This document shows, piece by piece, positions 1-64,000 of a stretch of DNA of 64,000 bases. The stretch comes from Paramacrobiotus metropolitanus. Lineage: Eukaryota > Tardigrada > Eutardigrada > Parachela > Macrobiotidae. Position 1 is the stretch's first letter. Every line of letters begins with the position of its first letter. Below the pieces are notes generated by a model. That model was not told the DNA's origin and made no database searches. It saw only the letters and a list, made by a program, of their open reading frames with translations. The position numbers were made by a program, and so were the translations under genes. The DNA lies in assembly GCF_019649055.1 (NCBI RefSeq), contig NW_026570247.1, forward strand, positions 186,001 through 250,000, given 5' to 3'.

Positions 1-3000
1 CATCCCCCTACGAACCTTGGATGTCGGATGACATAGCACCCGGCGCACAACCGTACGCGCTGCGGCTTCGCAAACAGGCGGCCAGGGAATCGAGGAGGGG
101 CAGAGCGGAACGCCCAGGCCAGGAAACAGATGAGACCGACGAGATGTCTCAACGGAGCGGCCCGGCGACTTGTAAACCTAGGGACCCGAATATACGGCCA
201 CATAACCGACCTGGCCCGGACGATGACGAAGAAGAAGATTACTTCGGCGGCGATAAACCCGTCGAAGTTCCACTTAGCTAAGGTCGAGTTCAAATTGGAA
301 CTCGATTCCCCACTCGGAATAACTACGGACACTGCCGAGAAACGGCACGGTCGAGAACCGACCTTCCGACTGAGAAACAGTCTAGCTGAGAAACAGCGCC
401 GTCGAGAACCGACTTCGGAATGGATACTTTTTTTAGTTCTTTCCATGGAAATCGACTAACCATGTACGCGGCGGACGTCAACGACGACTTTGCCAGAAAA
501 GTTGACTATACAAGTCGGCCGGATTCTTTGGTCGGACCCGGAAACGCGTGGTCAGACCTGGGTATTTCGGTTCTCTCACCGTACCGGTACGTCCTCCAAT
601 GAATCCCCTGGAACGAACTGGGCAACCGACCCCAGTTCCCCAGCATGGCAAGGACAGATCGTAACCACATCTGCTAACATAGCAGATCGTCAACCACTTC
701 TGCGACCATCGGAGCCAACAGAAGCCCCAATCCGCGTTACATGGAGATTACTCCGGCCAACCGACTCCGGAGAAGAAACCGAGAGGATTACGCTAACATG
801 GCGCGGAACACGTCGCTGCGCGCGTTCCACGCCATGTTTGCCAAGCACCCGTGGCCAACTTCGGAACCGGGTAGCCGAGCAGCCTTCACCATTGTAAACA
901 GCGGAAAATCCCTCGGCCGAGTCGCCAACAGCGCAGGAATACCCGGATTTGACTATGCGTACTCGAGTCGACCACAAAGGCCGACTTTGTACTTTCCCCA
1001 TAACTTGGAGACATTACGGATACAGTTGCATCAACCGACCACACAGGTCGGTTGTGCAAGCCGACTACACAAGTCGGCTCTGGAAACGATAGCCAGATCG
1101 ACTAACGAAAAATCGATATCATGGCCGACCACACAGGTCGACCATAGCGGCCAATAGAAGTCGACTATGGAGAATGGATGGAAGCTGGCAGTAGTTACGT
1201 GGCGATTCAGCCGGATTCTCCGCTTGAATCCAGACCTACAGGCTCTGTACCTGGAGATCAACCGCAGTCTCCCCCGGGCGACATCGGGTAAACCAGCCGA
1301 TTCACCGGTGACCACGACTACGCGCGTCTTTGAACGTGCTGCCATTCCCTGAAGAGGAACAGCGACGGTGATTTGGATACTGGTGTACCAACGACTCCGC
1401 CGCGACCTGCTTCCCCATGTCTTTAATGGAACACCCTAGGCGGACCGTGTTAGAATACGCGATCTGCACCTCTTGAATGAACCCCGCTGACAAGGACCAT
1501 GCGGCCGCAACACCAGCGGCAGCATTGCCTTTGTCAGCGGCAACGAAAAATTCCCCTCGTGGACGTGAGTCGTCTACCCCCAACAGAAGCGGCTAGGCGT
1601 CACAGGTTCGCGACAAAAGAGAATGGAAGAAACGGATCTGCGGATCTCAGGGACTTGCATGTGCATGAAATTTGAACCAAAGAGCTCGTCTTGTAAACCG
1701 GGGCCACAAAGACCCTTAGTGTTGCGAGCGAGCGCAGTGCATGATGAAACGCCAGTCAATCGGCCAACAGACGCCAAGGAACCTCTACCTCGCAAGACTC
1801 GGCGACCCAGAAGCAAGTTATTCGGATTGACCGACCTCAACAGTAGCTCGGATCCGACCTGGAGTTCACGTCAGAAATCACAGAAGGAACGGAGTCGTGC
1901 TGCCGAACATCCTTCTGCCAGTACGAACTGACCGTAGGATGTCTAGACAACGGAGACCCGGTCAACTGTAGCCGGATGCACAGAACCCCTAAGAGTAAGT
2001 TGACTCGACAAGTGCCGACTAGCCCCACATGGGCGTAACGGTGCAAATCGTTTGGACCGAATCGAACGGAAGTCGGAAGCCAGCATAGGGAGGTCGGAAG
2101 TAAGCGACAACAAGTCGGAAAATCAACCAGAAGTAGGGAATCGACCTCCCATTGGAAGAATTTACCCTTTCGTCGGATAAAACACAAAGTTTATCCGACC
2201 TGGGGAAGTCGGAAGATAACCGACCTCCGAACTCGGATATGGATATCCGACCTCAAGTCAAGGTCGGAAGTGACCGCACAGAAGTCGGAAGGATATGACA
2301 ACAAGTCGGCAAAGGCACTCAGAAGTCGAGAACCGACCTTCTAACGGAAAAATCCGACCCTTGAACGGATGAAAGCTTAGTTCATCCGACCTTCCGAAGT
2401 CGACCACAACCGACCACATGTCGGAAATCGGCAACTCAGTCAACATGACGGAAGAAGAATGATAACTGTCTGCAGTGGACGAATTCGACTTGAAGGAACT
2501 TGTTTAGCCCCACATGGGCATGTTATTGCAGGTTAACCCTAGTCGACCACTGACGGATACGATGACCGACCTCGACAGAAGGTCGGATGACGACGAAATT
2601 CATGGATTCCGACCGGACCTTCGAGCCAGTTCGACTCGGATGACTCCAAACCAGGCTCGTGGTAGCAGATTGAACGGTTGTAACCGACCACTTTTGAAAC
2701 GGAACTGCTGTACATGACGACCACACAGGCCGCATGACTTACTTACAGCTTTCTCCGACTTGGACTATAGCAATTCGGAACATAGCCGAATTCCCCCAGG
2801 CCGCCGGTCGACTTACCGGCAGGCCGACCTTGGTCAAACCGACCTCGGTGCTATTCCCCCTTCAGAGAGGATGCTTCGGCATTTGCAACCGCAACAGTGC
2901 CTCTCTATCCCTGACGGACGGATACGAGTCGGAAGTAAGTGTTTAACCGTGCTTACCCGACCTCGGCGAATGTAACCGGTTATGACGGGTAACCCGGGAA

Positions 3001-3994
3001 CTAAGGCCTCGGACCCAACTTACCGGATGAAATTGGACAGGAGACCCCGTGGAGACTTAACTGCCCCGTGGACGTCATCCTAGTCGGAATAGAACCCCCG
3101 GACAGATTTTTGCATTTTTTTTAGTATTTTTCTCTCCTAACAAACGGAATTGTATTTTTCTAGTTCGATCTCTTTAACAGATCTGTTTTGTAACCCCTTT
3201 TGCTCACTGGAATTGTGATTAAACTTTATTTCATACTTTCTTTCGCGCTGTATATAACTCTCATTACATTTTTCTTTCACATTGTTCTCCGTTGCCAACA
3301 GAAGCAAGAAGCCAGCCAACAGACGCATCACCGGTCCAACGAAACGCCCGAGCGGCTTCCGGATTTTTCGGCCGTGAGTGGCTTCCACTCATGGGTTCGG
3401 AAGTGAAGAAGGGACGGTCGACCAGACACCGGACTCCCACTGCCAGAGGACGCGTACCAGCGACCCCACATTGGGTCCGACTGGAGAGTTGTGCGGTACT
3501 GGTGCGGTACCGAGTCGGAGCATCCTTCGCAGGAGCTCAGATTCCCGCCCAGAGGCATGTCAGAGGCACACGACTGCGCCTGGTGCATACGGCCCACCAT
3601 GGACGTACTTGCACTCATGCTTGCCGTATCGCCTCTCTCGCTGTACGTACGTGTGTTGCTGCACTGCACTCATATCCGCTGAAGCGGATATACGCGGCGC
3701 ACACACTGAGCATACTTGCTCTCTCGTTCCTCTCTCGCAGTATGACTCAGCGTTCATACGTTCGCGTTGGATTGAGTCCAGTATGCGCATCATCACACAG
3801 CTGATGGCACACAGCACGTGCTTGCCGCCAGTTGCTTTTTCACGCCTTGGCGAACGCTCAAGAGCTTTTCTAGCATTGACTTGCTTGCTTAGCCATCAGA
3901 GCTTTGTTTTGGCTTCCCTGCTATTACGCAGCATTTTTCCCCCTTTATTTGTCAATAAAGAGCACTCGTGATCTCCTCGCGCTTGCCTGTTACA
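1..3994 (+). mobile_element. 3' part of an LTR retrotransposon (fossil), ending in its LTR
   Basis: The stretch ends in a 437-bp repeat (3558-3994) that recurs as a solo LTR at 53805-54245, so the bases before it are read as the element's interior, cut by the window edge. I see no recognisable gag, protease, reverse transcriptase or integrase. The interior is instead saturated with GTCGG and its complement CCGAC, plus two copies of a CCCACATGGGC palindrome (near 2021 and 2507). It looks broken and non-coding here. Family is uncertain; Ty3/gypsy or BEL-like are both possible from LTR form alone. No target-site repeat can be tested because the left end lies outside the window. Confidence 0.5.
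3558..3994 (+). repeat. LTR, probable 3' LTR of the left-edge element
   Basis: Starts TGTCAG and ends TGTTACA, giving the TG..CA termini of an LTR. It carries an AATAAA near the end and an internal hairpin with arms ATATCCGC/GCGGATAT. It matches the solo LTR at 53805-54245 along its whole length, with scattered differences. The flanking bases (GGCA before, TTCC after) do not form a target-site duplication, which fits one LTR of a larger copy rather than a solo LTR. Confidence 0.65.
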
Positions 3995-4236
3995 TTCCCT
4001 TTAATCCCACGCGGTGAAAGGTACTACATGTAGTGAAATTTCGCCAGAGTTTTTATCGTTTCCACAGTTCCACTAATATTGGACATAAGTTCTTGCTGGT
4101 GACTCTAAAATTCTCGATGCCAGTTCTGTACCTGCCTTTAAATTGTTCGGTGTTTGACCAGACCTAAAGTCTCCTTGGGTCTGTCTGCTCTTGAGCTTTA
4201 ATAATAAATAATAAAAAGCCGGTGATTTCGAAGATC

Positions 4237-7017
4237 ATGCCATATTCGCTGTGTGGAGCGATTCCGCAGTATCGGCCGTTCCTGGTGGATGCCAACCAGT
4301 TGAGCTACCAGAACACGGTGGCCGTCCGCAACGCAGACGACACGTGATGGCTGGGATTCATTCAGGATATGGACGGCGACCGCGCCCTAATCCACTTTGC
4401 CTCCACCACGGTCGCGCCGCAGTGGATCCACATGGGCAGTGTCTGGGCGTTGCTGACCTACCTGGAGCCTGGTGGCTATCCCAACAGATTTCAGGAACTG
4501 CACGTGGCACTGCGTGATGAAAATGGCGGGCCGTTTCGCTTTCGACCAGCCACTCTGCTGCACTCTCACGTTGGTTGTCTGTGTGAGTCCTGTCGAATGC
4601 TCAGCGTTAGCACGCAGCGCCTGGATGTTCCCGGGCACGCCCACACCCCCGTCACGTGTTGCGAGACGGTGCATCGCAGTCAATCAGCCGCGCCCTGGCC
4701 GCCGCCGGGTCTGCCGCTGCTGCAACGCGACAGCGGTCTGCTGTACACCCGACACTTCATCCCCTTTCCCGGAGCGGAGAGTGCGATTCTCAGCGACGTC
4801 TCCGACAAATTCCGCATCATCAAGCATGTGCGCGACACTGTCAAGCCGTCATCCGATTGGTCTAATTCGTTTGACCGTTGTCGTTTCCACCTGCGCGTCC
4901 AACAGGATGGCTGCCTGTTTGTAATCGCCGGTTACGCCCGGGACGCGGAGACGCTGCAGGCGACGGAGGAGGCGTTGTTGAGCGTGCTGCGGACACATCT
5001 GGCCAACCGGGGCAGTCTGCCAGCCATTCGATACCGCAACCTCCCCCCACTGGAAGACGGTCAGTCAACCGGCCACAAAGCGAATTAAATTATGTATTCT
5101 GTAATTTAAGAGTGATGGCTTCAGGTTCGGGGAGCGACGCAGTGCTGACGACTGCACGAATCGGCCAACTGACGCCGTGGATCCTCAGCGATATCCTGTC
5201 CTATCTGGATATCCACTCGCAAATGAGATCCAAGCGGTGAGAAATAAAACTACGACAGGCGAACGCTGTAACAGCGACATTCGGTCTACTCTGGCTTTAG
5301 CCAACTGCAGTTAATTGTTAATTCTGCATCGCGCGCCTGTGGGATAAGGTGACTATGGTGCAAGGCAATGAATGCGAGGCAATTTTACGCGCCAGAGTGT
5401 GCTCTTACTGGCCGCATTCACTATGTCACAGTGCTGTAGCCATTGCACTACAATCCACTTCGAACGGCATATACGGTCGACGTGTTCGCCTCGCGTTAAG
5501 ACTTGAGACGGGCTTATACTGTAATATTATTAATTTTGCATATCGGCCATGCTCACATTTATACTTACGCGTTGCCGTTGGTGCGACAGGGTGTGCGCCC
5601 TATGGCAGCTGCTGCTGAGCAGCGCCCGCATAACGGAACACATCATCATGTCCTTCGAAAGCTGTTGGCAGCTGCAGTCCGACGGCGACAACTGCTTCAA
5701 AGCGGCCACTCTCCTGAACCGCTCCATCAGCGCCGCCACCAAAAGCCTGACCCTGCTGCAGTTTCTCCCACCCAGCCACCACACGTTCCTCTTCTTATGG
5801 CTGAACGCTATGGCAAGGTACTACGAAATCCAGGTGCCACTGCTCCTCTTCAAAAACATAACCAGCGACATACCGGGAGGCGTGACGTGGCCTGAACGCG
5901 AGGAAGATGTTCCGCAAACTCCGGCAGCGGGGGATGTGTTGATGTATAAAAACCTCTGCGAAATGATTGTGCTGCACAACTGGACCGTCAGCGACCTCTT
6001 CGGTCTGACCATGTTCGATGTTTCGAGGCGGGGGATGTGTCGTATCCACCCCAGCGCCTCCTGCGTGACAAGGAGGGGGACATGATGGCGCACCTCACGC
6101 TGAAGGCGCTCACACTGGACATTGACAAACTGCAGATCACCATTCCGCGACTGCTGCTCCGTCGCGATCGGCGCAGGCGCATGGCGGCGCGGTTCACGCA
6201 CGCCCTGAACGAACACTTCCCGCCGGTTACCGCCGACATGCTGGCCAAGGTCACGGCGGTGCATGCGCGCTGGGTGCGCACACTGGATTATCCGGAGGAA
6301 TGGGTCTCCATTCGCAACTACATTTTACTGTGAGTACGACAACCGAGTGAGTATAGTCGCCAACGTTGTCATGGCACCGAGATGAAATGACTCCCTTGCC
6401 CGTAGAGGCATCCGTAGTTGGCTGTTATGAGTACCACATGTTGCGCTAATATTATGCGGGCCCACTAACTACGGATCAAAGGTGAAAGGTCATCAGTAAT
6501 GCAGTGGGTTTATTAGGTATGGCGAAGTATTGTAGACGCTAGATGAAACTGCACCACAGAGCCGGGTATTCGGAAAATGTCGCACACGCGGCGCGATGTT
6601 GTACGTAACATGTGCAATGCCCGGCCGAGGCAGGCAGCGGGGCCGGATTTGGAAAATGGTGCTATTTCCTCTATCGTCTACCGTACAGACTACAGAGTGG
6701 CCAGTACAAAACAGGGAAGTACCCAATGTTTGCTAATGATTACCAAGTACAGATAGCGTACAGCAAGCATTTACAAGTGAACGGAAGTGTAGCGGATGAC
6801 AAAGTCCAGATGAGTAATCATTAGAATAGTCAAGTTATATAGGAATAGTAATGCGCGAGGTCAGGCTTGCTCTAAGTATTCCCCTGTGTTCAGGTTTAGC
6901 GGTTTCCACGCGGATGGGACGCTGCACAAGTGGGAAACGGAGGATCTGCGGTTGCTGGATGTCTCCACACTGAGCAAACTGGCCATCTACGGCATCCACG
7001 CAGTATTCCGTGTGTAA
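4237..7017 (+). pseudogene. F-box family copy A (Tudor/Agenet-like + F-box), broken
   Basis: Four exons align with intact paralogs G and C: 4237-5059, 5125-5236, 5590-6329 and 6894-7017, all with GT..AG borders. Exon 1 encodes the N-terminal half with the signature WLGFIQDMDGD, then a second block LRDENGGPFRFRPA. Exons 2 and 3 carry an F-box-like segment (TPWILSDILSYLDIHSQM, then VCALWQLLLSSARITEH). Exon 4 is the conserved 124-nt tail ending in SKLAIYGIHAVFRV. Two defects are visible. A TGA at 4345-4347 sits where paralogs have the Tyr of YWLG. A one-base loss near 6020 shifts frame within exon 3 (740 nt against 747 in G). All splice sites remain good, so inactivation looks recent, or the copy is transcribed but not translated in full. 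ATG 4237 was chosen because it aligns with the starts of G and C. Confidence 0.75.
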
Positions 7018-7518
7018 AGCGTTCTGTTAACCTTGGTCTTATGCATGCTGACGCTTCCTATAGGAGTACTACTCTAGTACTGGATGAAGGAACTGACTAC
7101 GTTATGGGAGAGGGAGATTGCTCCCTGTGTTCATAAAATCACCTTGCTACGTTGCCCTTTTCTCAATTTTGTTGTTTTCTTCAGTTTATTTTGGTGCTTC
7201 ACTCCGTACCGTATTAATTGTGTTTCTGCGTATATTTATGCTGATGGTGTCCGTGCCCTAAAACATACTGTACTCACTGTACTGGCATTCATAAATAGGG
7301 TTTGAATTGTTAATTGTGCGCTTTTCCATCCAAACGAAAGTTCGGTTATGATATACCAGAAATCCACGCTCTTCTAGTACAAAATAATGGAGTATTCATT
7401 CTTTTATTTTGTACTAGAGCCTGGTGCTGGGTGTACCCGCCCCCCCGCTAGCAGCAGCGCTGAGCACACCTCTATGCTGTTATGTTTCTTGGGAGGGGGA
7501 GGTAATTTGAGCGCTATG
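7018..7518. other. intergenic, 3' flank of copy A
   Basis: I see no gene here. A short C-run (about 7440-7447) is followed by GCTAGCAGCAGCGC-rich sequence. The last five bases, CTATG (7514-7518), are the target-site copy of the element that follows. Confidence 0.5.
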
Positions 7519-8806
7519 TGTGAAGTATTGTATAAGTAATACTTTAATAGTTAATTAATACTACATAATTAATGATGTGAACAGCAACTGCGCAGCAGGT
7601 AGAATGACAGAAAGTACAACAGAAAGAAGTAAGAAGTAAAACAGTAGTTGCTAGGAAAGCAACGTACACGACAACTCGTCCCCACGTATCGAAAGTGATA
7701 CGGAATTAAGTATCGGAACTGTAATTTACACGTACATTGAATTTGCAAGGAATGTAAAAATTAATAGGAAGTAATTATAGTAGCGTACGCGAACTGTACC
7801 ATTATGAAAGTAGCTATTAGAATTAATCCGTATAAGTAAAAGTATTGCACTGCACTGTAAGGTGCATATAGGAGTACGATCCCGGATCCAGGCAACCGAA
7901 CTGGAACGGTAACAGGCATGCGAGTTGAAATTCATCGCATCATCCAAGTGCAGGAAATACGGTGTAAACCATACGAACCGTAGTAGCAAGGTTATCCAAC
8001 TTCAAAGTGTAAGGCGCCATACGAAGGATTTAACCATTGCGTAGTCGGCTCGAATAACGGTGTAACATTGTACGATACTGTGTATTGTACTCCAGGACAG
8101 GACGTACTGTACATTCGTACATAACGCGTTCAGGTTGTTCTGCGGAATGCGGAAGGAGGTAAGCAAGGATACGTACTGTACGGAATTACTGGATTGCAGA
8201 GCAAACGCTGCATAGAACAATGGTGAACGCAGGCCATGACAACAACCAACAGCAACTGAATGGAAATTCCCGAAAATGACGTGTAGTGCGAAACAGCGCT
8301 CTGCAAGGTCATCAGGGCGTTACGAAGAATTCGCTCCATCCAGATCATCCAGAAGGAAGATTGGCATTACGTTGAGCAGTTTGGCAATGCACGTTCAGGC
8401 AACTACACGGAACGAATATCCGTTGGTAGCGCTATGGTACTGGCAGGGCGGTACCAGCAGTAAATAATATCCACCAGCATCGTGGGGAAAAGGGTGGCAG
8501 AGCGTCCGCTGCCGAAAAGGTGTGGGACGGTGGCAGTCTGCCAGGCGAGTGCATGCGGAATCGGCATCGGATCCCTCCCATGGCAGATTATGGCCGTAGA
8601 GTGTAGTCGTAGGAGAAATTAGTAAGCATGAATTCGAATTCTTCACGCCAATGTGAAGTATTGTATAAGTAATACTTTAATAGTTAATTAATACTACATA
8701 ATTAATGATGTGAACAGCAACTGCGCAGCAGGTAGAATGACAGAAAGTACAACAGAAAGAAGTAAGAAGTAAAACAGTAGTTGCTAGGAAAGCAACGTAC
8801 ACGACA
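7519..8806. mobile_element. small non-autonomous LTR element (TRIM-like), whole and young
   Basis: Two direct repeats of 155 bp (7519-7673 and 8652-8806) appear identical base for base. Each starts TGTGAAG and ends ACGACA. The element is flanked by a 5-bp target-site duplication, CTATG (7514-7518 and 8807-8811). The interior, about 980 bp, has no coding capacity that I can recognise and no clear primer-binding site or polypurine tract. Identical LTRs with an intact target-site duplication mean a recent insertion that looks structurally whole and must be mobilised in trans. Confidence 0.8.
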
Positions 8807-8811
8807 CTATG

Positions 8812-9476
8812 GATGTCGATTTAGCCCATAACTTTTCAACCAGATGCTGTGCGACAAAACAGCTGCAATCATCACCAATCGTTTGGCTACAGAATGTTGG
8901 GAAACGATGCAAAAAAGTGTTTGGAATACGTTAAAGTACAGGTTTCCGTTCCTGTTACATTTTTGGTAACAGTCCCGGGTAGCTTGAACGCAGCTTACCC
9001 ATTGCCATTACTCTAGTAACACCAGGGAAATGAATGAACATTCCTCTCTTGATGGTTCCATAAAGCCTGTATGAGCGGAATTAAGGTCGTTCGGAAAACT
9101 GCATAAGTACTTCGATTAGAGCCGTCATTATTTTGATCTCTTATACGTACTTTACGCTGCAGCTATCGGATCACTGCAACCAACGCTATCATATCGACAG
9201 ATGCGCAGCACGCCACATTGTTGGTGTGCGGTTAGCTTAATCATACAGTAAAAAGTTTGGTTCAGCTAACTGATCACCACCACGCGCATCACAGCAGTGG
9301 AACAGATAGTACAGTAATTATCACAAAAACAACATTTTATTTAGTTTATCCGCTCCTTCCATCGTGCCAAGAACATAAGCTTCATTTCCGCGTTGAATTT
9401 CCAGTGACAGCGGTTTTCGTAAGAGCGAGGTTGATCGGTGTGTTGCTGCAGGAGCGGACCCAATTCTTTAACGATG
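8812..9476. other. intergenic, nothing recognised
   Basis: AT-leaning sequence with short open frames only. I see no conserved protein, RNA gene or repeat matching elsewhere in the window. Confidence 0.4.
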
Positions 9477-9484
9477 GCTATGGC

Positions 9485-9674
9485 CAGTGGCGAATCTAGG
9501 CGGGTTTCAGAGGGGGAGCCAGAGAACTCACACCAAAGGGGGGAGTATTCTCTCGCTTTTTCGGCGACCTCCGCCGTAAAAAAATTTGCAATGTACCCCC
9601 ATCTTGCGAATTTTTTTCACGTCCGGGTTACGGGGGGCCATGGCTGCTCTGGCACCCCCCTAGACGCGCCACTG
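9485..9674. mobile_element. hAT-type MITE
   Basis: A 190-bp element with terminal inverted repeats. The left end is CAGTGGCGAATCTAGG; the right end, read on the other strand, is CAGTGGCGCGTCTAGG. It is flanked by a perfect 8-bp target-site duplication GCTATGGC (9477-9484 and 9675-9682). Eight-base duplications and CAG..CTG ends fit the hAT superfamily. It has no transposase. Confidence 0.85.
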
Positions 9675-9930
9675 GCTATGGCCGAAGGTCCCCCCTGGTC
9701 CCTCGTTTGAAACGCTATCCAGCAAAACATCGACCAACCAAATATCGACCAACCAAATATAAATGTAATCTGGTCTTCTTTTCTTCGACTTGTACAGCAG
9801 CCGCTGTCGCACTCGTGGAAGTAAGCTTCACAATAAGTTCACATGGGAAGTGGCCGTGGTGTCGACGCAGGCAACGTCCAACAGACTCTTCATTAGAGAA
9901 AGACTGGAATGGATGCTTGCCCCGCTTGTT

Positions 9931-10190
9931 TTAGCTTGTAACCCGCTTGTCCTGCTTGTACGCTTGTTGAATAAATGCCTGAAAACGACGTTGCTTTGGT
10001 TGACTCCTCGGGATGATGCACACATCATCCCGCTCGTCCTTGTCTCTGTAAACCCACTTCCGATTCACTGCTGAGCTCACGCCCGGTAGTGCCGGCATTA
10101 CCATCAACAGCCCACACAACATCGTGGTACGGTCAACACGCCAACCCATTAGAACGCCCGCATAACCGCCCTCGTTACAATACCTAGTTT
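9931..10190 (-). pseudogene. unrecognised coding relic, inverted copy of the one at 48.4 kb
   Basis: Read on the minus strand, this encodes TTMLCGLLMVMPALPGV followed by WVYRDKDERD. The plus strand at about 48360-48520 gives TTMLCGLLMEMSALPGV and WVYSDKDERD. The protein-level similarity with several amino-acid changes suggests a once-coding exon with a hydrophobic segment. The frame upstream is interrupted in this copy. I do not recognise the family. The pair is inverted, like the main duplication arms. Confidence 0.4.
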
Positions 10191-10600
10191 TCTAAACGGC
10201 GGGTAAAATTTACCACCCAAACCCTATCAGTTCTGACCGTCCATTCTATGTCTATCCACCAAAACGAATCAAATGTTCCAACGACAAAAACCAAACCAAA
10301 AGTTAGCTTTAACTGGATTTTCTCGTAGGCGTATACTTCAATCAATCCGTCATTTGGTCACTGTTGCAATATGGTGCAGCAATCGGATCACTCAGCACTC
10401 GATACCAGATCAGCAAGTATGTAAGTTAGACATTTAGCCGGCAAAAGTGTGGAGAAAAAGAACGATGAGTCACACAGTGAAACCGTAAAACAACAACCAA
10501 TGAACAGTTAGAAACCAACAACATTGTAAACAAGGCGGTCATTTTATTACTCTCGTTTCAGTATTAAGCAAACCCAGCGGTACTCGGGGTCCATTGTGGG
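10191..10600. other. intergenic, nothing recognised
   Basis: No supported gene. A TTTCAG-like acceptor near 10560 precedes the family fragment B, but no F-box exon is visible before it. Confidence 0.35.
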
Positions 10601-10684
10601 TAATCCGACGCTTTAGCGGCAAGAATACAAGCCCTCCTCAGGCATCGTCGATGTGGACTCCGATTTGTCGAAGAACCCATTGCC

Positions 10685-11326
10685 ATGCATACCGCCGACT
10701 ATGACCTGCGACATTTCGGCGGCTGCGCTCCGCATCACTCCTTCGCCTTGGAATTCACCCAATTCCGCCCTTACTGTCAGCGCATCATTGTCCGCAATTG
10801 GAAGCTGTGCAATCTCTTTGGGTGCGCCATACGCACATTATTCGTGGCAGGTGTCCCCCTTGGCCTGCCGCTGACGGAACAGCAGTTGATGGTCCCGCTG
10901 GACACGCGGGAATCCTTGATGACCATCGACCAGACGCAGATTACACTGCCAAACGTGGAATTCCACTGCGATGCAGACGAGGACGCCATGGCCAGTCGTT
11001 TCATGTGGGCCGTCAACGCCCACTGTCCACCGGTCAGCGGTGACCTTTACGCCAAAGTAACGCAGGTCCACGGGCGCTAGGTGCGCAGCTTGGATTACCC
11101 ACGGCAATGGAAAGGGATCCGGGAATATCTCAATGTGTCAGTGCCCACGCTTTTCACGGCATCCCGCTGCACAGTGACCTTTCACCCGTGAACAAATCAC
11201 AGGTTCAGCCCGTTTTTTGGCGACGGGAGAACAGGATGGTGGGATAATGTAGACTTGCGGACGTTGGACGTGCTCCAGCTGAGCAAACTGGCGGTGCTGG
11301 GCATCAGCCAGGTCTTCCGCGTCTGA
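10685..11326 (+). pseudogene. F-box family copy B, 3' fragment
   Basis: Only the 3' part of exon 3 (to 11136) and the whole 124-nt exon 4 (11203-11326) survive. The remnant aligns with gene C at TQITLPNVEFHCDADEDA, MWAVNAHCPPVSGDLYAK and, in exon 4, TLDVLQLSKLAVLGISQV. The donor at 11137 (GTCAGT) and the acceptor at 11201-11202 are kept. Exons 1 and 2 and the 5' half of exon 3 are absent. A TAG at 11078-11080 replaces the Trp codon of the conserved ERWVRSL block. It is part of a direct duplication with gene C's 3' end and downstream sequence. Confidence 0.75.
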
Positions 11327-12350
11327 CACGCAGCGGGACCGACGCACGGATGCAGCGGCCTTAGCGGCGCTGTATTTGGGACAAATGACGTTACGCCATG
11401 TGTACAGTACATGTTATTATAAGGATTGATGTTGCTGATGTCTTACGCTTTCTGTCCTATGCTGTGTATGTATGATCCGTTCTAATGTTGTACAGTGTGT
11501 GGTTCTTACAATGGAAATTAGTTGTGACCGATTACCGTGATTCCCCTTTAATCAGCCCCAATCGAACAATCATCTAGACGAAAGTGCTGATATCCCTGAC
11601 TTTCGTGTATAACCAGCAGTACTTGGACGTTATACGCATTTCGAGCATTTTGGATGCGCATTGCGTACAGCAGAGACACGGTACTCTCCGCGCTGTTACG
11701 CCTAAGAAATACTGTGCTTTTCAGTAGTAATCGATATTCAGTGTTTGTACGTATACAAGCTCGTACACGAGTGACGAGACTAGTAAACAGTTAGGTGTCC
11801 GGCACGCGAATCCATCATACAAAATTGTCCGGCATGCCGAAAACGCTGAAAAAGATGGTCCTTCTCGTTCCCGACGCCCGTCACGGCAAATGTATATTCG
11901 TTCTGGGTGCAGAACAATCAGCCTTGGACAGGTGTACGCTGTGCATGCAAGCAGCTAGTAATTCCCTCGGCCAAAGCACCGGTGGCACGTACCAGCTGGT
12001 ATTGCGTATTTCTTATTGGGTATTTGTTATTTGTATCGATGCATAAGCTTACTTATGCTCGATGTGTCGACCGGCTTGTAGAGATAGCAAAGCTGCATGG
12101 ATTCCGAGGAACAGACCGGGAGGAGTTTGTGTACGGTCAACTGTATTGCGGGATACGCGGGCATCCGTCGCGTATCCATCATGTATAGCCCAGTAGTCAT
12201 TTTCTCTCAGATATCTTCGTGGAATGCATACGGGATACATTAAGGTTGTTGCCGAAACACGCTGAACCATGATACGGCAGCGCAACTGAAAAAGGCGGGG
12301 AAAACGGGGAAGATGACTGCAGTATGTGACCTTTGAGAGCAAACGGATAT
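11327..12350 (+). repeat. 3' flank shared with gene C (direct duplication, copy 1)
   Basis: Sequence after copy B repeats that after gene C (about 16326-17440). Shared landmarks are ACGCACGGATGCA, TTCGTGTATAACCAGCAGTA, ACGGTCAACTGTA and CATCCGTCGCGTATC, in the same order and orientation. No gene is recognised in it. The two copies have diverged by many substitutions and indels. Confidence 0.65.
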
Positions 12351-12389
12351 AATTTGTTCCAGGCGTTGGTCAGCTGACAAGGTAGCCAA

Positions 12390-13345
12390 ATGAGAAATCA
12401 AGCTGCCCGGTTTATCCATACAGATAGTTTTCTCAAGTACCCTGAATTGCTGGGGCTGCTGCGACGCCGGTGCCGGTGGCGCTCAGCAGCGCGATGCGAT
12501 CGACGGGACCTTCCGCTTCTGAGCGCGGCGGCTGTAAGGGCTCGCATCTCGTGTGACCTGTATCTCCTGACATCCTTCTGTCGGCTCTCTGTGCGTCCCG
12601 CGGGGGCGGAATGGGACGCGCTGGACATTCGTGCCGCACCGGGATCGGGACGTGGTCGGAGCGTTGCCCTAGGCCTGCTGTCAACTGCAGTACGTCGACG
12701 CCGACAGTAGCCTCCATCAAGCCGTGCGCGCACTGCAATGACTGCATGCCGTCTCCCGCCGCGAGTATCTTCCTCTGAAAACTAGCCACTGACCGATGCC
12801 GTCCCGTCGCTCGTCTCCGTGATGCCGGGAGGGGCCACGTCCATCGGAAGAAGCGGGCACGATCGCTGCCGTTTCCACCGGCGTACCCGCCCGGACAGCC
12901 GCACTGTCGTCATTCTCAGCGTTTCCCGGCGGCGGTCGTGACGGCGGAAGGGATGTGGCGGCAGCGCCTCCATCTGCATCGCGCCGATTGGACGGGGCTG
13001 GCCGCGCAGTCCGCGAGCAGTGCCGTCCGCTAGACGCCGCCTGTAGCCCCCTCCGCCGCGGACCGCACTCCTCCTGCACCAGGATCTTCTGGCAGAGCTG
13101 CCCATCAAAAGGTTAGCTTTGGTTTCCGTTCGTGCAGGTGCAAATTGATGACCGTTGATGAGGGTGGACTAGCATGACCTTTAACTGCGCCGCCGGTAAC
13201 GACGCCCTGCGTGGCCGGCCATGTCAAGCGGGCTGTCGAACGCCTACGGTCCGCCGCGGTGAGCGATGAGTCGGTGACCTTTACGGGATCGGGAAGATCG
13301 CAGCAGCATGCCAGTGCCGAAAGGAGATGCTGTGCATGCTATTCC
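12390..13345 (+). pseudogene. eroded F-box family relic 1
   Basis: This GC-rich stretch matches the relics at 17770-18655 (+) and 41935-42700 (-). It keeps ghosts of family landmarks: an exon-1-like tail (AAGCGGGCACGA), an exon-2-like end (CTGCCCATCAAAAGG, like the AAAAG|GT donor of gene C), and an exon-3-like stretch (GCCGCGGTGAGCGATGA) near the position of the conserved CPPVSDDLYAK block. No long frame survives. It is interpreted as an old, fully decayed member of the family. Confidence 0.5.
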
Positions 13346-13359
13346 CAAAATGGGCGTCG

Positions 13360-13665
13360 CTGTACGTCTCTGCCGTTGGCGAATCAGCAGGAGAGGGTTC
13401 CGCTGAACAAGCCAGCACAGCATATCCACATTCCAGTCAGGCCAGATCACGTTGGCTAGCGGGGCTTTCCACTGCGATGCGGTCGACGCACTGTGTTCCT
13501 TCGTTTCCTGTGGACCGTCACCGCCCACTGTCCACCAGTCAGCGACGACCTTTACGCTCAGATGGCGCAGGGATATTAGCGCTGGGTGAGCGGTCTGGTC
13601 TATCCCGGGAAAGATACAAGATTCGGGGATATTTCCAACTGTAAGTCGTACACAGTGCGACTGCA
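13360..13665 (+). pseudogene. F-box family exon 3 relic (3' end)
   Basis: It still encodes AHCPPVSDDLYAQMAQGY, then WVSGLVYPGKDTRFGDIS, next to a GTAAGT donor, as at the end of exon 3 in the family. A TAG stands where paralogs have the residue before RWV. The right-arm counterpart (45690-45957, minus) reads through that point. It belongs to a paralog type distinct from C. It lies at the outer end of the left inverted arm. Confidence 0.6.
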
Positions 13666-13837
13666 GAGGTTGCATGCATTCTGTCACTTAAGTTCCGCGG
13701 TAGACTGTCGAAAGAACCGTCGGGAAATGGTAATGATTTTGGCTGTGTGTTGTAATCGGAACAGAGCTAGCAGCAGGAAGGCATATTTACCACAATGGCT
13801 AGTGGTTTCCGTGTCACACTGACTCTGAATTAAAATA

Positions 13838-13912
13838 TAGCTACTATATAGCTGATACTATATACTATATAGCTGATACTGATACTGATCTACTATATAG
13901 CTGATACTTGTC
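13838..13912. repeat. short AT-rich minisatellite
   Basis: Imperfect copies of a unit built on CTATATAGCTGATACT. A degraded counterpart (TATCAGCTATATAGTATGATATCA) lies in the right arm near 45470-45500, so the seed predates the inverted duplication and the array grew on the left. Confidence 0.6.
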
Positions 13913-14124
13913 AGTGTAGTCTGAGTGACCAGAGACGCCCTAAATGCTGCTACCTGCTTCTTGACCTGACCCACATGGAATTGCAAATTTGCAAAAGTTG
14001 ATATGCCTGGCAACCAGAGCGTATCAAGCCAGCGCTATTTATCAGCGTCACAGAAATAAGTCCCCTTGGTGTCGGCATGAAAGCGTTGGCTACGCCACGA
14101 GCAACACGGTGTGACCATTATAAA

Positions 14125-16325
14125 ATGAATGGAATTATGGCATCCTCGACATCACTGCCACCCTTCCGGCGGATGCGTGTGGCGTCGGATGGCCGTTCTT
14201 TCGGCTACCAGAACACGGTGGTGGTGCAGTCTGACAGCGACGCTAATTGTTATTGGCTGGGATACATTCAAGACATCTCCGACAATTGCGAACAAATTCT
14301 GGTCGAGTTCGATTCCGAAGGGACGGATGCGCGCTGGATGGAGGCCAGTCGCGTGTGGCTGGCTCCGTTTCCGGGCGATGTTCCCCTGGATTATCGCTGG
14401 CAACGTGGGAACAGGGTGCAGGTGGCGCTGCAGGATAAGCTCAACGGACCCTTCCGCTTCCGAGCGGCGACGACAAGGGGCGGCATCTCGGCTAAGCACG
14501 ACCGCGTCTGTTTTGTTACCACCCCTCCCGCGTCGAGGTGTGGTTCCCTGAAAGAAAACGGTGCACCAGCCTTCGAAGTAGTGGACCGTTGCCAGGTCGT
14601 CACTGAATTGCCGTCGGCCCGAGCGTCGCGCGCCAACGCTGTTAGTGGCTTCCGCTACGTCAAGGTGGTCATCCCATTCCCCGGGTCTCTGTCCGTGCTG
14701 CGAGGTCCCGCCGACCGAACTCTTCTCGTCCAACGTCTCCGTGATGCTATGAGCGGGCACGAAACCCTGAAGAAGCTACACGACAGCTGTCGCTTCCAAC
14801 TGCGCATCGGAACGGACAGCTGTACTTTCATCGTCTTAAGCGCTGCAATGGAGGTCATGCCGGCGGAGTGGACGACCGCCACGTTGCTGCAGGTGCTGCA
14901 GAACCTAAGTGCCGATCAAGCGGGACTCGTCTCGCTACTGAACAGCTCAATCTTCACAGAGCAACATAGCGGCCGCAGGAAGAGCCGGTACGAAGACGGA
15001 GGCCAGCGTAAGTGATCGTAAAGTGACCTTTCTAATAAAATAGGAGTACTGCTCCAAGGTAGCTTTTTTCAGTCGATTTGGACGGCGCCGATTTCGTTCA
15101 TCTGCCGGCTCCGCTGTGGACCGCGATTCTCCTGCAGCTGGACCTCCACACGCAGGCCACGGTCAAAAGGTCAGCGGCGACTAAACGCCACACAAATTTA
15201 CTCGTAAATGACGCATGGCCTTTAACATGTCTTGACAGGGTGTGCTGCTTATGGCATCAGATTCTCAGCGACCCGCGCAACATGAACCACATCATCTTCG
15301 GCTGCCGCTTCTGCAGCAACGGCGCGGTGCAGTGCCTGATCGGAAGAGACCACGCCGCGCTCCGACTCTTGTCCCGCTCCATCCGTTCCACCACGAAAAG
15401 TCTGACGATCGTCGTCGGGCACCGCCACGAATGCGACATATCCTTCGTCTGCTACCAGCTTTTTTTTGCCTTGAACCCGCGTCTACCACTGCTCATTCTG
15501 CGCGATATCCACCTGAATTTCGGCGGCTTGGGAGACGAGTACCACTTCTTCCCCATGGAGGTCACCCGATTCCGCGACTACGCCCGGCGCATTATCCTCC
15601 GCCACTGGACGCTTTGCAATCTGTTCCGCTTCGCCATGTTCAGTTTGTTCAGCCAACCGTTGGAAGGCCCCGATATCCTCTTGCTGAGCGAGGAGAAAAA
15701 TTGGATGGTACCGCTGCACTATGAGGCCGCCCCGCTTAGCATCGACCAGATGCAGATCACGCTGCCCAACGTGGAATTCCACTGCGATACACGCGAGGAC
15801 GCCATGGCCAGTAGTTTCATGTGGGCCGTCAACGCCCACTGTCCACCGGTCAGCGATGACCTTTACGCCAAAGTAGCGCAAGTCCACGAGCGTTGGGTGC
15901 GCAGCCTGGAGTACCCACGGCAATGGAAGGGGATCCGGGAATATCTCAACGTGTAAGTGCCCACGCTGTTCACGCCATTCCGCTGCACAGTGACCTTTAA
16001 ACTGTTTTGTTGCACAGTGACCTTTAAACGGTTATTCTGCACAGTGACCTTTAAATTGTTTTGTTGCACAGTGAAAATGGTTTTGTTACAAAGTGACCTT
16101 TAAATGGTTTTGTTACAAAGTGACCTTTAAATGGTTTTGTTACAAAGTGACCTTTAAATGGCTTTGTTACATGGTGACCCTAAATGTGTTGAAACTGGCA
16201 GGTTTAGCCCGTTTTTTGGCGACGGGAGCGTAGGATGCTGGGATGACGAGGACCTGCGGACGTTGGACGTGCTCCAGCTGAGCAAACTGGCGGTCCTGGG
16301 CATCAGCGAGGTCTTCCGCGTCTGA
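14125..16325 (+). CDS. Tudor/Agenet-like + F-box protein, gene C (intact)
   Basis: Spliced gene: 14125-15007, 15073-15169, 15239-15952, 16202-16325; phases match and give 605 aa. Residues 1-294 form the N-terminal half: a Tudor/Agenet-like strand pattern (NTVVVQSDSD, YWLGYIQDISDN, RWMEASRVWLAPF) and then VQVALQDKLNGPFRFRAA. The F-box spans about 305-345 (LPAPLWTAILLQLDLHTQ, then VCCLWHQILSDP) and is split by intron 2. The rest is family-specific, with MWAVNAHCPPVSDDLYAK and a tail SKLAVLGISEVFRV. Likely role (inference): substrate adaptor of an SCF ubiquitin ligase. ATG 14125 was chosen because the start aligns with paralogs and because the upstream in-frame ATG 14077 is out of frame in copy D; 14137 is another possibility. 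Introns are short (65, 69, 249 nt). Intron 2 has no stop and is a multiple of three. Confidence 0.85.
15980..16195 (+). repeat. tandem repeat in intron 3 of gene C, TGACCTTTAAA units
   Basis: About seven or eight head-to-tail units of roughly 27 bp (range about 22-30). The core is CAGTGACCTTTAAA or AAGTGACCTTTAAA, joined by TGTTTTGTTGC-like spacers. On the other strand each unit offers AAAGGTCA, the half-site form bound by nuclear receptors. Copy B has one unit in the same intron, and copy D has about two at the same place (near 42690-42730), so the array expanded in gene C. Confidence 0.75.
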
Positions 16326-17440
16326 CACGCAGCTGTACCGACGCACGGATGCACCGGCCTTATCGTCGCCTTATTTGGCGCATCAGCCGTTACGCCATGT
16401 GTATAATGTAAATACACCTTATCATTCACTGGTGTTCCTCCATTTCTGTCTCTAATTTACTAATTTGTGCTTATATGCTTTAATGCTGTACAGTCTGTAG
16501 TTCTTTATTCTTACGTTAGTTGTGTAATATTATACGTACATCGGAATTCACTTGTGGCACATTACCGTAATTTCCTTGCTAATTTGTGCTTATATGCTTT
16601 AATGCTGTACAGTCTGTAGTTCTTTATTCTTAGTTGTGCAATACTGTACGTACATCGGAATTCACTTGTGACACATTACCGTAATTTCCTTGTAATGGTA
16701 ATCGGTTCCAATGAAAACAGTCATCCAAAACATGGCTGATATCTCTGACATTCGTGTATAACCAGCAGTACTGGGACGTTGAAAGCATTTCGGACATTTG
16801 GGATGCGCGTGCCGTACACCAGAGAAACGGTACTCTTCGTCCTGTCCGCGGTGGTACGCATAACAGATACGAGTCAAAAGAACGATAATTAGTGTATGTA
16901 TGTATAAAAGCTGGTGGTAAAAAAAATTAGACGTCCGGTTACTCCGGTACGGGATCACTGTCCAAGCCGCACGCATTCCCTTGACCAGAGCACCGTCGGC
17001 ATTTACAGATAGACCAACCTGTTTAATTTTGGCATGCGCATTGTCGGGATATATTTTTGTTCGTGTATTTCAGTAAATGAATCGTTGTATTTGTTGCTGC
17101 TCCGTCTGTCGACAGGCTGGTAAGAAACCTGCTTGAATCCCGGGGAACAGAGAGGGACGAGTGAATGCTTACGGTCAACTGTACCGGGGATGTACGAGGT
17201 CATCCGTCGCGTATCGCACATGTTGGCGAACAATCATTACGAGTACAGTTCTTCGTGAACCGGATGCACGGTGCATTAAGGATACGGCCGCAAAACGCTG
17301 GGCTAACGGCCGTGAAAGCGAAAAGGAACAGGAAACACGAGGAAGGTACATGCAGGACAATGTCAGTAAACACTGGGATCCTGTGGACAATAATCGGTAA
17401 AAAACATTCCTCGGAAAATCTGTAACGTATACGCAGCGTG
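16326..17440 (+). repeat. 3' flank of gene C (direct duplication, copy 2)
   Basis: Counterpart of 11327-12350. It contains an additional local tandem duplication: about 120 bp at 16455-16575 repeats at 16577-16695 (shared TAATTTGTGCTTATATGC and CATCGGAATTCACTTGTG). No gene is recognised. Confidence 0.65.
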
Positions 17441-17769
17441 CCCGATGGAGTCACCGGTGTGGTATCGGTTCCTGCGGCATGCAGGCATAGCTGTGCCAGA
17501 TACCTGTGTCAGTCTCAGGACAAACTGCTCTCTTATCCACGCATCACTCATAGCCGAGTGGTTCTTAAAAATCTGACTTTATTGGCGTCCCAACAAGAGG
17601 CCGCTCGTACAGTCGGCCCTCCCGATTTTCAGACGGGAATGAATGTGACCTTAGACAGCGAGCGAATACAAATTATTCCACGTGCAGGCCGGACAGCAGA
17701 GTTAAGGTAGCATAGTGAGAAAACCGTCTGCATGATTTATGTACTTCATGATTTATGTACTGCATGAAG
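17441..17769. other. intergenic, nothing recognised
   Basis: Short open frames only. A tandem ATGATTTATGTACT repeat sits near 17734-17765, just before the relic. Confidence 0.3.
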
Positions 17770-18655
17770 TATAGATTTTATTTTCTCAAGTACTATACCA
17801 GGGGTTATACGGTACGCGCAGGTAGCGTTCTGGGATGAGATCAGCGGGGTCCGACAGTTCCTGGACAGTGAGCGGGCCGCGACGGCGGATGCGGACCCAC
17901 TGGATGTGTGTTGCAAGCGTGCTTACCGAACTACCTGTCGGCATACACACCCAGCGCCAACGCCGGCCAACGCCTTCCTTATTGTGCCAAGCACTGACGC
18001 GCTGTACCCCGTTTCCCGCCTGCAGTGCCTGCCTACAAAGAACTATCTTCGCCCGTCTTCTTGATGCCAAGAAAGGGCCCCAGCTGAAGAAGCGGGCGCG
18101 ACGTAGCTAGGTCGTCAGTCTTAGCGTCCCGGCGGCGCTCCCGCCGGCGGAAGTGCCGTGCGCCCGATGACTGCCGGTGCTGTGGCCGTATTGTCGGGAG
18201 CGTCGGGCGGGACCGACCCGGTAGTCACCGAGCACTGCAGTCCGCCCCACGCCGCCTTTAACCGTCTGCCGCGTCTCCGCTGCGGACCGCGGTCCTCCTG
18301 CACCCACCGGGATGGTCCGGCCCAGCCGCCCAATAAAAGGTCAGCATTTATTGCCGATGGTGCGTGTGCAACGGCAGACACATGCCCGACGACCAGGGAT
18401 GACTGCGGACCAGCGTGACCTTTCACGGCGCCGCCCTGCCTGGCCACTGGCCAGCCGTTGGATGTGCGCCGTCCACGCCCACTGACCGCCGCGGTGAGCG
18501 ATGACCTTTAGGCCATAGTGCTGCACGTGTACCAGCGCTGGATAAACAGCCTAGCCGGACGGTCTCGGACAGTGCAGGAAGGGCTCCGGGAAGATCGCAG
18601 CATGTCAGGAGCGAAACGAGACGCATGACGCGGTGTACGTGCTATTCTCAAAATG
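17770..18655 (+). pseudogene. eroded F-box family relic 2
   Basis: Second copy of the relic seen at 12390-13345 and, inverted, at 41935-42700. Recognisable ghosts are GCGGACCCACTGGATG, AAGAAGCGGGCGCGAC, the exon-2-like end CGCCCAATAAAAGGTCAGC (the donor style of gene C), and the exon-3 ghost GTCCACGCCCACTGACCGCC with GATGACCTTTA. No frame survives. It sits between gene C and the 3' end of TUT1 in the left arm, and in the equivalent place in the right arm. Confidence 0.55.
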
Positions 18656-19074
18656 ATCATTGCACTGGCATTTCATATAGATATGTTCTGTTGTAGATAT
18701 GGATTGGTTTTCGTAAATAAACAAGCGTCAATGAATATATTCTTTTACAGATTTTTCCGTCAGTTATTGACTAGTTTCTTCCCGATTTTATTCTGTATTA
18801 ATGCATTTTCATTATTAATATTTTCATTCGCCCAATGCGGCGCACAACCCAACAGCGTCCGTACGCTGGCGATCCGAGCCAGAATATGCCAGAACATCAG
18901 CATCACTGTAACAAAAACGAAGACTCAACAATCTCTGAATCTACACATTAACACTTCACCTCGACAACAGTCATTAATCAACAACCCATTCCCGTGCATC
19001 CACAGCGCGGCGGGCGCCGCTTCCCAGCCAACGGCAAGTAAATACAACCGGAAACACAACAACAACAACAACGG

Positions 19075-22000
19075 CTAACGGCGCTCTTCAGCCCCGCTGC
19101 GGGCCTCCGGCCAGTGCGATCCGTTCAGTCCACGCGGTGCCGCTGCGGCGGCGTCCTCCGGCGGATGCTCCGCGGAATCCCGCCCGTTCTCCAGCTCCGC
19201 GCTGTGCCCCAGACGCAGGAACCGGCGCAGATGCTCCGGCAGGAAACGCCGCAGAAACTCAAACAAATTCCTGTACATAATTACCGGTTTATTAACCGTA
19301 CCACCAGATTTTATTTCATTACATACGAATTTAATATTTTATTTATTTTAATAATTATAGTTAACATATTTAACAATTATTTATCAGTTTGTTTTATCAT
19401 TATCGGCTACTTCATCTGTTTGCTGCACAAGAAAACGAAGATGAACCGCATCAAATACCCTTTTAAATTATTTAATAAACGCCGCAGAAACCCAAACAAA
19501 CTCCTGTACAGCCTACCGGCTCTTCGACATTACCACAACATTTTAATTCGTTTAATATGTAATTAATATTTTATTTATGTTAATAATTGTGCAGAAGTAT
19601 GTGTTAATTAGAAAATTAATTTTTTTGCCATTATTTGCTGCATCTGTCTATTGCGCGGTAAAAATCCAGGCAAGAAAATGAGAAATTAATTCTACAGTGA
19701 AGTGAAATCTTCCGCGTATCTGTTATAATGAAACAGTTGAAAAAGCGTTCTTACTGGAGATCCGTTGAGGACTCCTCGGCGGCGAGGAAGACGCAGAGCC
19801 GCTCCGTCTCGACGGCGTTGTGGAGGAGCGTGAGGCGGAAGTGCAGGTCCACCGGCCGCCCGGCAGTCGCGGCGATTCGCTCGGCCACCTGGCACTCCAG
19901 CCGCCACTGCTCCTCCAGACCCAGCAGCGTCCCCGGCCGCTTCTGCAGCACGGCCTTGCGGTAGGCGCGCCGGTTCAGCCAGGTGCGCTGCTGCAGTCGG
20001 CACTCCCACTCCGCCACGATCCGCCCGATCTGCCGGAAACGCCGCGTCTCGCCACTGCCGCCGGCCATGTCACCTGCACCACAGCCATGCACACTCAAAT
20101 CCCACCAAAAATTATTTAACTGAACAAACAAATTCGTCAGAAGAAATAAATTAACACAAACATCCCCAGAAAATATACAAGAAATTTTAGGAATAAACGA
20201 ATAAGCAGAAGCGTTTTATATTGACAAAATACACTGCCGTCGTCTGCTGAAAAAAGATCCAACACAAATCAAAATTTTTTTTGTACCACGCGACGAGACG
20301 CCATTTATATATTCAAACATAAATAAAAAGGTTCAGAAAATTCACAATGTAATAAAATTACCAAAAAAACAATTTTTATTAAAAATCATAACTTGAGGCA
20401 GTTCAAAAACTAATTGAAAAATAGCAAGAAAATAAAATAATTATTAAAGAAATACGAGTATAAAATACGCAGGAAACACCGAAGGATGATTATGGTTAAA
20501 ATTATATTTCCACAACAATACCTGCCACCCTGCACCCAACAGTTAGCAGTAAATTACAAAATAAGATACTTACTGAAAAAACAAAAACGTTTTAAAAATA
20601 TTTGATGCAAAAAGGATTAGGAATAGAGCATCCAGAAATTAAGTGCAAATCGAATCAGTTTGGAAAATCAATTAATGAAGAAAAAAATTCTCACACACCG
20701 CTGGCCACCAGGAGCGGGCAGTCATACAAATTAGCCACTAATAATAAGCAGTAAATTACAAAAGTGATCAACGACAAAAACATAAATTATTAAAATTAAT
20801 GCATTAGAAAATGACCAGAATAAATCTAAATAAATCGGTTCAGAAAATCAATTAATGGAGAAAAAAAAGACCAACTCACCGTCGACCGCCGGCAGCGGGC
20901 AGTCACACTTGAAGAACTCGACCAGCATCCGGCGCAGCAGCTCCGGGACGCGGGGCGCCCATTGGTCAAAAGGGATCGCAGCCTGAACGGCCGAGAGCTG
21001 CAGCATGACGGGCGGCGGCGCCACGTCTTCGCGGTCGGTTTCCAGCAGCGGGAGGAGGTTCAGCGCGCGCCGGCGGAAGACGGCCACCTCCTCTTGGAGC
21101 CAGCGCTGCAGCGCCACGAAGGTGGTCAGCGAGACGCTCTTGGCGACGTTGTGCGAGAGATCGAAGGGGTCCTGCAGGTTCACGTAGCGCAGTTTGAAGG
21201 GGTCGCCCGTGGGCGGCAGGGAATCGCGGAAATCGCTCAGCGGGACCACTTCGCCGCTCCAGCCCCGCATCACCGTCGTGGGGAAGGAGAAGGTGGAGTA
21301 ATACTCGAAAAAATCCAACAATAATTCCGCTGCAACACAGCGAAGTGTATAATTATTAAATAACTAAGAATTTTTAATTAAACGTATAATTACTTGTATG
21401 TATATGTTGTGATTAATAATATAAAAAAATCCACCAATAAATCCGCTGCAATACAGCGAAAGGTATAAATAATCCTAATTAATATAAATTCAAACGTTTA
21501 ATATGGGTAAAAAAATGCCAATTTCAGAAGCAACATGAAGGTACACTAGTGCAACGTATTACTGTATTTTTTTAAATGTTAATTCTAATATTTCCCCACA
21601 ACAGACCTGATGCGAAGGAGATTTATCAAGTTCAACCAAAAGGTCTATTTTCAGCGGTTTTTTATTTTTCAGTACACCAACGAATTATCAACAATTACAA
21701 AGGTCAAAATAACGCAATAATCAAATTAAAAGTATTAACGTTAGCACAGTAATTATACAACGCGTTGAAATAAAACAACGTCAATATTCTGTTTCCTTTT
21801 AACTGGTTTGAAGCTGTGATTTTATCGGCCTTTATTTCGCAATCCGTTAAATATTTTCCAAAAACTTAAAGATAAATTAAACGTAGCCTATTCGTTTTTA
21901 GTACTTACGGTACTTAATAAAAAAACTAAATACGGCACTTTTTTATTTTTTAACCCATAAAGAATTTATTAAAAATTAAAAATAATTTAATTCGGAGCAA

Positions 22001-25000
22001 CAGTTGTAGTACCCACGGTAAAATAGTGCGTAATTACAGAATAAATGCATCGTTTTCCCAAACCCGAATATTTCATCTCAATAAGACTGGAAATCCGAAT
22101 TTATTAACATTAATTTACAACAGTATTATAAAGTAATAAATTGTGGAAAATATGAGAGACAAAGTGCGAAAAAAAACCAGCGACACTCAATACAAAAATT
22201 AACATACCTTCCGTTTTCGTATTCCTCGAGGGCGGCAACTCCTTGGCCAAGTCGGCCAATTTCCTCTCGGGCAGATCGAAGCTGAAGCCGCCTTCCTCGT
22301 CCAAGAAGCGCGTCAGACGGGGATTATTCACGACATGGCGGTGGATCTCGTCGGGCGGCGGGAGGACGGGGGGTTCCTGGGTGTGGAGGAAGAAGACGAG
22401 GAGCAGCGTCAGGGCGTACTTGGTCAGACCCTCGCTGCCCGTCAGCTCCTTGGCGTCCGCCCACTGCCGCAGCGTCAACACCAGCGGACGCAGTCGGGGC
22501 TCCAGGTGGCTGTACAAAATCAACAGGCCCGTGTTCTCGAACACTAACCTGCAATTATGATTATATTATTTAAGCTTATTTAAGCTACCCAAAATTCGTC
22601 TATTAAAAGGTACATATTTGGATTAAACATTTTTACTATAGTTTATTTGCCAAAATTTTTACTCACCTTACTGCAATTTATTTACAGAGATTTAGTTTCT
22701 AAAATATATTTCTGAAATTTATTTCTAATTTGCAGCCGGACATCGGCATGGCTGTGAAGAATTGAAGAATCAACATGCCCGTGTTCTCAAACACTGACCT
22801 GCGATTAGGACTTATTATTATTTTAAGCTTATTTGTTACCGACATTCGTCTATTAAAAGGTACATATTTGGATTAAACATTTTACTATGGTTTATTTGCA
22901 AAACGTTATACTCCCCTTACTGAAGTTTATTTACAGAAATCAAAATGTAATTTCTAAAATTTATTTCTGGAAATTTATTTCTAATTCGCAGCCGGATGGC
23001 TGTACAGAATCAGCAGGCCCGTGTTCTCCAACACCAACCTGCAGTTTATTATGCCATTTCTTCAACGTCCCTGAGAATTAATTTATTTTCTTGTTAGAAA
23101 CAGTTATAACAGACAAAAACTGTGTGCAAAATTATCTGGAAAATCAATTTTTTGAGGTCACTGACCACCCGTTAAAATAGTCATTTAACCTGATAAATTA
23201 CGGTAAGCAACCTGACGCATACGGAAAAATAAAACCAGAAATCCGATAAGACAAATGTTATAAGTGGTGAAGAGCTGCGCCACTGCACTACGATCCTGTG
23301 CAAATTTACAGAGATGTTCTGCAGTCATTTTTTACACATCCCAATTTACGGCATTCAATCAGACTTTTATGATTTATCGTAGAGTCAACCATCAAATAAG
23401 TGAAATAACGTATTAAAAACACCAAAACTTTTACACCATCTTCCAAAATAATTATTATTGTCGTGATTATTTTTATTATTTTACAGCGATTTTCAACTGA
23501 TTTCGCACATTATTCCATATCACTGCAACGTCAAAAATAAATATTATTTCCGGTAATAATTCATATTATTTTAATCTAAATGAATTTAAAACTCTACAGA
23601 ACTCCCAATTATTGCTTAAACCATTCTTGTTTATATTTGAAACACAATTACGATACCGAAAAATAATTTCTTATTATTTTCTTAAATTGTTTGTATATCT
23701 ATAGAAGTCCAAATTAATTTTGTAATTTTTCTGGATTAATTCCAGAAATAACTACGATTTATTCTGAGCGTCGAGCGCGGGTGCGTACTTGCTGGTGAAG
23801 GAGACGTCGACGCTGAGGTGGGCGGCGGGATGGCGCAGCTTGAGGATGGGCGTGCGGGCCGCGGGAATGGCCAGCACGTCCTCGTAGTTCTCGCTCTTGG
23901 CCAGGTAGCGCAGCAGCTTCTCCATCAAGCGCAGGATGTCTTTCGGCGACTCCCCAGCCAGCTCCCACGGCTCGTACGGGCACTGGAACAGCTGCGTCAC
24001 GTTGGAAAAATAATAGCTCATCGGCTGCTCGCGGGGCTACAAAAAAATACCGTAAAAAATTAAAATACACCAAAATAATTAATACACCACATTCCCGAAT
24101 AACTGCTAAATTACCAATTATCAGGTAATTATAAACGGAAAAATTATCCGGAAATTATTAGCAATTAAAATATAAAAAACTACGCACAAAAAGAAAGCAA
24201 ACGACATTCCCGAATAATTTCCAAATTATTTTGTAATAATTATCCGGTATTTATTAATGATTAAAGTAAGAAAAGCTGAACTTCCAAATTAAACAATAAT
24301 CAATTCAACCGAACAGCAAAGCCTTACTTTGAACCACTTCACTTAATTACGGAACACTGAAAAAACAATTAATTTTCGCCTAAGGCGCTCTGGTAAAATT
24401 AATAATAAGAACAACAATAATTTCACCGCGTTTAACTGTGGAATTAAATCGGTAAAATTAAATAGCGAATTATTAAAACCAGTGCAAACGCGCACATTAT
24501 AACAAATCGAACACTCGAATAAAAAATACAAGTTCATCCAATAAAAGTAAACAGTTGTAGAATGAAAGGGGTTACCTTACAGTCAGCGGGCGGGGCCGTT
24601 ATCTCGTCCAAGTGCAGATCGAGGAAGCTGTCGATGTCGGATCCGCGGACGCCGAACGTGTTGACGGAGGATCCGTATAATCGCACCGTGCACCGGCGGA
24701 AAATGCGCCGGAACGTGGCTTCCAGCTGGCGGCGCACGTTCTCCCGTGCATCGCGCTCTTCCGCACTCAACTGCGACCGCTCCATCAACAAGCGCATTTG
24801 CTGGCACGGCTGCAACGTAACTGTAATCATTTCTGCACTATGATGTATATTACAGTGAAATAAAATCAAGAAAATAATGAAAAATATTAATAATGCCATT
24901 TTTCCGGTAAGAGGCAGAAAAAATGGAAATCATCCGATGAAATGAAAAACCGGACAGAATTTCCGAGAACCGTATTGTGCTTGATTTGGCTGTGTTTTTG

Positions 25001-27286
25001 ATACACAAGAAAATTAAAAAACTCGCCAAAAGTCCTCTGAGAAAAAGCATGGAAATTCATCGGCAAAACAATTATTACAAGAAATTTTGAAAATTCCATA
25101 ATTAATAAATCTGAACAAACCCAAAATACGAATCCATAAATCAAGAAAAAATAAAGAAAAAACTCAAAATTTTCCCAGCAAAATAAAAAAAGGAGAATGA
25201 GCATAAATAAATCAAATAAAACCTAAAATAAATTCATCTGTGAATATTAATGCAATATTCGGATGAACATTAAAATCCGCAAAATTCCATAAAAAATTCA
25301 CAAAAATCCAGAAAAATTTATACAAAATCAGCTGTACAAATTGCCAACCGGCGAAACCACACATCCGCATTGCACTTACATCGTCCGTCTCGGTGAGAAA
25401 GGAGAATTTGTGGTGGAGCGCCTTCTTCCTCTTGACGGCCTCCCCGGCCAGCGGCACCACGGGAACAGCCAGCTGCCTCTTCTGCACCAACTCCAGCCAG
25501 CTGTGGAGGACGGGGGCGCGGAAGGCCACCGCCCCCGGGGGCCGTCCCGTGCGGTGGTGCTCGTAAGCCTCGTCTTCGCTGAGGACCGGCACGCCCGCCG
25601 GCAAAACAGATAAAGGGACGCCGCGGCCCCCGGGGGCGCGCTGCACGATGAGGGGCGTGGGCGTGTCGCGGGGCAGCCGCGGCGGGTGCGGGTGGCCGTC
25701 CGGCGACCGGCGCGGCTCCATGGCCACGCGCTGCTCCTGCACCACGAGGCCGGCCTGCAGCGCGTCGAACGCCGATTCCTCCTCCACGAAGACGACGATG
25801 CCGAAGCGCACCGCCTGCCAATTATATAATTATGCGCAACGGGATTCTTATCGGCGCACCGCCAGGTCGCAGGCAAATAAATCACATAACTGATAATTCC
25901 AAAATTAAATCAATTAATTCTGGCTGCGTTTTACGCTGAGCATTTAAAATTTCCACACGGCACGCTTTGTACAAATTGATCCGATTCGGCGATTCGAAAA
26001 TCGAGCGGATAGTGTTCGGCAATTTTCAGAAATAAATTATTATTGGTTGAAAAAATAATTCGGTTCAATCTGTTTCGAATTTTAACTGCTACGTAATTAA
26101 TCTAGCAAATACCCAAAACTAGTACAAATGTGTTTAAATTAGTACAAATGCGAGTCACTTCTACAAAAAAGAAATCGGTACAAAAATAATTTCACAAGCA
26201 CTCTGTAATCCGTAAACGAACCAAAAAGACCGAACATGTGCTACTACCAATTTGGAATTTCTAAGAATTAAATTATTAATGGTTGAAAAACAGATTCGGT
26301 TTGATCCGTCAGGAATAAACCTCACAAATGCAAAATTAATGCGCCATACCATGTCATGTTACTTCACAAATCACAAGTAATTAATTAGCAAGCCAAGCAC
26401 GACTACAAGAATAATTTCAAAAATAAATTAAAACAGATAAACCGACCAACAAATTCAATAACAGACTGCACTGGCATAATAATTGATTAATAACAAAATT
26501 TTAATCCCTTTTTCAAAATCAATCTTCGGGCTGAAAATCGGAGAAAAACGAGCAAAATTATGAAAAATACGCCTAAATTTATAACAATCCGCTTTCAGCG
26601 AGTAGAAATTAACTGTGCATTTTCGGAGCAAAATTTGAATTGGTAGAGTTTACGTAAGAAAATTAAAAATAATGAAATAAATAAAACGCTTGGCAAAACA
26701 AAATTTTGCGACGCAGCGCGTGTTACCATAACAGGCATAACTGTAGCAAATTCCCAAGAAAATTAATTTTACCATGACAACAACCGCATCTCAAAAATGA
26801 CAAGAACAGCGAAAAACTATGGCAACACCAGAGAGAAAATTAATTTAAACTATGGCAACACCACATCACGCAAAGTCGAGAACGGAAAATGGCGACGAAA
26901 TTCGACCGAATTAAAATCACTAATTAAATCAATAACTCGTTATAATTGAATTATTTTCACATTTTTTCACGCAGAATAATTCTTTAAAATCTACAGAAAA
27001 CGATAAAACTCCAAACTTAACAACTTACCCGCTGATTCCTCTTGATGATAATCTCCTGAATATTCCCGAGCAGCGTGAGACGCGCGGCCAACTCGTTCAG
27101 CTCGATCTCGTCCGGCAGACAGGGAATGAACAGCGAGCGCCGCAGTTCAGCGATCCTGCTGGCCGACTGCGCGGACGACGCAGACGGCGTCCAGGCGAAC
27201 GACTCCCCTGTCTCAACAACCGCGGGAGCATCGCGCTGCGGGTCCGGGCCAAAACGCGGCCGGGAGGACGCTCCACAAACACACAA
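19075..27286 (-). CDS. TUT1: TUT1/Star-PAP-like terminal nucleotidyltransferase (intact)
   Basis: Eight exons on the minus strand: 27286-27029, 25814-25380, 24809-24576, 24036-23789, 22548-22208, 21329-20880, 20073-19755, 19270-19075. All phases join, giving about 826 aa (human TUT1 is 874). Domains: an RRM split over exons 1-2 (RSLFIPCLP, then RFGIVVFVE); the nucleotidyltransferase motif YGSSVNTFGVRGSDIDSF with catalytic Asp at about 289 and 291; the third Asp at about 386 in LSVDVSF; a PAP-associated domain with LTLRQWADAKELTGSEGL and the TUT1 hallmark NLQDPFDLSHNVA; and a C-terminal FLRRFLPEHLRRF like the human C-terminus. Known family role: U6 snRNA 3' uridylation and poly(A) addition to selected mRNAs in the nucleus. 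The 5' end is uncertain. No ATG precedes the RRM in frame, so a further upstream exon is likely. I see no C2H2 finger like the one in vertebrate TUT1. Confidence 0.9.
19478..19595 (-). repeat. partial duplicate of the last TUT1 exon's acceptor region
   Basis: The acceptor and start of the last exon (about 19247-19380) recur here. AACGCCGCAGAAACCCAAAC and CTCCTGTACAG match AACGCCGCAGAAACTCAAAC and TTCCTGTACA. It lies inside the last intron, 5' of the true exon, and keeps an acceptor-like AG. Confidence 0.55.
22500..23050 (-). repeat. triplicated exon-5 acceptor cassette in TUT1 intron 4
   Basis: The start of exon 5 with its acceptor recurs twice upstream in the transcript. The shared core is GGCCCGTGTTCTC (22527-22539, 23019-23031) or GCCCGTGTTCTC (22779-22790), followed by AACACTAACCTGC-type sequence, with about 240-bp spacing (22500-22740, 22740-22985, 22985-23050). 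Read on the minus strand, each gives an AG acceptor and a mini-exon encoding LVFENTGLLILYSH or a variant. Two such cassettes exist in the right arm (about 39565 and 39808). Confidence 0.65.
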
Positions 27287-27470
27287 GATTCTCGTAAATA
27301 ATGCGCTCAGCTACACAGTCAAACAGGGGATTTACCGGATACGCTGCGTCCATTGCTCTGCTGCTGCCGAGCAGCGTCAGCAGACGGGCCATTGACACCA
27401 GCGGCACGGGCCACGGCGGGCATCGGGGCATCCGGAATAAAAACTTAAAATTAAAAAAACTAAAAGATAG

Positions 27471-28708
27471 AGATTTTAAACGGGAATAGACGGCAGAATC
27501 TACGGATAAAAACTAGAAACGAGCCAACCGCGTCGGACAACAACAAAGACTGGCAGAACGGCGAACGCGTTTGCGTTCGGCCAGTGCTTAAGTGGGGTAA
27601 ACGCTGCGCTGGCCGTGCTGTCTCCGTTGTTCGCCTTCACACTGACGATGGCAGCCGGAAGTTGTGTACGGTGAATTCGCTACATGCGCTGCTTTTGTTT
27701 GCCCCGTGCTTTTTTGATGCGCAGGAATAAAACATGCAAATTCATCTGGGTTTTATGATAATGTGATATTAATTATTTTGAGCTACAAATCACGATGTTA
27801 ATTTAAAGATAAATTAGAATTCAAATGTTAAAACCAAAACAAAAATTCTGAACTGATTTCAGCGCTGTCAAGGGGCTTTAATGCGACTCTTCCCGCGCTG
27901 TTCTCTGTTGCCAGCTTTCGGTTTGCAGTGTTACTTACTGGACATTCCTTGTATGCGCCGCTTTAATTTTACCTGTATTTACCGATTTTATTTGCTCGCG
28001 AAAGCAGAAAAATCAGAATTGCTGATAAATTAAATATTGAAGCGCAAAAAATATGCAGTAAACAATTTTTCAATCATTTTTCGTGACGGTACTACTTGTC
28101 AAATGTGCGCTGTTAAAATCAAACCCGAATGATGCGGTAAAATGCCGCATTTTTAATTTTTTCATCACAAATAAATTGTTTATTTCTGGGTTTTCGTTGT
28201 TGCTTATTTTTTACGATTATTTATTTGAAATCATGTAACTATCCGCAAAAAAAACGGCAAATTTAGTTTTTAATTTCTTAAAGCACAAGTACTTCTAATT
28301 GATTAATTGTAATTTGTAGATCAGCAAATTCCAATTATCCCCAATTTAAAATAAATTATTTCTCAATTTTTCTGCCGTTAAAATTCAAATTCCTACGTTT
28401 TATTGCCTTATTTTGCATGAGTAAATTCATCAATAAATTGTACGTGTTTTCTATGGAATTACCGGAAAGCCGCCACGCACCGCACACAAGAACTGGACTT
28501 TATCGAAGAAGAGAGAATAATACTAAGTTAAACCGAGCTCCTCTGTACACCAAGACTCAAAACTGCGTTCGGACAAAAAGAGAAAACCGCCACGTATTCG
28601 TCAAAAACATCATATCTCCGAGCTACACACAGCGCAATAAGGAGCGCGTTTTTCCACAGACGTAACAAACAACCATGTCGCCAAGAATCATTTGTGCGCG
28701 CAGAAACA
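27471..28708. other. AT-rich central spacer, left part
   Basis: Beyond the inner end of the left arm I find no supported gene. The stretch next to 27470 must contain the TUT1 promoter or first exon, since transcription runs leftwards from here, but I cannot place either. The rest is AT-rich. Confidence 0.4.
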
Positions 28709-30000
28709 CGTCTCCCACCCACCGCGGAGAGAGAAGATTTCTCTTTTTTGGTCAAGGCCGGAAAACGGAAATTCTATACGTAACAAACAACCGGTGCGGC
28801 TTCGTACAAACACGCACACGTACTACGAGAGGAATTCTTCAGCTCGAAAATAAAGCGCTAAACGGACATTATTATCAAAAAAATATAATGGAAGTTAAAA
28901 AACGACCCACGAGCTTAAACACGGATGATACGATGGGGGAGGATGCCTGGATGAAGAAGAAGGGGGTCCTCTAATAACCGCCACGGCCACCGCCGTCGTT
29001 CTCCGGACAGTTGCGGAAATATGCCGACTGGCCGCATTTGTAGCACGAGCGGTCGCCGCCGCCGCCGCCCCCTCCGCCACCGTAACCTCCACTGCGGCCT
29101 CCGTATCCTCCGCCGCCACCACCATACCCACCGCCTACACAAGACACAATCACCGGTTGAGGCCACTGATAACAGCGGATGACGCAAGCATGTCATTATC
29201 AACCAGAATAAATTCAATAATTATCGCCGAAATATCCGATCTCGTAACATGTTATCATTCACATTAACAAAGCGTTGAATAAGCGTAGAATAAATACTGA
29301 TTAAATCGATCACCATCATGACTTGTCATTCAGATTTCTTCATCTTAAATTGATTATCATTTCGGACGAATTTTTAACTGCAATAAAAAAACTGAAATTT
29401 TTGAAATTCTGAAATTATATCAATTTAATTTAGGCGAACACATGAGAAATATGGCTAAAATATCTGCTTGGCCTAAGATTAATCTGGCAAATTTTTATCG
29501 CAGCACCATGAGAAAATTAATTCTATTTCACAGAAATTTTATGCGGAAGTCAGCCTACTCAAACTAAGAAAAATTCGAAACTTGAATTTCTGAATTCTTA
29601 CCGAAAAAATTCAACAATAAAATAACTGCACTACTGAATTATGACCAAAATAAAAAAACAGAAATTCGGTATTTAAATTGAATAAATTTAAAAAATAATT
29701 ATTCTTACCGGAAAAATTCGGCAATTAAATCATCCAAATTAATTCGGAATTTCATTGAATAAATATAATTTCAAAATTCGATTGCCTAAATATTACCTCG
29801 AAATTCTTACCGAAAAAATTCCATAAAAAATTCCCAAAAAAATCGAATTTCCGGCAACTCACCGCCTCCGTAGCCACCGCCACCGCCGTATCCTCCACGA
29901 CGTCCCCCGCCGCTACGCTGATCACGCGGCTTGGCCCAGGCCACACGCAGCTCGGATCCGCCCAGCTCCTGCCCGCTGACATTGCTGATGGCGTTCTCCG
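28709..30000 (-). repeat. tandem partial duplication, copy 1 (RNA-binding gene E)
   Basis: This block, from the 3' flank through the zinc-knuckle exon, the intron and the end of the RRM exon, recurs in the same orientation at 31698-33041, about 3.0 kb away. Flanking landmarks such as GGTCAAGGCCGG, ACGTAACAAACAACCGG and GAGCTTAAACACGGATGAT are shared. Confidence 0.85.
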
Positions 30001-30244
30001 CATCACCCTGGTCCTCGAAGACCACAAAGCCGAAACGCGGCGAGTCGCTGTTAGTGGACATCCACAGGTCCTTGACGTTGCCCACCTTCTGGAAGGTCTG
30101 ACGGACCTGCTCTTCGCTCACCCCGTCGGCGATGCCGCCGACATGCAGCCGGAATCCACCCGACTTCTCATCCCGGGTCGGCGTACCCTGGAAGCCGCCG
30201 CCGCGGCCGAACGAACGTCCGCCACCAGAATAGTCGCTATCCAT
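28971..30244 (-). CDS. RRM + glycine-rich RNA-binding protein, gene E, degraded zinc knuckle
   Basis: Two exons (30244-29863, 29134-28971) join in phase to give 181 aa. RRM at about residues 31-105 with RNP2 RLHVGGI (32-38) and RNP1 RFGFVVFE (70-77). A Gly/Tyr/Arg-rich run (RSGGGRRGGYGGG and onward) continues into exon 2. The final segment is CYKCGQSAYFRNCPEN. The tandem relative F has CYKCGQSGHISRNCPEN, a proper CX2CX4HX4C knuckle, so E has lost the His and one residue of spacing and probably cannot bind zinc there. It ends GGGRGGY. Known role of such proteins: single-stranded RNA binding, splicing or mRNA handling, stress response. An upstream in-frame extension to 30310 exists, but ATG 30244 begins the usual acidic, Gly-rich start. 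Confidence 0.8.
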
Positions 30245-31697
30245 GGTTGGAATGCCTTGGATCTCTACATACAAGCGTTCCACACCGTCAACATCCTGAT
30301 CACATCGCAATTAAATTGAAAAAAGAACAGGGAAAGGAAAAAACATTGGGGAAATCCCATTATACGGCGGCGACCCAAGCGGTATTCTTCCTCTTCATTT
30401 CAAATTAAAATTTCGCAGAATGACTACAGTTACACGGAAAAATTTTGCTGATTAAATTACCTTTAAACAGTCTGTGAATTTTCTGTTACAAAATCAACGG
30501 AAAAAAGTCAAAACAGCAGCGAGGAAATCGGTTTTCCGCGGAGGACCCAGACGGATCACCGCGGCTCTCTACGCAGCTATCTACCACAAAATAATTCTAC
30601 AAACTTCAAATCCACGTACCTGAGATGGACTAGGAAGAAAACCGAAACTTCACACAAACAAGAATCAACGGAAACCACGAAGCAGCCCGATGGACGCTGC
30701 CAAAACCCCAAAAACCCGCACGAAACACGACGAACCGGCTTCTCCCGATGAGACAGCCCAACGCTTTTCGATTCAGTTGCTTGGATGAAAATGAAATGCG
30801 GTGCTGCTGTGCGGTGTGATGATGGCGTCGTCGCAGCCGCAACGAGGCAACTCGGTCGGCTACACGCGGGCGGAGAAATTACCCCGGGTGTTGCGCGATA
30901 GTGTACGCCGTGCTGTGTACACGCAGCACGGCAGCCGCTGCGCATATCCACACGGAAGTCGGCGTACGAGCGTATGCGCACGTGTACAGTGCAGCCGCTT
31001 GTACGAGTAGCATGGCATGATAACCGCAGCAGCCAATCAGAAGCGGCGGCTGGGCATTCAAATTTTCATCCGCGAATCGGTATGCTGACTGCGCGGTCAT
31101 ACGCACTGAACAAAATTGCGTACACACTACACAATACACACACCACTTGTCTGATCATGAACCGACCTGTTTTTCTGCGAAAACGCCGACTCGGATATTT
31201 TGAAAATGCGCGCGGCCATTTCGCAATCGCAGCGATCTGCCAAGTGCCTGGGAAACTAAAACTACGCCGATTTTGTAATCAACAGAATTCTTCCATTTAT
31301 TTGTTACATCATTGAGTTTGAATAATTTTAACTCCGTTTTGTGGCTTTCGTCAGTTTAGCTGGCTGGTTAATGCTGCGCTTCCCTTGCTGTTTCTGTTTC
31401 ACACATTCGTTGGCAATTATAGCGAAAGCTGCATACTGGCAATTCGCTATATGCGCTATTTTTCGTTTGTTCAACACACACTGTATTATCCTTTTAGCGC
31501 TATAAAAATGCATCCCGAAAAATACAGAAATTCCCTACGACTACGAGTATCCTTAATATCGGGTAACTTTGGAGATTTTTTTTATCTGTGAGATCTAACT
31601 GCAGAAAATAAATCCATCACCAACGATTTCATCACAAAATTATCACAAAAAAAACTAGTAACATCAAATTCAAGATCAGAAAGATAAGCATCGGAAA
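30245..31697. other. upstream region of gene E, no gene recognised
   Basis: Should contain the promoter and 5' UTR of gene E. The stretch 30800-31010 is GC-rich and CpG-rich (CGCAGCACGGCAGCCGCTGC) and is the most promoter-like patch. No conserved protein is seen on either strand. Confidence 0.4.
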
Positions 31698-33041
31698 CCC
31701 GTCTCTCACCCACCGCGAAGAGAGGAGATTTCTAATTTTCGGTCAAGGCCGGGAAAACGAAATTCTATACGTAACAAACAACCGGTGCGGCTTCGTACAC
31801 ACACGCACACGTACTACGAGAGGAATTCTTTAGCTCGAAAATAAAGCGCTAAACGGACATTATTATCAAAAAAATATCTAATGGAAGTTAAAAAAAACGA
31901 CCCACGAGCTTAAACACGGATGATACGATGGGGGGAGGATGCCTGGATGAAGGGGGGAGGGTCTCCTAATAACCGCCACGCCCACCGCCGTCGTTCTCCG
32001 GACAGTTGCGGGAAATATGCCCCGACTGGCCGCACTTGTAGCACGAACGGTCCCCGCCGCCGCCGCCACCTCCCCGGCCGCCACCGCCGCCATATCCCCC
32101 GCCGCCGCCATAGCCCCCGCCGCCGCCTCCGCCACCGTAACCTCCACTGCGGCCTCCGTATCCTCCGCCGCCGCCTCCATACCCGCGTCCTACACAAGAC
32201 AAAGGCGACTGATAACACCGGATGATGCAAGCATTTCATTATCGCGCGTATTATCAACCACAATAAATTCAATAATTATCGCCAAAATATCCGATCGCGT
32301 AACACGTAATCTTTCACATTGAATAAGCGTAAAATAAATCCGAATTAAACCAATCACTGCAGCGGAAAGCCGGCTTGAATTTTTTTTCAAATTTCTTCAT
32401 CTTAAACTAATTATCATTTTAGACGAATTTTCAATTGCAATAAGAAAATAATATTATTAAAATTCTGGAATTGTTTCGATTTAATTTACCCGAACCATGA
32501 GAAATACGGCTAAAATATCTGCTTGGCCTAAGACTAATCTGACAAATTTTTTATCGCAACACCATGAGAAAATTAATCGATTTCACGGAAATTTTATGCG
32601 AAGTCAGCCTACGAAAATTAAGAAAAATTCGATACTTAAATCTCTGAATTCCTGCCGCAAAAAATTAGCAATAAAATTACTGCACTACTGAATTATGGCC
32701 AAAATAAAATCAGCAGAAATTCGGTATTTAAACTGAATAAATTTAAAACAGAATTATTCTTACCGGAAAAATTCGCCAATTAAATCATCCAAGTTAATTC
32801 GGAACTTATTAATTCAAAATTTGATTGGCTAAATATTAACCCGAAAATTTCACCGATTAAATTCAATAAAAAATTCCCAAAAAAATCGAATTTCCGGCAA
32901 CTCACCGCCTCCGTAGCCACCGCCACCGCCGTATCCTCCACGACGTCCCCCGCCGCTACGCTGATCACGCGGCTTGGCCCAGGCCACACGCAGCTCGGAT
33001 CCGCCCAGCTCCTGTCCGCTGACAATGCTGATGGCGTTCGC
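31698..33041 (-). repeat. tandem partial duplication, copy 2 (RNA-binding gene F)
   Basis: Counterpart of 28709-30000. The match stops inside the RRM at the codons for NAIS. Beyond 33043 the sequence is unrelated to gene E, which marks the duplication breakpoint. Confidence 0.8.
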
Positions 33042-33573
33042 CGCTATCAAACATTGGAAAATTCCCATCACACACCGGCTTTCCCATTGCAAACTGGTTC
33101 ATAGTCAGTATTAGCGAATAAATCAACTTATAACAGCATCCGCGGTCAAACTACTAAAAATGATTAAATTAAAACATTAAAAAAATTTACCCCAAGTTGC
33201 GTCACCGCCTGCGAGACCGGGAGTTTCCCATTTAGCCACGATCTCCGTCTCAGCCAAGTGGGCCAAATTATTACGATTCAGATATTCAAAACTCGTCTGC
33301 GCATCGGCGGCGTCCAGGAACGCCAGGGTGCGGATCCTGGGGTTACCCCCGACCGTGTGCACCAGAATGGGGACCACGTTTCCGGCATCAAAAATGGGGG
33401 CAGTCACCACGTCGCCGTTTCCGGCATCAAGGAGCGCAGCGCGCAGGTGGTCGTCGGTGACGTCCGGAATCAACGATTGTACGCGGAATCTATAGCGGCC
33501 ACCGATCAGCCGTGGATGTTGTGACGTTGAGAGCGACCATCGCTGAGCGTTCTGCTGGGCGTTGTTGAAGTTT
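31966..33573 (-). CDS. chimeric RRM-like + glycine-rich + CCHC zinc-knuckle gene F (5' end missing)
   Basis: Three exons with compatible phases: 33573-33191, 33043-32906, 32189-31966. The first encodes an RRM-like fold (FRVQSLIPDVTDDHLRAALL, then RIRTLAFLDAADAQTSF) unlike gene E. The second begins after a TGATAG acceptor and supplies only the last part of gene E's RRM (NAISIVSGQELGGSELRVAW) and RGG-type sequence. The third is a long Gly run with an intact knuckle, CYKCGQSGHISRNCPEN. The first exon starts in phase 2, so at least one more 5' exon is needed; I could not find it. Either a new chimera formed at a duplication breakpoint, or it is a pseudogene with lucky splice sites. The intact knuckle and long Gly run without stops favour use. 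Confidence 0.55.
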
Positions 33574-34053
33574 CTACAGTCGAGAGTCACAGATTAATAT
33601 TAAATTAAATTGTTTACATTTCAAACATTCCTAGTATCTGAAAACCATAAAATGTACGAGACATCCAAATTATGAAATATATAATTTATTAATTAATAAT
33701 CAATTAATATGATCAAATCATTTCATTGTTAATCAGGCTGATATCATCCTTGTGGTTCTAGGCAGTATTTTTTTAAAATTTTTCAGACAGAAAATTCGGA
33801 ATCAGCGTTATCGATTCACCTACAGCAGAAGCTGCGCAAAATACACAAAATAATTTTTGAAATTTTGACTCCATTGCTACCACCCATGGTAGTTGTTTTA
33901 CCTTCGATTTTATTAAAAATATTTTTAAAATTTTAACTAGAAAAAATTCATTCACCCATTTTGCATTTTTTACTCGGTTTCAGTTAAACGTATTTGCTGC
34001 TCATCCTCACGAAATTAAGACTGCGTTATTATAACAGCATTCCTACCCCACAG
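33574..34053. other. AT-rich, nothing recognised
   Basis: Should hold the first intron or 5' part of gene F. I see no convincing exon on the minus strand. Confidence 0.35.
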
Positions 34054-34216
34054 GCACCCGGAGAGCGGCTTGATTTCCATGGACAAAAACAGAAAACACT
34101 CGGAGCCCGCCGCGGTACTGCACGGTGCTGCAGACCGGATCGAACTGGGCACCCTGAAGGCCCAGATCCTGCCCCAAATTAGTCAGGCCATCAAGAGCCA
34201 CTACGTCGACGAGAAG
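34054..34216 (+). CDS. unrecognised candidate exon
   Basis: Follows a CCCCACAG acceptor-like site. It has strongly GC-biased third codon positions, as in the real exons here, and reads SGLISMDKNRKHSEPAAV, then DRIELGTLKAQILPQISQA and SHYVDEKR before a TAG at 34214-34216. A possible donor follows AAGAG near 34207. I do not recognise the protein. It could be an isolated exon of a plus-strand gene or a gene fragment. The opposite strand is also open but with poorer codon use. Confidence 0.3.
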
Positions 34217-35129
34217 AGGGTGTTTTTCTTGCAGTAGCTGTATTTGAGCGTTTGGCGCTGGAAAAGCGACAGCAATTAATTTAGCACACATGGCTACGAA
34301 GAGCTGTCAAGAACACTCTTGCTTTACCTGGAGTTATAATAAGGTTAAATGTGGGTTGCCCGGCCATTCTAGCCAGTAATAAAAATCAAAATTCTAGCAC
34401 GAGACAAAAACAAACCGACTTAACCGAGTATGTCGTTGCGGAAGCGGGGAGAAGAAACAGCAGAACCGAAAATGGGGAACCTGGCAAACTGCACGAGCTG
34501 ACGATGATTTGCAAAATTGCAAACTAGGCCGGCGGCGCACACCGTTCAGCGGACAGCGAGTCGAAAATTAGCCCGGGGTGTCGTGCTCTGTCCTACGGAT
34601 GACAGCGTACGACAGGCAAGGCAGCCGTGATACAGTTCCGCTGAGCAGTGTGAACTCCATCGAGTCTATGTTGTGGAAACCATTTTCACTGCCACTGGAA
34701 CTGGACCGTTTTTCTCATGATTCTTGATTTTAGTTTTGATCTTCCGTTAAAAACCAACTTCTTTTAACATTTTAATTCAAGATTGTGTAATTTTAAAATA
34801 ATTTAAAATAACTGAATTGTGAATTTTGTCTCCGAGGGCACAAACAGCAATGATGAAGTCTCAGTTTTCATTCCTGGCATTGGTATAGTATGCGAAACAA
34901 ACAAATAGAGCGCATTCAGCGAAATCGCGGTGCAACACTTCCGGTTGCAATATTCTGCAAAGGCATACATCAGAGACAGCATGGCCAGCGCCTCGTTTAC
35001 CTCGTTGCACTAGCCAAACGCACTGCACTGCCAAAAACAATCGCCGTGATTTGTGAAACGACGCGGTGGCTTTTTTGAAGGTTTTCTTCACAGTTTTTCT
35101 CAGCGCATATTTCCGTTAAAAAAACACTT
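34217..35129. other. central spacer, right part
   Basis: No supported gene and no match to the left spacer. It ends where the right inverted arm begins. Confidence 0.35.
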
Positions 35130-35253
35130 TCCTTTTAGTTTGTAAATTTTTAAACTTTAATCCGGATGGCCAGATGACTGCCGTGAACAGCTGCTGTCTG
35201 CTGCGTATCCGGTAAAAACCACCTGTTTATTAGCCTGCGTACGAGAACGCTAG

Positions 35254-38200
35254 TTGACTGCGCAGTGCGATTTACGAGCATCTTCTGATTCTTGTCTTTG
35301 TGGAGCGTCCTCCCGACCGCGTTTTGGCCCGGACCCGCAGCGCGATGCTCCCGCGGTTGTTGAGACAGGGGAGTCGTTGGCCTGGACGCCGTCTGCGTCG
35401 TCAGCGCTGTCGGCCAGCAGGATCGCTGAACTGCGGCGCTCGCTGTTCATTCCCTGTCTGCCGGACGAGATCGAGCTGAAAGAGCTGGCCGCGCGTCTCA
35501 CGCTGCTCGGGAATATTCAGGAGATTATTGTCAAGAGGAATCAACGGGTAAGTTTTGCCAATACGGATTTATCATTTTATTGTAGATTTTAAAAAATTAT
35601 TCTGCGTGAAAAAATGTGAAAATAATTGAATTGTTGATTTAATTAGTCATTTTTAATTCTGTCGAATTTCGTCACCATTTTCCGTTCTCGACTTTGCGTG
35701 GTGTGATGTTGCCATAGTTTTTCGCTCTTCTTGTCAATTTCGAGATGCGGTTGTTGTCATGGTAAATGACCGTAGTTTTCTTGAGAATTTGCTGCAACTA
35801 TGGTAACATGCGCTGCACCGCAAATAATTTTTTTGCCAAACGTTTTAATTATTGTATTATTTTCGTACGTGCCAATTGGCAGTTCAAATTATTTTTGCTC
35901 CGAAAATACGATTTTTATTACAGCATTATTTTTGGTCGGCTTTCGTTGAATGTTCGGTTCTTTGGTGAATTCCGGTTTTCAATTACGAAATAATTTTTAC
36001 TCGCTGAAAGCGGATTGTGGTAAATTTGCAGGCGTTTTTCTTCGATTAATTTGAAAAAGCGATTTAACAATTATTGATCAGTTGATTTGCAAATTATGAA
36101 TCAATTATTAAGCAAATGCAGTCAATTATTCGGTGCATTTTTTGTTGGTCGGTTTATCGGTTTTCATTTATTTTTGAAATTATTCTTGTAGTCGTGCTTG
36201 GCTTGCTGATTAATTACTTGTGATTTGTGAAGCGACATGACATGGCATGACGCATTAATTTTGCGTTTGTGAGGTTTTTTCCTGACGATTTCTTTTTTGT
36301 AGAAGTGACTACATTGATTAAACACATTTGTACTAATTCTGTGTACATATTTTACGTAGCAGCTGAAATTACGTAGCAGCTGAAATTCGAAATAGATCGA
36401 ACCGAATTATGTTTTCAACCATTGATAATTTATTTTTGAAAATTACCGAACCCTATCCGTTTCGAATCGCCGAATCGGATCAATTTGTACTAAGCGTGCC
36501 GTGTGGAAATTTTAAATGCTCAGCGTAAAACGCAGCCAGAATTAATTGATTTAATTTTGGAATTATCAGTTATGTGATTTATTTGCCTGCGACCTGGCGG
36601 TGCGCCGATAAAAATCCCCGTTGCGCATAATTATATAATTGGCAGGCGGTGCGCTTCGGCATCGTCGTCTTCGTGGAGGAGGAATCGGCGTTCGACGCGC
36701 TGCAGGCCGGCCTCGTGGTGCAGGAGCAGCGCGTGGCCATGGAGCCGCGCCGGTCGCCGGACGGCCACCCGCACCCGCCGCGGCTGCCCCGCGACACGCC
36801 CACGCCCCTCATCGTGCAGCGCGCCCCCGGGGGCCGCGGCGTCCCTTTATCTGTTTTGCCGGCGGGCGTGCCGGTCCTCAGCGAAGACGAGGCTTACGAG
36901 CACCACCGCACGGGACGGCCCCCGGGGGCGGTGGCCTTCCGCGCCCCCGTCCTCCACAGCTGGCTGGAGTTGGTGCAGAAGAGGCAGCTGGCTGTTCCCG
37001 TGGTGCCGCTGGCCGGGGAGGCCGTCAAGCGGAAGAAGGCGCCCCACCACAAATTCTCCTTTCTCACCGAGACGGATGATGTAAGTGCAATGGGTATGTA
37101 TTTTCGCCACTTATTGACAATTTGTACCGCGCTTGATTTCTGTATAAATTTTGCTGGGTTTTTGTGCATTTTTTTGTTGAGTTATTTTATCCGTATACTG
37201 CCTTGCTTTTTCATTAATATTTGCATACGGATTTGTTTTGGTTGTATTTGATTTAGTTATGTTCATTTCAATTTTTGTTTAATTTTCTTGGATTATTTTG
37301 AGTGAGTTTTTTCTTTAATTTTGAGTGAGTTTTTTACTTGGTTTAAAAGATATTATTCTGGATTTATTCAAATTTGGGAAGTATTGAATTTTCAGTTTAT
37401 TGAATTTTTTCGTGTAGCAATATTTTTTGCCGGCTAATTTGCGCGATATTTCTGTGAAGACATTTTTGGTGATTGTAATACTACCAATCATCAATCATTT
37501 TTGGTGATGGTAATTTATTAAGTATTTCCCCGGATTGAAATAGTATGTTTGGTATTTACAAATGCATGAAGTTTTGATCAGGGATTTTTGGGCGCGAAAT
37601 TAGATTTTTGAATGCGGCTTGCGCTTTTCATCGCGTTGCTGCCGTTGCAGGAATTTGTTTCCAAAAATATATTTCAAAATTTTTGTTGTGCCGCAGCTCT
37701 AAATCCTCATCTTAATTTCAAAAGGGAATTTTTATTTTAATTTTCGAAAAGATTACTTCCAGTAGTTTTTTCAACTGATTGTTTTCGAAAACGTCCTATT
37801 AAGCACAATACGCTTCTCGAAAAATACTGCCGGTTTTTCATTTCAACGCATGATTTCCATCTTTCACCATTTCTCGGCCTGCTACCGGCAAAATCGCGTT
37901 AATATTTGCATAGTTATTTATTTTGATTTTTACTTCATCGTTTGGTAAGATGAATGGTGTTGCAGCCGTGTCAGCAAATGCGCTTGTTGATGGAGCGGTC
38001 GCAGTTGAGTGAGGAGGAACGCGATGCACGGGAAAAGTTGAGGCGGCAGCTGGAAGCCACGTTCCGGCGGTGCACGGTGCGTCTGTACGGATCCCTGACT
38101 ATAAGGTAACCCCTTTAATTCTACAATTTTTTAATTTCTTAACATGAATAGCAATAATTTCTTTATTTTGTTTTATAAGATGAATAGCAATTTATCAGCA

Positions 38201-41200
38201 GTAAATACCGTATGTGGCGTAATTAACATTTTGATGTAATTTAATTTGTGTTCCGTATTTTTGTTTTTCATACCCCGCGAGCAGCCGATGAGCTATTATT
38301 TTTCCAACGTGACGCAGCTGTTCCAGTGCCCGTACGAGCCGTGGGAGCTGGCTGGGGAGTCGCCGAAAGACATCCTGCGCCTGATGGAGAAGCTGCTGCG
38401 CTACCTGGCCAAGAGCGAGAACTACGAGGACGTGATGGCCATTCCCGCGGCCCGCACGCCCATCCTCAAGCTGCGCCATCCCGCCGCGCACCTCAGCGTC
38501 GACGTCTCCTTCACCAGCAAGTACGCACCCGCGCTCGACGCTCAGAATTAATCATTATTATTTTTGGAATTAATCAAGAATAATTACCAAATTAATTTGG
38601 ACTTCTGTAGATATACGAATAATTTAAGAAAATAAAAATGAATTATTTTCCGGTATCGTAATTATTTTTTTAACTATAAAGAGGAATAATTGAAACAATA
38701 ATTGGGTGTTCTTTAGAGTTTTAAATTCATTAAGAATAAAATAATATGAGTTATTTTCGGCAATTATATTTACTATTTGACGTTGCAGTAATATGGAATA
38801 ATGGGCGAAATCAGTTGAAAAATCGCTATAAAATAATAAAAATAAGAACGACAATAATTATAATAGTAATAATTATTAAGGAAGATAATCCAATCATTGG
38901 AATAATAAATCAAATGATTGATGAAAAAATAATAATAATTGATCCAATAATCAAAAATAATAATAATTGATCCAATAATCGATCCAATAATCCGATAATG
39001 ATAATCCAATAATTGGAATAATAATCCTTCCAATAATTATTTTGGAAGATGGGGTAAAATATTGTAGTTGTGGTGTTTTTAATACGTTATTTGATGGTTG
39101 GCTCTACGACAGGTCTACGAATGCCGAGTAGCCAATTGAGATGTGTACAAAATGATTGCACAACGTATCTCTAAATTTGCACAGGATCGTAGTGCAGTGG
39201 CGCCGCTGTTTAGCACTTAGTACGGTTTTCTTATTCGATTCAGATTGCTAATCCTGTTTTTTCATTCTTGTTAGCCTGCTTAGTCCTAACCGTAATTTAT
39301 CAAATTATATAACGGATAGTCAGTGGTCTCCCAGATTAATTATCCAGATAATTTTGCGAACAGTTTTTGTCTGTTATTACTGTGCATTAGAAGAAAAGGG
39401 TGTATTATTTCGACAAAAGCCCGTATACATAACAAAATGCCTGCGCCGATTTACACTAATAAAAATGATCGAATTTTAACATTAAAAAAACATCAACAAC
39501 ATTAAAAAAACATTAAAAGAAGAAAATGAATTAAAACAGTGACGTTGAAGAAATGCATAATAAACTGCAGGTTGGTGTTCGAGAACACAGGCCTGCTGAT
39601 TCTGTACAGCCATCCGGCTGCAAATTAGAAATAAATTTCCAGAAATAAATTTTAGAAATTACATTTTGATTTCTGTAAATAAATTTCAGTAAGGTGAGTA
39701 AAAATTTTTACAAATAAACCATAGTAAAAATTTTCAATCCAGATATGTATCTTTTAATAGACGAATGTCGGTAGCAAATAAACTTAAATAATCAGTCATA
39801 ATTGCAGGTTAGTGTTCGAGAACACGGGCCTGTTGATTTTATATAGCCACCTGGAGCCCCGGCTGCGGCCGCTGGTGTTGACGCTGCGGCAGTGGGCGGA
39901 CGCCAAGGAGCTGACGGGCAGCGAGGGACTGACCAAGTACGCCCTGACGCTGCTCCTCGTCTTCTTCCTCCACACCCAGGAACCCGCCGTCCTCCCGCCG
40001 CCCGACGAGATCCACCGCCATGTCGTGAATAATCCCCGTCTGACGCGCTTTTTGGACGAGGAAGGCGGCTTCAGCTTCGATCTGCCCGAGAGGAAATTGG
40101 CCGACTTGGCCAGCGAGTTGCCGCCCTCGACAAATACGAAAACGGAAGGTACGTTATTTGTTGCATTTCTTGTCGCTGAATTTATCTGGTCGCATTTTGT
40201 CTTTCGTATTATCCACGATTTATTGCTTCGCATTTCACAATGATATTAAAAATTAATATTAATAAATTCTGATTTGTAGTTCGGGTTTTGAAAATTAATG
40301 CCTTTGTTCTGTGATTACGCACTATTTTACCGTGGGTACTAAAACTGTTGCTCCGAATTAAATTATTTTTAATTCTTAATAGCTGCTTTATGGGTTGAAA
40401 AATAAAAACCGCCGTAATAAATTTTGTAATTAAGTACCGTGCGTAGTAAGTACTAAAATGAATATGCTACGTTTAATTAATCGTTAAGTTTTTGAAAAAT
40501 GTTTAACGAATTGCGGAATAAAAAAGCCGACAAATGTTTAACGGATTGCAGAACTTTCTGCTAGAAAGCCGACAAAATCACATCGCAGACTTATAGGAAG
40601 GAAACAAAATACTGATATATAAGCGCCTTTTATAATTACCGTGCCAAAATTAATCATCTTGATTTAATGATTGTGTTATTTTTGGTTTTGCCGTTTTGTT
40701 AATTCGCCTGTGTACTGGCAACTAAAAACCGCTGTAATTAAACCTTTTGGTTGAAAATAACAATAATTACGATTTTTGCTCAGTGCTGTTGGGAAATATT
40801 GAAATTAATATTCTAAGAAATACAGTCATTCGTTGCGAAATGTACCTTACTGTTGCTTTTGAAATCGGCATGTCGTTCCGATTTTGTATATAAGTTACTA
40901 AATTATTCATTTAACTGCACATTAATTAGCATTTTTTATATACATTTATATATACGCTTCGCCGTATTGCAGCGGATTTATTGTTGGATTTTTTCGAGTA
41001 TTACTCCACCTTCTCCTTCCCCACGACGGTGATGCGCGGCTGGAGCGGCGAAGTGGTCCCGCTGAGCGATTTCCGCGATTCCCTGCCGCCCACGGGCGAC
41101 CCCTTCAAATTGCGCTACGTGAACCTGCAGGACCCCTTCGATCTGTCGCACAACATCGCCAAGAGCGTCTCGCTGACCACCTTCGTGGCGCTGCTGCGCT

Positions 41201-41302
41201 GGCTCCAAGAGGAGGTCGCCGTCTTCCGCCGGCGCGCGCTGAACCTCCTCCCGCTGCTGGAAACGGAGCGCGAAGACGTGGCGCCGCCGCCCGTCATGCT
41301 GT
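35254..41302 (+). pseudogene. TUT1-like copy, inverted, catalytically dead and truncated
   Basis: Exons corresponding to the left gene: about 35254-35547, 36646-37080, 37966-38105, about 38270-38520, 39808-40148 and 40973-41302. Exons 2 and 5 are full length (435 and 341 nt) and nearly identical to the left copy. Exon 3 is 140 instead of 234 nt. It keeps VRLYGS but loses everything from SSVNTFG through GSDIDSF, so both catalytic Asp codons are gone and the frame shifts (94 nt lost). The exon 4 acceptor, GTAG in the left copy, reads ATAC here. Exon 6 stops matching after PPPVML, and exons 7 and 8 are absent. It cannot encode an active enzyme. A transcript could still exist, and it would be nearly identical to TUT1 mRNA over several hundred bases. 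Confidence 0.85.
38780..39030. repeat. AAT-rich low-complexity tract
   Basis: Repeated AATAAT and TGATCCAATAATC words in the intron of the dead TUT1 copy. The matching left intron (about 23400-23600) is AT-rich but not expanded in this way. Confidence 0.55.
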
Positions 41303-41925
41303 ATGGTCACCACGGCTTCTCCTGCGCATTCTCAGCTGGAAGGCATCCACGCCATGGCGGCCTGAACAGTATTTTTTTGTGCAGATCGTTAGTATCAGCC
41401 GGCATCCCTGCAAAATTGGAGCCGCGAGGTACATCCCACACATCGGACCGCCGCCCAGATGGCTGCACCACGTTTGCGTGGCAACGCGGTATGTGTTTGG
41501 CGTGGGACGTGACCTGCGTGGATACTGTTGCTATGTCTCACCGGAAAGCCACATCAGTCACTGCGGGATCCGCCGCCGCACAGGCGGAGGATAGGAAAGC
41601 GGGATTGTACTTGTACCTTCAGGGCAGATACATCTTCGTACCGCTGGCTTTTGAAACTCTTGGACCATGGGGAAAGTCAGCTAGCCGATTAGTGAAAGAA
41701 ATTGGCAAGCGACTTCAACAGCATACGGGTGAGCCTCGCTCCCATGAGTACCTCCGTCAACGACTGTCGCTGGAAATTCAGCGAGGCAACGCTGCTTCCG
41801 TGCTCGGGACAATGGAGGGAGCGGCAGCATTAAATGAGTTATTTTTTATTTGATTTATTGTTTTGAAACAGTGATGTTACCGCTACTGGCTTGTGCTAAT
41901 AAAACACATCATACCTGACGGAGAT
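41303..41925 (+). mobile_element. LINE 3' fragment (restriction-like endonuclease end of a non-LTR polymerase)
   Basis: In frame with the broken TUT1 exon 6, the sequence runs on to a stop at 41851-41853. It contains RRPDGCTTFAWQRGMCLAWD followed by VTCVDTVAMSH, then FVPLAFETLGPWGKSASRL and SLEIQRGNAASVLGTM. The last motifs recur, as I recall, at the C-termini of many invertebrate reverse-transcriptase proteins. The PD...WDVT spacing is like the restriction-like (PD-(D/E)XK) endonuclease of R2-type LINEs. The reverse transcriptase domain itself is absent, as expected of a 5'-truncated insert. An AATAAA lies near 41898. The fragment replaces left-arm sequence from 18.69 to about 21.0 kb. Confidence 0.6.
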
Positions 41926-41934
41926 ATCTACAAC

Positions 41935-42700
41935 AGAACATATGAAATGCCAGTGCAGTGATCATTTTGGGAATAGCAAGTGCGTTATGCGTCTCGTTTC
42001 GCTCCTGACATGCAGCGATCTTCCCGGATCCCTTCCTTCATTGTCCGGGACCGTCCTGGCTGTTTATCTGGCGCTGGTAGTACGTGAACAACTATAGTCT
42101 AAAGGCCATCGGTCACCGCGGCGGACAGTGGGCGTGGACGGCGCACATACAACGGCTGGCCTTGCAGGGCGGTGCAGTGAAAGGTCACGCTGGTCTGCAG
42201 TCATCACCGGTCCTCGGGCAGGCGTCCCGGTGGATGCAGCGGAGGCGCGGCAGACGGTTAAAGGCGGCGTTGCGCGGACTGCAGTGCTGGGTGACTACGG
42301 GCCCAGTCCCGCCCGACGCTCCCGGCCAGACGTCGGCAACCGCACCGGCCGTCATCGGGCGCACGGCCCATTCCGCCGGCAGGACCGCCGCCGGGACGCT
42401 AAGACTGACGAAGGGGCTACCGTTCGGCCTGAGACGGCCCGCTCCTTCAGCTGCGGCCCCTCGGCATCAGGGAGACCGGCGACCATAGCTCTTTGTAGGC
42501 AGGCACTCCCATGGGGAAACGGGGGACAGTGCGGGGCACAAGAAGGAAGGCTACTGCCGGCGTTGGCGCTGGGGTTTCGTAGCAGGCTGGCAACGCACGT
42601 CCCGCGGGTCTGCATCCGCAGTGGCGGCCAACACGCTGGATCGGACCATGCTGATCTCATTCCGCAGCGCCACCGGCACGTACCCCATTTAAAGGTCTGT
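41935..42700 (-). pseudogene. eroded F-box family relic 3
   Basis: Minus-strand counterpart of relic 2 (17770-18655). Shared landmarks (plus strand) are CATATGAAATGCCAGTGCA, CTGACATGCAGCGATCTTCC and CGGACAGTGGGCGTGGACG. No frame survives. It abuts the truncated intron 3 of copy D, so a deletion removed D's last exon and flank. Confidence 0.55.
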
Positions 42701-42761
42701 GCAACAAAACCATTCAAAGGTCACTGTGCAGCGGAATGGCGTGAACAGCGTGGGCACTTAC

Positions 42762-44672
42762 ACGTTGAGATATTCCCGGATCCCCTTCCACTGCCGTAGG
42801 TACTCCAGGCTGCGTACCCAACGCTCGTGGACTTGCGCTACTCTGGCGTAAAGGTCATCGCTGACCGGCGGACAGTGGGCGTTGACGGACCACATGAAAC
42901 GGCTGGCTATGGCATTCCCGTCCGCATCGCAGTGGAAGACCACGTTGGGCAGCGTAATCTGCATCTGGTCGACGGCCAGCGGGGCGGCCTCATAGTTCAG
43001 CGGTACCATCCAATTCTTCTTCTCGCTCAACAAGAGGATATCGGGGCCTTCCAACGGTTGGCTGAACAAACTGAACATGGCGAAGCGGAACAGATACTTA
43101 GTGGGGCAGCCGTATAGTTCAGCGGAGCCATTAAATTCTTCTCCTCGCTCAACAAAAGGATATCTGCGCCTTTCAACGGTTGGCTGAACATGGCGAAGCG
43201 GAACAGATCGGGCGTAGTCGCGGAAGCGGGTGACCTGCATGGGGAAGAAGTGGTACTCGTCTCCCAAGCCGCCGAAATTCAGGTGGATATCGCGCAGAAT
43301 GAGCAGCGGTAGACGCGGGTTCAAGGCAAAAAAAAGCTGGTAGCAGACGAAGGATATGTCGCATTCGTGGCGGTGCCCGACGACGATCGTCAGACTTTTC
43401 GTGGCGGAACGGATGGAGCCGGACAGGAGTCGGAGCGCGGCGTGGTCTCTTCCGATCAAACACTGAACATCGCCCTTGCTGCAGAACCGGCAGCCGAAAA
43501 TGATGTGCTCCGTGTTGCGCGGTTCGCTGAGAATTTGCTGCCACAAGGCGCACACCCTGTCAAAAAAACGTAAAGGTTTTGCGTCACTTATGGATAAATG
43601 TGCGAGCTGCTTGGTCGCCGCTGACCTTTTGACTGTGGCCTGCGTGTGCAAGTCCAGCTGCAGGAGGATCGCAGTCCAAAGCGGAGGTGGAAGATGAGCG
43701 AAGTCGGCACCGTCCAAATCGACTACGGTAAAAGCTACCTTGAAGCAGTACTCCTATTTTATTAGAAAGGTCACTTTACTGATCACTTACGCTGACCTCC
43801 ATTTTCGCAGCGCCTCTTCCTGCGGCCGCCAGGATGCTCCGTGGAGGCTAAACTGTTCAGTTGCGACATGAGCCCCACTTGTTCGGCGCGATGTTGCTGC
43901 AGCACCTGCAGCAACGTGGCGGTCGTCCACTCCGCCGACATGACCTCCATCGGAGCGCTTAACACGATGAAAGTACAGCTGTCCGTTCCGATGCGCAGAT
44001 GGAAGCGACAGCTGTCATGTAGCTTCTTCAGGGTGTCGTGCCCGCTCATAGCGTCACGGAGACGTTGCACGAGATGAGTTCGGTCGGCGGGACCTCGCAG
44101 CACGGACGGAGCCCCGGGGAACGGGATGACCACCTTGGCGTAGTGGAGGCCACTGCCGGCATTGGCGTGCGACGCTCGGGCCGACGGCAATTCGGTGACG
44201 ATCTGGCAACGGTCCACCACTTCGAAGGTGGGTGCAAGGTTTTCTCTCACTGAATCGCTCCTCGGCGCCGGAGGGGTGGTAACAAAACAGACGCGGTCGT
44301 GTTTATCCGAGATGCCGCCCATCATCGTCGCCGCTCGGAAGCGGAAGGGTCCGTTGAGCTTATCCTGCAGCGCCACCTGCACCCTGTTCCCACGTTGCCA
44401 GCGGTGTTCCAGGGATCATCGCCCGGCAACGGAGCCAGCCACACGTGACTGGCCTCCATCCAGCGCGCATCCGTCCCTTCGGAATCGCACTCGACCAGAG
44501 TTTGTTCGCCATTGTCGGAGATATCTTGAATGTATCCCAGCCAATAAGAATTACGGTCGCTGTCAGACTGCACCACCACCGTGATCTGGTAGCCAAAAGA
44601 ACGGCCATCCGACGCCACACGCATCCGCCGGAAGGGTGGCAGTGATGTCGAGGATGCCATAATTCCATTCAT
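42762..44672 (-). pseudogene. F-box family copy D (inverted twin of gene C), broken
   Basis: Exons on the minus strand: 44672-43791, 43722-43626, 43556-42762. The three splice junctions match gene C, including the stop-free 69-nt intron 2. Exon 1 is one base shorter than in C (CCC for CCCC near 44412), which shifts frame after LAPLPGDDPW. Exon 3 is 81 nt longer than in C. After RDYAR it carries a piece of a paralog's exon 3 read in another frame (HVQPTVERRRYPFVERGEEF and on) before rejoining LFRFAMFSLFSQPL, so the frame downstream is kept. No 124-nt last exon exists; intron 3 runs into relic 3. The protein is otherwise very close to C (about eight differences in the first 84 residues). Confidence 0.8.
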
Positions 44673-45640
44673 TTTATAATGGTCACACCGTGTTGCTCGT
44701 GGCGTAGCCAACGCTTTTCATGCCGACACCAAGGGGACTTATTTCTGTGCTGACAAATGCGCTGGCTTGACGCTGGGTTATATACTTGTAATGATGCTGC
44801 CCCCACAGACGCTTTGCGGATTCCAATGGTTTCAGATAGCGAGAGCGAAGGAGTTGTTTAATGGTGTCACACTGGTGTGCCAAGCATCCGGGAAGCGAGA
44901 GTCTCTCTCTTCAGCTCTGATTGCAAATTTGCAATTCCATGTAGGTCAAGTCAAGAAGCAGCAGCGGCATTTAGGGCGTCTGTGACTACTACCACTCAGA
45001 CCACACTGACAGGCAATGTGGACCAGTTGTGCTGCGCAGATCGAACTGCAACATGCTGCGCGCCACAACTTTGGCCTCTGACACCTTACTGAGTGGGAAG
45101 AATGGGAAGAATGGTGTTACAGACAGTCGGACGAGAAAAGTTCCATTCGGCAGCCACATTGCGGTTATTGCACAATTGGTTAACCCGGTTCATAGGACGC
45201 GAATAGCGCCGGCACTCAACTGATTCAAGACGCCTTGTGGCTCCGGCATACTTGGGACGGCACAAGTCGTGTCACCGCACCTGTCTTGTTGATTACCGAG
45301 CCATGTTGTATGATAAGAAATAACAGAAAATATGCCCTTGCTCGCTGTAATTTTAGGAAATGATTTGTTATTTCCCCAAGCCTAAGCAAAATAACACAAT
45401 TTGTAAGCGCAGACAACAGAATTTAGAGAAAACTATGTACATGTTAGTTAAATAGGGAGCACCTATCAAGTATCAGCTATATAGTATGATATCAATTAGG
45501 AGTCAGTGTGGCACGGAAATCACTAGCCATTGTGGTGAATATGCCTTCCTGCTGCTAGCTCTGCATAAGCGGGTTCCGATTACACACAGCCAAAATCCTT
45601 AACATTTTAAGACGGTTCTATCGATAGTCTACCGCGGAAC
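44673..45640. other. 5' flank of copy D and inverted-arm intergenic
   Basis: Near copy D it matches the upstream region of gene C (GATTGCAAATTTGCAATTCCA and AGCCAACGCTTTTCATGCC). From about 44760 to 45450 it holds sequence without an obvious left-arm partner. No gene is recognised. Confidence 0.4.
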
Positions 45641-45957
45641 AGTTAAAAGAATGCATGAAACCTCTGCAGTCGCACTGTGAACGACTTACAGTTTGAAATA
45701 TCCCCGAACCTCGTATCTTTCCCGGGATGGACCAGACCGCTCACCCAGCGCTCATATCCTTGCGCCATCTGAGCGTAAAGGTCATCGCTGAGTTGCGGAC
45801 AGTGGGCGTTGACGGCCCACCGGAAACGAAGGTATACAGTGCCGTCGACCGCATCGCTGTGGATAGCTCCGCTAGCCAACGTGATTTGGTCTGACTGGAA
45901 TGTGGATGCTGACTTGTTCTGCGGAACTCTCTGCTGCTGATTCGCCAACGGCAAGTG
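45640..45957 (-). pseudogene. F-box family exon 3 relic, right-arm copy
   Basis: Encodes RWAVNAHCPQLSDDLYAQMA, then ERWVSGLVHPGKDTRFGDIS. It is the counterpart of 13360-13665 but is open across the point where the left copy has a stop. Exons 1, 2 and 4 of this paralog are not seen. It marks the outer end of the clear inverted similarity. Confidence 0.6.
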
Positions 45958-46247
45958 ACCTAACCAACAGGAATGGATTTAAGGAGTTGGGAGTTAGCAT
46001 TTGATTTATGGGGAAGAGCTGCTTATAGACAATAAGTTATAGTGCAGTTCATCCGGTTTTTTGTAAGTAATAGCGCATACTCGTATGTAAGTAAACCAAT
46101 GGACAATTTGTAGAAGAGCGTGCTGCGTCTGTACTTTGGAGCGCAGTCGTTTGGAGTTCAAAATATAGTTCGGTTCTGTTAATCTCGTTCATAGTTATAT
46201 TTACAGAAGCCGACGAGCTAGGGAAACAGGGCCTTCGGTGTCAACGA

Positions 46248-46874
46248 TTAGCCGGGTGACTCGATCCCTAAACACGCAGGCCCGTCTTTAGCTTTTTGGG
46301 AGGGGGGCGGGCGCAACTTTGTTCTCCTCGAAAAAGAACAATGGCGCCAGTTCCGAATTTCCCTTTTTTTAACAGCGGGTTTAAGGCCCAAAAAAGCTGC
46401 CAGCAGACGAAGGATATATCGCAGCGGTGGCGAGGCCAGACGATTTGGTAACAACATGACAAATGTCCACCACTTCGAAGCTGGCCGCAACGTTTCCCTT
46501 TGGTGAAGAGTGGTGGTGACAGAAGCGATGGTGTTGTATTTGTCCGACATGGTGCCGTAGAATCGCTGCTCGGAAGCGCAAGGGACCGCCGGTTCATCCC
46601 GTAGCGCCAGCTGCACCATGACCATGGTCTCACGATACCGGTGGTAGTCCGAGGGATCATCGCCCGGAAACGGAGCCAGCCACACGCCAACCCGCGGCTG
46701 GCTTTTCGCGATTGGGTGGAAGGTGTGGGCTAAAAGCGCAGCAGTGCGGCGTGGACGCGTTGGCTGCGGCATTCTGTTGAGCCGTTGCTGGTTCCTGCAC
46801 GACCGGCAACGGAAGATGTTGTGCTGCCTGGGGCGAGAACAACCTATGCTGCCATAATGCACGCACTCGGCCAT
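46248..46874 (-). pseudogene. scrambled F-box family mosaic
   Basis: Reading the minus strand, three family pieces appear in the wrong order. First comes an exon-3 start (VRALWQHRLFSPQAAQH, read in one frame). Then comes an exon-1 middle (VWLAPFPGDDPSDYHRYRET and LALRDEPAVPCASEQRFYGT). Last comes an exon-3 middle (RCDISFVCWQLFWALNPLL). The pieces are in different frames. This looks like recombination between paralogs followed by decay. The plus-strand TTTTTGGGAGGGGGGCGGGC at 46290 may be a transposon end. Confidence 0.6.
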
Positions 46875-47827
46875 TGGTTAAAGATCATCAGCAATGTGTA
46901 GGAACTTGCAAGTAGAGCACTGGCTGACGTTTTGATGGATGTTTACACCGTGACCTTTCGCCGAGGACAAGTAGTTTCAGGACATTGTGGCGGACATCGC
47001 CAGTTCATCTGGCCGACAGACGCTTTGAAGGGGGACATTTGGTCGGTAGGACACCATACGGCTCTATATGTCGTCGCGGGCCAGTTCGACACGGAGACGT
47101 TTCGCCGTGAGACGGTTTTGACGAAGAGACATTGCCTCTATCAGACAAAAAATCAGAAAGCATATTAACCATAAGAAGGCATAACATAAGAAAACATAAG
47201 AAAGCTTAACGAAAAAAGCCAATGTCATGAAATCTGGAAAAACAGAGCGCGCCGAAAGAAGCTTGCCGAATTGCCGCCTGATTCCATAATCCCAAGACGA
47301 ATTGTCCGCGACCAGATGCTTTGCGTTAAATGTCACAAAGTTTACATGCCTCAAGGCCGTAAGCTCGAAAGCGAAGTGTCCCAGCGTCTGGATATCCCAC
47401 GGCGCAAGTCGAGCCTCGGATGTAAGTGCGGCAAAATGTCACACTCTCAGTGGAAGGGGGGTTGTGCGTTAGAAGGCCATTTTGACGCCAGAAAGAACAA
47501 CCGCTGCGCAATGTCTGTCCGATCTAACTTTAATAGTCAATAGCCATCAAACAGCCAACAATTGGGAAAGCGGGCAAGCAGTATAGATCACACTCGAAAT
47601 CTAACCAATACAAAAGCAACCGCAATTCCTGCTTCCAAATATAAGCAAATGTTCTCTTATTACCGCTAACGCGAGAAACCCATCGGATTCCTCGAGTAGT
47701 GTATCGCTACCAAAAAAACATAAGAATCGGTAAAAGTTTAGCGCCCAGGCGAGGTTTAGTGGTACTGGTCTTGGCCTGTAACTCATGTGAGAGCGGCTAC
47801 AAAACTATTTGCACGAGCCGCTACTTG
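46875..47827. other. intergenic downstream of gene G
   Basis: No gene is recognised. Repeated GGACATT and GACATTTGG words (46978-47045) resemble those of the small inverted-repeat element at 52197-52446. Confidence 0.3.
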
Positions 47828-50800
47828 TCAAACACGAAATACGTCGTTGATTCCACACACGGCCAATCGGCTCCAGGTGCGCACATCCTCAGTGCGCAGA
47901 TCCACGTCGTTCCATCCCTTTGGCGTGCCGTCGGCGTGGAACCCACTGAATCTGCAATTAACCACAGATCCGAGGTCAACTAACGTTGCAGTTGTAAGAC
48001 TGTCTCTGGTTTAGCCGCATTCAACTTTCCGGTCACGGGCGCCCAACATACGCGACAACTGTGTTTTGACCGTCTGATACCGACCCTATTTTCTGCGACC
48101 CAGCTCTTTCCAGCCTCACACCCAAAGGGGGCAGATCGTCCGTGACCACTAGCTGATCACTGCCAGTGTTGAACGACAGTCATTTGGAACTTTTTCACGC
48201 AAACCCGTGCAGTTTTAGTTTCTCTTTATGATTTTAGAAAAACAATGCACGCCATGTGCTTACTACCGTAGTATCCCAAGCACTGATTGGCGGCGTCATT
48301 GGCTCGTCCGCCCCGGCAAAAGACACGTAATAGTTGATACATATTATGGGCATGCTGGATACTGTAACGCGGGCTGTTATGCCGGCCTTCTAATGGGCTG
48401 CTTGTTGACCGTACCACGATGTTGTGTGGGCTGTTGATGGAAATGTCGGCACTGCCGGGCGTGAGCTTAGCTGTGAAGCGCAGGTGGGTTTACAGTGACA
48501 AAGACGAGCGGGATAGAAACTTAGTAAAATAAACTCAGTTATTAAAAGAAACTCTGATTGGCGGCATTATTGGCACGTTTAGAGTAGGTATATTTGCTGC
48601 GCTTCTTCCGGTATACCTATCGACTCTGTGGTTTAACTTGTGCGGACGGCTCCAGACTACAGTATAATGGTAAACGGCAAACTATGCACAGATTAAAAAT
48701 AAACCATCAAGTTCATGCTGCTTCTCCACTCCCTAAAACACAAGCTGTACAATACATACTGTACTTCGCAACTCACACTGTCAGATAGGCTCGGATCCTG
48801 TCCCATTCAGCCGGATACTGCAGATTGCGCACCCAGCGCGCATGCACGGCCGTGACCTTGGCGTAGACGTCGTCGGTCAGCGGCGGGAAGTGGCTGTCCA
48901 AGGCCCACATGAACCGCTGCGCCATGCTTTCGTGGCCATCGCTGCTGTGCAGCACCAGCTGCGGGATCGTGATACGCAGGGCCTCGCCCGCCAGGACGCC
49001 GACGTGAGCACGGCATTTCAGGCGCGCCATCCACTGCGTTTCGTCGGGGGGCAGAGGAACTAAATCGTCGATGACGTGGGGGGTGGAACAATAGAGCAGC
49101 TCGAAGATGGCATCGCCGAACATTTCATACACGGTCCAGTTGTACAGCAGAACACGCCGACAGCACGCGTCAAACTCGGCCGGCTGCATCGCCACTGCGT
49201 ACCGCAGTCGATCTGGTTCCGCGCCGTAACAGCGATATATCGAATATGGAGCACATGTTGTAACCGTACAGCCTTTGAACATTATGGTCGGTACGGTGAT
49301 TCCCATGGCTACTAACAGGTTTCTCAAACGAGCGGGACTGCTGAACAGCTGCAGCACCGTGATACTTTTGGTCGCTGCGTTGACCGTACGGCTCAGGAGA
49401 GACGCGACTTTACCGTAGTTCAAATCGGGAGACTTTTTGGTGCAAGAGCAGGTTTCAAAGCAGATGCTGATGTGCTCCGTTGCTTGAGGACGGCTGAGCA
49501 GCGCAAGCCATAGCGCACACACTCTGCAACAACAGCCCAATCAACATTATAACCTATACTGCGCAGTAAAACGTTCAAAACACCATGCACGCGGTTAAAA
49601 AATTAGAACTGCAACTTGCGCCCTAGCTCCACTGAATTTTGACAGAATCAGGAATGCAGGTTGTACCGCACATTAATTATCGAAGTTGCACCCTCGGGGT
49701 GAGTACGCTTGAACGCCATGGTGGAGGTCAGCAAAGGCTCATTTCTGGGAACAAATACCATTTCGGAGGGCACAACTTTGACGCAACATTCCCCTCCTGA
49801 AAAAGTCCATCCCCACACGCACTACACGGCAACCGCCTCGTCAGTGAGTCGCCCATGTTAGGGGAAGTTAGGGGAAAGAGAACCACTGGTGTTCTAAGTG
49901 CTACCATTTTTCTAGATTTAAAAGATTCCCCGATTCTGATGTCCTAGCCGGACTTGCTCTAAAAGCACTTCGCCAGTAGATGTCGCTTCTGAAAAGGTCG
50001 CTGCAATTATTTCATCTCGGTAGCAGACTAGCAGGTAGCCCATGAAACTGCTGTGTTTGACATACTCTCAAGTCGGCAAGGAAATTTAACTGGCCCAACA
50101 CAACACACGCTCATTATCAAACTGAGAAAACTCCGCTGCAGCAGGCAAATGATACAACACAGCTTAGAATTGCAAGCATTATTAGACTCTTCAGGTTTAT
50201 TCAAATTATTATGACACGTTTTGTAGCTTGCAAATGCAGCCTATTCGCAGTGCTTAGAGACTAATTCAACCGGCGCAACGGTCAATTTCGATTTTCGCTA
50301 ATGGGTGCGCTACTCACGGGATAATCCCTACAGTACCGTTTAAGCCTCATGCAGGAGTGCAGGTCGTGATGAGCAAAAACTTCGCAGAGCAGGAGAAGCG
50401 GTAGATCACTGATCACAGTGTCCGAAGATTGTATAGCCGCTCGCATATCTAAAAGCAGACAACAATTTGCGCAAAACTGCCAAAAACACTGCTAAAGATT
50501 TTTAAATCAGTGACGAGCACTATTCGCAAACGGTCAAGAAACTAAGCATTATCACAATACCAGTGTTAAAATTTGTTAACAACCCAAAGTATACAGAAAA
50601 ACGATTGCATTTTGCTTGTGAATTTCGAAGCGTAAATACTTTACCAATTGCGCATAGGCGCATCGCGCACTTACTTACATCGAATTTCACCATGCACTTA
50701 CATACAAAGTAGGCAAAACCGCGCCTTTTTGCACAGCTTGCGTGTAAGTATGTACGGGATAAACCTGACCGCGTGCGCACAACAGCCATGACGCACAGAC

Positions 50801-53800
50801 TTCGATAAAAAACTCAAAACTGCGCTGACAACGTGTTTTCAAAGTTCAACCACATCATTGTCATCTTTTCACCGTAAATAGTTCTATAAGTACAACCTTC
50901 ACTTCACTCACTTCACTGTCGAAAAGCACCCAAACAAAGCGCAGAATGAATAATTAAAATAATTAAGATCAAGAAGTAAAGAATAAGAAGTAAAGTTAGA
51001 TTTAAGAACGCTTCTAGGTAGCCAGATCAAAAGCGGGAACCCGCAACATTGCTACACAGTGCAACATAACTTCATGTCAGATTCAATTAGAAAATGCAGA
51101 AAAAAATCCGACCAACTCATAGACTCATACAGCATACCAGTCTACATAAATTTAAATTATTAAATGCTAATAGTTGACTTACCGAACTGTGTACAGGGCT
51201 GTCCAGCAGTATAACTGGCAGTTGAGTGTTAAGTCAAATTCAGTAGAAAACACAAAAGGCAGTACCTACGGCTGGGTAGCCAGCAAGCAGGGTTCCCTGC
51301 GATGCGACGGCAATAAGTGTCAAGAATATTACAAATCACACAGAAAGCCACATGGATTCTAAAACCTTGTGGCCTTTTTTTTAATTCGTAATACTCTTGG
51401 CGATAATCAAGATCAGTGTTAAAAGATGATTAAGACATTCTGATGTGACCAGGGAGAAGGAACGTATCTGAGCCAAGCACCAACATTCGCCACTAATATT
51501 CTGGGATCCCAGAATGCAGGCTTTCCTCCACTAGAACCTAGTAAGTTAAATCTACATCTACTAAAAAAATTATTATAAACACTAATTTTTAACAAGTTTA
51601 GAGCAGAAGCTTCTAAAGAAGGCAAGAAAACTAGTCTTCGCATTGCGATAAATCCGTTGGTAACTTTAAGTATGGGGAAAAAATCACGTGGTTTCGAATT
51701 TTACTATTGGCGGTGGGCAGCCTCGATCTAACTCAACATGCTGACCCACCAATGAAATCGCAGAAACGCGAAGTTTGTAAGTCGCTGGGCGTCGCTTAGA
51801 CCCGTTACAAGGCACGCCTATCTTCGTAACGGTTTTCGTTGACGCCCCCCGACAGACATCGAGCAAAAAGCGACTTACATCGAAGCCCAGCCAATCGGGA
51901 CTTGGTACGCCTATTTCTCGTTTCGATGTAAGTCGCTGCTGCTCGATGTAAGTCCGCGTTTTGACTCTGCGCATCCTTTCTACTAGTACAGTAAATTCAA
52001 AAAGGAAGCAAAGTCGGCTCTTGTACTGTTTTTTATAAATCACTAGGAAGCTGCACTTTTGCGTGCATAGGTAGAGCGGAGCGCAGCGTGATTGGTTGGA
52101 GGTTGCTCGTCATCGGCTATTTTACTTCGTATTTACTTGACGAACCGTTGCATTTTTCCTGGCGTACGAAGGGTGCGTTTAACGCGTGACAGCCCAAGTG
52201 GTCGCGGGACATTGCATCGTGGGACATTTCGCCACACGTTTTTCGTCGCAGCGGCTAATTTGTTTTGCGATAACGCGTTTTGCAGCCGTTTTGTTGTGTG
52301 ACATTTGGCCACGCGACTTTTTGGGATACGAAGAAAAATTATCGACTGATTTGTAGCAACGAACAGTCATAATTATGACTATTTGAAACAAAAGCGAGTT
52401 GCCCATAGACAAAATGTCCGTAAAACCAAATGTCCCGCGACGACCTGTCGCGTAGCCGTTTAACGAGCCATGTACGAGATTTATTTATACATGGCTGTTT
52501 GATGGTCTTCCTTGGTTCACTGAAATGCTGTTGTTTCGTCTTTATGCCGATGGAAGACAAAACGGAAATGTGGCCGGAACCAAGCTTGCGGAATAATGCG
52601 AAAGGTTTTTTAAAACAAATTGGCACTATACGAAGTTTTATCGCATTGGTTCCCCTTAGAGTTTTTTCGTCACGTAATTTTGTCCCACTTATCGTTGGTC
52701 ATGACATTACAAGCTGGTGAAGCTGGGCAGAAACTTTTAATTATTGGCCCCAGGATGGCCAAGGTCAAAAAGAGGAAGGAATAATTAAAGGAAGGAAATT
52801 CCATGGTCAAACAGAGGAAGGAATATGACCTTGGCCTACAGGATAGAGAAGTGATGACGTAATAAGAAGGTTGCAGAATAAGGAAGTGATTGCGTAATAA
52901 GAAAGTTATCTTCCGGCCAAGGTCAAAAAAAGGAAGGAATAATTAAAGGAAGGAAATTTTTTTGGTCAAAAAGAGGAAGGAATATATTTAAAGGAAGGGA
53001 TGTTTTTTTTGACCAAAAAGGAAGAAAATTTCGATGGTAAAAAAAATGAAAAACATTTTCATTGTCAAAAAAAGAAAGAAATTTCGATGGTCAAAAAAAA
53101 ATTTTTTTGCAGTTAATGCGCTAAGAAAATTTTTAAAAAGTTTGGGGAATTAAGTACTTACGCGCTACTGTCCGTTTGATCAAGTAATGCAGAATAAGCG
53201 TTACAGAATGAGCGTTATAATATGCAGAATAAGCGTTACCTGTTAATTTTACGGTAAGATTACGTACGGCGCAAACTGTTCTTATAGAATGTTTTAGAAG
53301 TCTGGCGTTTAAATAATAATGGTGCGGTCTTTCGATTATACTGTTATCAAATTTATGCTGCAAATCCAAAGATTCAGTGTTAAACTTAAACAAACCATAG
53401 TATGTTCACAAAGATAGGTTAACATGCCACAAAATAAGCAACCGCAAAAGAAGTACTTAAGTAAACACAAAATTAGTAAGTGCATCTGACCACAAATTCC
53501 ACAATGTACACTACATATCAGCTGAACAAAATAGGATCAAGGAGATGTTAATTGTTGTCAAACCAACGAAAAATTAACTGCTGTCAAAATTAATAGTTCT
53601 CTCCGAAACTCTACGATAACTTTGAGTTCTTAAAGTGTAAAATGTATTGTCAACTGAGGTGCCGGTGTCCGTTTGTTATAATCACAATGATGGATTCGTA
53701 TGTACAGATACTCAACATCATCATCGTGAGCAGGAGGCTCCATACTTATTATTAGCTGTAGTTGCGTCACATTAATAAGCCAAATTAATTGTTACATTAA

Positions 53801-56151
53801 TTAGTGTCAGAGGCACACGACTGCGCCTGGTGCGTACGGCCCACACTGGACGTACTTGCACCATTGCTTGCCGTTATCGCCTCTCTCGCTGTACGTACGT
53901 GTGCTGCTGCACTGCACTCATATCCGCTGAAGCGGATATACGCAGCGCATACACTGAGCCACACTTGCTCTCTCGTTCCTCTCTCGCAGTACGACTCAGC
54001 GTTCATACGCTCGCGTTGGATAGAGTCCAGTCTGCGCATCATCACACAGCTGATGGCACACAGCACGTGTTTGCCGCCAGTTGCTTCTTTCACGTCTGGA
54101 CAGACGCTCAAGAACCTTCCTGGCACACACTTGCTAGATTTAGCCATCACGGCTTTGTTCTTGCTTTCCTGCTATTACGCAGCATTGTTCCCCTTTATTT
54201 GTCAATAAAGCATCACTCGTGATCTCCTCGTGCTTGTCTGTTACATTAGTCACATTAATTGGTATTTGCGAGAATTTGTCTAGAACCCGACATGACCCAC
54301 GAATTTGCTACCGGAACGTGAGACTACACCATGCCCATGGTGCTTTACTGAAATGAGTGAATGAGGAATAACGCATGCCAGCATAATTATGCAAACTTTC
54401 TTACCCTATCTGCCACTGCTTCTGATATGAGTGCATTCTGTAAAAAAGGCAGGCGCCTTACTCCTACTGATAAGTCACGTATCGTTGCAGGAACACAGAG
54501 TCGCAGACTAAAAAGTTATAACTCCCGCAAAAACGACGCAAAGCATTTGTCTGTTGTGTGTTAACCGTTAACAGTTAACGTGCTGCGGTGTATGTACACT
54601 GTAAATAAGGAATATTAATAGCAGGAAGTATTAAGCAGGATATGATTTTTAAATGGGGCTGCCTCATCGGGCATCAAAGGCGACCGCCACTGCTGTTATT
54701 CTTTCATTAAGAGGCTGATTCAGGCCTCGACGATTCAGCACATCAAAGCAAATAACGTTGTACTGCACTGCAGCACTACCGTAGTTGTTATGTAATTCTA
54801 CTGCATTTGTTGTTGTTGAGTATTCGTTTTTCTGTTATTTGTCAACAAAATATTCCTAGCACCAAAGCACACTAAGAGCACGTTTAATTACTTGTTATCG
54901 CAAAATTAATAGGTTTTGCTGTAACGCTTAATCTGCATTACTTGATCAAACCGACAGTAACGCGTAAGTACTTAATTCCCCAAACTTTTTAAAAATTTTC
55001 TTAGCGCATTAACTGCAAAAAAATTTTTTGTTTTTGACCATCGAAATTTTTTTCCTTTTTTGACCACGAAAATTCCTTCATTTTTTTAAACCATCGCAAT
55101 TTTCTTCCTTTTTGGTCAAAAAACATTCATTCCTTTAAATATTCCTTCCCCTTTTTGACCTTGGCCTATCTTCCACTTCCGGGACAGACAGACAGCCGGA
55201 CAGACAGACATTTTCGTAGTTTTACTGAATTAAAGGACCTTCGCTGCGCTCCCGTCGATTGTACTTTATGGATGTTCTTGCCACCGTCATTGCCCTGCTC
55301 TGGCTTCATTATCACTACTGTACTCTACCGGAGTAGCACTTACCTTCGCCACCGAGCCCGCGACCATGGCCGCAAAGGTCGCCGTAATCAGTGGGCGGCC
55401 GATCGGCCCGAGAGTCCACGTGGGCTTGCAGCAGTGCCGACAGCGCTGCCACCGACTGCTGCTCGGTCTCCACGCCGCCTGCCCGGCTGATGATGATAAA
55501 CGTGCATCCACTGGCTTCAGTGCGAAGATGGAATCGGTCGTAATAAGGACAGCCACCCATATATGCCACATCCTTTCGATACGTTCTACAGCAACGTTGG
55601 ATTATACGCGACTTGTCGGCGCGGTCGCGCAGAACCTCTTGCGCCCTGGCGAACGGAATAAAGTGCTTGCGGAAGATTAAACCGCTACTGCGGTACAGCA
55701 GCGCCGGCTCGTCCCACGCCGACTGCCCGACAATTTGGCATACATCCACCAGTTCCGTCCGAGCAGCGGAAGACCCGCTACTAGCCCCAGGTACATCCGT
55801 TCTAATATAATACATATTAGGTTCGCCCAAAAAAGTGACATTATTGAGTACCACCGCCCGGCGAAAGCGGAGTGGCCCGTCGTCCTCATCACGGAGTGCC
55901 ACCATTACGGGGACGTCTTTCCAATCGCTATACCGAAGAGCCGACAAAGGCCACACCCGTCCCGCATGGATCCAGCTGGCGTGGACCTTTTTGCAGGCAA
56001 AGTGGATGAGAGTATAGTCCCCGACGATATCCTGAATGTGGCCCAGCCAATACGCACCGTCCTCGTTGCGGACCGCCACCGTGTTGTGATAGCTCAACTG
56101 GTTGACATCCACCAGCAGCCGCTCATACGGGGGCATCGGCCAAGAGTTCAT
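47828..56151 (-). CDS. Tudor/Agenet-like + F-box protein, gene G (intact, long first intron)
   Basis: Exons on the minus strand: 56151-55344, 50448-50337, 49523-48777, 47951-47828 (808, 112, 747, 124 nt), in phase throughout, 596 aa. Residues 1-269 carry the N-terminal module (VDVNQLSYHNTVAVRNEDGA, YWLGHIQDIVGD, VMVALRDEDDGPLRFRRA). The F-box is at about 285-325 (LPLLLLCEVFAHHDLHSCMR, then VCALWLALLSRPQATEH). Family-specific blocks follow: FMWALDSHFPPLTDDVYAK and the tail LAVCGINDVFRV. It is closer in sequence to copy A than to C (same 112-nt exon 2, same SFETC/SFESC start of exon 3). Probable SCF ligase adaptor (inference). Intron 1 is about 4.9 kb and stuffed with transposons. The frame is intact, so the gene is probably still used. 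Confidence 0.8.
48300..48530 (+). pseudogene. unrecognised coding relic, partner of the 10.0-kb relic
   Basis: Encodes TTMLCGLLMEMSALPGV and RRWVYSDKDERDRNLVK in one frame, matching the minus-strand relic at 9931-10190. It lies inside intron 3 of gene G on the opposite strand. The shared core is about 48360-48520. A nearby reading LIGGVIGSSAPAKDT (about 48275-48320) could belong to the same ancient exon. Confidence 0.4.
51869..51937. repeat. hairpin with perfect 16-bp arms
   Basis: AGCGACTTACATCGAA (51869-51884) and its exact complement TTCGATGTAAGTCGCT (51922-51937) around a 37-nt loop. A third copy of the core, TCGATGTAAGTC, follows at 51943, and a fourth partial copy, TTTGTAAGTCGCT, lies near 51775. 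It lies in intron 1 of gene G. Confidence 0.7.
52197..52446. mobile_element. small inverted-repeat element (MITE-like)
   Basis: The ends carry GTCGCGGGACATT (left) and AATGTCCCGCGAC (right), each with a second GGACATTT word inside. Length is about 250 bp with no coding content. No clear target-site duplication was seen. Confidence 0.4.
52757..52836. repeat. 80-bp inverted-repeat unit with GGCCAAGGTCA ends
   Basis: Starts GGCCAAGGTCA and ends TGACCTTGGCC, with GGAAGGAA words between. It resembles the terminus of the long inverted-repeat element that follows and may be a deletion derivative of it. Confidence 0.45.
52915..55166. mobile_element. foldback-like DNA element with long inverted repeats
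   Basis: The left arm (52915 to about 53205) and right arm (about 54925 to 55166) are inverted copies of roughly 240-290 bp. They begin GGCCAAGGTCAAAAA and share TTGCAGTTAATGCGCTAAGA and GGGGAATTAAGTACTTACGC. The arms contain short tandem GGTCAAAAA/GGAAGGAA words, typical of Foldback elements. The interior has no transposase and is interrupted by a solo LTR. It lies in intron 1 of gene G. Confidence 0.65.
53805..54245 (+). mobile_element. solo LTR nested in the foldback-like element (fossil)
   Basis: A 441-bp copy of the LTR at 3558-3994, starting TGTCAG and ending TGTTACA, with AATAAA near the end. It is flanked by the 4-bp duplication TTAG (53801-53804 and 54246-54249). No interior remains, so it formed by LTR-LTR recombination. 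It inserted after the surrounding element. Confidence 0.8.
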
Positions 56152-56254
56152 AGTGATCTAAGCAGCAACCGAAGGTGATTAGCAACAGCTTCCACTGAGT
56201 ACGGCAAACTGGCAATTACTGCAGATTCTTTGTAGTTGTAGTTTGTAGTACTTC

Positions 56255-56961
56255 CCAGGGCACATTTTCCGGGTCCAAATTCAGAAAAATCTGATCTTTG
56301 GCAGAAACATAGTATACCATCGTAGCATATTTAAAAAAATAATTTCAGCTGCTGACACTCAAAGGGCGTGGCCAAACATAATTATTAATTAAGTAATAGC
56401 ACATACTATTGCACTGCACTAGTCTAGTACTCTAACAGCTGTTTGTATCAGTGTAATAATAATAAATCAGAAAATTCTCATCTTTTGCCGAATGACAGTG
56501 TACGACTATAGCACGTTTAAAAAATAATGAACTCTAATATTTACCACAAGTTTCGGGAGCACCTGCACACAGTGAGGAAAAGCAAAATCCAGATTAAATA
56601 CAGTGGCAATATGTGGTACATACTGTTGCACTACCGCAAAGAATCGCAGCTACAAAACGGTTTTTCTACTCTGTCGTCTTAGAGTTTGCACATTAAATTT
56701 TTCATTAATCAGAATGTGGCAAAAGTACGTTTCTGCAAGAGGTGAAATTTTCCTGATATGCTGTCATTTTATAAAAGCCTGTGCGGGTATAACGCTAGTG
56801 CAAAATAATAACATGCAGTATTACTTACTTATTAATTTTGTTTGGCCACGCCCTTTGAGTGTCAGCAGCTGAAATTATTTTTTTAATATACTACGATGGT
56901 ATACTATGTTTATGCCAAAGATCAGATTTTTCTGAATTTGGACCCGGAAAATGTGCCCTGG
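56255..56961. mobile_element. MITE with ~140-bp terminal inverted repeats
   Basis: The left end CCAGGGCACATTTTCCGGGT and the right end are near-perfect inverted copies for about 140 bp, including CAGCTGCTGACACTCAAAGG. A third, degraded copy of the arm lies inside (about 56465-56530). Length 707 bp, no transposase. Target-site duplication unclear. It lies 104 bp upstream of gene G's start codon, so it may affect that promoter. Confidence 0.75.
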
Positions 56962-57487
56962 TTAGTAGCAGTGAGAACAATACAAGAAAAACGCACGCTG
57001 CGTGCATTGCCAGACGGGAGCGAGAGTAACAAAAATAACTAAGTGTAATTTCCGTTACCGTCCTCGTCCGCCTCACAAGTTGTACGACAAAATAGGCTCA
57101 CGGATAGTACGCAATATACAGTCAAATGCCAACGCATGTTGGTTTATGAAGGTTTTTCTCTTGTAATGTTGGCTTATGAATTTGGTGGACAACTTCTGTC
57201 TAGGCCCGCTGACACTGTGAGACGTTTTGCGGGAAGCAGTAAGTCTCCAGTTAGACTCTAACATTTGTTTGAGTGGACGTCTCGGCCTCCTATTCTCCCG
57301 TCCGATTTATCTGTACGTGAAGGGGCGGAGTTAGTTCGTGACAAAAAAGTACGAAAATAAAGTACTTGTAGGACGTGTAAAACATATATGCATTTCCTGC
57401 CATAAGGGAATTTAACTCCTTTGGGTGGGTGAGCAGAGATGCGGCTCACGTAAAGCGACAAAATCTTTCAAAGGATTTCAGCGTATT
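56962..57487. other. intergenic, nothing recognised
   Basis: No supported gene or repeat between the MITE and the tRNA-like unit. Confidence 0.35.
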
Positions 57488-57559
57488 GCGCCGTGGTGCA
57501 GTGGTACTGCCTACGCGGATCTAACGACGTAGCCGGGGTTCGATTCCCCCATCGGCGCC
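57488..57559 (+). tRNA. tRNA-like Pol III unit, non-canonical anticodon arm
   Basis: 72 nt with box A (TGGTGCAGTGGT) and a perfect box B (GGTTCGATTCC). It has a 6-bp acceptor stem GCGCCG/CGGCGC, a D stem GCAG/CTGC, an anticodon stem CTACG/CGTAG and a GGGG/CCCC T stem. The anticodon loop comes out at 12 nt (or 7 nt with a bulge), without a clear T33-anticodon arrangement, so the amino acid cannot be assigned. It could be a functional but odd tRNA, a pseudo-tRNA or the head of a tRNA-derived SINE. Confidence 0.5.
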
Positions 57560-57564
57560 TTTTT
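57560..57564 (+). terminator. Pol III terminator (T5)
   Basis: Five T residues directly follow the tRNA-like unit, as RNA polymerase III termination requires. Confidence 0.5.
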
Positions 57565-60500
57565 CAGCCGTATTTCGGTTTCCAGTGGATAGCGCCCTGG
57601 TTTTAGGTGGGAGGGGCACCGAGAATCGAGAAAACAGCAACATAGCGTGCTGCAAAATTGTCGAAAATTAAAGAAAAAAAGCAAAACCGGTTCAAAATTT
57701 TGTACAGCAAGGTGTGAAATCAAAAATTACATGGAGTGGGCATTTTCGCACGAAGCGCGAGGCCAGCAAACGTTTCCACTGCGGAAACTGCGAGAAAGTT
57801 CATAAAAAATGTTAAGCATAATTAAATTTCTTTTGCAGTGGACGTTACTAAAGGTCAAAAGCAATGCTTTATCATGTACAGTATATGTACTGAATTTAGA
57901 GAAAAAGTTAATTTGCGCGCAAAGCATGCACATGTTCTTACTGCTGAAATTTCCAAAAATTCGATAAAAACGGTTTCAAGCTTTGCAGAAGTTCCCCTTG
58001 GAACACGGCTTATTTTAATACAAGAATAAGATTTATTTTGTGCTATGGTTATATGAAACATAGATATTGTGGGACGAAGTACCTATAGACACACAGTTAA
58101 CGTTAACTAAGTTTTATTCATTAAAGAGGTACTAAATTTGCGATTAGCGGGAAGCCGACCGCTGCCGACGTACAAACGGTTTGCGATTGCAAAAATCGCT
58201 GGAAATTTTACTAAAAATAATAATTTCTGTAGTTTTTCTCGGGTTTGGTTTTCAGCCTCCCGTGCCCCATTAAAAGTAGACAGGTGATTGATATTTATTT
58301 TGGTACTTGTATCCACATGTGTAGTCACTCGTAGTTCGCGTGGGTCACAGTACCCCTTAAATCAGCACTTTTTTGGCGGAAAAAAACCAAATTTTGTAAC
58401 GATACAAATTTTGTCGATGTCGGACATGAAGTATACCGGTAGAAATTGCATAAATCCTGGTCGCACAGAAAATGTTGGGACTGTCTTCTAAGTATGTGTA
58501 TTACTAATTATGAATTTTTGCATTTGTTTTGTGGTAAGTCAAAGTTTTAATGACGATTTGAGTGCAGGTGTGATTGTTGCCTACTTGTGTCTGAACGAAT
58601 TAATAGTTCGCGCTTGATAAAACGGTAACGAACGTGTACAATCCGTACATAATTAAATACTGTTATATACAGCTGATTTCATTTCGGAATACTCCTGGAA
58701 ACTTAACAAACTCCCAGTTTTCTGTGCGTTAGGCCGGTAACAAACCATCGGCATCCAGCACAACCTTACTTGATAGCACTACAGGTGCACTTGGATTATG
58801 GTGCAATTAGGCAATAAAAGTGCATTGCACATTATCGACGATCAAAAGTTAAAGCAAGGCGATACAGCTGCACTGCGGCTACCCGACACTGCCCAGAAAA
58901 ACGGTTGAAACGATGTCAATATCTTTGACTAAATGTCTTTGAGAATGTTGCCAATTTGCTAATACATTAGCTCATATTAATCATTAGCTGCCGGATAGAT
59001 AAATTTTGAATATATAGCAGCGGATTAACAAAATATTTTACATGGTTCAATGCGGTGTTGAATGCGTTCGACTGAAAACTAAAAAGTCAAGTATGACTTA
59101 GGATATCACTGTCAAGTTTTGCCGCGCGCAATAGCAGCGCATGGAATCCGCAGCCGTTACGGCGCGACTCTGTGTGAATTACTGATAAGATGCTTTTTTC
59201 GCATCGATACTCCTTACGCGTACGTGCGCGCTTGCGATAATTATGCCGTCTTTAACCGGTGCATGTCACAAAGCAATATTGTGCGCAGCACTTTTCAAAG
59301 GTTAATAATTTAATTAGGATAAGTGCTAATTTTAGCTTTTGTGCTGCCACTGCTACGGAAAATATAGTGAAACAGCCGTTATGATCGTTGCGGTTCTGGC
59401 TAGCATGCTTGATGCTAGGAACAAAGGTCATGAAATTTGCGTTTAATTCATAATTACAGTGTACTCAGTGTATGTACTCTGTAGTTATTCGATGTTTTTC
59501 GCATTCCGGACACTTTGACAATATGATTTGCAAACCGGACACCACAGACACGACATTCCTTTAATATTCCACATTAGAAGGCGTGATAAGTGGCTTTATT
59601 ATTCTCGTAAACAAGCTTGCATAAAATAATAATTATTACATATTCAGTTTTTGATAATTATTTATCAAGTGGAACAACATGGAAAATGCTTTGTCCAGTA
59701 CGTGAATCGATATTTTCAGATTGTCCGAATACGAAAAACAAGTAGAAAGGATTTTGTAGTCAGTTATTATTAGGTAAAAACTTAAATATTCAATAATAAT
59801 AAAAGCCTAATTTTCAAGGTACACGGTCGCAACGTACAATAGAGTATACACCGCACCTACGTACAAAATGCACTCTCAATTACTGCATGGCTTTATACGA
59901 ATATCAGCAGCACATGCATTAATTAATTAATACATGACCTTTCTATATTAAGAAAGAAAGACTCTGTAGCCAATGCTTTTCGTAAAGTATTAAGTTAATC
60001 GCTGTAATGATTATAATAAAAGTCACAACGCCCCATGAGCAAAATTGAACTTACTGTTTACTGTTTTGTGTTCGGTCTTTGACAATTTATCCTTAATACA
60101 CAGTTCAGCGCCATGCATTCTAATTAGTGCAGAGGGCGATTTGCAGACGTAAAGTGTATAGCAGACTTATGCATAGGCATTAATTAACGTATAGCTTAAT
60201 CATCGTTGTATTGTACGCTCATGCCACGTGTACGTGCAAGGGTAATTTAAATTATTTTTTACAATAAAGGTGTATGAACATGAGCGTTTTTGCTTCTGTA
60301 CAGATACAAGCATAAATAAAATAATGAAACAGCACATAATGGTTTGAGTTTGGACAGTGGCAATGTAAAGCTCAGTTGCCGGCAAATGTTTGTCAGCTGA
60401 AATCGGTTTTTGTGTTTTCCGAAAGAAATATGTTATATCACGACAGCTTTCATGCTGCACCAGATAAAACGTAACTGCCCAGACGTTATCAGTCGGCGCG

Positions 60501-61838
60501 AAAGTGATTTGAGTGAATCGACATGCACTCTTGTGTATCACATGCCGTTTTTTGTGTTTCGCTCACCCGAAACACACAGATTTGTGGTTTCACGTAAATA
60601 TTATTAGTAGGGGTGCCCCCTCTTAAATTCGCCACTCTTTCTTAGCCGCCGCATTGATTTTTACGCATATCAGATCCAGTAACAAAATTTTGAAAGTTCC
60701 TAAAATTCTGGCAGTACTTTTAGTGTGCGGAGTGCGAAGTCGCTTACCGATCGAAGAAACGGCACGGAATGCAGATTCATCTTAATTCTGGAATTCTTCA
60801 CGGTACATATATAGTGAGTACCACACTAGAGCGTCTGTACATGTACGAAAACTTCCGCGGCTAAATTTATGATTCTGAATTACTTTGCTGCATGAGTCTT
60901 AGAGCGTTTTGTGCCCAAAACTAAGATTTGTATATCGTACTGCACATTGGCGTGAAAACCGTTTGTGCTCGCAACACGTCCGTTTGGAGAGTTCTCGGTG
61001 AAATAAAATTCCAAAAGCTTAAACGCAGGAAACTATACTAAAAGCCTCATTATCAACCGGTTTTCTTCAAATTTTCCAAGGTAGCACATCAGCGGGATCG
61101 TTGATGTTACACCGAATCAGGTTTCCATAGCTTGCTATTTTATTCGTCGGTACTGGCTTGAATGAGTTCCTATAGCGTTCTACAATTGAAATGCAAAAAT
61201 CTGTCCGTAAACTGCAAAAATGCACAGGCATGGCTTTTTTGATATTTGCGCTTCGTGTTTTGAAAAGTGTCTCAATTATTTGTAATGCTTTCAACGAACA
61301 GTGACCTTTAAAAGCTGTCTGGAGTTATATAAATTATTTAGTTATTTTATCGAAATCCAACCATGCCATAAATACTGATTCCTTTGTTAATAAATTTGTT
61401 TTATTTTATTTATTCGAAATAATTTTCACTAATTTTACGAATATTCAAATATTTGAAACTGATGGCTGTGAGCCTAAATCACAAGTGTTATACATGATTG
61501 CTGGATTTTAATTTTTATGCCGGATATTCTTGAGCATTTTTTGCTGGATATTTTACTGTTTTATGAGTATTTGTCGGAAAATCAAAATTTTTTTGAATAT
61601 TTTTGTAACACTTACTAACAAAATTTAATCGCCGCAGCAAAAATTGCTCAACATATATACACATATACGTATAATATATATCTGATTGGCTGAGTTAGCG
61701 CTTAATTAACCAGTTCCGTTTTGGTTTTCTTTATAAGAAATAATAATAAGATTAATATAACTATAAGAAAAATGCGAATGAGAATTTCCCTTCCATCCTT
61801 GCTTTTAAATAATTTAGTATAGTGTACGGGGTTTTTTA
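57565..61838. other. AT-rich intergenic, essentially empty
   Basis: No conserved protein or known RNA was recognised on either strand. The best open stretch (61067-61294, minus; SYGNLIRCNINDPADVLPW near its end) follows a TTGTAG acceptor-like site, but its codon use is unlike the real exons here and I do not recognise it. Confidence 0.4.
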
Positions 61839-62586
61839 GACTACAATCTTACAGATTGTAGTCGCAATACAGTCCCGGTATACGGTCCGGTAAACGATAC
61901 GGTGGGACACCGTATCGGAACCGTATCGTTAGCACATTAGAGCTGTCGCACTCATCACAAACGGTGTAATCCAGTCGAGTCATGCTTTCGTGAAGAAACG
62001 TGAAAGTTTCAATCAGCCTTGGCACTTTTGTATGAGATAAACTGTGTCCAGCTGTAAGTCATATCAAAACTGAAATTCCAGATTATTTTTCGATATCAGA
62101 ACATCTAAATCTGAGCGCCAGTGAACGTTTCTAGGAGCATTTTTAATTAACACAGAAGTCTACGGAATCTGAGTGAACAGCTCGCGCAGAGTACTCCAAC
62201 TGCTCCGTAAGCTTAGCATGGTAAACGCAAATGGCTGCAGAATCGTGAATTTTTGGACAAACCGCTCCCACTTGGTATCAAAAAACTTCAAATAATTTTA
62301 TCCTTCTTTTGATTTACTCTGCTTGTTAATCAAGAATACTTAAAGCTTACTCTACCAATTCAAAAATTTCGTGTTTTGGCAACTGCAGCCGTTGTTATGG
62401 AGGCCACCGCCACCGCGAGTGGTTGCCATATCGCTGAGCACAACGGTATGCTCGACGATATCTGAGCCTTTTACCGTCAATCCTATCGTCAAACGGTCCG
62501 GTAAGGGTACGCTGTGATGACGTGCAAGAGCCTATCGTATATCGTACCGTCTATCGTAAGCCTTTTTGTGCGTGCGACTACAATCT
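61839..62586. mobile_element. candidate MITE with palindromic end
   Basis: TGCGACTACAATCT at 62573-62586 is the exact complement of AGATTGTAGTCGCA at 61853-61866. The left end also forms a perfect 11-bp hairpin (GACTACAATCT, loop TAC, AGATTGTAGTC; 61839-61863). Inside lies GATACGGTG/CACCGTATC (61895-61915), and both sides carry ACGGTCCGGTAA. No coding content; target-site duplication unclear. Confidence 0.45.
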
Positions 62587-63780
62587 AATGACTGGTTGTG
62601 AAAATCTCTCTGACGTTTTCATTTCTTTATGTGTATTTATATTCTTCGAATTTTCTGTGATTTTGCAACTTTTTTTGAATTACCTAATAACTTCGACCCT
62701 GTATTATACGGTACATCCTGATACTTGCGGCTGTATGCGCTTATTTTGACAAAAATCCTAAATCAGTCTGATAATTCATTTGCTTCATTTCAAATTGGTT
62801 TTGGGGACACAATTAGTCGACTACAAATTCTTCATTTGATTATAATTGTTGTTGAGCGAAGCTCGCTTTGTACATATTGAGAAATAAAGTACAACAATTA
62901 GTAGAAGTAAGTAAATCTGCTGCCGGATAAGTGAAAAGCAAAGTCCACGAAAACTATCGAAAGTAAGCAAATATAAGTCAATCTTCAAAAACGAGTGGTA
63001 AAAATAAATGCTCTATATATTGTGAAGAAGTTGTACTACCCAACACAATAACTGAAATATTTTTTTTTATCTTAGTACTTTAATAGCTATAGAAGCAACA
63101 AACATTTTTTCACACATTCTACACAAGTTCATGAGAAGCTGAAATATGAATTTAGACATACTGCGAAGCCAAATAATAGTCTCTTTCATAATGCGAGTCT
63201 TTACATGCGGTTTTGCTGCTGTTCTTGTGATAATTTTATAATAATTGGTAATAACTGCAACAACTTCAAATTTCATTTTCAGCCACTAAGAGTTTACACA
63301 GCACCAGCATTAAGTTTTGCATATTCCTAAGATTCTATCGATACTACGCAGTAGTTGAATACCTATTAACTCTGCTGAAAATTTGCCGATCGTAACTCTG
63401 CGGAGAATGTAGGTTTACTTTTAGGTTATCGAATCCAACGACAGGATAATGACAATTAACTGCTAATAATTCTTATTCATGGCTACAGGCATCAAGTCGC
63501 AGTGTAGCAACTAATAAGACGATGTACGATACACTAAGTGCATGAGTATCGGCTTCTAAAAGTAGTAAACTTTTGCCAGTCTTCCTAAAAACAGTAATCA
63601 AATATCAAGTACTCGTATCACTGTATCAGCAACTTTACAATGGATTAATGGCCATAATTTTTCAAATTTCAATAAAGACGGGCATTTAATGCAGTCGCCT
63701 TCGACATGCTTTAATTCAATACGTTATTTCTATGCTCTCGTGCAAACAAAATGGTAACATAATATCTGTAATTTACGTTT
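62587..63780. other. AT-rich intergenic or intron
   Basis: Nothing recognised. If the exon candidate at 63792-63823 is real, this would be the first intron of a minus-strand gene. Confidence 0.3.
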
Positions 63781-63791
63781 CTGCAACTTAC

Positions 63792-63823
63792 CGTCCAAAT
63801 GGTTAAAAAAATCCTCGGTCATA
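63792..63823 (-). CDS. candidate first coding exon
   Basis: On the minus strand an ATG opens MTEDFFNHLDG and is followed by a strong GTAAGT donor. No following exon was found downstream (leftwards), so this rests on the start-donor pair alone. Confidence 0.15.
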
Positions 63824-64000
63824 TAGTTAGTGAATGTGAACAATAATAATCATATCATTATAACGCACTGGAAAAATCAGTAACCAAGTTCGATCGAGAT
63901 TTTCTACCGAACGTTTTTACAAAGTCGAGGCCGGGATCTCCATTCCATGCGTGACAGTGCAGCCTTGCCCGGGTCGACTAGCTTGCACTAAGCACTGTAC

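What the first reader, a model, noticed from the sequence alone, without database searches (positions are those of the whole stretch)
13370..45957. A large, gene-bearing inverted duplication with a ~7.7-kb centre
Seen directly: exons, relics and even a minisatellite of 13.37-27.47 kb recur in reverse order and strand at 35.13-45.96 kb. Matched exon borders fall at 27029/35547, 25814/36646, 22548/39808, 21329/40973, 15952/42762 and 14125/44672. Exon identity is high while introns have drifted. Such palindromes are unstable and often collapse in assemblies. In a metazoan this is either a real segmental inversion-duplication or two haplotypes wrongly joined head to head.
Basis: seen in the sequence. 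Interest (0 to 1): 0.85.

Follow-up and report, generated by a model that had tools for sequence, protein, structure and literature searches.

The report
Old mirror-image duplication around TUT1 gene
A stretch of what looks like animal chromosome, carrying an RNA-tailing enzyme gene and an F-box gene, was copied long ago in mirror image; one copy looks intact, the other looks broken, and the two seem to have overwritten parts of each other, which is neat in detail but a known kind of event.

Summary
The minisatellite array does not recur: the right arm keeps about one and a half units.

A haplotype mis-join is unlikely: no N in the window, introns 2-6 differ by JC 0.13-0.41, left stretches of 1.8 and 2.3 kb have no right counterpart, and the divergence resembles other paralogues in the window.

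The left arm holds an intact-looking 8-exon, 786-aa TUT1/Star-PAP-type gene. The right copy has a frame-breaking first exon, a 94-nt loss in exon 4 that includes the catalytic DxD, a lost splice acceptor, and a 3' end replaced by another ORF. Its F-box neighbour has a frameshift and no terminal exon.

Identity is a mosaic. TUT exons 2, 3, 5, 6, 7 have pooled Ks 0.054 and no indels; exon 4, next to the deletion, has Ks about 0.4. A 576-column tract with 2 differences runs from intron 2 into exon 3. This fits gene conversion between arms of an old inverted duplication, then decay of the right arm. No reads, relatives or species name were available, so the assembly question is answered only indirectly. 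Ordinary in kind; interest 0.3.

The parts
13371..27701 (-). Left arm of the inverted duplication (TUT1-like gene, F-box gene F3, F-box relic)
   Evidence: colinear inverted BLAST chain
34898..45953 (+). Right arm (decayed TUT1-like copy, F-box copy F4, F-box relic)
27702..34897 (.). Centre, 7.2 kb, not shared between the arms; holds a minus-strand RRM-protein gene (RRM_1 7.9e-15 in ORF 29807-30307) and a partial tandem copy (28703-30005 and 31694-33049, 82%)
19751..27423 (-). Left TUT1/Star-PAP-like gene, model of 8 exons, 786 aa: 27423-27336, 27270-27029, 25814-25380, 24809-24576, 24036-23789, 22548-22208, 21329-20880, 20073-19751
   Evidence: model; Pfam MTPAP-like_central 9.5e-26, PAP_assoc 1.1e-05; best PDB match human TUT1 (Star-PAP) 5wu1 2.7e-48
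35174..41301 (+). Right TUT1-like copy, pieces 35174-35211, 35306-35547, 36646-37080, 37966-38105, 38273-38520, 39808-40148, 40973-41301; no exon 8 match
37966..38105 (+). Right exon 4: 140 nt against 234 (12-nt and 82-nt gaps); the larger gap covers the left copy's GSDID (DxD) stretch; Ks 0.39-0.45
25431..26012 (-). Left side of the clearest conversion tract: 576 aligned columns with 2 differences, from intron 2 into exon 3 (partner about 36447-37029)
   Evidence: 0 of 2000 class-wise permutations as long
41302..41853 (+). ORF stretch at the place of the TUT1 3' end, in frame with right exon 7; degenerate relatives in pieces at 9333-9878 (-), so probably a dispersed repeat; likeness to the end of a retroelement polyprotein is recalled only, Pfam found nothing
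14125..15956 (+). F3: F-box gene in the left arm (F-box interrupted by a 69-nt intron model at 15170-15238); terminal exon of the family at 16203-16322
   Evidence: (F-box-like 5.9e-04, below Pfam cut-off)
42758..44672 (-). F4: F-box copy in the right arm; 1-nt frameshift near 44406, net 81-nt insertion made by an internal duplication, terminal exon not found
14042..14201 (+). Left side of a low-divergence stretch in the F-box pair (157 aligned columns without a substitution, small gaps inside; 122 bp exact); a second at 15391-15557 (167 columns, 1 difference)
13371..13859 (+). F-box relic at the outer end of the left arm (partner 45469-45953, 85.6%)
45469..45953 (-). F-box relic at the outer end of the right arm

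Best explanation
A real, old inverted segmental duplication, in what looks like an animal genome, placed two copies of a block holding a TUT1/Star-PAP-like nucleotidyltransferase gene and an F-box gene on either side of a 7.2-kb stretch with an RRM gene, inside a wider F-box gene array. Since then the arms have exchanged short stretches by ectopic gene conversion, mostly where they still match (exons), while introns and the block around exon 4 drifted. The left TUT1 copy stayed intact. The right copy lost a readable first exon, its catalytic DxD, a splice acceptor and its 3' end (where another ORF, probably repeat-derived, now lies) and is most likely a pseudogene. Shown: the duplication in this sequence, the lesions, the mosaic divergence. 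Inferred: that the mosaic is conversion, that the right copy is non-functional, and that the assembly is correct here.
For: Colinear inverted arms. Left model open throughout, matching human TUT1 over residues 247-751. Lesions in the right copy. Ks 0.018-0.088 in exons 2, 3, 5, 6, 7 (pooled 21 of 401 synonymous sites) against 0.447 in exon 4 (11.2 of 33.2; 0.387 for its first 31 codons; Fisher on rounded counts 3.9e-6 and 8e-4). Tract of 576 columns with 2 differences crossing from intron 2 into exon 3; the last 190 columns of that intron have 2 differences against 112 of 747 in the rest, Fisher 1.2e-9; 0 of 2000 permutations as long. In the F-box pair a run of 157 columns without substitution, 0 of 5000 permutations as long. 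Zero gaps in 1,595 columns of those five exons against 67 gap openings in 5,300 columns of introns 2-6.
Against: Exon similarity alone could partly be codon-level constraint: the exons are GC-rich (GC3 0.79-0.92). Exon 3 against exons 2, 6, 7 differs only at p=0.042. Exon 4 has few synonymous sites (20-33). The permutation tests ignore local rate variation, and columns in poorly aligned stretches and gap columns were dropped; the F-box run contains small gaps (its longest gap-free exact piece is 122 bp, within the largest permuted run of 139). No outgroup, so direction and date of conversion are unknown. No reads.
Confidence: 0.78

Rival explanations
1. Assembly artefact: two haplotypes of one TUT1 locus were joined head to head.
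For: Erroneous scaffolding is known to create false palindromes (PMC7953838, passages read). No read evidence was available. A mis-join could put an unshared centre between the arms, so the centre by itself does not speak against it.
Against: No N in the window. Divergence (intron JC 0.13-0.41; exon-4 Ks about 0.4) is well above the allelic divergences of 2.4% and 5.5% quoted as relatively high for two rotifers (PMC7953838) and resembles other paralogues in the window (F-box F2/F3 piece 78%, RRM pair 82%). The arms differ in content (left stretches of 1,779 and 2,300 bp), and the right copy carries several separate lesions.
Confidence: 0.07
2. Real inverted duplication without conversion: the exons stayed similar only because both copies were under strong constraint (including synonymous sites), and the right copy died recently.
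For: GC3 0.79-0.92. Of 35 differences in the five exons only 14 are non-synonymous, fewer than expected if the right copy had been neutral since the last homogenisation (P 0.0075-0.065 over six assumption sets).
Against: Exon 4 has similar GC3 (0.81) but about eight-fold higher Ks. Near-identity extends about 190 columns into AT-rich intron 2. The neighbouring F-box pair shows Ks 0.14 and 0.23.
Confidence: 0.13
3. Real inverted duplication whose right TUT1 copy is a working chimeric gene: catalytically dead, with a new C-terminus from the ORF at 41302-41853.
For: If exon 4 is skipped and exon 5 uses an acceptor 9 or 12 nt further in, pieces 3, 5, 6, 7 plus 41302-41855 read open for 630-631 codons, about 600 from the first in-frame Met. 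Exon differences look mildly constrained. A precedent exists for a partial paralogue that recruited a new end while still converting with its parent (fog-2/ftr-1, PMC3966223 passages).
Against: Needs an unproven splicing pattern and an internal start; exon 1 as modelled is out of frame and the exon-5 acceptor AG is gone. No transcript data.
Confidence: 0.1

Closest known systems
GSTT2/GSTT2B inverted duplication of African great apes and humans (PMC3375281; abstract and one section read)
   Same: Inverted duplicate of a protein gene; conversion between the copies; loss of function of duplicates
   Different: There the dying human copies are 99.4% alike; here near-identity is restricted to patches, introns 2-6 are about 69-88% alike in retained columns, and the visible damage is in one copy
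C. elegans fog-2/ftr-1 (PMC3966223; passages read)
   Same: Partial paralogue with a replaced 3' end, conversion in the shared part, one part left unconverted
   Different: fog-2/ftr-1 lie in tandem and fog-2 is functional; here the copies are inverted and the altered copy is probably dead
Y-chromosome palindromes and the palindromes reported in parthenogenetic animals (PMC7953838; passages read)
   Same: Inverted arms holding genes, with conversion between arms
   Different: Arms here are about 88% alike over the retained columns and unequal in length (14.3 and 11.1 kb), so conversion is patchy and does not keep the arms alike as a whole
TUT1 (Star-PAP) nucleotidyltransferases (PDB 5wu1)
   Same: Left protein matches over residues 247-751 with palm, DxD and PAP-associated domain
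   Different: The right copy lacks the DxD stretch and the C-terminal exon

Membership tests
Inverted segmental duplication | Two colinear, reverse-complement copies of one region on one molecule | tested here: met
   (as assembled)
Inverted segmental duplication | Both copies present in the real chromosome, joined by spanning reads | not testable with these tools
   no reads or genome held
Gene-converting palindrome of the Y-chromosome type | Arms near-identical throughout (over 99%; figure recalled) | tested here: not met
   1,031 differences in 8,383 retained columns (summed)
Paralogue pair with ectopic gene conversion | Bounded tracts of near-identity inside older divergence | tested here: met
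   exon 4 against other exons
Paralogue pair with ectopic gene conversion | Gene-tree conflict with orthologues in a relative | not testable with these tools
   no relatives found; no animal genomes on hand
Haplotypes joined in error | Divergence in the allelic range and colinearity without large one-sided stretches | tested here: not met
TUT1/Star-PAP (left copy) | Palm with GS...DxD, third Asp, PAP-associated domain | tested here: met
   (alignment shows GSSVNTFGVRGSDID and SVDVS opposite the human residues)
TUT1/Star-PAP (left copy) | RRM in the N-terminal part | tested here: inconclusive
   RRM_1 E 0.019, below Pfam cut-off, residues 76-131
TUT1/Star-PAP (left copy) | N-terminal zinc finger (recalled for the human protein) | tested here: inconclusive
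   none found, but exon 1 is only a model and an upstream exon cannot be excluded
TUT1/Star-PAP (right copy) | Catalytic DxD | tested here: not met
   absent; lies in the 82-nt gap of exon 4

The most novel reading that the evidence does not exclude
The right arm is not dead: it makes a chimeric, catalytically inactive TUT1 derivative (exon 4 skipped, C-terminus from a probably repeat-derived ORF) that is kept similar to the working enzyme by conversion between the palindrome arms, or whose transcripts pair with or compete with TUT1 RNA.
Probability: 0.1. Interest if true: 0.5.

Novelty: new member of a known kind. Interest (0 to 1): 0.3.

Why it matters
If the reading holds, it is a compact natural record of how conversion between inverted copies stops: exons that stay alike keep converting, while a deletion and diverged introns isolate one exon that then preserves the older age of the duplication. 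It also warns annotators that the right copy, 96-99% alike in five exons, is probably not a second working TUT1.

Tried and rejected
Whole-genome look-up: no genome is held for this window. Relatives: one scan of viral contigs with exon 3 and one of genome contigs with exon 7; 10 and 35 pattern hits, none confirmed, as expected for collections without animal genomes. Rfam at gathering thresholds (0 matches) and tRNA scan (0): nothing.

Taxon: not established. 'Animal' rests on gene structure and on the human TUT1 match; a tardigrade or other ecdysozoan was my guess from recall only. Two literature searches for an F-box expansion in tardigrades gave 0 and 4 papers, none on the point from the listing.

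Structure of the F-box N-terminal part: model mean pLDDT 43.5, too poor to search; not pursued. Pfam gave nothing for the ORF 41302-41850, so 'retroelement' is recall, and 'dispersed repeat' rests on degenerate pieces elsewhere in the window.

cDNA-mediated conversion (would explain exon-only similarity) was considered and is disfavoured, because the clearest tract runs about 190 columns into intron 2.

Hairpin RNA from the two arms silencing TUT1: considered; listing only, no evidence either way.

The first global alignment misaligned the exon-4 region; I replaced it by exon-anchored segments. In one search the GC3 printed for 'FboxC' is in a wrong frame and is not used.

Literature on haplotype-caused false palindromes: one broad search (listing only) gave nothing specific from its 10 listed rows. 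Searches (0 papers), 29, 34 and 44 were seen as listings, except that I opened PMC3375281 (abstract, one section), PMC7953838 (passages) and PMC3966223 (passages).

Full report
Observation. A self-comparison of the window and an arm-against-arm search with a smaller word give a colinear chain of inverted matches: 27701-13371 on the left against 34898-45953 on the right. The arms share 2,732 14-mers in inverted orientation, against 3 when the right arm is reversed without complementing; 16 exact inverted matches reach 60 bp, the longest 413 bp. Over the segments aligned,383 columns survive a filter that drops badly aligned and gap columns; 1,031 differ (88% alike, an upper figure because of the filter). 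The left minisatellite has no array on the right, only about one and a half units.

Anatomy. Left copy, minus strand: a model of eight exons with GT-AG borders encodes 786 aa without a stop. Pfam finds the MTPAP-like central palm, TUTase, PAP-associated domain and a sub-threshold RRM; among solved structures the best match is human TUT1/Star-PAP, 5wu1, E 2.7e-48, residues 247-751. Right copy, plus strand: first exon as modelled 38 nt instead of 88, which breaks the frame; exon 4 140 nt instead of 234, lacking the GSDID stretch; exon-5 acceptor AG replaced (ATA); exon 7 homology ends at 41301, followed by another ORF to 41853 in the same frame; no match to exon 8. Exons 2, 3, 5, 6 and 7 have no gap and, in the left frame, no stop. 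The F-box genes (F-box-like E 5.9e-04 once a 69-nt intron is removed, below Pfam's cut-off) form a wider array: copies or relics found left of the centre are all on plus (about 4.3-7.0, 10.7-11.3, 13.5-13.6 and 14.1-16.3 kb), those right of it all on minus (42.8-44.7, 45.7-45.9, 46.4-46.7, 47.8-49.5, 55.4-56.2 kb) among the tblastn hits at E up to 1e-3 and the four terminal-exon hits. That terminal exon is found at 4 places (16203, 11204, 6895, 47950; next hit E 2.0) but not beside the right-arm copy F4, which also has a 1-nt frameshift and a net 81-nt insertion. The centre holds an RRM-protein gene on the minus strand and a partial tandem copy.

Age and mosaic. Introns 2 to 6 differ by JC 0.133, 0.326, 0.406, 0.154 and 0.243 (intron 1 gave only 6 usable columns); upstream 0.375; flanks 0.163 and 0.116; F-box block 0.102; exon 1 0.474 on 37 columns. 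Synonymous divergence: exon 2 0.082, exon 3 0.018, exon 5 0.036, exon 6 0.088, exon 7 0.065; pooled 0.054, Ka 0.012, 528 codons, with 21 synonymous and 14 non-synonymous differences. Exon 1 was not included (short and gapped) and exon 8 has no partner. Exon 4 stands apart: Ks 0.447, Ka 0.079 over 46 codons; 0.387 over its first 31, where the alignment is safest. Against the pooled exons this is p 3.9e-6, or 8e-4 with the conservative part, on rounded counts. Exon 4's GC3 (0.81) is like exon 2's (0.79), so composition does not explain it. The clearest tract, 26012-25431, has 2 differences in 576 columns and includes about 190 columns of intron; shuffling differences within exons and within introns never gave as long a stretch (0 of 2000). 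The F-box pair (Ks 0.14 and 0.23) has a run of 157 columns without a substitution at 14042-14201 (0 of 5000), though with small gaps inside, and another of 167 columns with 1 difference at 15391-15557. These shuffles do not model local rate variation.

Reading. Old divergence interrupted by bounded near-identical tracts is what ectopic gene conversion between the arms would leave. The exon-4 block, flanked by the two most diverged introns and holding the deletion, would be the part that stopped converting. A review of Caenorhabditis paralogues notes that conversion is usually reported for exons because introns drift below the needed similarity, can extend into introns, and works in either orientation (PMC3966223, passages read). 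A great-ape inverted GSTT2 duplication shows conversion between copies during loss of function (PMC3375281, abstract and one section). Against this, strong synonymous constraint could account for part of the exon similarity (exon 3 against exons 2, 6, 7 is only p 0.042), and only an outgroup would tell.

Is the right TUT1 copy dead? Its lesions say so. But the 35 differences in the five exons contain fewer non-synonymous ones than a copy neutral since its last homogenisation should show (P 0.0075-0.065 over six assumption sets), so it decayed late or is still constrained. One unusual splice pattern would leave 630-631 open codons (about 600 from the first in-frame Met) ending in the other ORF. 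I give a working chimera about 10%.

Haplotype join. There are no N. The divergence, the lesions seen in the right copy, and the 1,779-bp and 2,300-bp left stretches without counterpart do not look allelic; rotifer allelic divergences of 2.4% and 5.5% are called relatively high in PMC7953838 (passages), which also warns that erroneous scaffolding creates false palindromes. Without reads I keep 7% for this.

Verdict. A true observation, best read as an ordinary old inverted segmental duplication with conversion and decay. New as a locus, not as a kind.

Noticed in passing
7519-7673 and 8652-8806: Two 155-bp direct repeats, 100% identical, 1,133 bp apart: a recent duplication or short terminal repeats of a small mobile element.
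   Followed up: no
52964-53206 and 54919-55160: Inverted repeats of about 245 bp, 90.7% alike, about 1.7 kb apart; may bound a transposon. A similar smaller pair lies at 56249-56492 / 56731-56967 (82%).
   Followed up: no
3558-3996 and 53805-54247: A 440-bp direct repeat, 90% alike, near both ends of the F-box array; looks like a dispersed element.
   Followed up: no
22548-23045 (left) and 39567-39808 (right): The start of TUT1 exon 6 has been copied into the intron before it: two extra partial copies on the left (near 23026 and 22786) and one on the right (near 39583).
   Followed up: partly
10736-13269 and 15543-18504: A roughly 5-kb-offset direct duplication, in pieces, of F-box gene plus downstream sequence within the left side.
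   Followed up: partly
4258-16322 and 42758-56157: F-box copies found left of the centre read on plus and those right of it on minus, so the mirror symmetry may once have been larger than the arms; outer similarity is weak (74-77% in two pieces of about 175 bp).
   Followed up: partly
14125-15015 and relatives: The F-box proteins carry a conserved N-terminal region with no Pfam match; the predicted strands might be a Tudor-like barrel (guess), but the model is too poor to tell (pLDDT 43.5).
   Followed up: partly
19751-27423: TUT1 exons are very GC-rich (GC3 0.79-0.92) while its introns are mostly below 40% GC, a sharp contrast.
   Followed up: no
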